Assembly (NCBI GenBank): GCA_963920665.1
Contig: OY987270.1
Span: 20,238,019-20,302,018 of the forward strand
Direction: 5' to 3'
Length of the DNA stretch: 64,000 nucleotides
Origin: Straminergon stramineum
Lineage: Eukaryota > Streptophyta > Bryopsida > Hypnales > Calliergonaceae
Below the pieces are notes generated by a model. That model made no database searches and was not told where the DNA came from. It saw only the letters and a program-made list of their open reading frames with translations. Below are positions 1 through 64,000 of this stretch, piece by piece (position 1 is the first letter of the stretch; the number at the start of each line of letters is the position of its first letter). A program made the position numbers and the translations under genes.

Positions 1-3000
1 ACTACCATAATCTATTTTTCTACCTTGATAGGTTGGAGCTGGGGTTCCCTTTTTTCCTCGAGCAATTTTGGCAGAACACTTGATATTCGACCCCTGTTGT
101 TGAGCATGACATTTTGCATTTGATTTGTGGCTAATCCTTGCAATATGCCACTTGGATGTGTCACAGTCACTTTCACACGCAATAGTGACATGTAGAGAAG
201 TATTTGTGTCCAGCTCTTTACCTTTCCCTTCCAAGATCTTCCTAGAAGTGGTTGTGGACCTGGTACGCACGCGCGGTTGAAAGAAATTCACTTTGTCCGG
301 CCGATGTGAGTCTCCAGCATCTCCTATGGGTACATCCAACTTCCTCTTTGTACTTCCAAAGATCTCTTCTCCTTCCAAATGAGGTATTCAATTTCCAAGC
401 CCCTCTGCTCCAGGTAAAGTGTTGAGTGCTTCTGCAATTTTCTTTGGATCTTTGCTTCTAGTGGTAGCCCTCAACTTCAACTCGTTCTTTGATGGACTAG
501 AGCCATGTGCATGACCTCTAAGGTATGCTCGATAATTTGTCATTTGCATCCATGCACGAATACTGTCATCACAAGTGGCATCAAACAAGTTGTTTCCCCT
601 TTTTCCAGACATTTGGAGCCACTTGTTATGAACCGTTTCAGATAAATTGCACGATGGTAGGTCGATCATCTCCTCCAAATTCAATTTCTAGAAATGAATG
701 GAAGTTTAGGGAAGAGTTAGCACTTCACTTTGAAAACCTCATAGACAATTGTAATTGTAAACTCTTTTCTGGTCTACTAAACATGTCCTATCAGGTAATG
801 AAGGACATTCAAAGACAATTTCAAATACACATATATTACTATACAGAAATAGAAGAACACAATGTTCTTTCAACTTCTTGATTCATGGAAGTACTGACAT
901 CATACATAAGGACTTTGAAGAATTGCATGTTCACTTAAAGGCACCTAAAAGAGGGGGTCTAGTAAACACCACAAAGACTTCTGTCGGACCTGACGTATGT
1001 TTTTCCACTGTTTGGTAGACCCCCTTTTGGGGGTACCTAGGAAGAATAACTCTGAAAATTTTAAATTATAAAATGCAATTCTTTCTTTATTCTACATCAT
1101 TGGAAAACAAAGAACATTATATGTAGCACCGTAGGTTTACTTTAACATTATACGATATGACACCTTCACAAAATTGAAATCCCCTTATGCATACAAAGAA
1201 CTATGTCACTCACCATGTCCATGAAGCCTCCCCATTACCGATACCGAAAATGCCAGAAGGCTAGCCAATGGTCTAAATGATGAAGTGCTTCTTCATTTGC
1301 AGCTCCAGATGATAGCCACCATGATCGAATTGCTAGGTAACGTGTCTCTGCCTCATCCATATTCTTGGAATCTTTGTATTGCTTACATAGAGAAAGATGT
1401 TGTTGTTGAAGTGCTTCCTTGATGTACTTCTGAGTGTGTTTATGAAGAGAACTACTCCAATGCAGCAAACAAGTCCTTTCACGATTCTCCATTTCCTCAT
1501 TCGTAGATCCACTCCCATAGACAATCCGGACCGCATTCCAATTGGCCATAGCACTATCAGCCATGAATCCTTTAAAGTTTGGATTTGCCACTCCTTGTCT
1601 CTCCATGACAGTGTTTAAGCTCCTCTAGAATTGTACTTGTACCTCAGTATCTTCTGACTGCATATCGCACAATGCAATAGTCATCACCTTCTTGTACTCA
1701 ACATCATACACGTGGCAGGCCATGGTGGTCCACTCCTTCACGCACTTCACGTGGTCAAACATCAACCACGCGTTCTGTAGATTACCTCCTGGTTGCATGT
1801 GCCTTATAAGGTCCACTCCACTTCCGGGTCCTTCCGTGAGCATTTTGAAGATATAAACCTTCTCCTTTCCTTGGCCAGGGAAGATGCTATTGTGTATGAA
1901 TTCGAATTTCGACTCCTTCTTCATGGTCATAATGTTGTCAATAATCCCTCCTTGATTGTTTGAGCGGAAAGAGGAGATTACATTCCGTATATTTGGACTA
2001 CTGAGATATTAGAAGCGGTCCATAACCTCCTCCATTTCCTCCCCCTTCAATAACTCCTTCTCTCCATCTCCGTTGTGAAATAGATAGTTTATTAAGAACT
2101 CTTTACTGGCGGATAGAGCAATTGCCGAGTTGGTGGCCGCTGGTGTTTTAGCCACCTGCTCTTCAATGAGCCCACAGATTTCCTTTGTAGAATCTCTGTA
2201 CATGCCCTTTGCAACAGGGTGGTTGTGCTCTCCGAAGTATATAGCAGCTCAACTCATTTGTGGATTATCACTAAAAGCGTAGTATATCCTAGCATTGCAG
2301 GGGCTAAGACACAAAGGTGGTTTCCTACACACTTTGCAAACAAGGGTACTGTCTTTGGGAGGTACATCTCCAACTGCAAAAGGAATCGATGTAAAGCCAC
2401 TCCACTCTGTTTCATTCTTCTTGGAAGTTCTATTCAAATAATCATAGTTTGGGTTCATACAAGATAGATGGCCAGCACAGTGGGACTTACGAAACTTGAG
2501 GTTGTCTGAGTTGTTGATGTTTGTGGTGACGAGCCTGCACCACGGGTGTCCATCATAATGCTTGTCCATTCCTTCCAAGCTCCGTGCTGCTGATGAAGAT
2601 GAAGTAGAGCGGCATGGCGGTATTTCGAAAATGATATCTCCATCAAATATTGCTGGAAGACATGCAACACGGTGGTGCTTTATGATGCTCAGATCCATTG
2701 TAGACAATTCATTTCGAGATCGATGCATGTTGGCTAGTCTCGTCAAACAGTCCATTATACTTACATTGCTACTTGGATACGGATGCAACAAAGGATGAGA
2801 CAATGAGGACTGGAATTGACTATTTGATGGACTTCCACATGTGGAGTTTAATGGGGCCATGTTGTTGGGGGTAGTTCTAATAGAACATCCTGCATTTTTG
2901 ACAATCAACTTAGGAGACTCTCCTTCCGATTTACTAGAGAGTTCTATGATTGGATCTAATTTCTCTACCTTCACAGCGTGAAGTAATGAAGGCTTTAGAA

Positions 3001-3373
3001 GAATTGGAGAAACTTGAGGACTTGCACTACGTGAAACACCGTGTACTGTATATGGCATATCTACCATTGAGTTATCTGACTGGCGACTCAAAATCTTAGT
3101 GGAAGACCCTAGCATGGAAAGAGGAAGTCCGTATGCTCTATAGTTCCCGGGGGAAAGGTACCAGCAATGTTCTTCATCTTCTACGGATTTCACAACAGGG
3201 ACAAATTCTTTCACCTTGCCTAACTCTGACATCCTTTCTTCTTCAACATAGATAGAGGACTCTACAAATCTAAATCAAACGTGTAGAAGGTGACTGAGAA
3301 CTCTAGCGCATCCTCCATCCTCTACTGGAAACATAAGAGGTACCTCATGACCATCTACTCGAATGCAAGCCAT
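1..3373 (-). pseudogene. Mutator-like SWIM transposase, element 1 copy (decayed, runs off left edge)
   Basis: This is the mirror copy of the transposase at 45845-53279. Exon 1 runs from an ATG at 3373 down to 1214 (720 codons) and ends at a GTGAGT donor. Exon 2 starts at 687 after a CTAG acceptor and continues off the window. One reading frame is kept throughout, but it is broken by stops at 3275-3277, 2249-2251, 2009-2011, 1625-1627, 1235-1237 and 388-390. Compared with the other copy, most are CGA-to-TGA, CAA-to-TAA or TGG-to-TAG changes. Visible parts are a Cys/His cluster ending in FGEHNHPVAKGMY (WRKY-GCM/FLYWCH-like DNA-binding finger of MULE transposases), then an RNase-H-like segment with candidate catalytic Asp in CHVYDVEYKKVM and in FMADSAMANWNAV. 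The SWIM finger lies beyond the left edge. No functional protein is expected. Confidence 0.75.
943..1038. repeat. Palindromic mini-element in the transposase intron (element 1)
   Basis: A roughly 90 bp unit with inverted ends (GAGGGGGTCTA ... TAGACCCCC) surrounds a diverged palindrome, CTGTCGGACCTGACG, at 981-995. It lies inside the only intron seen in the transposase gene. A related unit sits at the equivalent place in the other copy (51548-51638), so insertion preceded duplication of the element. Confidence 0.6.
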
Positions 3374-4085
3374 TCGGAGAACTTACACATAGAGCAATGG
3401 AAATGAAGACTGGTAATCAAAAGCATGATATAGAGATGAGGAGAATTTGAATCAACTCAAATGGTTTATCACGGACAATTGTACAAAACTATGAAATAGT
3501 ACTAGTAGTTGGCTTAGCATTTGGTTTCCTCTTCAAAAATAGATTTTTGAAATGTACCTTTTCCAATCCCCTTACGACCATCCATTTTAAATATAGTACC
3601 ATCATGTGCCGCCATCTACACTACATTATTACTGACCAGTACTGAAATGAATGGCGGGTGAATTACTATCAATAGTCGCCATTTGCATCCAATCTTTATT
3701 GAAACCCCAGCCATCCAATCTTTTTGCACACTAACCATCATCTGCTATAAAGTCTAACAATTCCAGCCCTATTCTCCGCCGCCTTCCAAGCCCTTTACAC
3801 TACCCTTTTTTCAAAAACTCCTAAATGCACGGTAGCCGCCCCTAGATGTCATTCATGGAATGTGTCAGATTCTTACACCAAATCGCTTGCCTTCAACTTA
3901 AAGCTATTTACGGCGCGTCGGCGCATGAAGCGAACTTTCACATATCACTAGGTCACTGCTACTATAAGCCTCTGTCATTACTACACTTTTCAATGTGACA
4001 GTGCATGCTTCTAGACCATTCCCTTGAACTTTATAAATAGCAAGCATCTTTGTAGTGTCGACCCATTGCATACTTTCAGTTCCAA
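3374..4085. promoter_or_regulatory. Divergent promoter region between transposase and small basic ORF (element 1)
   Basis: The 0.7 kb between two head-to-head genes has no ORF of its own and is kept in the other element at 45084-45844. A TATA-like TATAAATAG occurs near 4031, about 55 bp before the small basic ORF. That both genes fire from here is inferred from their orientation, not seen directly. Confidence 0.4.
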
Positions 4086-4451
4086 GTGCTTGCCAGAGTT
4101 CAGAGAGTTAGAGTCCATGTAGTCACCTCTGTCATGCTTGTAGAAAAGTTGGGCACATCCATTTCTAGTACGTTGTCGAGAAGGAGGAAGTGTAGGCATA
4201 AGTCTTTGTATTTCTCATCTTACAAGGAACTGCGAAGATCTAGAATGACGCGAGGGAAGAAAGTCATGTCGAAGATAGGTCAGTCCACATCGAGCGACCT
4301 TCGTGAAGCACTTTGCTTTGTTACTAACGATGGGAGTGGGGAAGAAACTATTGGAGCGAACAGCTTAGAGGTACTGCGAGAGATGTCCGAGGACACAACA
4401 TGCAGACAAAGTGAAGGACAACAGGAGGTCACCGCTACTGTAAGAACCTAG
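4086..4451 (+). CDS. Small basic ORF, first exon of the divergent unit (element 1)
   Basis: I do not recognise this protein. It has a basic N-terminal half (SRRRKCRHKSLYF, RRSRMTRGKKVMSK) and a more acidic C-terminal half ending EGQQEVTATVRT. The homologous ORF at 44766-45083 (minus) keeps LRRRKNRHRSLYF, RSRMTRGKKVMSK and DGSGEDT, so it is conserved in both elements and is probably a real exon. The last codons contain a GTAAGA that could be a splice donor in both copies. The next conserved coding segment on this strand is the acidic ORF at 9320-9802, so the two may be parts of one spliced gene. The ATG at 4086 is the first in frame; the other copy aligns only from about the 19th codon. Confidence 0.4.
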   Translation: MLARVQRVRVHVVTSVMLVEKLGTSISSTLSRRRKCRHKSLYFSSYKELRRSRMTRGKKVMSKIGQSTSSDLREALCFVTNDGSGEETIGANSLEVLREMSEDTTCRQSEGQQEVTATVRT

Positions 4452-7319
4452 CAAAATTATTCCTTCTTTTTTGTTTGTTCACTATCATTGCTTTTGATGT
4501 AAATCCTTTGCATTCTTGGTAAGTCATGATGCCTTCTTAGATAGGCAGGAATGAAAACAATTTTTCTTTCCACTAAAAGAAACTTAAGTTCCATGTGATG
4601 GATTGTAGGTGACATCTAAAGGAACACCTTTGTTTTTAAGTCAATATTAACATCAATTTCTTATAGTGCTCCTTAGAATGATTGAATATAGTAGGGTTTG
4701 AATGTCACATTTCATTACATGAGTGATATGAATGCTTCTTAGAGAACTTGTGAAATATCAGTCATTTAGGGACATTCAAGGGCTCCAAGAGCCCATTTCA
4801 AGGTTGTTTCCTGCATTGTTCCTTGTGCAGCCAGAAATTGGGAACCAACCTATAATGGGCTGAATTAATGAATTTAGGGAAATTGTTTTTAAATTTGTTT
4901 TCCCCAAATTTTTTGAATAGAATTGATAAACTTTTTTTTTCCAAATTTTTTGTGGAAAATCATGTTTAAAATTTATAAATACATTATTTTTTGACCTGGC
5001 AGTGACTGTGCCATGTCATATTGCTGTTGTGTCGAGTTCTCACAGCTTGAAAACACCCAATAACTCACAGGTTTCTAGAGTCCTCAAATTTAATCTAATG
5101 GCTTCCATGTAGAAGAAATAAAACAAAATGAAAGAGCAATGTAGTTTGAACTCTATAAAGAACATGGGAGTCGAATTCCTTTCATTCGTGAACACCAATT
5201 ACATATGTCTCTCAGCCCTTAAATGATGGCTATTAACCCATAGAAATCTAGATTTATCTCTCAAATTGACAATTTGAAAAGAATCACTATAAAGTGCTAT
5301 TAGAAAGTATGTTGTGGAATTGGTATACAATTTGAAGTTGTAGATTTTGATTTATAGGTTCCATTTGTGTAGTTAGATTTAGGAATGTAGTTACCATTTC
5401 TTTTTTTAAAATTTTGAATAGGAAATTCCGAAATTCCCTCAAAATTCAATTACAAGCAGAATATTATCATTTTGGGGGGTATCTTCAATTGTAATGGATT
5501 TGAAGGGAGGTTATTTTCGCATGGTGATTTCTGAAAAATTCTATGTTCTTCAAACCCATGACCTGATTTTGGCTAATCCAAACCCTAAAATAAAGTCAAA
5601 GTAGTTTAACCACTTCACATATTCACACGTTTGTAATTTTAGAAGAATATATAATCTAGTGACATCCAATCTGACCTTTACATAGGACAACTACTTCATA
5701 ACGCATGTCCACAAATTAGAATAACTTTTAGCCAAGAATTTATAAGGATGAAACTCTTGTTTCTATGTTTTGATCATCCTAGAAATGGATGTTGTAGCGC
5801 TTAGGGGTTAAAAGCACTAGTGAATTGGATCAAGGTGAAATCCCCCCCTCGCTCATTCACCAGGCTGGGGTGGATTGACCCAGATATTTGCTTGTCCCCC
5901 TTTAGTCAATCCATGCATGTAAATAAAAGGACTCCTTCTTTGGTGCATCATTAATTATTTGCACGTACCTAACATACCTAATTTAGGGCTTTCAATTGCA
6001 AATATGAATTCAACATTTCATAAATTTTGCATGCCTGACAAATTAAAAAATTGCATTTTTTCCTTTTGGACGAGAGAGGGGGTCAATTCTTCCAGGCCTT
6101 CCCTTCCATCATCCTATAAGAAATTCTAAAAAAGAACTATCTCGAGTCTAATTCATTCATACTATATACCTCTGCACACAAATATGGGGGCTCTGATTGC
6201 AAATATGCAAATTTAATCTTTTCTGGCACATTTCAAAAAAGGACTTTCCCTCACAAATATACGCGGAATGACATGGGTTATGTTCTTTGGATCAGTAACT
6301 TGGCCGAAAGTATCAGAGATTAGTATGTGGTCAAAATAGATTTTAAAGGTTGCTTTCATGGTCGATAAGAACCTCACATTCCACATTAGCAAGTTCCAGC
6401 AAATGTGCGAGATTTCTTACCCACCCACCTATCATTAGGCAAGAGTATAATTTCCTTTCCTATTAATAAATCCGCTTCACCCGAGGAATGCTGGCAAGAC
6501 TGAAATCCCTAGATGATACATTCGTCAGCCATGCAGTAGCAATCGTGGATTCTCAAGCACGATACGTAGATCGACAGTCTAAAATAGAAACTTCTGAGTT
6601 ATTCTGGGAAAAGTCAAATGTGGAGAGTCGCGTGGAGTCGGATTTCATGGCGGCGCATTGTTTTCTCCGTGGGCCTCTCCGGTGCTTCTCTGTCTTTCTG
6701 GACAAGGACTTCCTTAGGTTCAGAGAGTGGAGCTGGGGTGCATCACTCCTCGTCTCAACACATTCAATTTTCACTCGCATTATTGTTGTTTGCATTCAAC
6801 AGGCTCGGCAGCAGGGGAGGATGACTCGAAACACGAGGAGTACAGCAAGAGCACTCGAAGAAGCGACTGGGCAGGAGACTCCATCTCGTTGAACAATGCA
6901 GGTATGACGATTCTGATTTGAACTTCTCTTATTTTGTTTGAGAGTGATAGGGGCTCACGTGAGTTGTAGTGTCCATACAGTCTCCCGTCCACAACCAAAA
7001 TCGACTTGTCTTCTAGTTAGAAAAATCACTTGTTTTATGACCTTTGAGGTTTATAATCTCATTGCTTCGAGATCTGGGCTTCTTTCGCCATTGATAGCTT
7101 GGCTTCGTTTTCCTTCGATATCTGGGCTTCCATCGCCTTTGAGCCTGGGATTTCATCGCCTTTGAGCCTAGGATTTCACGGCCTTTGAGCTCTGGTCTCG
7201 CGGATACTTGTTCGAATTGGTTATGCTCCTATCTAAATCTGCAATGGCTAAATTTGTTCCACAGTGGAAGATCATGAGGGTTGAAATTTAGAATTCCTTC
7301 CAGTACGAGATTTTGGAGG

Positions 7320-7390
7320 TCAAGCTAGGGATCCTCGATCTACTATCGGATCCAACATCTCCGTAGTCCCCAGTTGCTAGACCCCCATAT
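7320..7390. repeat. Palindromic mini-element
   Basis: A diverged core, CTATCGGATCCAACA (about 7343-7357), is followed by a right end reading CTAGACCCCCA near 7377-7387. Confidence 0.5.
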
Positions 7391-7440
7391 TTTGTGAATG
7401 GAACGATCATGGAAATTAGAGAAACACCTGATCATAAAAT

Positions 7441-7517
7441 TTGGGGGTTGGGTGAAGTGTTCCTCACTTACTGTCGGGTCCAACAGCTGTGTACTTACCA
7501 TTTGCTGGACCCCCATA
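7441..7517. repeat. Palindromic mini-element
   Basis: The left end has GGGGGTT. The core CTGTCGGGTCCAACAG is at 7471-7486 and the right end is CTGGACCCCCA. Overall layout matches the other members of the family. Confidence 0.55.
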
Positions 7518-7934
7518 TTCTCTCGTGGTAATGGTCAACTAGTCTTCAACAGCGGGTATGGCCGACCAGCAACGTCATTGTGAACCGTAAGCCAAACCAC
7601 CATCGGATTGACTTTTGTTTCATGATCTTCGAAATTTGGGCTTCTTTCGCCTTCGATGTCTGGGCTTTGTTCTCCTTCAAGATCTGGGCTTCTTTCACCA
7701 TCAATAGCTCGGCTTCGTTCTCCTTCGATGTCTGGGCTTCTTTCGCCTTTGAGCTCTAGGCTTCTTTTGCCTTTGAGCTCTGGGATTTCATGGCCTTTGA
7801 GCTCTGGTCTCGCGGATACTTGTTCGAATTAATTATGCTCCTATCTAAATCTGCAATGGCTAAATTTGTTCCACAGTGGAAGATCATGCGGGGTGAAATT
7901 TAGAATTCCTTCTAGTACAAGATTTTGGAGGTCA

Positions 7935-8003
7935 AGCTGGGGATCCTCGATCTACTGTCGGATTCGACTAATCACAAAGGTGATCCAGCTGGACCCCCCG
8001 AAA
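7935..8003. repeat. Palindromic mini-element
   Basis: The core CTGTCGGATTCGAC at 7954-7967 is followed by a right end CTGGACCCCCC. Confidence 0.5.
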
Positions 8004-9169
8004 TAGTACTTTGTATTCATTGATATAGTCATCACCTTTTTTTTCTTTGACGTTTGGGTTTTGGGAATGCATTTTACCATAAAATGTCAAGGAGGTTGTT
8101 TTATCTTTGTTGCAAGAAGGTTGTTTTCCAAAATTAAACTCGGGATATTTGCCTTCAATTACCATCTTCTTAAATTGATATAGTTAAGCTTTTCGTATAG
8201 GCCGCCTTCATTTGTTTTCCCATTTTTAGGTCCCTTTGTCATTTTGTTATTAGAAAAGTAGATATGATTGTTGGTCAAGAATGAAGAATTAAAGCTTCAT
8301 ACTAGGAACTTGATTGTCCTTGCAATCTTGTATAAAGTAGGAATTTCTATACATTGTCTCCCTATTAACAATTTAACATCAAATTTGGATGTTTACTATA
8401 AAGTTATAGTTTGAATGTAGTGAAGTCCATTTGCTTTAGGTTATGAAAACTCACTATAGATTATATAATCGTTTGTATTTAGTTTACATGATATGGGATT
8501 TTATTTCAAAAAAAGGAATAAAAGGTTGTAGTAAGAAATGACTCAATGATCTAGTGTAGCCTTTAAATTTGGGTGAACTTGCAAGTTCATGTTGTTGAGG
8601 TGGGCTTTGCTTTGGTTCTTTGTGTTTGGTCATTCTTTGGCTTTAGTGATTCATGAAAATATTACATAGATGATATAGTATCTAGTTGCAAGCCTTTTCC
8701 ATAAAAATCAACACCTTTTTATAACTATTTAGTTATTGATAATTTTGTTGTTGGTATCATGAACTTGAATGAGGTAATTGGTTTCATGGAAGTTTTATAG
8801 TTTAGATACTAGTCATTTGTTTGTGACATGCTCTTGTTGGGCATTGGTTGTTTGAAAAATTCTTTGAGATTGTTGGATTAGGGTGAGCTTAATAAAAGGA
8901 TTCTCAAATCACCCTTTCTTATTTCTCTTTGTGAAGATTCATAGCATTTTGTGCTTTGTAGTTTAGCTTGACATTGAAGAATTGTACGTTGATCTCTAAT
9001 GCTTTGCTTAATACATCTTGAGAATGTACGAGGATTCCATGATTAGTGAATAAGAGTTTCATGATTTTTGAAAAAGAGAGTACTTAAGGGTTTTATGTAT
9101 GATTTACGGTCATAGTGATTACTTTAGAGCTTCATGATTTTTAAAGATATGCACCTTCAGTCAAGGCTC

Positions 9170-9237
9170 CATTGGAGGAACAACCAACCACTGTCGGATC
9201 CGACACTTTGGTTTAGAGCATTTGCTGGACCCTTGAA
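9170..9237. repeat. Palindromic mini-element
   Basis: The core CTGTCGGATCCGACAC is at 9191-9206, followed by TTGCTGGACCC. The left end is eroded. Confidence 0.5.
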
Positions 9238-9319
9238 ATTTGTGGTTTTGTTCTTTTGATTGGCAATATAAGTCATGTAATTGACATAGAGATTATTGAA
9301 TGTGTTAATTAAAAAATAG

Positions 9320-9802
9320 GGAGGATGTCGAGGGAGCACATCAACACCCATTATTCTACCTCAAAATCTCCCAATCGCTCATGAAGCCCGACCATCCCAA
9401 CCTTTGACACCCACAAACAAAGTCGTGGAGGTCGAAGGTGACCCAAGAGAGGAAGAAGGCAAAGAGAAAGATGTGGTAAGTTTCAATGATATCATGGATG
9501 CTGCTGACCATGCTGCAGATGCGTATGAGATTTCATGCATGAGTCGTGTGAGTGACTCCAGTGCACATAGACGCCGTCAACGTTTTGCTAGAATGTTAGA
9601 ATTTGCTAGATGCAAGACGACCGTAATGGCTCCTGAGAGTTCTGACACAGAATATAGCTTAGAAAGTCAAGATTCTATTACTATTGATGGTCCAATTTCG
9701 GAGGACACATGTCAGTGTGAGTGTAGCACAATTCAAGGTAGACAGGAAGTTGTCATCATTCACTTGAGTTCGGACTGAGAGGAGGATATAGATATTGATT
9801 GA
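9320..9802 (+). CDS. Acidic ORF upstream of the ParB-methyltransferase gene (element 1)
   Basis: I do not recognise this protein. An acceptor-like AAAAAATAG precedes the open segment in both element copies. Conserved pieces are DVVSFNDIMD, ADRAADA-type Ala/Asp-rich sequence, SCMSRVSD, LARMLEFA, a Cys pair in EDTCQC, and a tail reading EVVIIHL followed by acidic residues. The end is a TGA at 9800-9802 that both copies share (DID then stop). In this copy an earlier TGA at 9776-9778 replaces a Ser codon of the other copy. The segment sits about 160 bp before the ParB-methyltransferase ATG on the same strand. It could be the last exon of a gene that begins with the small basic ORF at 4086. Confidence 0.45.
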
Positions 9803-9961
9803 TTCCACAAATTTGGAATCATTTTGTAAATATACCATGTAATTCAATTTGAATTCCTAAAGTGCATGTTACAAATTTTGAATGTGTATCTTTCATTTTC
9901 AATTTGATTTCATTACTCCAAGTTCAAGAATGCTGATTATATTTCATTCTTGCACAAGCAG

Positions 9962-12900
9962 ATGGATGTGTCTCCTACAATATTGTCAGAAGATGAGACC
10001 ATATTGGAAACCCAAAACAATGATGACACTCCTCAGCCAGACATTGAAGGTGAAGATGAAGGGGAGTTTGTGGAGGAGGAGGTGGCGGTAGACATCTTGG
10101 AAGAAGAAGATAAGGACTTGGACGAGGACGAATTGCGGTCATACCACAAGGTAGATTCCGTGAAGACCATCGCTTCTTTGAGGATGAAGCCCGATCACCT
10201 TTTTCGGCTACAAATCCCTCTTTGCCGAATGGTGGCCATGCCTATGGTAAGGCCAACACTTGCATGTGATTTGAAGTTGCTAGAGCAAGAGTTCAATAAA
10301 GGATACTGAGATGGGGCTGCGGTTTTTTATGTCACCACGACAAATGAAGTCGGGGAGAGTTCAACATTCACGGAAGCAGAGATGGAGGAATGGGATCCAT
10401 TATGGAAAAAGAGGAATGCCATTTTCAATGCCCAAGTTGATTTAGTGCCAGAGCTGAGGTTTTTAAAAAACTTCAAGTTCTTTATTTGTGATGGTAATCA
10501 CAGACTCTTGTCGTGGATGAATCATATCACAAGGAAACACTTAAAAGAATGGGATTGGCATTGTGCTGTGGACTCCATTGTTCTAGATACGAAGGGAAAG
10601 ACAGAGTTGGTCATGCATGTTATGCATGACATAAACAAGTGAGTAATTCATCCATGCTCCGTGAATTAGTCATTTATTAAGACTTTGAATTGAATTGAAA
10701 AATGATGCATTTGGTGTGGAAGACACTAACTAATATTGTGTTTATGAATTTTAGGTCCACAGAAGATTCTCATGTAAAGACCAATCTAGTCCATACTTTA
10801 TACCGGGTTCAAAAGTATGGACTTCTTCCCATCGACCGCTTCAACAAGATGTTGAGGCCATCAGAGCTCAAACGATGTGGGGCACCTAAAACCAGGAAGA
10901 CTTGGTACTCTATGCCACTAGAGGTCTTCACAACTTTTGTTTTCCGGGTGAGGAATTATTTCATTAAATTTACTCTAAATATATTGTGACTTGAATTTTA
11001 ATATGGTTATGGGTTTTATTTTTGACATTGATTTGAATATCCTTAACATATATTATTTTGGCTTTTATCTTGCTCCTTAATAGAATTTCTTCTTTTCATT
11101 TGATATGTGAAGCAAGAGATAGCCCAGGCAATGGATGCTGCACTTCGAAAGTACAATGAGAACACACCATAGCAAGATAAAACTCCTGAGGGACTTGCAC
11201 ATGCCATGAGAGCTGGAGCAAAAGAGAAGACAAACAAGTTGAATATGAAGATGATGAAGTTGGTCACGGTGGCCAATCCCAGTCATGGGCCGGAATTTTT
11301 GGAAGAGGTAAGTTTCGTATACACAGAATCAGTACATTACAATAGTCTTAGGTAGAGTTCAAATTGGAATTTACATTGTAGATAATTTTGGGGCAGGTGG
11401 AAAAACACTGGAGTGCAAATGAGGTCCCCGAGATGACTCTCGAAAAACTTCAAATGGTGGCCACTTGCAACACCACTCCTTTTCACAAGATCAAGTTTTT
11501 GAAGTGGTGGAACTCCTCCATGCCTTCACGTGATGCTAGACAGTTTCTGCCAAGGCTTGTATCTGAAACACTATTGGGCCCTTTCTTGAATAGATGCGTT
11601 TGGTATGCTGGGGTAAGTGTTTGAGTTCTAATTATTTTGATTTTGAGAACGTAAGAGTAAAGAGTCTTCAATTAATGAAATTTTGAATTTTGGAAATCCT
11701 TAGAGAGCAATATTAAATGCTAACTAATTCACTTTTTTTTTAGATTGAAGATGTAGCTGTAGAATACTTCGAGAATGCGGTGAGGCAAGACAACATCAAC
11801 ATCAACGTTCCAATGCAACCTGAGACCTTGTCCGAATATATAGAAGGTTGGAGGAGGAAGATTTGGGATCAAGGCTTCATGGCTCACTTGAGAGGAACGA
11901 ACTGCTTCAAAAAAAGTGACAATTTCATGACTTACGAGGGGTCAAAACAAGCGGTGCGAAGGGTACTTTTTCGGTATGCTTCAATTACTTCCTAGGAATT
12001 TGATTCATAATATTTAAGCACTTCAAATTCTGTAATGTGTTGGGTTTCTTTACCCTAATCATGAAAAAAAAAATGAAAATGAATGGGTAGACCAAAAATG
12101 GGGGGTCCCTAAGGTACCTTTGAAACCACTGTCGAATCCGACAGTGGTTTGACAAGTACTTCTTGGCCCCCTTGTTTTGGGTTCTTCTACTTTCCACATT
12201 GTAATTGTTGTAGCTCAATTTGTTTAAAAATTCAAATTATTTTTTTATGCAGTTCTACATAAGGTTGAAATAGCATTTTTTATTTCCTTCATATTTTGTT
12301 ATTGATCTTTGTTGTTGTGGAACAATCTTCCTTTATATTGTGGTAGGTACTTCAAGCATGAGCTGGAGGCAAAAGGGGCAATCAAGAGAAAGGACTTGCC
12401 TCCATTCCTCTCAAATTTTCTCGACCGTGCCTCTGCGGATTGCATGTATACAGCAAATCAACTTCGAACATACACCACGTCTCACCTCAGTGGTGGCGGA
12501 TGGTATATTGATTGCCCAATCTCGTACACGCATCCATCAGAGGTAGAATTGCGAAATTCCTTGGAGGGAATTGGAACTATTGATATGGATGTAGATGAGT
12601 TCGTTGGGCTAACCGATAAACAAAGGGAGAAGGCCATTGCTAGGAGGGAAACTAATGATAGGAGGAAAGCGACTCGAATCCAAATTGCTTTGGAAAACAA
12701 AGAGAAAAAAGAGGCAGACCGTGTAGCCAAGTTGGCAAAGAAGGAGAAGGAGAAAGAGAAGGAGAAGGAAGAGAAGGCCAAGGCAAAAGGGAAGAAGGAG
12801 GACGGAGAAGGTATAGTTCCTACATCATCGACGGTAGATCAAGGCTCTCAGATGGAAGCTGGAGCACATAGTGGAATGAAGAGGAAGGCCGTATTGCCAC

Positions 12901-14552
12901 AGTTCACCGAAGAGATGGTCACCCAAAGCACACAAGTCATTTCTATAGGTGACGATGACGATGTAACATCGGAGGAATTAGTACTGAACGTCTCCATTGT
13001 AGATGTTGTTGACAATGAAACCAAAGAAGGCCCAAACTGCTATACCGAGGTCATGGAATTCCTGAAAAAGGTAAGTGAATTATATTATTTTATATTCTGA
13101 GGATTCCTTGTATTTGTACATTATCACACCTTCTACATGGTATGTATTTATGAATTTAAATTAATTTTGGCAGATGGCGGTAGGAAAAGCTAAGGTGTAC
13201 AATGGAGTGGTCAATCGATGGTCGGGATTTGACCTCATGCTATTCGACTGCCAGGAGAATTTGCTAGTGCCAGGGGTGTCATTTCCAGAAAATCATGTGC
13301 CTTATTGGAATTCTGATCCAGAGTACAACATGATCTATCAAGCATTTTGTTTTGCAGAGAAGCATTTGTAGGACCATGGATGCATTGTGGTATTCCATTC
13401 ATGGAGTGTGGATGCCAAAAGCACCATTGTCGGACTATGTCAAGAGTACCCCAACTTGGTAAAAAAGAAAGAGTGGATGGGCATGAATTGGGTGCACTTG
13501 ACATCAGCCATTAACCAAACCAACACGGTATGATTTTATCTATTCTCTAAAATTTTGTTTGCATTTATAATTTTATAATTTTTTTGAACTTCTTGTTTAT
13601 GTATGTTTTGGTTTATGCTTGCAGACCTTGAAATTCGATATCACCCTCTTGGTGAAAGATCTTGGTACAAGAGGGAAATCGGAATTTTTTTTCAAGCGCT
13701 CGACAACAATGTTGAAGGCCAAAGTTGACCTCAAGCGTGATGACTTGTTGATCAACTACACCACCGAGGACTCCATGTTGATGAACAATATGGATCGGAT
13801 CCCATGGCGCGGAGCTCGAGAGAAGGACGCTCGCTTCATCCAATTTATAATTGAAGGGACTACTGATGAAGGAGACTTGGTGCTTGATTGCACAGCATCC
13901 ACAGGTGAGTTTGAATTTTCAGAAGTTGATTTTCAATGTCTACGCCATCCAAAAAAACACTTAGATATTGATTTGTGTTTTTCTTCAGGTGCCTCCATTA
14001 CAGCATGTCGCGCATCAGGACGCCACATTGTGGCATTAGAAGAGGATGGAACGATTTTTTCATCCATTCTTGAGCCCATGAAGAAGTCCACTCCTCTTGT
14101 CGCACGAGTTTCAGCTACTGAGGCACCTGTAGTTGTAGCGTCACAAGATCCAGATGCCATGATCATAGTACCTCGCCAATTTGTTCGGCGAGCTAGACCT
14201 AGTAAGTAAGTTTCTCCGTTTTTTAAATATTGGTGTGCATTATACTTGTAATGCTTCATGAATCTAATATTCAACCATTTGTGTTTTCAGTAATGAAGGA
14301 TTGATGTCAACGAATGCACTCAAGAAGAAACGAAGACTTATCTTGAGTCCGGAAAAGTCCTTCAATCTTCCAATGTATGCAGAGCAACTAGCTTTGGCAT
14401 TTCAAGAGTTTGGTACTTCAAAATCCAAACGGCGTAATCCTTCATATGCTTTAAATGTCTTGCAATTCATAGACGGATCAGCATCCGAGGGGAGAGAGAC
14501 CTCGAATTCTTCTAGCGACATAGATTCTGCGATAGAGTCTACTGCAACTTAG
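9962..14552 (+). pseudogene. ParB-fold / DNA methyltransferase-like fusion gene, element 1 copy (10 exons, 3 stops)
   Basis: Ten exons keep frame across GT..AG introns: 9962-10638, 10755-10947, 11113-11307, 11397-11612, 11744-11973, 12347-13070, 13174-13527, 13625-13904, 13989-14205, 14291-14552 (1115 codons plus stop). The N-terminus is acidic. A ParB/sulfiredoxin-like domain follows: RIPLC-type strand, MPMVRPTL, DLKLLEQEF, then FICDGNHRLLSW. A middle region unlike anything I know and a Lys/Glu-rich coiled coil (about 12640-12810) come next. The end resembles a permuted beta-class N-methyltransferase: FDLMLFDCQEN in the place of the DPPY motif, then GDLVLDCTASTG and HIVALEEDGTIF like the DPFAGSG and IGIE motifs. 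In-frame stops lie at 10307-10309, 11170-11172 and 13369-13371, so this copy is probably dead. Confidence 0.7.
12094..12180. repeat. Palindromic mini-element in an intron of the ParB-methyltransferase gene
   Basis: GGGGGGTCC on the left and GGCCCCC on the right flank a long near-perfect palindrome (12123-12150) whose centre is CTGTCGAATCCGACAG. It occupies the 11974-12346 intron. The other element carries a member in the matching intron at 36313-36400. Confidence 0.65.
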
Positions 14553-16112
14553 TCTTATGAGATTGACATATCCTATGAGTCAATCTATTATGTTCTGATT
14601 TTTATTATGATTGGATTTGTTTGTTTTATGGCTACATGTTGTGTGATTCATTTTCCTGGGCTCACTTGCATTGTTGGTTTTCTCTTATTGAAAATCTTTC
14701 CGCATAAAGATAGGGCGTGAAAGAAAAAATCATTCCAACCCGGAAATACAAAAGTCTTCTTAAACAAAATAGGGTTTGCGAAAACTAAAATCCTTAGCCA
14801 ATCATAAACCCTAAACCAAAAAAAAATGATTAGAAAGAAATGTCCATATATAGATATACATAGCTATCCTTAAACAATCCCTAGACAAAAATGGGTGTGA
14901 GAAATAAAATTACATTCACCCCATCCTAAGAGTCTTCATGCAAAAAAATAGGAAGTGAACAAAAATTACAACAACCAAAGTTTTTTTGAAAAAGTTTGGT
15001 GTATGAAAAATTATGAACATATAAATAACCCAAGAGTCTTGCCAAAAATAATAGGGCTTCAAAAAAACATTACAACACTACAGTCTCAATAAAAAAAAAT
15101 AGGGAGTGAAAAAAAATTACAACAACAGGAGAGACTCCATGAGAAAATCTTCTGTGTGATAAATTCTGAACATAACAATAACAGTCATTTCATGAATGCT
15201 AACAAGGAAAAATATACCAATTCAACTTTTGGATGAACGAGTGAATGATATAATTCTTCCTTTGCTTATAACAATTGACTGTACACTTATAACAATTGAC
15301 CCAAACTTTGAGAGTTTGGGCCCGAAACCTTCAGAGTTTGGGCCGAAACTTTGTGATTTGGGGGAAACTTTTATAGGAGTTTGGCTAGCTTATTTAGATC
15401 ATGAATCATGTAGTTCTTTCAATCTTTTTAGATGAGAAATTCATGTGATGATTGCTCTAAATTTCAAGTAATTTAATTTAGTATCATCTAGATTGTTGTC
15501 ATTGCAATGCCCAAGACACTGCAATACACAATACAAATTGGTCACCAAAGGAGTGCCAACTTTATCATGCACAATTCACTTTTGCAATTGATGTCACTGA
15601 CATCAATTTTTGTTTTCAATAAATGTTGAAAGTGATTCTAAGATTGCATGCATTTTTTATGAACTATTTCAAGTTTTAGGCCACATTAGCAATTTCTCAT
15701 GATATACTTGCAATATGTGTGACCCTAAACTCCAATATTTCACCGGCATGACCTTTCTTCTAATGATTCTCATGACTCATAGACTCTTTAACTCTAAAAA
15801 AATGGTCCTACTTTAGAGGAATACTGCACCAAACAAAGTCTCTTACCAAAAGATATCCGATGACCCTAAGTGACAAATGGGTGGGTTTTAAGCATATTCT
15901 AAACCTTCTACTGAATACAAATGTTAAAGCATATATTTTTTCCTTTAATTCATAGATTACTTACAACTGAGAAAACAATTAAATAACCCTTCTAGTGGAG
16001 CCACGGTCATAGGTACATCCACAGTCATGGATACTTCATACTTTTTTCCCACTTTTTTTTTCCCGCTCACAAGCTCACAAACTCACGCTCACAGGCTCGC
16101 AAGCTAGCAACC
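14553..16112. repeat. Terminal region of element 1 with subterminal repeats and end sequence
   Basis: Between the methyltransferase stop and 16112 lie imperfect repeats of the kind AAAATAGGGNGTGAAAAAAA with AGTCTTCATG/AGAGACTCC. These are also seen, inverted, at 32450-33320. The last 120 bp (15990-16112) hold GTGGAGCCACGGTCATAGG, then stacked GCTCACA units, and end GGCTCGCAAGCTAGCAACC. This matches, inverted, the left end of element 2 at 32136. I take 16112 as the element boundary; the exact last base is uncertain by a few bases. A weak 79-codon ORF at 15196 shows no features. Confidence 0.65.
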
Positions 16113-16528
16113 TTGAAACTGCCTCTGCATACATAGATAGCTGAAATGATTTAGGAGGGCTAGGAAAAATCCACGATCTGCAAAGAATGGAACATGCTTA
16201 GAGTTCCTCATTTCCTAAGTTTGCCTACAAAACCTGAAGAACAACACATTAGACCACAAGTACTTAAGATGAAACAAAGAGATTCAAAGATGGAGTTAAA
16301 AGGAAAACTTACTTACTGAATCATGATGTCTTCACAATGTCCTGTTGTAATTCCGTACATATTGTAAAAACTTATTATTATATGTTTTATTCAATAACTT
16401 CATAGTGTCGCTATAGGGTTGAGAAGCTTAAAGGTGACGTTGTCCTGTGAAGATGTATAAGTGGATGGGTTTGCCTTAAACCTTCATTCAACCTTATTAG
16501 TGAGTTTGTTTTCTACTTTATAGTTCAA

Positions 16529-16975
16529 ATGTCAAATTGGAGGGTTTTTTCTGAGTCTCAAGATGAAGAGCCTCAATTGGACCCTGAGCTTTCACTTTCA
16601 CTTTCACAGTTGTCGGATCAACCTCTTTTGCCGCGAGATTTTAGACGTCCTCGAGAAGAAGCCGGATTGTCTCGATTGCCAAAACAACCTCGTGTGGAGC
16701 GGCGATGGCACGGTAATCTTGATGCTCATGCTCGAGCATTAGTGATCTTGCTTCAAGTCGGATGTGTCAAACTAGGTACTCATGAAGTGACGTTTGAGGC
16801 GAGTTATGAAGGCAAAAATAAGGACCAATATTTTTGTATGGTTCAACCTGTGGAGGGTAGTCGTGGCCACGAACGATGGTTGGAAGGGCCTGTCAATCCT
16901 TTGACAAAGGTTGAACGTACAGAATATGTTGTCGCTATTGTCAAACGCATTCTCAAGTTTCTTCAAATGGAGTGA
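16529..16975 (+). CDS. Uncharacterised 148-residue protein
   Basis: A single uninterrupted ORF starting MSNWRVFSESQDEEPQ and ending ILKFLQME. The N-terminal third is Pro/Ser/Leu-rich (LSLSLSQLSDQPLLP), then basic (RRPREEAG, PKQPRVERRWHG), followed by a region with predicted strand and helix character and a hydrophobic C-terminal helix (YVVAIVKRILKFL). I recognise no domain. It lies just outside the right end of element 1 and upstream of nothing on the same strand. It is one of few ORFs over 140 codons here with no premature stop, which argues for recent function or recent arrival. It could also be a fragment of a larger transposon protein. Confidence 0.35.
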   Translation: MSNWRVFSESQDEEPQLDPELSLSLSQLSDQPLLPRDFRRPREEAGLSRLPKQPRVERRWHGNLDAHARALVILLQVGCVKLGTHEVTFEASYEGKNKDQYFCMVQPVEGSRGHERWLEGPVNPLTKVERTEYVVAIVKRILKFLQME

Positions 16976-18757
16976 AGCTTTGATTGGAACTTTGTTTTTT
17001 ACCTCTAGTTGATATTTGTTAAGTTTTAGTTCTTATAGTTATGTTTTGAATGTTTATTAAAATCACAGTGGGTGATTGTATTTACCAGAAGTGAAATTTG
17101 AATTTGAATTTTAGTTAAAAAGGACTTTGATTTGGAGTGAATGTGAATGGGGAAGTGATTAGAATATTAGGTGGGCCTTGGTAGGGGCATGGGTTGAAGT
17201 GCCCCACCTCTTACCTTAGATGAGGAGGAAAAAGGTGGAAAATAAATCTTAAGGAAGGAAGGAGTATGTTGGTTGTTGGGGTTTAGAAGGCAAGTTTTGA
17301 TTTGATGTAGCTCATGGAGCATTGATCTTTTGAAATGGAAAACTTTGACATATGATTCCTTATGATGTAACCTTTTCAAATTGTTCTTGCAAGTTAAATT
17401 TGGACTTGTGAATCAAAAGTTATAGAGTTTTGAAGTTGAGAAGACCTGAGGCTCTCCATTGAGAAGAGCAGAGGCTTTTTTCAGCCATAACTTTTGAAGT
17501 AATTCTCAACTTGTCTTCATATTTGGAGGAAGTATATATCATTATAGTATCTTTCTAAAGAGTCATCACTCATCTGATTTGGAGCTCAGAGGAGAAAGTT
17601 ATGAGGAGTTGAAAGTATGGAGGAAAATTGGGATTCGGGAGAAGCAAGGCCGAAACTTGCGGTGGCTACGACTTTGGGTTTGTTTTTCATATGACTTCGA
17701 ATGTTTTTGAAGAGTTAGTTTGTAAAATTTTCTATCCATAATGAGTTCATTTACTTGATTTGGACTCATATTGAAAAAGTTATGAATTGTGAAAGATAGG
17801 CGGGTGGGCTGCCTTCATAGTTTAGGAAACCGAGACTTTGTTCCTTAATAACTTTTGGACAAAGTTTTAGTTTCTTAAAAAACTTTTCCAAGTTGTAGAT
17901 ATCAATGTTAGGATTCTAAATTGCTATCACACTTGCAATTTGGATTTGTAGTTCAAAAGTTATAAAAGATTATAGAGGTAGTAGTTGGTTGACAAGGGAG
18001 TTAAGAAACCTCTACTTTGCACTCTAATAACTTTTGGACTTAGACAAGACAGTAACTTAGTTAGACTTGAAATTTGAAAGGTATCTTGCTTGTAAAGTTA
18101 GCTTTTCAGAATGCTATTATACTAAGCATTTGGAGACTTAGGCCATCTGTGGCACTAAGGAGAAGGTCATAGCTAGTGTAAAGAGTAGCTCTTTAGTGTT
18201 TTTATTTTTGTACTTTGGAGTTCTTTTGAAGATTTGAAGAATTAAAGAGTCCAAGACATGAAGACTTGAAGATTCAAAGGCCGTACATGCCAAGGACCTA
18301 GCCGTGTATTGTGGCTTGTGGCTTTGTTGTTCCTGGCTAGCTTTGGAGGCCCGTTGTCTTTTATTGTTGTTCCAATCCGGATTTGGAGGATCATTGCATT
18401 CAATTCTACATCGTAAACCTGTTGCAGGCTATATGAATATTCAACTTAGCCTCTTTTTGTGTTGTGGGTGATGAAGTGGGGTTGATCACCTACATGGTCG
18501 AATCTTATGTCGTTCTCATTGGTGAGGCTGGATTAATGACCAGTTGACTGGTGAATTTGAGGTTTAGGAGCCCATCATTCGAACGGCAGCTTGTGTTCTG
18601 TTGTCCCGTTTTACTTGTCCAAAAGCTTGTTTCTTATTACACATCTTTACTCATGCCCTTTAGATCCACTACATGATAGGATGGGTGAAGATCAAGTGAA
18701 GATTCAAGTTTGAAGACTTCGAAGACCAAGAGAAGATACAAGTTACAAGAATCTCCA
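16976..18757. other. Non-coding stretch
   Basis: About 1.8 kb of AT-rich DNA. It contains several copies of a loose motif around AAGTTATGA/AACTTTTGGA with TTGGA spacing (17400-18150), suggesting an old degenerate tandem repeat. I see no gene. Confidence 0.35.
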
Positions 18758-21700
18758 TCAAAACTCTACAACTAGCAGCCAGACACTTCGCGTGTTTTCT
18801 AAGCACACTCCTCTCAACACGAAAAAGACATGTTGGATTGGAATATCCTCGTCATCCAGATCAATTGAAGAAACAATAGGATATTGTGGTTCGGCCTCTG
18901 TAACCACCGGCGTGCGCATGGCCGGAGCTATCAAAGCATCAAAGATAGCCTTATCCTCCTCAAATGCCAACACATGATGGCGTGTAGCATGGCAAGCCTG
19001 AATGCTTGAACTTGTACACATCTAGTTCACAGATGAGAACATTACAATGAACCAAAGTAATTTGCACATTTCTATGAGAATCAAATTATTTAATAAGATA
19101 ACAAACCTGTCGCTGTTGTGCAATCCATAACGACATCCCCCGGTGCTGAACATGCCTCCACAAGCATCTATATAAACTGGCGAGTCTTTTCACAAGGCCC
19201 ACGCCAGGGTTTGGTGCCATTCGTGGTGACGTCATCTTTGTTACAAAAGTTTTGGAGGATGTCATCCTTGCCAACATTAACCCCAAGTGCGTCATGAGAT
19301 GGAACGTCCTGGAATGAAATGAAGGTGCTGCCTTGAATGACATCTCTCTCACCACAAGAGAAATGGCAAACCGCATAGTCTGCAAAACAAGTCATGTGAG
19401 ACTCTAGTAATGACGAACTTCAACTTCAACATGAACATGCAAAAAAAGATATTTAACTTACCGTCATAGTTGGATTCGATGGCGATGTCAAATGTAGCCG
19501 ATTCATTCCCAACCAAGACTGCTTTATTTTAAAATCGTACCCTTTACAGCATCCAAAAAGGTGGCTTTTGTGGGGCACACTCGAAGGGTACATGACAAGC
19601 AAAGCCCCATTGTCATGCAGGTACTCCAAGGTGAAGTCAAAGATGGATAGCAGCCAGTGCATGTGGAATTCATTCCATTTTGGAATGGGTCCAGGTGGAG
19701 CCGATACAGTAGGTATATGGAGACCCTCCGGAACATCTACAATCATCAAGTCCACTGCCGCCACTGTACTGAGGACACCATTGGAGTAGCAATCTCTGTC
19801 ACTAGAGTGCTGCAAAGGAATATGTAAGTTAGATAAATTAAACATGGTGTACTATTGAAATAGGAAAATACATATGGTGAATCTCGGAAAATATGGAAAA
19901 TAATCTGAAGGAATTTCCGAAATATAATAAATTGTATAATCAAACTACTCAGAAACATAAATTACATGACATAAGGCCATATTTGTTACAATGAGACTTT
20001 TCGCAATCTCATTTTTATTGTTGACTCTGAGATAAATCGCTTTATCTCTTTACTAGTATTTTTTTATAAATAGGTAACAACACCAACTTTTAGAATTTCA
20101 TTATGAGATCACTATTTGAACATTATTAATTTTTGGTTTCAATTACTATTTTTTAAAATAAATTTTCCATTAATTAGTATTTTGTCTCAAAATTTGCAAA
20201 AAGTCTCAATATAACAAATATGGCCTTACATTGTTATATGCAATGGAGGAAAGTGTACCATAGCTAAGAAAGTGAGAACGTCGTTGTAGGCCTTTGATGT
20301 ACTATTCTTCCCTAAGGACATGAGGAATTCTAGTGACAAGTTTAAGATGCATTCGTCGATGTCAGGTACGGGATCAATGTTTTGAATTGTTGGTGATAGA
20401 CCATGCAACAAGCGCTCCTGAGTGAGAGAGAAACCTGATGAAGAAGTTTTCATATTAGCAATGCTTCTTGCAGGTTCAGGCAACTTTGTCTCTACCTTCT
20501 TTTTCGTCCCTTTCTTTTTGACCTTCTCTTTCTCCTTCTCAGCTAGTGCCGCTCGCCTTTTCTTTTTATTATCTTCAATCCTCTTCTTTGCCTCCTCCAT
20601 TTTATCAACCTTCCTCTTGTCAAAGGCCTCTTGTTTTTTGATGGCTCGAGCTTGGGCCTTAGGGTCTAAGCCAGAAAATTCATCAAACTCTGGCTCAACA
20701 ACCATCGTGCCTTTTAGGGTCTGGAAAATTACCTCCTCCTCAGGCGGAGTGATTCCGAAGTTATACTCCAGGTACCAAGGGCGGGCCTGGAGGTGAGAAC
20801 TGGTCCAGTTTTTTAGTTGTGTAGGGGAGAACATGTAGTCAGGGGATGACCGATCCAACCAAGTAGTAAGAAACGGGGGTAAATCTGCTTTTTCAATGGC
20901 CTTCTTGCTGTACAATTCAAACTTGAAGTACCTGCACATGAGAAGGTAATTGACACAAAACAATTAGAAATGCAGAATCACTTTAGAAACTCTTCTAATA
21001 AAGAACAATTTCCAAGAAAATTTTTAAAATTATACAAATATGAAAGACTCTACAATTTGTTAAGACTTGCACACTAACTAGACTAAATGCTACTAGAACC
21101 CCCAATCAATTAGAATGTTACACATTGTAGAATGATAAGTAATTAATGAGTAGCGCTTTCTATCTTGCTGGCACACTATCAACGTACTAGCGCATGATTA
21201 AATATAATAAATTATGAAAAAATGCATGAGTGTCTCCCCAAGGAAAGGCCCTCGGGGCCAAGAGCCTAGTCCTCATTCTAACATTATGCATACCTAGGTT
21301 GACCTAGTTAAACTTTGACATTGTAGAAGTTAAAAATAAAAAACATGACAAAGAGTTCAAAGAGAAAAAAAAAGGAAACGGTATGCATGAGGGCCACCTC
21401 AATATCCCTCTCTCGGGCCCGAGAGAACGTAATTGGTATTCAATGTATGCATAATGAAGCTTGAACATTTAGGAAAATCAAGAAGAATAAATACGTAACT
21501 ACACTACAAAAAGTGTCTTTGTATTATTCAATTAGATGAATGCCCTGTATTGAAAACGAGACATCACTTCTTCGATTAAAAAAGGGTCATAGAACTACCA
21601 CTAATATTATACATTTAGTTACATTCATCTCAAACAATAGACGTAGAGACTACAAGAAAAAGACTACACTAAAACGATTATGTTTCCATGAATGTTTATA

Positions 21701-24293
21701 ATATTTCCAGAAATAGAATTGGTGACATGAAATGGGAATTGAATGCTAAGGAACTTTTGACAAAGGGTTCAAATTAATGAAAGGAACCTATATATCAAGC
21801 GCTTGATTGCGAGCAAGGCCCCTCTAAACTCTTTAAAAGAGTCAGACTTCTTGAACGAATCCGCACCCTTGAAAACCCCAGTGTAGGCATCGTCCCAGAG
21901 TTTCATTCGCCACCCCTCCATGTACTTAAGCAATGTCAGTGGCTCAGAAGAAACGGACATGTCAATACGAATATTATCTATTTGGATAATTGACTCAAAC
22001 AACTCTACAGTTGCCTCCTCCATCTGCAGATCAATAAGCGTGGTTAGTATCCTGGTGGATCCTAGAAGAAATGGATTATCCAATAACAATAACTGATTCA
22101 CACATGTAAAAATAAATAAGACCATAATCACATTATATGGAGAAACATACCCCAACGTACCAACATGCCTTTGCTAGAAATTGGAGAAGCTTCTCTTCAT
22201 TGATAGGACAAGCTGGAAAACGGCGGGCCTCTTAAGATGGTCCAAATCCATTGATCCACCTTAGCCATTTGACCTTGAAAGTTGAGTTGACATTGGTAGT
22301 AGCTATCATTTGTAATTTGTCCAAAGTCAACTCTGGCACGGAGTAGAGGCTCCAGTGCCTCTCGATCTGCATGAAAGGAAATTACATCATTTATGAATTT
22401 TAAATGAAAATCACGAAGTCCCTATGTCTTGAAATTATATAAAGCAAATTATACCCCTTGCAAGAATTCAGGACCAAATGCAGGATTTGCGACAACAACA
22501 ATCTTTGATAGCTTCTTATACAACTTCTAAGTGGATTCCTTAATGGTCGTCCTCATAGTAGCCGCTACACCTTCCTTAGACCTTTCATCAGGTGGAGTAT
22601 CCTCATTGAACTTCCGAATTGCATTGTCTGCTGCTGCAACAATCTCTTGCTACAAACACATAGTTGTCATCAAATACTAAAACAACCTACAAAACCAGGA
22701 TAACAATCCACAGAAAACGGTATATGCTAATAAATAAATACAAACATTTTGAATGAAATTCATGAAGTACATATACCTTAAAGATGAACGAGGTGAAGAC
22801 CTCCAAAGGCATAGTGTACCATGCCTTCTGTGTGCTAAGTTGACAAGTCTTGACTTCATCAAAACTTAGAAGCTCATTAAACTTGTCTAACTCCATAACC
22901 CCATACTTTTGCACACGGTATAATGTGTGCACCAAATTGGTTTTCACATGCAAGTTTTCCGTGTGCTTGTCATACAATGTCGAAGTGGAAATAAATATCT
23001 AATTGTGAAAAGAGATTAAAGTGTACTAGGAACAGGCTCACAAATCACATACTTAATAAAAGCAATAAAAATATATGTAGACTTACTTGTTTATATTGTG
23101 CATAACCTGCATAGCAACTCCTATGCAATTCCTCATATCCAACACAATGGAGTCTACGGATATGTGCCACTCCCTCTCCAACTTGTGAAGACGCTCAATG
23201 TGATTCATCCATGCTATTCATCTATGGTTTCCGTCACAGACAAAAAACTTATAGTCAACCAAATGCTTCAGAGCAGCCTTGGATCGAAGGTGCATATTGA
23301 ACTGATCATTGACTGAGTTCCACAAAGGTCTCCATCTCTCCTTCTCTGCCTCGGTGAAAACAGATGTTTGACCTTGTTCATCTGCAATAGAAATATAAAA
23401 CACGTGAGCTCCCTCCTCATAGCCATGTACAAACTGCTGCTCAAGTAATATCAAATCACATGTAAGGGTTGGGCGAACCATAGGCATTGGAACCAGACAA
23501 CAAAGTGGGATGCGCATTCGAGATAGATCGAACGTGGTCAACCTCAAACTGGATATCGTTGAGACAATGTCCATCTTCTGAGTTCTTCTAATATCGTCCT
23601 CCGTGACGTTGTCCTCTTGTCCCAAATGAAGAACATCCTCCAATTCCTCTATATCTTCATATGACTCAATTGGTGGTTGTAGACTAGGATCCACAATTCG
23701 TGAGCTTAGGGACTTCAATGGAGAGTCCGTAGATATTAGTTCCTCAACATTCTACACGATTTTACCAAGTGAGAAACACTTAAAAAAGCAGAATACGTTC
23801 CATAAGTGCTCCTATATCAGATATTCATCTGTGTAATCTTATAATACATACCTTGATATATGGATTTAGGCTAAAGACATAAAAATGTTCTCCAATGCCA
23901 AAATCACAGAAAAACACAATGACCGTGATTGCATGTTCCTGTAATTGACCTATACTATCCGCAACAAAAGATTTGAATGTCATCATTTGCCTCAAGCATG
24001 GATTGGACATCCATATCCTCGTAGTCACACGTACAATAATCAGTAGTGTCTTTTGAACTCGAAACTAGTATAACTAAATCGTTATTTCCAATGGAGCTAC
24101 AACATGAATGTCGTGATGACATTAGGCTATCACTATATGTGTCATGACTTTCACGATCTAAATCGGCAAGTAAAGTGTCCAACCCTACGATTGGCGGCTG
24201 AAGAAGATTCTGGGCCGGAAGCAAGTGCCCAATATCCTCATCCCCAACTACATGGTCAATGACCTTGATGGGTGCCATTTCAACATTGGCCAC
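18758..24293 (-). pseudogene. Third, diverged ParB-fold / methyltransferase-like gene (copy B)
   Basis: Read on the minus strand this follows the same exon order as the copies at 9962 and 33940, but it is much more diverged. An acidic leader lies at 23825-24293. The ParB-like exon (23218-23718) keeps MRIPLC, MPMVRPTL, DLILLEQQF and FVCDGNHR, then a TGA at 23218-23220. Next come KTNLVHTLYRVQKYGV (22687-22977), EEATVELFESI (about 21800-22030) and a Lys-rich coiled-coil exon (20226-20950). The methyltransferase part starts with VDLMIVDVPEGLHIP (19453-19800), closer to a DPPY motif than the other copies. It goes on with GDVVMDCTTATG (19086-19395) and HHVLAFEEDKAIF (18758-19021). Further stops near 22530, 22232 and 19167 indicate decay. 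No transposase gene accompanies it. Confidence 0.6.
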
Positions 24294-24789
24294 CAGAATT
24301 ACATCTTAGATATAAGAATCACAATATAACATTGTGAATTGGAGAATAGGTTTCTCTTTCGCTGTATGTAATAATAAGACTTTCCATTTCTATACATTGG
24401 TTCTTACAATCCAAATAGCCACATAAAAGATTAATATTACAAATTGGAGGCAATAAAGTAATCTACTAATACTTAATTATCACTATTCGACATTAGATCA
24501 CAGTCCAAAGAATAAAGGATTCAATGAAGTCAAAAACTATGAAGACAGTTTTAAAATCCGAAAAGCATTACCTCTTGCACCATTCCTGCTCCATGTTGAA
24601 GATCCTCTGGTGCCTAAGACATTCCACAGATCACTATGTCACAAATAATAAATGCTCTATAAGCAAAATGATAATGACTTATATCATCTAATTTTGCGAA
24701 GTTGGATATAGAATATAAACACATCTAGAACATGTCTGATCTAATGCAATTCTGTAAAAATAGAATCACCAATGCCTCTAACTCATGAA

Positions 24790-26400
24790 CTAGCGGGAAA
24801 CCTTTGTCTGTGCATAACAGGGTAGCAGTGAACGGTCTCTCGGGCCCGAGAATGCTTTGGAGCTCGCGGGATCATGTATACATTTGGCATGCTTGAGGCT
24901 CCCTCGCCAAATTTCACTGACAACAGCCACAATCTGGCTTGTCGGAAACTCATGACCAAAATCTATTTCTCGATCAAGAACTCGCCTATATATTCTCAGA
25001 TTTGCAAAAATCTCAAGCAATCCTCTCACCCGTGAAGGATTAGGGTTCACCTGTGTATACATGGCAGGGCATATACAATAGTTGTCCCGGGCCCGAGAGC
25101 TCCAGGGATTACAAAACATCATGCATAAGTTCAAGATAAGCTAGGCTATCTTGGCGGAGCACACTCACAATTGCTGATTCTGGCCTATTCGAAATTCACG
25201 ACCTTGATCGATTTCTCAAGATGTATCCCGCGTAGAGATACGCAAATTTTTCAAATACTCAATTACTAATCTCAGTTCTCAAGGATCTAGGATCACCTCT
25301 GTATGCATGGCATTGAAGTTACGAGAGCTCTCTTGGGACCGAGAGGTTCATGGAACCTAGAAAATCATGCCTAAATTCTAGATGCCTGAGACTACCTTAG
25401 CAAAGCAAACTTCCAGCAGGAGAATCTTGACTGTCCAAAACTGACGACCATAATGGATTTCTCAAGTGGAAATACTCTAATTGTCCAGAAACTCAATTAC
25501 TAATCCCAATTGTGTAAGCTTAGGGATCATTTGTCTATGCATGGCATTGAAGCTAGGAGATCTCTCTCGGGACTGAGAGGTACCCTAAACCCGTTAGATC
25601 ATGTATAAGGAAGAAATTCCTGAAGCTACCTCGACGAAGACTAAATACATCAAGTAAAGCTGGCCTGCCCAAAACTCCTGACCATAATAGATTTCTCGAG
25701 AGGTACCTGTGAGGAGATATGCTATTTGTCCAAAAACTCAGTTACTAATCCCAATAGTGCTAGCTCAGGGATTACCTGTTTATGCATGGCATGAAGGCTA
25801 CGAAAGCTCTCTCGAGACCGAGAGGTATTCTAAACCTGGACGATCATGCATAGCATGGGACAACCTCCGGCTATGTCAACGAAGGACACTCACAGGAGCA
25901 GAATTTTGACTGTCCAAAACTCACCAGAATAATTGATCTCACGAGTGGAGATACGTTCCTTGTCCCAAAACTCAGTTACTAATCCCAACAGTGCAGGCTC
26001 AAGGATCACTTGGCTATGCATGGCATTGAAGCGACGAAAGCTCTCTCGGGACCGAGAAGTACCCCAAACCTATACAGTCATGCATAACTTCGAAAGCCTA
26101 CGGCTACGTCAATGAAGGACACTTACAGGAGTAGAATTTTGACTGTCTAAAACTCACCAGAATAATTGATCTCACGAGTGGAGATACGCTCCTTGTCCCA
26201 AAACTCAGTTACTGATCCCAATAGTGCAGCCTCAAGAATCACCTGGCTATGCATGGCATTGAAGTGACGAAAGCTCTCTCGGGACCGAGAGATACCCCAA
26301 ACTTGTACATTCATGCATAACTTCGAATAGCCTGCGGCTACGTTGACGAAGGACACTTACAAGAGCCGAAGCATCAATGTCCTGAATTCACCAGAATAAT
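24790..26400. repeat. Tandem satellite, about 235-245 bp unit, seven copies
   Basis: A recurring unit contains TATGCATGGCATTGAAG, then a palindrome of the type CTCTCGGGACCGAGAG, then ATCATGCATA and AAACTCACCAGAATAAT. Palindrome positions are near 24836, 25090, 25333, 25560, 25806, 26037 and 26272, giving spacings of roughly 227-254 bp. The first two copies have the perfect form TCTCGGGCCCGAGA. A single copy of the same palindrome lies at about 21405, in an intron of the neighbouring copy-B gene. Confidence 0.8.
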
Positions 26401-27039
26401 AGATTTCCCAAGAAGTATTTCGCGTGGAGATTCCCTAACTGTAATGAATTTTCACTTATGCTCTCAAGACCTCAAGGAAATCAGAGCCCCTACATAACTC
26501 TCGTTCAAACCCCTCCGCTCTGCGGCAAAGACAAGTACGTCACAGCGAATGGAAATGTGAATGTCCTCAGGAACCCTAAAGTTAGATTTACGACATTTGT
26601 TGGAGTAAGAAGCAAAGACAATACCCTAGAGTATTCTCTTACAAAAGATTTGAGATTACTTGATTGTTTGTGTTCCTGTTCAATCGGTGAGGAGCCTCTT
26701 CTCCCGTGCCTGCAAGCTGACCACGCCGTAGTCGGAGGATTCGTTCCATTTTGATAATCCCAGTGATGCAGAAGCAAAGAAGGCGGAGAAGAAGATTGCC
26801 AATGCGATGCATAAACGGGCTGATTGACTAGGAGATGATGCGCTAATGGGAACCTAAGCTCGCAGCGCTACTTCAGCGATGGCGGCGCAATGACAGATTG
26901 TTACTGTTTTGGGTGTTAGGTTTGGATACCCCGAACCAAGGGGTTAGGTCAAGGCCAAGCTTGGATTCTTTGGCTGATATTTTCATGAGTATCTTCATTT
27001 CGCCTCTTCTTAAAATTCTACTGAATTGGTAGTTCTTTA

Positions 27040-27504
27040 GGGGAGCCGACCCATTCCTGACCATTTAAGTGTTTAGACTAATTTGAAGGTCGTCCTCTTG
27101 GGGGGGTAAATTTTGACATGTGTAGAAAAACAGTCTGCATGGTTTCCATAATTTTCCAAATTTGTCTTCCTCAAAGCAAGCTAACTATGAATTAATAAGC
27201 CAGAGATTCTATCCCTCCCATACTGGTGACATATGCGTTGGTATTCCGCTCATAGGTTGGAAACAAAATGGACAATGCTTTATTACTATGATGGAAAACT
27301 ATATCACAAAGTTATGTTTTCAATGAACTCCTCATAATGTGGTATGTAAATTTGGCTCACCGCCAAGTGTCATCTTACCAAGTAGGAATATAGTTCCCAA
27401 CTATTGTGTGTCAAAATTGATCATTTATTTCTTTCACATTGTACGGAAATAGAATAGCATACTTTGCCAAAATGGGGGAGTGGTCAGGAATGGGTTGCCT
27501 CCCC
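27040..27504. mobile_element. MITE with 24 bp inverted ends and TA duplication
   Basis: The left end GGGGAGCCGACCCATTCC and right end (reverse strand) GGGGAGGCAACCCATTCC continue as TGACCA and match at 22 of 24 positions. Both are flanked by TA (27038-27039, 27505-27506). The 465 bp interior has no ORF. Size, short inverted ends and TA duplication are typical of Stowaway/mariner-type non-autonomous elements; the family assignment is inference. Confidence 0.7.
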
Positions 27505-27506
27505 TA

Positions 27507-30500
27507 CAGCTATTAGAAAATGGCTGAACTATTTCTTTTTTGTATTTGGCTCCCTTTTATTCTGGAATGAGTCTACGGGTCAAGCCCTTTAAGGATGTAT
27601 CATCGATTATGGAATTGGTGGTATTTGATGAAGGAAACAGTGACCAAAGTTTTTCAATGTATTGTAAATACATGATCATGGTTGAAAGTATATAATAGTG
27701 TCTCAGAACTCATCTATTACAGAACTGTAAATGGATTGTAAAGCTAATTACAACTAAGGGAATGTAAAGCTGAATAAGTGTTTTATTGATGGACCCACTA
27801 CAAGAGATGAGGGTAACTTAAAGAGGAAACATTAGTAAGGAATTGTTGAAGTTTGTCTCCCATTCCTGGAAGGTCACGTATGGAAGTAGAATTCAGTCAA
27901 CTGAAGTTCGGATTGCACATCGGTCAAGGTATGCTCGCAAAACACATAATTTTCGGTCGCAACTGTTGACTCATCCATTCAAGTAGTGTCTGCATAGTGC
28001 TTCCAGAAAGAATGCGCACAGTAATTTACTCTCCCTTTTTTACAAATTTTTCTATGTGAAGCAGTAAATTAAGGGACAACTGGAAAATGCGATTCGTTTG
28101 TCATTAGCAACTGTGAGAGTAGCATCGGTTTTTTCATGGTAGGGTAAGGCAAGACTGGAAGTGCATGAATTTCTTTATACTGCACGAGATATTGTGATTG
28201 TTGTCCAATTGTTTTGCATGCTCGCATACGACATAGGAGTCACACTTTTTGTATTCTCAGTGGTTCTACAGAGGATTTCGGCTTCACTTTAGAAACCATT
28301 CTTGTGGTTGCATGGTGCTTCAACGGATTGGGCGTTTTTTATCTTCTTTGTTCCAATTGTCCACTCTAACCAAACATTTTGAGGAAGGACATTTCAACGA
28401 AGAAGTGTTTTGTTATGCGACCGTCACTTCCAAAATCACAAAAGTTGTTGGATGCCACTTCTAAAATTGTGGGACTTTATTGTGTACAAAATTTGTTATT
28501 TACAACAAGATTTCTAATATATTTGCTGATCATTGAAAATCAATGAAAATAAAAGTGTAATCGAGAACATTTTTTGAAATTAGTGGAAAAGAAACCAAAA
28601 CGCAGTCATAGACACTTTAATGGAAGAATTACTCATAATTTTTCCAACTCCTTCCCTTCCATCATATTTTCATTCTGCCACATTAATCTCCACCTCACAG
28701 CTCCTCCCTGTTCTGAGCATGAAAAATTGTCTACCGTTTTCCTTAGTTCCTTCATATAGTATGATACAGAGGTAATGCATACACACGGAGGAGGCACTAC
28801 AGTAGCGAAGGCAATAGCTCCCTCTCCAACAGCAGAAAAGTGTTTAGGAAAAAAGATGAAGTCTTCGCCTTAGTGCATGGTGTGCTTCTCTTCCTCCCCT
28901 TCCTCTTTATGACATTCCTTGACTCTTGCTTCGAATTTAAGTATCTTTTATCAAAACGTGTGCCTTCAAATTACTGTGTGTACCTGTCGCGATGTTGAAC
29001 TGAAGTTAGACTTCCAATAAATTTAGACAATTGTAGCAACTGATTACAGAAAATGGGGAAAGAAAGCAACAATTGAGTATGAGGAAAAAAGGCTCATAGT
29101 CACAATGGTATCAAAGTCACTTCACTTTGTCATCAAAGTCTATTAACTTATGAATTTGGATAATTAACTTCACTTTTGTTTGATGTAAATTGAATTCAAG
29201 TTTTCCAAGGACACAATTCACAAGACTAAATTTATCATACCTTTTGATATAGACTATCCCTTCCTGGTTCATGCGCGCCCACGGAGAATAATTCTAGCAC
29301 TACATTCGAATGAAGTATGCCAAAAGCACACTTCTTTGGTCTATCACCGTCTCCGTATGTTTCATAGAAGATCATCCAAATGTACTGTTTGGGGCGGACT
29401 GGAAGGGATTAATGGTATTCTAGATTCTTGAATGACACGTCTTGAAATTCTCCTTCTGCATGTCGCTCTTCAATGTGTTCCATACTGCTGGAAGCGGAAG
29501 ATTGGGATGTAGTCTACTGGGAGAGGACAACATCTACGGTTGATGCCAACGATCATGACATACATGCACGCATGCATCATCATGAAAACAAGTAGTACTG
29601 CATTCAATTCATGAACTCCTTCGCTGTGTGACTTTAATGTACATAAGCATATACTTAATTCCCCATCTTCAATAGTTATGCGACAATGACAATTTTGAAC
29701 TTCATTGGAAACGATATCATGCCTATCCTTATTGACTAAATACATTATACCTTCGCCCCAGTTTTTCATTTAGCACCTCACTTTCATTAAATTTACGCCC
29801 AACTTTGTCATTGTTTAGTCTCTTGTTCACATACTATACCGTATTTTAACTTCCAGAGAAACTACGTTTCCCCTTCATGTCTATTAGTATCCGTCATTGT
29901 TACGGTCCGCATATTACTTGTTCTTTATTGAACTTCCCTGCAAATTGTGTAGAAGGAGGGATTCCATTTTGCAAAATACCTGATCACTTGAAACTCATGA
30001 ATACTTTCCAAGTTGACGGCCTCTCTAATCGTATGATGATGACGCATCTTCTTCCTTTCCTCACTTGTCCATTTCATACATAACGGTACTGTTCAAAGCC
30101 ACTTACTATGCTCCTCAATTCTATCATTTTATGCACTCCTTGTTTTGAAGACGCAACATTCTGCATGACAAAATACTCGGCCAACTGATGAAGAGGATTC
30201 AATACAAATTTCAATGGATTTGCTACTAGGCACCTAATAAGAAAAGCAAAGACTCAACAAATCCATACATTCCCTGGCACTCGAGAAACATGGTCGTCTG
30301 TAGAGAATTTAAATGCTTGGACTCCTCACTTTCTACACAAACATGTTAGGGGCCATTAGTAACAGGATTCACAGTTGCAACCCAACGACGGCCATAGTCT
30401 TCCATTTCTGGTAACAAAGAAGAGGAATTAAAAAATTTGGAGCGGCTCAGTGGATCCCAATCACGTGCACATATGCTAATCTAGAGCTACCACACCATAA

Positions 30501-32135
30501 TAGAAGAAGATCCATTCTGTATTTCTCAGCCTTAACAAATGAATAGGACAACATACTGAATGGAAAAAGCACTGTAATTTTTATTCACTTGTGAATAAAT
30601 ACCAACATGGAATTCATGTCGACAATCATCCATGAATGTTTCCATAAAAATTTCCAGAATAATGTGTAGGCTATTCACTTTCTACAGGCATAAGGTACAT
30701 TAATGAACACATGGAACATTGACTAAAAAAATAATATTCCAAAGATATAACTATCTTTTTCTGGCCTATCAACAACATTCTTTACAATAATGTAGTGACT
30801 CCCCTCATGCAATCTCTGCATTGCAACACCTTCTAATTGTTGTGCCCTACAAAAAGATATGCAAACACATACAGAGGGTAGCATAGCTATTTGAAAGAAA
30901 CACCCTTGACCTAAATAAGTATACCGCAAGCTCATATTCCGCCCGTCCTCTATACTAGCAAAGCATGTCAATCTCAATTTCAAGATTATGTAAATCATTT
31001 TCAACGAATAATTGGAAATTATGAAATCAAAATCATTATCATCTGTTGAAAGAATAACAAAAAAAATCCTAGAAAATGCTTCGATGAGTGTAATGACAAG
31101 GTCCAGGTCCCACTACCCCTTGCGTAAAAAGTACCCCTTCAGAACAAGACCGTTCCTCTTCAAGAAGTCCACCATTTTCACTTTCGCTTGCATTGGAACT
31201 TTTGGAAGAAAACAACACAACAAAAACTCATAGTGTAGAACAATATATAATTGTTATTAATATGAAAGGATACCCACTCCTAGCTAGTTCGACCTACTAA
31301 ACATACCATTTGAAGTTCACCACATTCGTTCGTAGCTCGACGGAAATAATTGAACCTCTAATTCTGCATTGGCAAGATGACACATTTTTATGGAAAACTA
31401 AGAGCAATTATATTTCCACTAATGTTTAACAACACATACGAACGGAGAAATCCACCAAAAATTCACCTTAGTCATCCATCACTTTACACGAAGAGATACC
31501 AGAAATATGTTAAATTTCTAAAGAAGGCATTCACTTCGTGTAGCACAACTTTTCCACAACGATTTCTTCAATTACAATAAATTATTTAAAAAACATAGCA
31601 CGAGAGCATACTTGATAATGAGCCACTGAAGGCTGAACATTTTCTCCACCTATTAAATTGAACACACCTTCTTCATACAGAATGCAATATAAGCGGAATA
31701 TAATAATAACGACCAGTTTCAACCGAATGCCTTTTCCTTCTTGCTATTTCAACTACTCCACACTTTCACATACCTCAATTCTTTTGAAGTTTGAATCGCC
31801 TATAAGGGACATCTTCGACTTTCTCTTCATCCTACTACTACATTAACACAAGCATTATGAGAATTGACTTTCCTGTCACAATCGTGCAATAATATGAATG
31901 AATGAAAACATGCATTGACTGGAAACTCTATGATGTCAGACAATCACATGCAGTACTTCCCTCCATTCTTTTATGCTATGTGAATGACTACGAAAAGAAA
32001 ATTCAACCTGGGTACATACGTATGACAAAAAATCAATCAATCAATTCCTTACGCAATCGCACCTGTAACTTACAATGACTATAGCCACAAAAAAAATGGA
32101 ATGAAATGCATAACAGGTTCTTTCGTACGTACCAG
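27507..32135. other. Non-coding stretch between the MITE and element 2
   Basis: About 4.6 kb of AT-rich DNA. All ORFs are short, lack recognisable motifs and have no homologue elsewhere in the window. I see no supported gene or RNA. A CACTACAG string at 28795 has no visible partner. Confidence 0.4.
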
Positions 32136-32260
32136 GGTTGCTAGCATACGAGCTTGTGAGCATGAGCTTGTGAACGGGAGAAATAAAAGTGGAAAAAAAG
32201 AGCGAGGTACCCATGTCCGTGGTTGTACCTATTACCGTGGCTCCACTAAATATGGAATTT
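32136..32260. repeat. Left terminal inverted repeat of element 2
   Basis: GGTTGCTAGC starts the element, followed by CGAGCTTGTGAGCATGAG and, 80-110 bp in, CCGTGGTTGTACCTATTACCG. It matches the element 1 end (15990-16112) in inverted orientation along about 120 bp. Confidence 0.65.
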
Positions 32261-32449
32261 ATTGAAAGGTTATTTCATTGTTTTCTCAATTTTGAGTGAT
32301 CTATGAACATAAAAAGGAAAAAATACTTTGACATTAAGTTTGCATCCAGGAGAGGGTTTAGGGTATACTTAAAACCCACTCATCTCTTAGTTTCTCACAT
32401 TGGAATTCTTTTGGAAAAACACTTTGTTTAGGGTGATATTCCTTTGAAA

Positions 32450-33320
32450 TGGAACCATTTTATTAGTCGTGAAGAGTCTCTGGGTCATGAGAATATATTT
32501 ATCCTTTGACACTCTTTATTTTTTTGGACTCTCTCTACATGATGTGGATATATTTTTCATTCTCACCATTTTTTGGGTGTTCCAAGTTTAGGTGGGATTG
32601 ACTTGATTTTCTCTTTGAATACTAACACATGAATACAATTGTGTTGTAATGTTGAAATTCCTTTTTGTTCATGAAGACAAATAGTCAAAGACGTGGTTTA
32701 GGTGTATTTTGTTCACACTCAATATATTTCGATGGAGAGCCTCTATTGTTCTAATGTTTTTTCTCACCCTTTTTTCCTCATGAAGACTCTCGTGTCGTTG
32801 CAATGTAATTTTGTTTCACAATTTTTTGGGCATGAAGATTCTTGTGTCTAGGGTATGATTTTGGCACACCCTATTTCTTTCATGAAGTGTGGACTGCTAT
32901 TATTTTTTTGCAAACCCTAGTTTGTTTAGGAAGATTCTATTGTTATTGTTATGTTCATAATTTATCACACATAAGATTTTCTCATGGAGACTCTTCTGTT
33001 CTGGTAATTTTTTTTCACTCCCTATTTTTTTTCACTCCCTATTTTTTTTCATGCAGACTTTTTGGACTTCTGGCATGAATGTAATTTACTTCCTTACATC
33101 CATTTTTGGTGGTTTAATGTTTAGGGATAAGTGTATAGACATTTTTATTTTACCATCTATTTTGGGATAAGAGACTATGATTGTTGTGAAATTTTTTTTT
33201 TGTTCCAAACCCTATTCTAATTAGGAAGATTCTTGTGTTGGAATAATTTATTCTTTGACCCCCTATTATATTCCACGAAGAATTCAAGGATAGCATAATT
33301 AGGGCTTAGGATTTTGACAC
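32450..33320. repeat. Subterminal imperfect tandem repeats of element 2
   Basis: Repeated blocks of about 60-70 bp have the form CCCTATTTTTTTTCATGAAGACTCTTGTGT, written here with single-base variations and gaps. Each block carries a CATGAAGATTC or CATGGAGACTC. The same kind of block occurs inverted at 14690-15200. Subterminal repeats of this sort often bind transposases; that role is inference. Confidence 0.5.
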
Positions 33321-33939
33321 CAAATTTCTTCTTATTATAAATCATTTGTTACTATGTATAATTATTTTAATAGAACCTATTAGTTCTAGCTCAAGATCTA
33401 TGATTGGTATTAGGGAATAATTTCTAGCACTTTCCACACCCAAATGTCCTTCATAAGACATTTGGGTTGCTGGAAATTTATTTTAATTTTCTAGAACTAA
33501 TCATTTCAAAAAGACATTTTAGATGGCGTGATTTGTTTTTTTATTTTATCTAATAGGGTTTGGGAATTTAATACTATAATTTTTGTGAACTACTAAATCT
33601 TTATCATAGGGTTATTCATTAGATATGATTCATTACTTATTCTAATTTTGGGTCCACCCCATTTTCGAGGATGAACCCACTTCGCTTGGTGTGAATATTT
33701 CTTTCTTTTTGAAAATATATATTTTTATTTAGACACCTCATCAAACACTTCGCATTTGGAATAGTGTACATTGATTTCACTTCTTCAGACCCTACAATAG
33801 AATTTTTGACATGGTACATGATACTTGACTAGAAGAGAAAATGAATCACACAACATGTAGCCATAAAAGACACAAAACCAATCATAAAGAAAATCAAAAC
33901 ATAATGGGTTGACTCATAAGATATGTCAATCTCATGAGC

Positions 33940-36900
33940 CTAAGTCGAAGTAAACTCTGTCGCAGAATCCATGTCACTAGAAGAATTTGTGGTCTCTTTT
34001 CCCTCGGATGCTGATCCATCTATGAATTGTAAGACATTTAAAGCATATGAAGGGTTACAGTGTTTGGGTTTTGAAGTACCAAACTCCGCAAATGCTGAAG
34101 CTAGTTGCTCTGCATACACTGGAAGATCGAACGTTTTCTCTGGACTCAAGAGAAGTCTTCTTCTCTTCTTCACTACATTTGCGGACATCAATCCCTCACT
34201 GCTATAAACACAAATCATTGAATGTTAGAATCGTAAAGCATTACAATTACCATGCTGACCAATAATTAAGAAATGGAGAAACTTACTTACTAGGTCTAGC
34301 TCGGTGAACGAACTTGCGAGGTATTATGATCATGGCATTTGGATCCTGTCATGCTACTATTGCAGGCGCTTCGATAGTCGCAACTATTGCGACAGGAGGA
34401 GTGGTCTTTTTCATGGGCTCAAGGATAGATGAAAAAATTGTCTGATCCGACTCCAACGCCACAATGTGGTGTCCTGTTGCACGACATGCTATAATGGAGG
34501 CGCCTAAAAGAAAACCCAGAAATCAATAGCTCAATGGTTTAGGGTATGACATAAAAATTGAAAACCAACTTTTGAAAAGCCAAACTAACCTGTAGATGTT
34601 GTGCAATCGAGGACCAAGTCTCCCTCATTAGTAGTTCTTTCAATTATAAACTGGATGAATCGTGCGTCCTTCTCTCGAGCCCCGCGCCAGGGCATTTGAT
34701 CCATGTTGTTCATCAACATAGAGTCCTCAGTGGTGTAATTGATCAACAAGTCATCACGCTTGAGGTCAACTTTGGCCTTCAACATCGTTGTCGAGCGTTT
34801 GAAGAAGAAGTTGGACTTCCCTTTTGCACCTAGATCTTTTACTAAGAGGGTGATGCCGAACTTCAGAGTCTGCAAGCAAAAACAAGACATATATAAAGCA
34901 GAAGTTCAAGAGAATTATGAAATGAGAAATGCAAACAAAAGTTTGAAGAATGTATAAAATCGAACCGTGCTAGTTTTGTCAATAGCGGACGTCAAGTGCA
35001 CTCGATTCATGCCCATCTACTCTTTCTTTTTCACCATGTTGGGGTACTCTTGACATAATCCGGCAATGGTGCTTTTGGCATCCATGCTCCATGAATGGAA
35101 CACCACAATGCAACCGTGATCCTGCAAATGCTTTTTTGCAAAGAAAAATACTTGATAGATCATGTTGTACTCTGGATTTGAGTTCCAATAAGGCACATGA
35201 TTTTCTAGAAAGGACACCCCCGGCACTGGCAAATTCTCTTGGCAGTCGAATAGCATGAGGTCAAATCCTAGCCATTGATTGACCACCCCATTATACACCC
35301 TAGCCTTTCCTACCGCCATCTGCCATAACAAATTCAAACTCATGAGTCCTTATCATGTAGAAGGTGTGATAATGTACTAATATAGTGAAACTTTAGATTA
35401 CAAAATAATACAATTCATTTACCTTTCCGAGAAAGTCCATGACTTCGGTGTAGCAATTTGGACCCTCATTGATTTCATTGTCAACAACGTCTACAATAGA
35501 GACATTGAGCACTAATTCCTCCGATGTCACGTCATCATCATCACCTATGGCAATCACTTGTGTGCCTTGGGTGACCATCTCTTCGGTGAACTCCGGCAAT
35601 ATAGCCTTCCTCTTCATCCCATTGTGTACTCCAGCTTCCATTTGTGAGCCTTGATCTACCGTCAATGATGCCAGAACAACACCTTCTCTATCTTCTTTCT
35701 TCTTCCCTTTTGTCTTGGCCTTGTCGTCCTTTTCCTTTTCCTTCTCCTTCTCTACTAACTTGGCCACATGCTTTGCCTCCTTCTTCTCTCTGTTTTCCAA
35801 AGCAACTTGTATCCGAGCTGCTTTCCTCTTGTCATTGCTTTCCCTCCTCACAATGGCCCTCTCCCTTTGTTTATCAGTCAACCCTGCGAACTCGTCCACG
35901 TCCATGTCAATAGTTCCAATTCCCTCCAAAGAATTTTGCAATTCAACCTTTGACGGATGCATGTACGAGATCAGACAATCAATGTACCATCCGCCTCCAT
36001 TGAGGTGAGCTGTGGTATATGTTCGGAGTTGATTCGCAGTGTACATGCAATCTGCGAAACTACGGTCGAGAAAATGCGAGAGGAATGGAGGCAAGTCCTT
36101 TTTTGCAATTGCCCCTTTTGCCTCAAGCTCATGCTTGAAGTACGTGCAAAATAAGAAAGCATGACATCGATGATCAATAGAAAAATATCAAGGAAGGCAA
36201 GACTACTATTTCAACCTCTGAACTTCATGCAATACTACATGAGAACATTAATTTTAACTTAACCGAAATTTAGCTCAAAACATTACATTGAAGAGTTTAG
36301 AGGGAATAAAAATGTGGGGTCCAGTAAGTATTTGACAAACCACTGTCGGATCCGACAGTGGTTTGGAAGGTACCTCAAGGACCCCCCATTTCGGGTTCTT
36401 TCTTTCATTGTCTTTTTTCTGGTTTCTGGTTTTAGGGTCAAGAGAAACCTAGACATTATAGAATTGAAAGTATTGAAATATTGTAAATCAAATCATTAGA
36501 CAAGAATTTGAGCATACCAAAAAAGCACCCTTCGCACCGCCTGCTTTGACCCCTCACAAGTCATGAAATTGTCACTTTTTTTGAAGTAGTTTGTTCCTCT
36601 GAGGTGGGCCATGAAGCCTTGATCCCAAATCTTCCTCCTCCAACCTTCTATATATTCAGCCAAGGTCTCGGGTTGGAGTGGAACATTCATGTTGATGTTG
36701 ATTTGGTCTTGCCTCACCACGTTCTCAAAGTATTCTATAGTTGCATCTTCAATCTGTAAACACCCTAAATCATTTAACATTCAAAAAATACATATTGCTA
36801 TATAAAAACTATAAAAAAACATAGTTTTTTTCATTGAAAACTTTGAAGCTCTTAAAATCAAAATTATTACATATCAAATACTTACCCCGGCATACCAAAC

Positions 36901-38534
36901 GCATCTATTTAAGAAAGGGCCCAACAATGTCTCAAATATTGGCCTCGGTGGAAATCGTCTAGCATTACGTGAAGGTATCGAGGAGTTCCACCACTTTAGA
37001 AACTCGGTCTTGTGAAAAGGAGTGGTGTTGTATGTGGCCACCATTTGAAGTTTCTCAAGAGTCATCTTAGGGACTTCATTTGCACTCCAATGTTTCTCAA
37101 CCTACTCTCAAAAGATATAAAATGTCAATTACAAGTGGAACTCCATATGAGACTATTGTCATATATTGATAATGCATTTAGGAAACTTACTTCTTCCAAA
37201 AATTCCGGCTTATGTGCGGGATTAGCCATTACGACCAACTTCATCATCTTCACATTAAGTTTGCCTGTTTTCTCTTTTGCTCCACCTCTCATAGCATGTG
37301 CGAGTCCCTCGGGAGTTTTCTCTTGCTCTGGGGTGATCTCATTGTACTTTCGTAGTGTTGCATCCATTGCATGAGCTATCTCTTGCTGGACACATCCATA
37401 AATTAAAGAAATTCAAATAATTGAGGAAGAGAAAAGCCAATATAAAATACACCAAGCACATTCAAATCAATGTCAAAATATAATAGAATAACTATGTTCA
37501 AATAGAAGTCACAAAAAAATATTGTGATATTCATCCAAAAAATTCTCACCCGGAAAAGAATGTTGTGAAGACCTCCAGTGGCATAGAGTACCAAGTCTTT
37601 CTGGTTTTGGGGGCTCCACACCGTTTGAGCTCTGATGGCCTCAACATCTCGTTGAAGCGCTCGATGGGAAGTAGTCCATACTTTTGAACCCGATATAAAG
37701 TATGGACTAGATTGGTCTTCACATGTGACTCTTCGGTAGACCTACAATTTATAGAGAAAATATTGTTTAGGGTTTTGTAAGTCATATGCATCATTTTCAC
37801 GTGACATTCTAAATTGAATTAAATGCCAAATTCACAAAGCGTGCATATATTACTTACTTATTTATGTCATGCATGACATGCATGACCAACTTTGTCTTCC
37901 ACTTTGTATCTAAAATAATAGAGTCCATGGCATAGTGCCAATCCCATTCCTTTGAGTGCTTCCTGTTGATATGAGTCATCCACGAAAGGAGTCTGTGATT
38001 ACCATCACAAACAAAGAACTTGAGATTTTTCAAGAACCTCAACTCGGGAATGGCCTCAAGTTGGGCGTTGAAAATGGCATTCCTCTTTCTCCACAATGGA
38101 TCCCACCCTTCCATCTCTTCCTCCATCAATTTGGAACTCTCTTCGGCTTCATTTGTGGTGGTGACATAAAAAATTGTGGCTCCATCACGGTATCCTTTAT
38201 TGAATTCTTGCTCAAGCAACTTCAAATCACATGTTAGTGTTGGCCTCACCATAGGTATAGCCACCATTCGACATAGTGGGATTTGCAATCGAAACATATG
38301 GTCGGGCTTCATCCTCAAAGAAGCGATGGTCTTCACAGAATCTACCTTGTGATACGAGCGCAAGTCGTCCTCATCCAAGTCTTTGTCTTCTTCCTCCAAG
38401 ACATCTACCACCACATCCTCTTCTATGAACTCCCCTTCGTCTTCACCTTCAATGTCCGGTTGAGGGGTGTCATTCTTGATTTGAGTCTCCATAATGGTCT
38501 CATCTTGTGACAACAACGTGGGAGATACATCCAT
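33940..38534 (-). pseudogene. ParB-fold / DNA methyltransferase-like fusion gene, element 2 copy (nearly intact)
   Basis: Ten minus-strand exons mirror the other copy: 38534-37858, 37741-37550, 37385-37191, 37101-36886, 36753-36518, 36143-35423, 35319-34966, 34869-34590, 34503-34287, 34201-33940. Domain order is an acidic leader, a ParB/sulfiredoxin-like domain (MVRPTLTCDLKLLEQEF, FFVCDGNHRLLSW), an unknown middle, a Lys/Glu coiled coil, then a permuted N-methyltransferase-like end (FDLMLFDCQEN, GDLVLDCTTSTG, HIVALESDQTIF). It is close to intact. Defects are a one-base loss near 37557 compared with the other copy, a TGG-to-TAG at 35017-35019, a TGA at 34349-34351, and an acceptor reading AC instead of AG at 36144-36145. 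Family activity would be nucleic-acid base methylation, but the catalytic DPPY-type motif is replaced, so activity is doubtful even before decay. Confidence 0.7.
36313..36400. repeat. Palindromic mini-element with a perfect 30 bp palindrome
   Basis: TGGGGTCC on the left and GGACCCCCCA on the right enclose a perfect 30 bp palindrome at 36336-36365 whose half-site is CAAACCACTGTCGGA. It lies in the intron 36144-36517, matching the position of the 12094 member in the other gene copy. Confidence 0.75.
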
Positions 38535-38767
38535 CTGCTTGTGTATAACAATAAAAGATAATCACCATTCACGAATTTAGGAAAAGAAATGTATTTGAAA
38601 CTGAAAGATGCACATTCCTAATTTCTAACATGTATTCAAGGATTACGAATGCAATAACAAGTACAATTGAACCATTAATAAATTCAAAATAGGTAGAAAT
38701 ATCATATGAATTAGCCATGCAAGGGCATGAATCAATATGTTTACAAAATGACTCCAAGTGAATGGAA

Positions 38768-39253
38768 TCAATCAATGTCTACATCACCCTCCGAGTCGGA
38801 ATTGAGGTGAATGATGACAACCTCCTATCTACCTTGAATCGTGCTAAGATGACATTGACATGTGTCTTCCCACATTGGCCCATCCACAATAATGGATACT
38901 TGACTCTCTGAGCTATACTCTGTCTCAGAATTCTCAAGAGACATTACGGTTGTCCTGCATCAGGCAAACTCTAGCATTCTAGCAAGATATTCACGACATC
39001 TGCGCGCATTGGGGTCACTCACCCGACTCATACATGAGACCTCGAAAGCATCTGCAGCACGGTCAGCAGTATCCATGATATCATTGAAACTTACCACATC
39101 TTCCCCATCAACTTCTTCTTCTTCTTTGGATTCATTGGAGACCTCCATGGCTCTGTTTACTGGTGTGAAAGGTTGAGATGGTCCTGCTTCCTCAGCAATT
39201 GGGAGAGTTTGAGGTTGAAGAGCGGTTGTGGTTTTACTCCCTCTACGTCCTCC
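38768..39253 (-). pseudogene. Acidic ORF, element 2 copy
   Basis: This matches 9320-9802 in the other element. An acceptor-like ATAG precedes GGAGGACGTAGAGG, and the frame encodes a GRRGSK-type basic patch, then DVVSFNDIMDTADRAADAF, SCMSRVSD and an acidic tail ending DVDID at the shared TGA (38768-38770). Two premature stops break it, a TGA at 38960-38962 and a TAG at 38825-38827 where the other copy has CAG. It lies 230 bp upstream of the ParB-methyltransferase ATG on the same strand. Function unknown. Confidence 0.45.
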
Positions 39254-39884
39254 CTATTTTTTTAATCAACACATTTCACACAAATAGTAGGGTCAAAACA
39301 TAAATTAGAAAGTCAATCTCAAATCTACCAAAATGAAACCTCAACATCTTCACACAACAAAGTAATGAAACTTTGATTAAAAAATGGCCCAATGGAGTAC
39401 TTGTAGAAGTACTAATTGGAATTTGAAACATTCACAGACTTCAATACGAACATGCTTTTGTGTGAGGAAATCTTAGATATTAAAACATCAAAAATTCTGT
39501 TTATTTGAAAGATCTTACAATGTACAATAAGCAAAGATGTCAACATGCTGTAAGATGAAATGACCACTTAGGTATAGGTTTAAAAGATCTAGCATTCTCA
39601 ATTTTCAAAACAATGCATATGATTCTACTGACATGAAGCATCCTAAAATGTACACTTCTGAAAGATCAATATGTTTTCTCATATTCAAGAGAAAATTAGG
39701 GTCAATAGTAAAATATATAACGGTCAGTAGTAAATAACCAAAACAGAAGTAAGAGATCTTTCACATCAATCATTAAGATCATTGAAATCGGAGAATTAAA
39801 ATTTAAATATGAAGAATGGAGAATCCCACATGTTTGGGATCACAGGGTGAAGATTGTATAACAAAGAAAACAAAACCCAGATCT

Positions 39885-39960
39885 TGGGGGTCCAAGAGAT
39901 GATTGACATTGGACCGTCGGATCCGACACTATAGTGTGATGCATCTGGTGGACCCCCAAC
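39885..39960. repeat. Palindromic mini-element
   Basis: TGGGGGTCC and GGACCCCCA ends surround the core CGTCGGATCCGACA at about 39914-39927. Confidence 0.65.
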
Positions 39961-40104
39961 ATCCATGACATTAAGGACACTATGTTTTGGGTTTTCGTTA
40001 GGATGAAAATTGCTACACTAAATCTCCTTATGTTTTCAAACTGAAGCTAACAAAATATATTTGATTTCACTCTTCTAGATTAAAACAATATAAATATCTA
40101 TCAC

Positions 40105-40182
40105 ATTTGGGGGGTCCAGGAAGGGCTCGTGGAAGTACTGTCGGATCCGACAGTGGTCCAAAGTATCTTAACTAGACCCTAG
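40105..40182. repeat. Palindromic mini-element with a perfect 18 bp core
   Basis: The left end is GGGGGGTCC. The perfect palindrome ACTGTCGGATCCGACAGT lies at 40137-40154 and a right end AGACCCTA follows. Confidence 0.7.
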
Positions 40183-40639
40183 GTTCTTTTTCTTGTTTTC
40201 CAAAATAATCTCTCTCTCTTAAATCTAATAATATCTTTCATTACATTTGACTAGGACAAGAAAAATGACCAAATTAATTGAGATAAGGAAGTTGTTAAGA
40301 ATCCTTATTAATTGACGAGGTGAAGTCGGAAACTCATGAAATTAACTCTTCAAATATCAAATAAAAAATTTGATTAAAGTTCCCATATGGGATAAAGCCC
40401 AGTAATCAAGTGAAAACTATATTAGTCCACAGGTACTTCTAACAATGGTATTAAATCACCGAATTTTACCAAAAAACTTGAATCAGTATCAAAGGCAGAC
40501 GGTCCGCAAGGTTCGGACAACCTCGACCTAACGTTCGGTCAATCAACCAGCACTGAGCTGTACAGTAACTTATTTTATTCAATCATGCTAATTCCAAGGG
40601 GATCAAGCCCGTTGCCTAAAGGCATGCGACTTTCCCAGT

Positions 40640-42000
40640 CAAAGGAAAACTACTTCGTAGGGTCCTGTTGGCCCAACCGGTGAAGGCGTCGGATCCGACA
40701 GTCAATGAAGATCGCCTATGTGGACCTATGGGATTTGAATCCTAGACAAAGTGATCGATCAAAGTCGAACTCTCTTGATCTAGAGACTCATCGATCAAGT
40801 TCAAACTGTCTTGATTCTAAGGGGACTCGAGCCCCTACCCAAGGGCATGAGACTTTCACAGCAACAAAGGAAAACTTCTTCGTGGGGGTGCTGTTGGCCG
40901 AGATGGTGAAGGCATCATATCCGACAGTCAAAATGGATCGCCAACGAGGACCTACGGGATTTGAATCCTGGACAAACTAGTCGATCAAGTTCGAACTCTT
41001 TTGATTCTGGAAACTCATCGATCAAGTTCGCACTCTCTTGATTCTAAGGGGGATCCATCAATCAAGTTCAAACTGTCTTGATTCTAAGGGGTCCAGCCCC
41101 TGCCTAAGGGCATGAGAATTTCATAGCAACAAAGGAAAACTAATTCGTGGGGTCCTGTTGGCCCAGTGGTGAAGGCGTTGGATCCACAAGCAAAGTGGAT
41201 TATCGTACATCAACCTACGGGATTTAGGGTCCTGGACAAACTGATCGATCAAAGTTGAACTCTCTTGATCTGGAGACTCATCAATCAAGTTCAAACTGTC
41301 TTGATTCTAAGGGGGATCCTGCCCCTGCCCAAGGGCATGAGAATTTCACAGCAACAAAGGAAAACTTCTTTTTGGGGGTGTTGTTGGCCCAGACAGTGAA
41401 GGCGTCGGATTAGACAGTCAAAATGGATCGCGAGCGAGGACCTACGGGATTTGAATCCTGGACAAATTGGTCGATTAAGTTCGAGCTCTCTTGATTCTAG
41501 AAACTCATCGATTCAAGTTCAAACTCTCTTGATTCTAAGGGAATCCAACGATCAAGTTCAAACTGACTTGATTCTAAGGGGAATCCTGCCCCTACCCAAG
41601 GGCATGAGAATTTCACAGCAACAAAGGAAAACAAATTCGCGGGGGTGCTATTGCCCAGACGGTGAAGGCGTCGAATCCGACAGTAAACGAAGCTCGCATA
41701 CATCAACCTACAGGATTTGATCCTAGACACCCTAATCGATCAAAGTCGAACTCTCTTGGTTCTGGAAACTCATCGAACAAGTTCAAACTGTCTTGATTCT
41801 AAGGGGATCCAGCCCCTGTCCAAGGGCATGAGACTTTCACAGAAACAAAGGAAAACTACTTCGTGGGGTCCCGCAGGTCCAGCGGTGAAGGCATCGGATC
41901 CGCAGACAAAATGGATCGCCAACCTAAGTTTGAATTGTCTTGATTCTAAGGGGGATCGAGCCCCTGCCCAAGGATAGGCGACTTTCACAGGAACGAAGCG
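40640..42000. repeat. tRNA-like tandem array (six units, alternating spacing)
   Basis: Each unit starts with a stretch like a tRNA A box (TGTTGGCCCAGTGGTGAAGG). About 60 bases later it has a B-box-like GGGATTTGAATCC, then repeated TCGATCAAGTTCAAACTCTC/CTTGATTCTAAGGGG and AGGGCATGAGAATTTCACAG. The GGCC(C) of the A-box-like part occurs near 40671, 40895, 41161, 41386, 41652 and 41886. Spacing alternates between about 225 and 266 bp, so the array looks like a two-unit higher-order repeat. Most units also carry GCGTCGGATCCGACAG-like sequence where an anticodon arm would be. This suggests an expanded tRNA-derived SINE; no unit looks like a functional tRNA. Confidence 0.6.
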
Positions 42001-42441
42001 CACGCCCCAATAAACTCTGGAAGAAGAAAATCAAGCCGCTATTGATCCCAACCAACCACTCAACAATCACAGAATCTCATCAATAATTCTCCGAAGTTGC
42101 ACAATCCTCAATAGTGAACAAGTAAAGTATAATCGAATTACAAGAAAATGCAGACTTGCTGCAGAGGAGGAGCTGGAGTCGTTGTCTCCTGTCTACGTGC
42201 GTCTTCCAAGTTTCTACCGTCTCTCACCCGGCACCTGGTATTCCGCATCATCCTGGCTTCCTGCTCACCGAGAGTACAATGGAATTAGAAGGTGGAGTAA
42301 CCTCAGATCGGTTGAAAGATCATGAAAAAAGAGGCAGAGTGGCAGACTGGACGGTAGAGAGGATCGACGTCCGTAGAGACTTTGCGAATTTGGAGAGCCC
42401 AGACAGCCGATGCGAGAATCCAGGGGACGAGGCAGGGACTG

Positions 42442-42561
42442 CCACGCCGCCTGATCTGCCCGAGCCCCTGGGGTCCAAGATCCACGCCGCCTAATCTGCC
42501 CGAGCTTTGGGGTCCAGGGATCCACACCGCTTGATCTACTCGAGCAACAGGGGGCCAGATC
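42442..42561. repeat. 40 bp GC-rich tandem repeat, three copies
   Basis: Three units of the form CCACGCCGCCTGATCTGCCC followed by GAGC and a GGGGTCCA block start at 42442, 42482 and 42522. GC content is far above the surrounding DNA. Confidence 0.65.
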
Positions 42562-44765
42562 TTACGATGCTACTTATTCTGGCTGTAGGGTTCGCCAATT
42601 TCCTCTCAGGGATGTTACTCATTTTAGATGGATGTGTTTAGGATTGCCCTCCATTGGTTTAGTGTGGCCAAGAATTATTTCTTGTAAATCATCATAATTA
42701 TTGAAATTCTAATGAAGGATTAATTCAGTATAGAAGCTTCCTATATCAACAAAATTTCAAGCAGTAGTATAGCTATGAATGATGACGTAGAAAGTACAGT
42801 TTTATCAAAAGAAGCTCATATAGAGTTGTAGAAAATTCAATCATTGAATGCAGGTGTATTGGAAATTTTACTATTTATTAACTATGTGCTTCGTAAACGC
42901 AGGGATTTTATTTCCATTTCTTGTAGGCTTGTAGGGAGTGTCTAAAGAGATAATCACTAATAGGTGAAGGTATTTACATCTTTGGCAATAAATGAAATTT
43001 GCAATCTATTCCTCATTGATTTCATTGATTCATATAAATGGAGGATTATTCATCCAAATTGATGAAAACCACCCCAAGATTGACGTCAAATTACAGATGT
43101 CATCCACTTATAAGCAAGAATATTAAGCCAAATATTCCCTTTAAAAAAATTAATCGCTTATTAGCAAAAACTGTTCGCTAATCAAACCCCAAGGTGAAAG
43201 GTAATTCTTAGGGGTGAAATTATCCGACATATTGCCGAGCCCAAACACATTGGTCATCATGTGCTCTAATTTAAGTTCTAAGACTATTTGAATCCATTAA
43301 TTACATTCTTCTACAAATTGGTACTATAGAAGAGGTTAGGATAGACCTTGTTCTTTCATTGATTTCTACATTGTCATTGAAAGGAAAGATTTTTTATTTT
43401 GCAGGACTATAGTGTATCTTTCAATTATTTAATATTGGGTCCTTTTTTGATAAATATTTTATTTTATTAACTTTGATACTTATGAGAATTTGATTTGATT
43501 ATCCCTAAGTCAATTCAAGTTGGAGGGTAGAATTATTGAATATGGAAAGGTAAAGAAAGCTTCTCTAAAAGTATACTAGTAATTAGTTAACCAAAAAGTA
43601 ATTACAGCAACTTAGTCCTTTTGGGGGAAAAGGCATTGAAAACATACATTCGATGCTTGGAAGAATTCTTTCAAAGAATGATTTCACTGTGAAGGCATTC
43701 TTTTAAAATCTAAAAGAATTCCATATGTAATATGGTCTACAAATTACTGGCATCAATCTTCAAGGGGGTCTTAAAAGGTTTAAGAATGGTGTGCATAAGG
43801 AGCTCTAAAGGAATACTTCATGAAAGTTAACAATTGAAAATTGATTAATGAACACCTATGGGATTTTCAATTCCCTTGAAAACTTTCTTTTATTTTCAAT
43901 TTTTTCTATACCAGATAGTGAAATTGTCCTTTATTTTATTTTAGGATTCATAATATTTTTTATTTTTAAGATTACATTTTCTAAGAATGACTTACAATTT
44001 GTGGTCTTCTGTAACAAACACATCCTTCATTTTCTGGAGGACTTAGGGACCAAATATGCCTTTCTCTAAATTTGGCTCATTAGCATACAATGAATGTTTC
44101 TGAATCTAAATAGAAGTATACATAGAAAATGCAAGAATTAGATATGAATACAACCACAATCAAATTGTGTACTTGCCAAAGAAGGCTCTTGTAAGGGTGT
44201 GCTCATATGTTTTTATTCTCCACAAATCTAATGAAACAGAAGGACGAAGCATCTTTCTTAGTCCCTGCCTTTGAAATCCTTATCTTCTCTATTCTTAGCT
44301 GATTTGATTTGAATCCATTCAAAGTAGAAAACTTCTTTTTTTTATGTTCCTCAAATATCCTTAACATATACAAAATTCTACTTTTGTTGGCTAACGAAAG
44401 AGAGGCAAGGCTAAATTTACACTGTCATTGTCCAAAATTTGTGTTTCTTTAAAGACCTACTTCCCACAATGGCATATTCACTACGGAATGATGGCATACA
44501 TGAAATAGGATAAGTGCAATAGGAGAAGCTCAATGTTTTTGAAGGTAACTTCCACAAATGACTCATGTAAAGATTCTTTAATTAATGCACACAGGAACTA
44601 CAAGAGGCCTATAGTCATTTAAATATGGAGAACAAATTTTATGTGAACAATGGAGTAGAAAATGACATGAAGAGTTGAAGGGTTTTGAAACACATTTGTT
44701 CTTTGCTATCGAATTTCCATGAAATGCAATGATTGTGAACAAACTAAAGAAGAGGAATGATTTTG
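42562..44765. other. Non-coding stretch of element 2
   Basis: About 2.2 kb of AT-rich DNA with no supported gene. It may be intron or spacer between the small basic ORF (44766-45083) and the acidic ORF (38768-39253). Confidence 0.35.
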
Positions 44766-45083
44766 CTAGGTTCTTACACAAGTAGTGACCTCTTGCGGTC
44801 CTTCATCTTGTCCTCCTATTGTATCGTCCGACATCTCTTGCAATACCTCCAAGTCCTTCGCTCCAGCAGTGTCTTCCCCACTCCCATCTCCGGTGGTAAA
44901 GCGAAGTGCTTTGCGAAGGTCGCCCACTGTAGCCTGACCTGTTTTCGACATGACTTTCTTCCCTCGAGTCATTCTAGATCTCTGTAGTTCCTTACGAGAT
45001 GAGAAATACAAAGAGCGATGCCTATTTTTCCTCCTTCTCAATAATGTACTAGGAATGGACTTGCCCAAGTTCTCTACAAACAT
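44766..45083 (-). CDS. Small basic ORF, element 2 copy
   Basis: It is homologous to 4086-4451 and open over 105 codons. Conserved blocks are LRRRKNRHRSLYFSSRKEL, RMTRGKKVMSKTGQ, LRKALRF and DGSGEDTAGAKDLEVLQEMSDDT. A basic first half and acidic second half could suit nucleic-acid or histone contact, but I recognise no domain. A GTAAGA near the 3' end could be a donor leading to the acidic ORF downstream. It is read away from the transposase across a shared upstream region. Conservation in both elements is the main reason to call it real. Confidence 0.45.
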   Translation of the reverse strand: MFVENLGKSIPSTLLRRRKNRHRSLYFSSRKELQRSRMTRGKKVMSKTGQATVGDLRKALRFTTGDGSGEDTAGAKDLEVLQEMSDDTIGGQDEGPQEVTTCVRT

Positions 45084-45844
45084 GAAAAAGATGACTACAT
45101 GGAATCTAACACTCTAAAATCCAACAAGTGCTCAGAATTGAAAGTATGCAATGGCTCTACCTAGCAGAAATGGTTTCTATTTGTAAAGTTCAAAGGAATG
45201 GTCTAGAAGCATACAATGTCACAATGAAATTTTAGTGATGACAGAGGCTCGTGTTTGCAGTGACAAAGTGTTACATCAAAGCTAGCTTGCTGTGCTGTAA
45301 ACAATCATAGTTCAAGGCCAGCTAATCCATATGAAAATCTGACAAATTCCGTGAACTCCAATGACGTGCAAGGGGTGGCCACCATGCATTTATGAATCTT
45401 CCCAAAAAGGGTGCAGTAAAGGGTGTTAAAGGCAGCTTAGGAAAGGGTTGGCATGGTCAGAATTTGTAGTAGATGACGGTTAGTGTAAAAAAAGATTAAA
45501 TGGTTGGAGGGTTAGTACTTACAAAATGCGGATGACGACTAGTTGGCTACTGACAGTAATTTAGTACAAGTCAATTGCACTACATGTCAGTAGCTATTCA
45601 ATGTACATGGCGGCACATGATAGTATTGTAATTTAAGCAGATGGTGGCAAAGGGCTTGGCAAAAGTAGATTTGGAAGATCTATTCGTAATGACCCTAAAT
45701 GTTGAGTAGAGTACTAGTACTATTTCACAATTTGATACAATTGACGGTGATCAACCCATTGAGCTCCTTCAAATTCTACTCATCCTCATCCAGTGCTAAG
45801 GATTACGGGTCTCCATTTCATAACTCTATGCACTAGTTCTTGAG
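45084..45844. promoter_or_regulatory. Divergent promoter region, element 2 copy
   Basis: This non-coding gap lies between head-to-head ORFs and matches 3374-4085 in the other element. The upstream part of the basic ORF has a CTTTACAAATAG where element 1 has TATAAATAG, so the TATA-like site is degraded here. Confidence 0.35.
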
Positions 45845-47655
45845 ATGGCTTGCATTTGAGTAGACGGTCATGAAGTCCCTCTTATGTTTCCCATAGAGGA
45901 TGGAGGACGTGCTAGAGTCCTTAGTCACCTTCTCCACGTCCGATTTAGATTTGTAGAGTCCTCCATCTATGTTGAAGAAGAAAGGATGTCGGAGTCAGGC
46001 AAAGTGAAAGAATTTGTCCTTGTTGTCAAATCTGTAGAAGATGAAGGACATTGTTGGTACCTCTCCCTCGAGAACTACAGGGCATATGGACTCCCTCTTT
46101 CCATGCTGGATTCTTCCACTGAGATGTTGAGTCGGCAATCAGACAATTCAATAGTAAATATGCCATATATAGGACACGTTGTTTCACCTAGTGGAAGTCC
46201 TCAAATTCCTCAAGTTCTTCTGAAGCCTTCATTACTTCATGCCGTAAAGATAGAGAAATTAGATCCAATTATAGAACTATCTAGTGAATCAGATGGAGAG
46301 TCTCCTGAATTGACTGTCAAAAATTCAGGATGTTCTATTGGAACTACAATCAGTGGAAGGGCTCTATTGAACTCTACATTTCAGAGTCCATCAAGTAGTC
46401 AATTGCAATCCTCATTGCCTCGTCCTCTATTGCATCCGTATCCAAGCCACATAGTAAGTATAATAGATTGTTTGAAGAGACTAGCCAACATGCATCGATC
46501 TCGAAACGAATTGTCTATAATGGATTTTAGCGTCATGAAGCACCAGCATGTTTCTTTTCTTCCGGCAGTATTTGATGGAGATATCATTTTTGAAATACCA
46601 CCATGTTGCTCCACTTCGTCTTCATCATCGGCGCGGAGCTTGGAAGGAATGGACAAGCGCTATGATGGACACCCATGGTGTAGGCTCATGACCACAAACA
46701 TCAACAACTCCGACAACCTCAAGTTCAGTAAGTCCCACTGTGCCGACCATCTTGCTTATGTGAACCCAAACTGTGATTATTTGAACAGAACTTCAAAGAG
46801 GAACGAAATAGAGTGGAGTGGCTTCACATCGATTCCTTTTGTAGTTGGAGATGGACCTCCCAAAGACAGTACCCTAGTTTGCAAAGTGTGTAGGAAACCA
46901 CCTTCATGTCTTAGCCCTTGCAATGCTAGGATATACTATGCTTTCAGTGACAACCTAGAAATGAGTAGGGCCGCTATTCACTTCGGAGAGCACAACCACC
47001 CGGTGGCGAAGGGCATGTACAGAGATTCTACAAAGGAAATTTGTGGACTCATTGAAGAACAGGTGGCTAGAACACCATCAGCTACAAACTCATCAATTGC
47101 TCTATCCGCTAGTAAAGAGTTCTTAACGAACTATCTATTTCACAACGGAGATGGAGAGGAGTTACTGAAGGGGGAGGAAATGGAGGTTATGGACCGCTTC
47201 CAATATCTCAGTAGTCCAAATATACGGAACGTGATCGCCTCTTTCCGCTCAAACAATCGAGGGGGGATCATTGACAACATTATGACTATGAAGAAGGAGT
47301 TGAAATTCGAATTCATACACGATAGCGTCTTCCCTGGGCAAGGGAAGGAGAAGGTTTATATCTTCAAAATGCTCACTAAAGGACCCGGAAGTGGAGTGGA
47401 CCTTGTAAGGCGCATGCAAGCCGGAGGTAATCTACAGAATGCGTGGTTGATGTTTGACCACATGAAGTGCGTGAAGGAGTGGACCACAATGGCCTGCCAC
47501 GTGTATGATGTTGAGTACAAGAAGGTGATGACTATTGCACTGTGTGATATGCAGTCTGAAAATACTGAGGTGCAAGTACAATTTTGGAGGAGCTTAAACA
47601 CTGTCATGGCACAACATGGAGTACCAAATCCAAACTTTAAAGGATTTATAGCAGA

Positions 47656-50600
47656 TGTGGCAGCATGAAATTCTAATTTTTTTGGTTTTACTTAGTAATA
47701 CTAACCGGATAGCTAGATAAGGGTATCTGGATTTGGTTAAGAAACCATAAGGAGCGGAAATAGAAGTAGAAAATAAGATAGCGGGAAGATCTACTCAATC
47801 TAGTTTCCAGAGAGTAAACGGATAGGAGCGGATGTCTAACCGGATAGGTGATGGACCGGATACCCTACCGAAACCGGATCCGGATTAGGTCGTGCTGAGG
47901 TAGCAAGGGGGTCCAGCCAGTATAAATGGTCTGGCCTGGCCAGTCGCACCCCTTTTCACTTTTTCATTTTCCAGCGCTTTCAAGCTCCTCGTGTCTGTCA
48001 GTTTCAGCGTTCCGTGTCAATCACTGTTTCGAAGGTTTTTCGCGATTGTTATAGTGTCCGCTACAAGTGTAAGTTTGGTTTCCGGTTGAGATCGGAGAGA
48101 GAAGGAAAGGAACGGGACGTGCAACTAGGAGAGCGACAGTAAGGTAGAATCGGAAAGGGTTCCGAGTAGCTCATCCGCGACCATGCCGTAGCTCAAGAGA
48201 ACTAGAGGTCATGCTAGTTCGTCGTTAGCAGTAGATGTCAAACTCCAGAAAGTAGTTCCGGTTATCCCTTTGTCAGAGGATACCCGAGCGGAACTCATGG
48301 ATGACTTGAACTCCATGGGTTGTATAGGGTTTGCAACCAAGCCCTGGGGGTTCAAGGAGGAAGTTTTCGTCCGGGAACTCTCGGGTAAAGTGTCCAACGA
48401 GTGGGATAATACGCTGAGAGCGGTTCCGCCCCTCTAGACGGAAGAAGTCTAGAGGTCAGTTTACAGCTTCCGGCCGGGAGGATTTGGGATGGCCAGCCAG
48501 AAGGACGACTTCATCCGAGGCAAGTTTGAGGGTGCAGTAAACCCGAAGGACGGATACGCCATAGAGAACTGTAAGGATGAGTGGAAACGCCGACTTTTAC
48601 AATTCCTCGTTCCGATCCTCCATCCGGAAAAACCGACAAGGGTAACCATTACCCTTGCAAACACCATTTTCGAGGCCCTAAGAGGGGACCAGAAAGTCGA
48701 CTGGGCACGGATCATTTCCAATCTGGTGCTCCAGTTAGTTAGTAGGGTTGGAAAGAGTAGAGCAACTCTAGTGAGCCCCTACTTAATGCATCTCTATCAG
48801 TCCCATCAACTCTTGAATGACAGAGAGGACGAGGTGTGGAAGAATCAGCAAGTAGTGCTAAGATATGGAGAATCAAGATCGGATCAGGAGAGCGAATCTG
48901 GTTCGGAACTGGGAGAGGATTCGGAGTCGAAAGACGAGGAGGCGCCAGTGTTGCCGGTCAAGCATCACAAGACTACCTCCCCCAATAAACGAGGGACACC
49001 ACCTGGTCAGAACGCTCCAGCTCCGGAAGGGAAACCGGAAGAGGAGAAGGCAGTGGATCCCAAGGACCCGTTCCAACCCCTGGTGAAGGTCCTCTATGAC
49101 ATCTGGATGGATTGGGAACGCAAGAGAAGGATAGTCGTAGCCATCGAGCAGTTGGTGGGAGCAGCACCCGACCGGGAGCTACCGAAAAAGGTGGCGGGTT
49201 GTATCTCTGATCCAGTCGAGGCCCGGAAGCAGGAAGCAGAGATCCGCCGGCTACAAGAGGAGGTGGATCGGATGAAGACGGAGATCCTGGTGCACAAGGA
49301 GAACTTCGCAGCCACCAAATCTATTGCAGAGAATGCTCGGCAAATGATGGAGCAAGTAAAGGCCACGTTCGAGGAGACCGGAATGGCCCTCACCAAGGCC
49401 AAGTTGTTTGACGAGCGGGTGCACGAGGAGAAGAAGCTATCTAGTTCCTAGATGGTGAAGATTCTCAACGACTTTGCCGAATAGGTAGAAGCGACAATGA
49501 AGGAGGCATGGAAGGCAGCGGACTGGATGGAGGAGAGTACCTGGATTCTGTCGGGAGCAACTTGCTCTCGCGGTATTCGACTCTCGGATATCTCCCTCCT
49601 GGATTCGTTCCCGGAAGTGACAGCAGGAGAGGGGAAGGATACGACCCCCAAGTCCAAGAGAATGACCCAGGCCGGCACGCCTGGAACCGCCATCGACTTG
49701 GACTCACCACCCGCGTCCATAGAAGGCAATCCGGTTCCTCGACCTCAGGAGGTAGAGAGGAGTCGGAACCTAAACGAGGTTTTTGAGCAGATGGACCCGG
49801 GAGCGGACAGCGTGACCATCGGATCGCGAATAGGGGCTTAGGATGTACAGAGTAGGTAGAATAGGAACGGATACAGAAATTGTTCCGATCCAGTTGGGAG
49901 TAGGTAGGACCGGAAAGTCTGACCGAGATGGCGGCGGAACTTTCGTGAGTTTTCCAGCCCATTTGTAACTTTTTGAAATGTATATAGTCAACGCCCGTGA
50001 GGGACGCTGAGAGTCTTCTTTTTGCAATTTCTGTTGTACCTTTGTATGCGCTCTGTTGTTGTGTGTGTCTCCTAGGCTTGGCAGGTTTGCATGATGTGGA
50101 GTTAGGAAGGCGTAAGGCAGAGTTGTGATTAGATTTCTCCCCTTAGTGTGATAGTTTTCGATCCTTAGTGTGTGTGCAGGTTGTGTAAGTGTTGGGAATG
50201 TATTTCAGTGCCTCAGCAAGATCTAGGATTTTGAAGTTCCAGGTGAGATAGCCGCTGTTAGGCTAGGTGGATAGGGAGGGTATCCTTAGTCGCGCTAGAA
50301 CTCTTGGACGGGTAGTCCGGTTGAGTGTCCGATCTTCTGAGAGGTCTCACCACCATAGTTGGTAAACGGAATGATCCTAGTTACTGTTGGAACGGACGAG
50401 TACACTTGTAACCACCTAGCTTCGCGCGGGTAGGAGCTGGCATTGAGGTCGTTGTAGTAAGAACGGATCATACGGGGGATCTCTGTGTGACCTGCATTCC
50501 AGATTGCTATCGGGATTGCTGTGAGGGATCAAACCGGATTCAAGTTAGTTAGGAAAGGAGAGGAGAGAACAGTGGGTCTTCAACCACTATAATCCACAGA

Positions 50601-51014
50601 AGGAGTGGTGGGCCGACCACTCAAAAACCTAAGCGGCGAACCCTCTGATGGTCTAACAGAGGCAAAACTAAACCGGAAGAGTATTGAGGAGATACGGGAA
50701 CCAGCCGGAGCGGATTGGTTCAGAGCAGTACTAGGACTGGAATTGTTTAGGTCCTGGAGATTGGGAGAACTGGGTTAACTAGAGGATTGAAAGATTGGAT
50801 GGGAAGTAATCCGGTCCTAATCCTCTTGGTGGTTGGTTGTTTCCGGTGATAGATCTAGGACCGGAAAGTAAATTTTAGAGGGTGAGAGCGCTTACTCGCC
50901 CAAATCAAGTAAATACTTCACAAAATCTCGCGGGTTCGATCTTTAGAGTCACTTCGTTATGCTGTAGAGTGATTTTTGTGAACATAATAGGGAATTTACT
51001 TATCCTATGCTGCG
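47656..51014. mobile_element. 3.36 kb insertion in the transposase gene
   Basis: ATAGCAGA is present on both sides (47648-47655 and 51015-51022). The uninterrupted homologous copy in element 1 shows that the reading frame was continuous before insertion. The inserted DNA begins TGTGGCAGCAT and its far end, reversed, begins CGCAGCATAGG, so very short inverted ends sharing GCAGCAT are possible. I see no long direct repeats, which speaks against a full-length LTR element. Its base composition is much richer in G, C and CCGGA than its neighbours. A TATA-like TATAAATG lies at 47921 before the ORF at 48183. The superfamily is uncertain; an 8-9 bp duplication fits hAT or Mutator-type elements. Confidence 0.8.
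48183..49841 (+). pseudogene. ORF of the insertion, interrupted by TAG codons only
   Basis: The frame from the ATG at 48183 to the TAG at 49839-49841 holds 552 codons. Inside it are five stops, all TAG, at 48189, 48435, 48450, 49449 and 49482, with no TAA or TGA. Each would read as Gln if it were CAG. The central part (48489-49100) has a globular region with IRGKFEGAVNP, KDEWKRRLLQFLVPIL and KVDWARIISNLVLQLV. This resembles the uncharacterised 'putative plant transposon protein' domain found in many plant repeats. Acidic and Pro-rich linkers follow, then a long coiled coil (EIRRLQEEVDRMKTEI) and a Ser/Pro-rich tail. No integrase, reverse transcriptase or DDE core is visible, so the element looks non-autonomous. 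Confidence 0.6.
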
Positions 51015-51547
51015 ATAGCAGAGAGTGCTATGGCCAATTGGAATGCGGTCCGAATTGTCTATGGCAGCGGATCTGCCAATGTGGAAATGGAGAATCGTGA
51101 GAGGACCTATTTGCTGCATTGGAGTAGTTCTCTTCATAAACACTCCCAAAAGTTCATCAAGGAAGCGCTTCAACAACAACATATTTCTCTGTGTAAGCAA
51201 TACAAAGATTCCAAGAATATGGATCAGGCAGAGACACGTTATCTAGCAATTCGATCATGGTGGCTATCATCCGGAGCTGCAAATGAAGAAGTAATTCATC
51301 ACTTAGACCATTGGCTAGCATTCTGGCATTTTCGATATCGACAATGGGGAGGCTTCATGGACATGGTGAGTAAAATATTTATTTCTATGCATAAGGAGAT
51401 TTCAGTTTTTGATGGTGTCACACCATATAATGCAAAGATAAACTTACGTTGCTCCATATATTTTATTTTGTTTTCCAATGATGTAGAATACCAAAAGAAC
51501 TTCATTTTATAATTTGAAATTCTCTGAGCTATTCTTCAACGGTATCC

Positions 51548-51638
51548 AGAAGAGGGGGTCTACGAAACAATAAAAGAGCATATGTCGAGTCCGACGAAAC
51601 TCTTCATGGTGTTTACTAGACCCCCTCTTTTGGGTGTC
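51548..51638. repeat. Palindromic mini-element in the transposase intron (element 2)
   Basis: GAGGGGGTCTA and TAGACCCCCTC ends surround a diverged core TGTCGAGTCCGACGA at 51583-51597. Position and ends match 943-1038 in element 1. Confidence 0.65.
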
Positions 51639-53279
51639 TTTAAAGGAACATGCAATTCTTGAGAGTCCTCATGTAAGATGTGAGTTCTTCCTTGTACCAA
51701 GAAGTTGAAAGAAGATTGTGTTGCTGTATTTTTATATAGTCATATAGGTGTATTTGAAATTGTCTTTGAATATCGTTCATTTTATGATAAGACATGTTCA
51801 TTCGACCACAAAACAATCTATAATTACAAATATCTGTGAGGTTTTCAAAGTGAAGTGCTAACTGTTGCCTAAACTTGTGTTCATTTTTAGAAATTGAATT
51901 TGGAGGAAATGCTGGACCTGCCATCGTGTAATTTATCTGAAATAGTCCATAACAAGTGGCTCCAAATGTCCGGAAAAAGAGGAAACAACTTATTTGATGC
52001 GACTTGTGACGACAGTATTCGTGCTTGGATGCAAATGACAAATTATCGAGCATACTTCAGAGGTCATGCACATGGCTCTGGTCCATCGAAGAACGAATTG
52101 AAGTTGAGGGCTGCCACTCGAAGTAGAGATCCAAAGAAAATTGCTGAAGCGCTCAACACTTTACTTGGAGCAGAGGGGCTTCGAAATCGATTACCACATT
52201 TAGAAGGAGAAGAGATCTTTGGAAGTACAAAGAGGAAGTTGGATGTACCCATAGGAGATGCTGGAGATTCACATAGACCAGACAAAGTGAATTTCTCTCA
52301 ACCGCGTGTGCGTACGAGGTCCACAACAAATTCTATGGAGATGTTGGGAGGGAAAGGTAAAGAGGTGGATACAAATATTTGTCCACATGTCACTGTTGCA
52401 TATGAAAGTGACTGTGATACATCAAAGTGGCACATTGCAAGGATTAGCCACAAATCGAATGCTAAATGTCACGCTCAACAACAGGGGTCAAATATCAAGT
52501 GCTCTGCCAAAATTGCAAGGGGAAGGAAAGGTAACCCTGCTCTAACTTATCGAGGTAGAAAAATAGATTATGGTACTAAGAGAGAAGTGGTGGTTGACTT
52601 CTGGTTTTGTTGGGATGACATTGAACGTTGTGTGAAAGGTTCGAAACAAAAATGGATAATAGATTGGCCAGCTATGCCGGAGGTTTGGCCAGTTCTATCA
52701 AGGACACACCTCAGTCGGGAAGAAACTCTACTCTTGCAACATGCGAGATTTCAACTCCAACAACGCCCTACGTTGTCACCACGTCGACTTTTCAACATGT
52801 CAAAGATTTTCAAGACTGCCTTATTTGACCAACCACCCCCCCCGAATGCAGATGCATATCCAACAATAAGGAACAGCCGAACTATTCGGAGGATTGCAAA
52901 TGCACCAACTACAAAGCAACGGAACAAATGGGAGAGTGCAGAAAACATTAGAGGGCAAATCCTAGAAGTGACCTTACTCCCCCAACCGGGCCTAGGTGCA
53001 ATAGTCTCACTAGAGATAGGGATAGACCCTCACAAAAATGTCTACCAAATTACAATTGGCATGTTCCCCACGTGCACATGCCCTGACTTCACAAATATGG
53101 TTGTTTCTGCTATTGGAGGTCGACAACAATACGTGAATTGCAAACACTCTTACTACTTGTATAGGTACTTCTGCAAGATGGATGTCAATGAAGACAAATT
53201 CATTCATGCACCTAGTTATAGCTTCAATGAATTGAAACTCCTTCTAGTTCGAGCTGGAATTATTAGAATTCCCGAATAG

Positions 53280-54566
53280 GCATGGATTCCTTTTCAAGAA
53301 CACTTCATTTGTATTGTATTCATTTACATATGTTATGATTCAAATGATTTAGTGATTTTGGAATTGAAAAGGTCTCCGCATTTCCTAAGTATTAGAATAT
53401 ATGTCATTCATGAAGTGTTTTGAAGCATGTTCCCGTGAATGATCAGAATTTGTGATCATAACTTACTATCGCACATATGAAAATCTATTTAATTCAATTC
53501 ATTCTATATTTTGCCTCCGTACTTCATTTTTTTCTGGATTCGTTTGTCTCAGTTGTCTTTCTTTTTCTTTTCAATCTTTTCTTATTTTGGATTATCCTTC
53601 CCATTTTTTGTCATCTTAATTTCCTTGTCCTTAACCTTTTTTTTATATCCCTTGCACTTCTAATTTGAAAGTTTTTCGTTTCCTTTTCATTTCTTCTTCC
53701 ATTCTTTTTTACCAAACTTCCAATTTTGCTTCCATTTTCTTTAGATTTACTACCCATTTATGTCCTCACTTCCCATTTTATACTTACTCTCATTTTCTAT
53801 TCCTTTGCTTCCAATTTTTTGGGCACTATTTCTATTCATTTGAATCCTCACTTTCATGGCTTGTTTTTTTCATTTCTTTCTAGAACATGTTCTATCTTTT
53901 ATAACTGACTTGTTTCTATAATTTTCTACAAATTCAGGTCACATGTAAGCAAGTGGCATCAAATTAGATTCTACCTAAGATTAATTCTTACAATTTAAAA
54001 TTATTGAGTGCAACACGCTTACAAATGAGAGTGAGCTTTCTACCATAAGGATATGTCCTACCTATGTCACCCTAAACCCATCAATTGCCAACTCACCCTA
54101 CACGTGCCCTCTTGTATTAGCGCATGCTGGAAATTCTTATACATATGCAATACTTAGGAGATAGGATTCTCTGCATGAACTAAAGTGAATCACAAAATTA
54201 TGATTCACTATTTCCAAAGTGACATGAGTTTACTATACATTAAGCGGTTTACATATTCTCTACTGTAGTTAATAAAGAAATTCTTCGCCCTATGCACAAA
54301 ATTTTGCAAGCCTGATGCATAGCTCCCTAAAATCGTAAACCAAAAAGTGTAAAATCTTATCACAATCCACAGTCATAGGATACACGGCCATAGGTCACTA
54401 AGTTTACTACAAATAGTAAGGTTTCCTCAATTTTTCCTAACAAAAATGAAAAAAAAAAAAAATTCGTCAAAAAATCTCCAAAAAATAGGGTTTGGGGGCT
54501 CACCGCTCACAAGTTCCTCGCTCGCAGCTCGCAAGCTCACCGCTCCAAGCTCGCACGCTAGCGTCG
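53280..54566. repeat. Right terminal region of element 2
   Basis: Downstream of the transposase stop is a T-rich region. From about 54365 comes CCACAGTCATAGG with CACGGCCATAGG, then GGCTCACCGCTCACAAG with stacked GCTCGCA/GCTCACC units ending GCACGCTAGCGTCG at 54566. This mirrors the left end at 32136. The weak ORFs in the T-rich part are low-complexity and not supported. Confidence 0.55.
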
Positions 54567-56589
54567 TTGTTGTATATACTCCATGTCATATTTCCCATGA
54601 TTGAAAAAAAATCCATAGATCCCCATGAAGTCAGAACCATTGCACCGGTTGGTACTTACACTGCAAAGATATTACATAGGATGTCAATTGCTAACTAAAA
54701 TGCATGTTCTAAGGATACACATAATCCCTCAAGCTTTACGTGCTTGTTAGGAAGAATTAATGAACCTTTCATAATTGAAAGACATAGTCACTTCTAAATT
54801 AAGATACAAACCCGCCTTCTATTTAACTCTTTCCTGCTAATTTACTAAGTCCAACCCACAAGTATGTGATAATACATCATGCACTCATGGTTTTCAAATT
54901 TCAAAGTACATGAAGTAATTCCCTTCTCAATGAAATCAATCCACCGTCCATAATTTCTGAAACTACTAAAACTCTGTATGGGACTATGGGATGAGCAGAA
55001 AATTGTGACAGAAAGTAATGATGTCATTACAGTTGGCTAATCTTCCAATCATTACACATCCACTTTCGTCTTTTGTAGTTCCACACATTCAATACCTAAT
55101 GCCACCACATTTTGTTCTCCTAGATTGCAAAAAAGATTACATCAACCATTATGAAAGATGCACTTCATATGTTCCAAGCACAAGAAGTGTGGCAAGAAAA
55201 GAAAATCAGCAGGGCTTCAGTTCCACACTTCTTGACTTCAATAGGAAATAACTTCCACTACGTTCATTTCCATTTGTCATACCTTACAAAAAAAAAGACT
55301 TCAATGTAATTTATGACAATGCTTTCATTTGATACAATATACAACCAAAAGTTTAAAAAAAATTACATACTCATACTGTTCACAAGTGACGGAATTGAAC
55401 AATGTCCATTGTATATTAAGGTATCTCTCAAAAGCATTGTCCTTCATTCTTGAAGGCTTTAAGACGTTCCACATTTGACGACTATTGAACTCAATTAAAA
55501 AAAGGGCAGTTCATTCTTTTTTGAAGTTGTCACTATAGCATTACAATCACATACGTTAGCAGACAACATTTATAGTCTACTAAAAATACATGAATGAAGT
55601 TCAATAGTGAGCACACTAAAATTTTAATATTATTCATCTAACTGCAGTACATCATCTTCATCCACACCAAGTTCAGAAAACATCTCCGAGGGAAAGAAAA
55701 ATCATGACACAGCTCATAGAAAGGTGGTATTTATTTCAGCAGTAGTTCCTCATCCTTTGCACAAATACCGAAACACCCCTCGCCGACAATGCAACCTTCA
55801 TGCATGCTCTATATTTTCAATACTCATAAATTTCATAATTTTACATCGCAAATGCCAAATTCTAGTTCCAGGGCAAAAGACCACTTCACATCAACACTAT
55901 TTTCACAAGTCAAACAAAATTGATGTCAACATTGTGCAATACTTCGGACTTTAAACAACCGTGAACACTTGCTATAGTCTTCACTTTAGGAATGCTTGAT
56001 GGCAGGGGTTCGCCTAGGATTGACACTGAATTCTGGAAGGACAAAGATCGTTTGTATAACATGGTGGATGGAAGCACAATGTGCCACATCCAATGCACGC
56101 AAATTATAGACAAGTACCTACTTCCACATGTGATTGAAATTTTGTGCAATCTGCAATGACGCTTTCTAGATGCCAAAGCTTCATTGCAATTACAATGAAT
56201 GCCTACACTTGTTCAGAAAAGCTTCCTCTGTGTCAGAAAGGCATGCAATTGCTTCTGAATTTATGCCTACAACAATTGCACTTCCCATTACTACTGAAAA
56301 CCTTTGTTGTCACTACCTTCTTCAATACACTACATAGCTACTCTACAATAACCATCCACAGGTTGTGCTATAATGATCTTTTTTAGGAACAGAATGAAAG
56401 AAACTGTGCAATACATTGAAGTTATTTTAATTTTTCTAGTATATGCATGTGTGTCTTAAACCAGCTTGAACCAGACATCATATGGAACCTTTAAAACAGA
56501 CGGTGAATTTTGATGACTCCTTAGCATTTCTCCTTCTGAAGTCAGTGAAGGAGTAAAAGATGTTATGAAAGACCATACCTCTATAATTA
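54567..56589. other. Non-coding stretch between element 2 and the CACTA remnant
   Basis: About 2 kb of AT-rich DNA. Only short, featureless ORFs are present and I see no supported gene. Confidence 0.35.
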
Positions 56590-59500
56590 TCATTCCTGAA
56601 GAAATTCATCTTTGTCTTCAAAAATTTCCATAAATGTGTCGTCATCGGAGGCTGCTTCATCCAACAAGTCCGCTTCACGTTGTCTAGCAAGCTTTGCTGC
56701 TCTTAATTCTTCCTCTGTCATATGATGCCCAACATTGTCACCACATTTATTTGTGTTGCCGGAGTCATCTCCTTTGGGTATAGAAATCTCTTCCATGAAT
56801 ACTCTGTTTTATTGGCCCAAAAGGGTAGGAGGGCACTCGACATTAGACTCTTGAACTACCCGGATGGACCTCTGATCCGTGTACACAACAACTGACCAGT
56901 CCGGTTTGTCAGCTGTGTCGAAGAAGAAAACTTGAGACACCTGCAATGGAAAAACGAATGAATTCGCTAACCTCCTCATTAGTCTATTTAACTTCACCAA
57001 CATGAAACCATATTTGTCTTTTTTCATAGACGTAGTTGGTCCTCTTGAAATTGGCGCCACCCAGTCGCACAACAACAATATTGGCTTCAATCGTCTATAG
57101 TCCAATTCTAGGATTTCCTGTATCGTCCCATAATACGTCACTGGCCCTGGTATATAGTTTCTGTCAGCTACGCCGCTACGTTGCAATGTTTCACAAGTGA
57201 CAATCACTCCTGAGTCCGCTGTTATGAGTTTCATGTTGGCCATGGAAAATCATAAGTGTTTTCCATATGCTTTCATAGACTTGAAAGAACGAGTCCTGAA
57301 ACTAGGCAAAATGGACAAGTCGATGACGTCATCTTCAAACAGCTCATTCCCGGCTTGCACAACAGTCTGCAACCACTCCCCGAAATCGGGAACTTCATTC
57401 ATGTGAGGAGGATAAACCATCCTTGTTCTTTGCCTAAGAGGCAATCCCCTCTTATATGAGGCTCTCGCTTCTTTCGCTTCCAAAGATAACCTCTTATGCG
57501 TATTGTACAGCAGGTAATAGAACATTTCCAATGTCACTTTCTGTTACCATGGTAATGCGGTCATACTCTCTTCCAAGCAACGCTGTTGGGCATACACTTT
57601 GAGCATATTCGACAAGTACGGAATAATTCAACATAGAAATGAATAAGACAACACAACTACAATGTATATACATTCAATTGAGATAGAAACACACCTTCGA
57701 AGTCCTTTGAGGCAGGCGGTGTTATTAAGGACACACGAGTGCGCCCATTGGCACTCTTCACTTGTCAAATGTCGAATCTTGTAAGTAGTGCAGGTGACCT
57801 CACCAATGTCTCCTAGTTCCTCGTCCCCATTCCAGACTCGCTTTTGTGTTGATTCACACTCGAGGATGTACTCAGTAGAAAGACCGAGGCCTACTTCCAT
57901 AGCGGTCCACTTGCCATGCATCCTTCTGGTCGTGCCTTGTTCCTTACATATGACTTCATGTACTTCATGTACCTCTCCAGAGGATACATCCACCAGTTAT
58001 GGACTGGACCGCACAAGTATAACTCCTCTACCAAGTGCACTAGCGAGTGCGTCATTGCATCAAAAAACGAAGGAGGGAATGCCCTTTCTAGCAAACACAT
58101 GGCTATTGCCACGTCTTCTTCCATTGACTCCTTCTATGCAGGATCCACCACCTTCAAACAGAGTCTTCTAAAAATATAACTCAAGTGTAAAATAGCTGTC
58201 ATGACTACATCTGGCAACAAACCACGAATGCAAACTGGTAGGATGTGCTAAAGGAGCACGTAGTAGTCATGGCTCTTCAAACCATGTACTATTCCATCTG
58301 AGTCTATTTTAGTCTTCAGATTTGACATGTACGCAGTAGGAGTTTTTAAGTTCCTCAATCTCTATATAAGTGTCCTCTTGTTCTCTTTGGACAACACATA
58401 TGGAGCTGTGGGAATATGAAAACCCATGAAAGGCGGTAGAGCTTCATGAATATGTAGTGGTCTTTTACAACCAACTTCTTTCATGTCGTGACGAACCACA
58501 GGGCCATCCTTCATACCAAGCAATGTATTCAAAAGGTTCTCTGCAATATTTTTTTCGCAATGCATGACGTCTAGTATATGCCTTACTAGAAGATTCTACA
58601 TCATTGAAGCGCACATAAGAAGTTAGAAACATGAGAAGAAAGCATTGCATAGAGGACATGAATATAATATTAGTGTACTAAGAAAATTAAAAGAACATAA
58701 TATTTATGAAGACAAGGCAAAGAAATGCTGAAAACACTATTTGAGAAGGGTAATGACTGTAATGGATTCATAACCAACGCTGAAGAGTATTGGACAGGAC
58801 AAAATGAGAAGCTTTTGCAATTGCACTTTCCTAGTTTGATTTAACTAAAAATCAATATTAAACTTCAAAGGCATTGAAGTTATTAGTATGTTCAGAAGGA
58901 GTTATTCACGTACATCCCAATAAGGCAAAGAGAAAAGCACTGAGTGTCTTTTGACGCCATTACGTTTAACAGGGTCATTTTCATTGCCAGCAATTCCACC
59001 TGCCTGTAGCCATCTTCCCCTTGCTTGGCCCCTTCTTCGATGTTCCAAGCCAGAAACTCTAGTAGGACTACCACGGTACTCCTCTTTCCCATTGAATGCT
59101 TCTTTCATGAATCTGAAAGGGTGATTTCTATTCAAATACCTACGATGTCTTTGGAATATATTTTTCGTTAGACTCTTCGAAAACCTGGAGTCCACATGAG
59201 GTCCACAAATGGGACAACTTTGGTAGCCCTTTGTCACACATCCTGAAATTAATCCATATGCGGGGTAATCATGAATAGTCCATAGTAGCATCCCTCGTAG
59301 TGTGAACGTAGTGCCATTAGGATTGTCAGACATGTCCATTGCTGACACCCCATTCTACAGGAGAAGCAACTCATCTACAAGAGGTTCTAAATAAACATCA
59401 ATGTTTTCAGACTTCACGGACTCTTTGCCAGGTATAAGTAGTGAAAGCATCACAAAAAAACATTTGGTGACCATCCACCCCGGTAAGTTGTAATTGAGAA

Positions 59501-61380
59501 GGAAAACAGGCCATGTAGAATGTCTAGTTGACTTATCCACGAAGGGGTTCATCCCATCCAAAGCTAAGCCAAGTTTCACATTCCTACTGTCTTCATAGAA
59601 CTCACGGTCAATGTTCCTAACTTCTTTCCATGTTGTACTATCGAGTACAAATCGTACTTTCCCATCAGTGAACGCATTTTTATTATGCCATTTCATAAGG
59701 GATGCTATGTCTCAGCAACGGTACATTTTGAGGAGTCGGGGAATTAAAGGAAAATGTCTGAGCACTTTAATGGGAATGGAAGAACTTCTCGCTACATATC
59801 GTGAGGAAAGACATTTGGGGCATTCTGACAGACCTGCTCTGTCTTTCCAGAAAAGAACACATCCATTCCGACAAGCATGGATAGTATTGAATGAAAGACC
59901 CAAACAATCTATGAAGCGGCGTGCTTCATTGCGAGTTTTAGGTAAACCGTTTGAGACAGGAAGAATATCCAATCTCAAGAATGAAAGAAGTTCATCCATG
60001 AACGAATTACTAACATTGTGAAGATGCACCAAGTTCATAAGCACTAGCACACAAGCGAGAGCGGAGATTTTTGATCCAAGATACAGAGGTACCTGGCTCT
60101 GCCTCAACCATTCCTCCATGTTGGGATCACCAATATAAGCATCCTCATGAGTACCATCTCTGTTTTCGAACTCGTCATCGTCAATGTCATCCATTAAGCC
60201 CTCTCTCCTGTTGTCAACTTCCTTGAACCATTCCACCGTCAGTCTTTCAAAGTCAAATCCTTTGTCAAAGGTCTGGGCCATTGGAACATGGCCGTCTGTA
60301 TCCACAGTCGGTGCTTCCACATGAGTGTCGGTGAAGTTCAAGTTAACAGCATCTAAGTCTTCTGGCTACAAAATTAATCAATTTTAACATGAGAAAAGTC
60401 AATTATAGTACTTGTAAATGGAAATAATGAAGGGCCATTTAGAAGCTAGAAAAGTAACTAACTTTTTGTAGAAGACCAAAAACATGAGTGAATGTTAAGA
60501 CCGAATGTGGAAGACTATAGCCTCTTTTTATCCCATGTGGTGAACAATCCATTCCATTTCAATGACTGAATGTGAAGGGCAAAATACTTGAATATTCACA
60601 ATAGTGGATACTCATATTGGCATGAAACGTGAATGGTAGTCATTGTGACTCGATTGAATTAGAGAAAGAGATAAACTTGACACTATGATAGTAATCACGA
60701 ATGCCGTTAGATTCATTTTCTTGAATCTCCAGAAATTCGAAGTAATTGTTGTAATTCCGATGTAAACAACCTAAACCCTAAAACAATGTTCAAATCATAG
60801 TAGGAGGCTTCGATGCCATGACATGTGGTTCAGAAAAACTATCAGGTATGTGCAATGACATTGAAATCAATGTGAAGTACTAAAAGAGCAACACATAATT
60901 GGGCAATACTTGAAGCATTAGGTAGACGAGAAAACTTACTAGCATAGAGTGCATCAAAGTAGGGTCTCTTCCATGCCTTCTCAGGTGCGTTTCAATAGTC
61001 TCTCGAAATATTGGCCTACCTTCGCCTTTGCAGTGATTGCATGGGCATTTGTAACTCCCCAGCAGACGTTCATTTGCACGGGATCACTCTAGAGCATTCA
61101 ACGTCAGTGCGAGGGGAGAGAATCTAGCATCAATGTTCGGTGTCCGTTGTTCCATGTTGGTAGCGCCTACAATATAAAGCGGGATCAAAATATGCCTCCA
61201 CTGTGACGACATAGTAGATGGTATGTACAAAGGCTTGCGCTCATGTCCTTGCACTTCAATAATTGAGGTCAAGTGGAAGTAGTTTGCCACCGAAAAAAAT
61301 AGAAATTGTGACCTACGGTATCTCTTGAACCTTGTGTGTCTAGATTCCCTAAATAGCAATTTTGGCAAACTTTTGTTCAC
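56590..61380 (-). pseudogene. CACTA (En/Spm) Tnp2-type transposase, decayed
   Basis: On the minus strand the typical order of a plant Tnp2 protein is visible. A Cys-rich N-terminal motif YKCPCNHCKGEG with HLRRHGRD (about 60935-61080) is followed by the transposase core in pieces: ARRFIDCLGLSFNTIHAC with CRNGCVLFWKD (59712-60341), GLALDGMNPFVD with WPVFLLNYNLPGW (59355-59696), LRGMLLWTIHDYPAYG with CPICG (58902-59348) and HCEKNIAENLLNTLLG (58362-58565). The C-terminal DUF4218-like motif HLVEELYLCGPVHNWWMYP with ERYMKYMKSYVRNKARPEG lies at 57891-58124. An acidic tail is at 56590-57243. Stops at 59712-59714 and 59355-59357 look like CGA-to-TGA and TGG-to-TAG, and others interrupt the rest. The protein would cut at CACTA ends but is not functional here. 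Confidence 0.85.
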
Positions 61381-61666
61381 AAAGGACCTCTATATTATAA
61401 CTCAAGAATGTAGGCAAATTATGTGGGCCCATATATGACACCTCGGAAAGCATGTTCTCAGAAGGACTAACACGTTGTGGGCCAACAGTATTACGACAAT
61501 GACTTCAAAGATAGGGAACAACATAATGAAAGCCTTGAATCTTTTATGGCGGGCATATCCATTTTTCATGAAGGTTCTAGAAGTTATATACATCTGCTTG
61601 GAGAGTATGGATTTTTCATAAGACACCACTGAGTCGCAAAAAGTACCTGCGTATTCTGTGAGCAGG

Positions 61667-61720
61667 CACTACAGAAAACGTGCTAGGCTCTACAACACAC
61701 GCTGTACAAATCCAGTCAGT
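61667..61720 (+). repeat. Candidate CACTA element terminus
   Basis: CACTACAGAAAACGTGCTAG starts here and is followed by GCTCTACAACACACGC. A CACTAC start followed by A-rich sequence is the hallmark of En/Spm-type left ends. It faces right, toward the gene at 62556 and beyond, not toward the Tnp2 remnant on its left. The right end would lie outside the window. Confidence 0.5.
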
Positions 61721-62555
61721 AGATATCACCGAAATCATACTCTATGGTGGTTGTAAAGGATTGTGTGTCCTACAAGGAGCAACACCGACACAATGTGGAG
61801 CGGAACGAGAACTTCATGCGTGCGCTTGGCTTATATCCGCTTAGGTAGAACTCCCTCTCTATGATCACTTTCATTTCTTCATGAATGCAAGTGTTAATTT
61901 ATGTACGGTACATTTGTTTATTTTAAAAGTAACCGTGTTGTAGTCGCTTCTTGCTATACTGATATTGTGTCTTTTTTGAGCACTTCAGAGTTTTTTTATT
62001 TTTGTTACTTTGGCATGTCTATAGGTGTTGGAAGTTTTTCAGCAAAAAATGATGGCAAAGGATGCAGAGACGTCTTTGCCACTATGTTTTTACGTTACAA
62101 ATGCACCTCTAGAGTAAGAGGAAGTGAATATGGAGCATCAACGATTGCATGCATTAGTTATAGCACAAGTAATGTTAGAATAGAAGAAAGTGTTGTTCCA
62201 TCGGATTTCATGGAAAAGAAGTGGCTCCCTGGTTCAAAAGGCGGCTGCATGGCCGTCTTCCATTGTACATTGCCATGTGAGCTTTAAATGCGTCATGATA
62301 AATTTAGTCGTGTTGTGTCAATATGAAAGATAAAGTTAGTGCATGATTGGTGCTTGTCCACTACGTAGATATTACTGACTGTACAGTGGATAGGTTCATG
62401 CAAAGTCAAGGGGTATGTGTCCAAATTCGAGGAAACGAATTCCTTGTAGGAATGAGGAGCGTCTTCAGAAGGTAGGCAATACTGAAGTTCTTCTATTTTC
62501 TTAAAACCACTGACAAGGATTGAATGTCCTTTTTCAATTGTTAATGTATATGCAG
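61721..62555. other. Uncertain stretch with one weak ORF
   Basis: A 128-codon ORF at 61901-62287 (plus) contains CRDVFATMFLRYKC and GSEYGASTIACISYS but matches nothing I know. It may be untranslated or an upstream part of the CACTA gene that follows. I see nothing else here. Confidence 0.3.
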
Positions 62556-64000
62556 ACCTGAAAACCAGCATGAAGGGAAGGCTACACGGCGTCGTTGAAG
62601 CAACTCGAACGTAAAAAATGCAGTTGGAGAACATCGTCAAAGTGCTAGACTAGCTAACTTGGTGATTCCCACGTCGCATGCAGTAGAAGTGTCGACAACC
62701 AGTATTGATTAGTTCGGAAATGACTTGGTGTCTATTGAGGTTGAAGGTCCAGAAGGTGCTATGCACGAAGAAGTAGAATCGGAGAGTGAATGACATCTAA
62801 AGGAGATTATTTCAAAGCAGATGGTAATTTCATATTAAAGTAGCAAATACTGTCAATAGCACTTTGTATTTGTGTGTAGGTTCATGACATGCGGTCGTCG
62901 GTAGGAGAACATAGTCATACATTTTAGATAAAATTAATTGTGCTAATCGTGCCAGGTACTTGAAGGCAAGAGAGGAATGGAGAATTTTGAAAACATCAGA
63001 GGCGGTTACTCCATGGATGCTTCGTCAAACAGTTTTCACGAAGTGCATGTAAATATGGATGTCAACAACAAAGACTCAAGGACTGAAGAGGTAGTGGGGA
63101 CTGAGTTTCGTAGCAACAATAACGCATCATCTTTCAGTGCAGTCACCCTTGTTTCATTGAGCAACCAAATAACTTCCGCGTTGACAACAGAATTTCAAGA
63201 ATTCATTATAAGTGCTGTGATGCAGTCTAGTGCAGTGCTTATAGGACCAGCCCCTGGTTTGCTTCTTGGTGCTCAGAACGTGGTTGCTGGAAATCCAGTA
63301 AGTGTCACAGATGAATTTCATCTTGCTAGTACATGGAAGGAAGCCACTTACAACAAGGCTGAAGCTCGGCGCAAAAGGAAAACTCAAATGACAAGAACTT
63401 CCGCAGGTGAGAAGTCTAATTCACAAGAGGATTTTCAAGTTCCTAACAATGAAAGCCCTCAGCAAAGAGTAGTGCGCACGCGAAGATTGAATAGGTTTCA
63501 ATCGAGGAGGGCGAAAGAGTTGACCAATAATTGAAAAGCTGTCAACAAGCTTCCTTATGTCATTCATGTTGATGGAATGGGCAAAGCCAAAGGTATTCAC
63601 AAGCACCAGTGGCGTGCCGCAGTGCGGGGATAATGTAGTTGACTAGATCCGACCATGGACAATATTAATCACCATCCGAAGGAAGTTGTAGATAGCATAT
63701 GGCATGCTCTTGAGAAGGAGTGGGAATTTGAGGGCTTTGTGCATAGGGTGAGGGAGATGTTCGAGAAATTGGCAACCAAATTTATGAGGAACAAAAAAAT
63801 GCAGTTGAAATACAAGTGCCAGAAGAACGTGGAAGGCACCAAACCCGACGACGTCAGTGGTGTTCATTGGGCAAAGATAGTGGACATCACTAAGAAATCA
63901 ATGAAGCAGAGCACTTGCTCTAGCTCTAGACAGAGTACATCGAAAGGAAAAGAGAGGATACCTACGGATGTGCAGAAGGACAAAAAGCCATTGTTGCCGT
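62556..64000 (+). pseudogene. Second CACTA gene, TNPA/Ptta-like (broken, runs off right edge)
   Basis: Coding-like blocks with splice-like borders occur at about 62556-62823 and from 62956 on. The longest ORF (62977-63534) encodes a Ser/Asn-rich region ending in a basic patch (ARRKRKTQMTRTS, RTRRLNRFQSRRAKE). The same frame continues past a TGA at 63532-63534 into HVDGMGKAKGIHKHQW, two more stops, and a segment with KEVVDSIWHALEKEWEFEG and KMQLKYKC. It ends in a Ser-rich stretch at the window edge. The last part resembles plant En/Spm TNPA-type (Ptta) proteins, which bind subterminal repeats. It follows the CACTA terminus at 61667 in the expected direction. At least three stops mark it as a pseudogene. 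Confidence 0.5.

Follow-up and report, generated by a model that had tools for sequence, protein, structure and literature searches.

Organization of the locus

The window, that is, the whole 64,000-nucleotide stretch of Straminergon stramineum DNA analysed here, holds two related transposable elements, A and B, which both sit inside a diverged third element, D, and a fourth large element, F, lies on another contig. Positions count from the first nucleotide of the window, and negative numbers and those above 64,000 lie outside it:

-1616..16115 (in-window part 1..16115): element A, 17.7 kb, inverted relative to B, exact 10-bp target duplication AAACTGCCTC
32133..54569: element B, 22.4 kb, GCTAGC-type ends, decayed 10-bp target duplication TCGTACGTAC/TTGTATATAC
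-2823..76552 (spanning window positions 1..64000): element D, 79.4 kb including the nested A and B, 9-bp duplication CTATGAGCC
another contig: element F, 19.1 kb, GCTAGC ends, 10/10 duplication
1..3358, minus strand: in-window part of the A transposase gene, five in-frame stops in the main exon
45860..53279, plus strand: B transposase gene, pieces 45860-47656, 51021-51509 and 51891-53276
47657..51014: 3.36-kb insertion that splits the B transposase gene, with its own 332-codon ORF and, by eye, an 8-bp duplication ATAGCAGA; absent from A
68450-75831, outside the window: D transposase gene
9962..14552, plus strand: A ParB/methyltransferase-like gene, ten exons with GT..AG borders, 1115 codons, three in-frame stops
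33943..38534, minus strand: B ParB/methyltransferase-like gene, ten exons, with stops and a 1-nt deletion
38795..39253, minus strand: B upstream ORF, itself broken, a possible extra gene or 5' exon
18761..24305, minus strand: D ParB/methyltransferase-like gene, broken, in pieces 31-50% identical to those of A

The ends of B, CAGGGTTGCTAGCATACGAGCTTG on the left and CAACGACGCTAGCGTGCGAGCTTG (reverse complement) on the right, bear out the matching inverted GCTAGC ends described in an earlier, sequence-only reading of this DNA, and the second copy that it had noticed is element A, which continues past the window edge and has its far end at -1609. GCTAGC ends and target duplications are present in all four large elements (A, B, D, F), and the 8-10 bp duplications that had been proposed as a check are found, with matches of 10/10 in A, F and the shorter elements E and S, 9/9 in D and 7/10 in B, where all three mismatches are C/T or G/A; as a control for chance, 20,000 pairs of 25-mers were drawn at random from this region, and 17 of them share an exact match of at least 10. 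Matching inverted ends together with a target duplication identify DNA transposons with terminal inverted repeats, and the 9-10 bp duplications fall in the range of 8-11 bp of Mutator-like elements (MULEs).

The assignment of the transposase to the MULE type with a SWIM finger is not confirmed. Visual inspection shows a SWIM-like CxC...CxH motif and the order of RNase-H-like motifs, but a Pfam search up to E 10 reports no model of a MULE transposase, and the Pfam SWIM model reaches E 1.4 in D and gives no match in B. The SWIM zinc finger is common in MULEs, although not universal. A common codon for the nested insertions in the transposase genes of B and D was considered and rejected, that of D lying about 100 bp further on.

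Genome-wide occurrence and linkage of the two genes

The end motif occurs at 240 places genome-wide, against 12 for a reversed control. The first 100 of these places include 13 inward-facing pairs within 40 kb, where random placement gives a mean of 0.86 and a maximum of 5 such neighbours; 12 of the 13 pairs span 14-30 kb, and the remaining one, at 3.8 kb, is element S, a derivative that retains the 3' parts of both genes. Three of the 13 were inspected, namely F and S in full and the transposase half of H. In all four large elements that were fully examined (A, B, D, F), the transposase gene and the ParB/methyltransferase-like gene lie divergently between the ends, which supports the linkage anticipated by the earlier reading, with S retaining its remnants of the pair. 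The observations support a giant element with precise ends, target duplications and a transposase linked to a ParB/methyltransferase-like gene.

Short copies without the methyltransferase-like gene, which that reading had named as evidence against it, do exist in the form of E (1.1 kb, in locus L007, with neither gene found in it) and partly of S. Conversely, no ParB/methyltransferase-like gene outside such ends was seen in the DNA examined: a sample of 20 stretches of 10 kb from contig C8, together with loci L002 and L005-L007, shows no match to either gene and, under the search setting applied, no GCTAGC end of the GAGC-rich kind, the ends of E in L007 being picked up only by looser scans. 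The gene at 18.7-24.3 kb (gene C), a candidate for a stray copy, is not one, because the ends and the 9-bp duplication of D enclose it. On the whole, the earlier observation largely holds, and the system is larger than first described.

Structure, decay and constraint of the ParB/methyltransferase-like gene

Splicing the ten exons of A gives the 1115 residues of the fusion originally proposed, but only by reading through the three in-frame stops, and the three non-transposase ORFs of that proposal are modelled here as exons of this single gene, together with an ORF of 152 codons that lies upstream. The gene is broken in all four copies (A, B, D, F). The comparison of A with B gives a dN/dS of 0.139 over 1100 codons for the ParB/methyltransferase-like gene and 0.123 for its methyltransferase region, next to 0.201 over 720 codons for the transposase and 0.44, a weaker constraint, for the upstream ORF. 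As gauged by this codon comparison, the gene is shown to be under purifying selection, and its constraint in this pair of elements is no weaker than that of the transposase, the synonymous divergence of the two genes being unequal (0.57 against 0.35). A captured passenger gene is unlikely because of this constraint and the linkage to the transposase. CpG depletion, considered as a mark of silencing, is not distinctive.

The C-terminal part of the encoded accessory protein resembles the N6/N4 DNA methyltransferase family, with PHROG matches at E 3.8e-6 and 1e-5 and a Pfam match to PF01555 (N6_N4_Mtase) at E 5.2e-4 and 20.5 bits, which falls short of the cut-off (26.7); this weak match is the only plausible one in Pfam. 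The catalytic motif of N6/N4 DNA methyltransferases is (D/N/S)PP(Y/F/W), and none of the four copies has it: in place of DPPY, the sequence is DCQE in A, B and F and DVPE in D. The catalytic motif has apparently been lost, and because of these replacements catalysis by the accessory protein is unlikely. A working methyltransferase, which the self-marking role considered in the sequence-only reading would need, is not supported, given the absence of DPPY and the broken state of all four gene copies. Of the ParB part of the fusion, a DGNHR motif near the N-terminus, from which the label derives, is present, but the profile scores are marginal and not significant (PHROG ParB at E 0.14 for A and not reported for B or D, with no Pfam ParB match). 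No DNA-binding domain was identified in the accessory protein, the predicted structure of exon 2 of B is too poor for use (mean pLDDT 41.8), and comparison with solved structures gave only weak, chance-like matches.

Palindromic sites

A tripartite palindrome, GGGGTC-N-TGTCGGATCCGACA-N-GACCCC, with TCGG-NN-CCGA at its core, is located in introns and upstream of the ParB/methyltransferase-like gene in A, B and F. D, in which no palindrome of this type occurs at up to two mismatches, carries TCTCGGGMCCGAGA instead, a variant with four CTCGG..CCGAG sites that are found neither in A and B nor in the flanks or the sample. The palindromes of A, B and F and the variant of D are newly described here:

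36310..36391: B, intron of the ParB/methyltransferase-like gene, core TGTCGGATCCGACA at 36344; same intron in A at 12130, D at 21411 and F at 4268
39883..41682: B, upstream of the ParB/methyltransferase-like gene, sites at 39915, 40139, 40687, 41403 and 41669, overlapping a tandem array at 40591-41923
51550..51626: B, intron of the transposase gene, core at 51583 with three mismatches; same intron in A at 982, F at 16215 and H at 2984
7065..9205: A, upstream of the ParB/methyltransferase-like gene, sites at 7344, 7472, 7956 and 9192, tandem repeats within 7065-7807
24838..26404: D, upstream of the ParB/methyltransferase-like gene, sites at 24838, 26044 and 26277, tandem array at 25252-26404

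No palindromic site was found in the transposase-gene intron of D. At up to two mismatches, the palindrome occurs five times in A and six times in B, one of the six (34439) lying in coding sequence and having no arms, and is absent from D (39 kb), the flanks (54.6 kb) and the 200-kb sample, 294 kb together, which shows that, across the DNA examined, the palindromes are confined to the elements; at three mismatches, there is one match in D and one in the flanks. As a class, perfect 14-bp palindromes show no higher density in the elements (1.1-2.6 per 10 kb, against 2.05 in the sample). Tandem arrays precede the start of the upstream ORF by 0.9-2.9 kb in A, B, D and F, and are not special in themselves, with five of at least 100 bp in the 54.6 kb of flanks and one in 5 of the 20 sample loci.

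Proposed function of the accessory protein

The palindromes favour sequence-specific recognition over self-methylation. In the reading that we tentatively prefer, and which may well be correct without yet being probable, the accessory protein would be a non-catalytic, element-specific DNA-binding factor that counteracts silencing. In this view, one of the two main genes of these giant DNA transposons encodes the transposase and the other a long accessory protein, which bears the ParB-like motif close to its N-terminus and ends in a methylase-like region that has lost the catalytic motif. The accessory protein would recognize the TCGGNNCCGA palindromes, both those that precede its gene and those within introns of the two genes, keeping the element transcribable against host silencing. 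This mode of action would parallel that of VANC in VANDAL elements, with an unrelated protein. Both the binding of these sites by the protein and its anti-silencing role are inferences.

Among the alternatives, a transposition co-factor that assembles at the palindromes, a part proposed for MURB-type proteins, is unlikely: the tight linkage to the transposase and the similar constraint would suit it, but the sites occupy introns and the intergenic spacer of the two genes, the distance from an end to the nearest of them being 2.6 kb in A, 3.0 kb in B and 24 kb in D, and S and E, in which no palindromic site was found, have moved without internal sites. Movement in trans therefore does not require such sites. 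It is rather improbable that a host factor binds the palindromes as ordinary transcriptional or silencer elements unconnected to the accessory protein; their clustering around the divergent promoters and within introns would agree with this, but their restriction to the elements throughout the examined DNA does not, and the core differs between A/B/F and D at largely matching positions, as expected of a protein and its sites changing together. A more elaborate scheme, to which we give still less credence, invokes a ParB-family clamp that would load at the palindromes as at parS, spread and physically shield the element from host silencing; the methylase fold would be reused for reading DNA without catalysis, and protein and palindromes would change together between lineages. 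An active DNA methyltransferase marking its own element is very unlikely: the similarity to beta-class N6/N4 methylases, including a motif IV-like stretch that precedes motif I, and the constraint on the methyltransferase region speak for it, but motif I, DCT(A/T)(S/A)TG in A, B and D and DCITSTG in F, misses the usual first glycine, and the absence of DPPY from the four copies is the reason for its demotion. Equally improbable are remnants of a fold-back MITE family inserted into the ancestor, which the inverted repeats of about 80 bp with GGGGGTC arms recall, since paralogous copies vary in their spacers but preserve core and arms at a constant distance (conservation over nine A and B sites of 0.91, 0.78 and 0.76 for core and arms and 0.54 for spacers) and flanks and sample hold no copy at up to two mismatches.

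Relation to known systems

VANC is an accessory protein of VANDAL elements that removes methylation from the element and, to our knowledge, anti-silencing by plant transposons is known mainly from it. If the preferred reading, that of an anti-silencing DNA-binding factor, is true, an unrelated protein does the job of VANC through palindromes, the strategy arose more than once, and a testable protein-site pair is at hand with both sides differing between lineages (A/B/F and D). If the function differs, a eukaryotic transposon still keeps a methylase-like gene under selection after the apparent loss of its catalytic motif.

In the part of the Arabidopsis VANDAL literature considered here (PMC5735166), a transposase and accessory genes share one element, VANC21 motifs are tandem repeats in introns and upstream regions, and the motifs change between families; element-specific motifs clustered in noncoding regions are likewise found here within the DNA examined. 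In contrast, the accessory protein described here is methylase-like with a ParB-like motif and, judged by Pfam matches, not recognizably VANC, and its presumed sites are long palindromes. The MULEs with second ORFs, to the extent covered by the consulted sections of PMC6446971, including MULE-Phytophthora_1 with a SET-bearing second ORF in 14 members, share the DNA-transposon nature, the 8-11 bp duplications, the SWIM-like motif (by eye here) and a chromatin-related extra gene, whereas the present elements are much larger, have a methylase-like gene instead of SET and give no Pfam MULE match.

Apparently the same domain pairing is present in the ParB-CTPase-N6/N4 methyltransferase fusions of phages and prophages, which are frequently on mobile elements according to the extract used of PMC12704722; by comparison with what is given there, the gene described here is eukaryotic and multi-exon, with 1115 codons, a long middle region, a lost DPPY and a putative ParB part. 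No viral relatives were confirmed by tblastn against viral_contigs with single-sequence queries, a search that reaches close relatives only. In phages, 235 records match the methylase part, at a best identity below 60%, and the one examined among the ten matches listed is an ordinary methylase with DPPY. The accessory protein is apparently of bacterial ancestry.

Element copies, ends and target duplications

When the window was compared with itself by BLAST, the second copy claimed by the sequence-only reading was recovered: A and B are one element in opposite orientation, with 80-87% identity over their matching gene stretches. Sequence fetched on both sides of the window places the far end of A at -1609 and contains a third end pair, at -2816 and 76545, enclosing A, B and a diverged transposase (element D). 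The window covers C8:20238019-20302018; negative positions and those beyond 64000 lie outside it.

-1616..16115, element A
32133..54569, element B
-2823..76552, element D, enclosing both
108412-109505 (locus L007), element E, 1.1 kb, with the same kind of ends, an exact 10-bp duplication and no recognised gene

The matching inverted ends were likewise confirmed: seven bases followed by GCTAGC occur in all six elements of which two ends were read, with the left end of E one base off from the GCTAGC pattern. Direct target duplications lie beyond the termini, matching at 10/10 bases in A, E, and F (19.1 kb) and S (3.8 kb) on other contigs; in D at 9/9 at the standard offset, or 10/10 if one end is taken one base shorter; and in B at 7/10, the three mismatches all being C/T or G/A changes. 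Exact matches of at least 10 turned up in 17 of 20,000 random pairs of 25-mers.

Across the assembly (326 Mb, 59 contigs), GCTAGCNTNCGAGC occurs 121 + 119 times, versus 6 + 6 for the reversed pattern. Within the first 100 of these 240 places, all on contigs C1-C3, 24 neighbouring ends are at most 40 kb apart: 13 inward, 1 outward and 10 with a shared orientation. When ends were placed at random in 2000 trials, with a guessed size for C2 and with C3 ended where the list ended, inward pairs averaged 0.86 and numbered at most 5, versus the 13 observed, which span 14.0-29.6 kb in 12 cases and 3.8 kb in one. Three end pairs on C1 (19090306, the pair read; 19171493; 47346835) have nearly equal spans of 19117, 19116 and 19091 bases, possibly as recent copies of a single element.

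Gene content, decay and constraint

The transposase and the ParB/methyltransferase-like accessory gene both lie between the ends in A, B, D and F, as had been proposed, and are divergent, each directed at its own end; the accessory gene of A has introns with GT..AG borders, a sign of a eukaryotic host, which is probably a plant. S retains the 3' parts of both genes and thus looks like a deletion derivative, while E matches neither gene. The transposase half of H, on another contig, was read, and its transposase is 62-71% identical to that of B.

None of the four copies of the accessory gene that were read is intact: A has three stops, B stops and a deletion, D stops, and F three stops in the exons translated. 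The transposase has five stops in its main exon in A, is disrupted by an insertion in B and has both stops and an insertion in D; in F, long stretches of 720 and 462 codons stay open. Despite its decay, the accessory gene has a dN/dS of 0.139 between A and B (1100 codons; 0.121 in the ParB-like and 0.123 in the methylase-like region), and the same comparison gives 0.201 over 720 codons of the main transposase exon and 0.437 for the 152-codon upstream ORF. Synonymous divergence is higher in the accessory gene (A 9962-14552; 0.57) than in the transposase (A 1-3358; 0.35), possibly reflecting a recombinant history.

Palindromic sites

A 14-bp palindrome, TGTCGGATCCGACA, with GGGGTC and GACCCC flanking it at fixed distance, recurs in A and B. 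At up to two mismatches it occurs five times in A (17.7 kb) and six times in B (19.1 kb excluding the insertion), one of these (34439, in coding sequence and without arms) probably by chance, and is absent from D (39 kb), the flanks (54.6 kb) and a 200-kb sample of contig C8. At three mismatches the counts are 6 in A, 8 in B, 1 in D, 1 in the flanks and 0 in the sample. TCGGNNCCGA has one occurrence in A and four each in B and D, always as CTCGG..CCGAG in D, and none in flanks or sample. When perfect 14-bp palindromes are counted regardless of sequence, their density in the elements does not exceed that in the sample; the enrichment is therefore of this particular sequence. F has four palindromic sites and H one, in the transposase intron and with changed arms; S and E have none.

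Positions correspond partly between elements. One ParB-gene intron carries a site in each of A, B, D and F, and the transposase intron does so in A, B, F and H, with none in that of D. The same four elements A, B, D and F also have sites upstream of the ParB gene, next to tandem arrays that are unrelated in sequence and lie 0.9-2.9 kb ahead of the upstream ORF; such arrays are not element-specific, as the flanks have five and 5 of 20 sample loci have one. No listed site of A, B or D is less than 2.5 kb from an element end. Over 15 chosen sites, partly homologous and non-independent, and omitting B 34439, 41403 and 41669, conservation is 0.91 in the core, 0.78 and 0.74 in the arms and 0.52 in the spacers; nine A and B sites give 0.91, 0.78 and 0.76, and 0.54.

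Identity and putative role of the accessory protein

Profile searches link the C-terminal part of the accessory protein to methylases (PHROG, E 3.8e-6; Pfam, E 5.2e-4, below the curated cut-off), and a stretch of a phage methylase, TDEGDIVLDFAMGSGSTAVACRNTGRRFVGVE, was aligned by eye with TDEGDLVLDCTASTGASITACRASGRHIVALE of A. The sequence-only reading had taken the protein as methyltransferase-like; since DCQE (A, B, F) or DVPE (D) stands in place of the phage DPPY, we think, from motifs in broken copies, that it is probably not a methylating enzyme. The ParB label comes from a DGNHR motif and weak scores.

Canonical ParB loads on parS sites, which are palindromic. Most likely, the element carries its own sequence-specific DNA-binding system, for which anti-silencing is the favoured role; it may instead be a transposition co-factor or serve ordinary promoter control. 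VANC21 binds short motifs, differing between families, that form tandem repeats in VANDAL21 introns and upstream regions (PMC5735166); the site layout here is similar in kind, the protein is different, and the sites are longer and palindromic. Phages are known to encode fusions of a ParB-fold protein with an N6/N4 methylase (PMC12704722). Among the open-licence papers listed in literature searches, none described a eukaryotic transposon carrying a ParB/methylase gene, which is weak evidence of absence.

Nested insertions and other ORFs

The insertions in the transposase genes of B and D lie about 100 bp apart within the gene and contain related ORFs, of which a further relative is present in locus L013.

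47657-51014, insertion in B, with an ORF of 332 codons at 48453
about 70300-73650 (locus L003), insertion in D, with an ORF of 274 codons at 70655
58902-60365, minus strand, ORFs inside D that look by eye like a CACTA-type transposase
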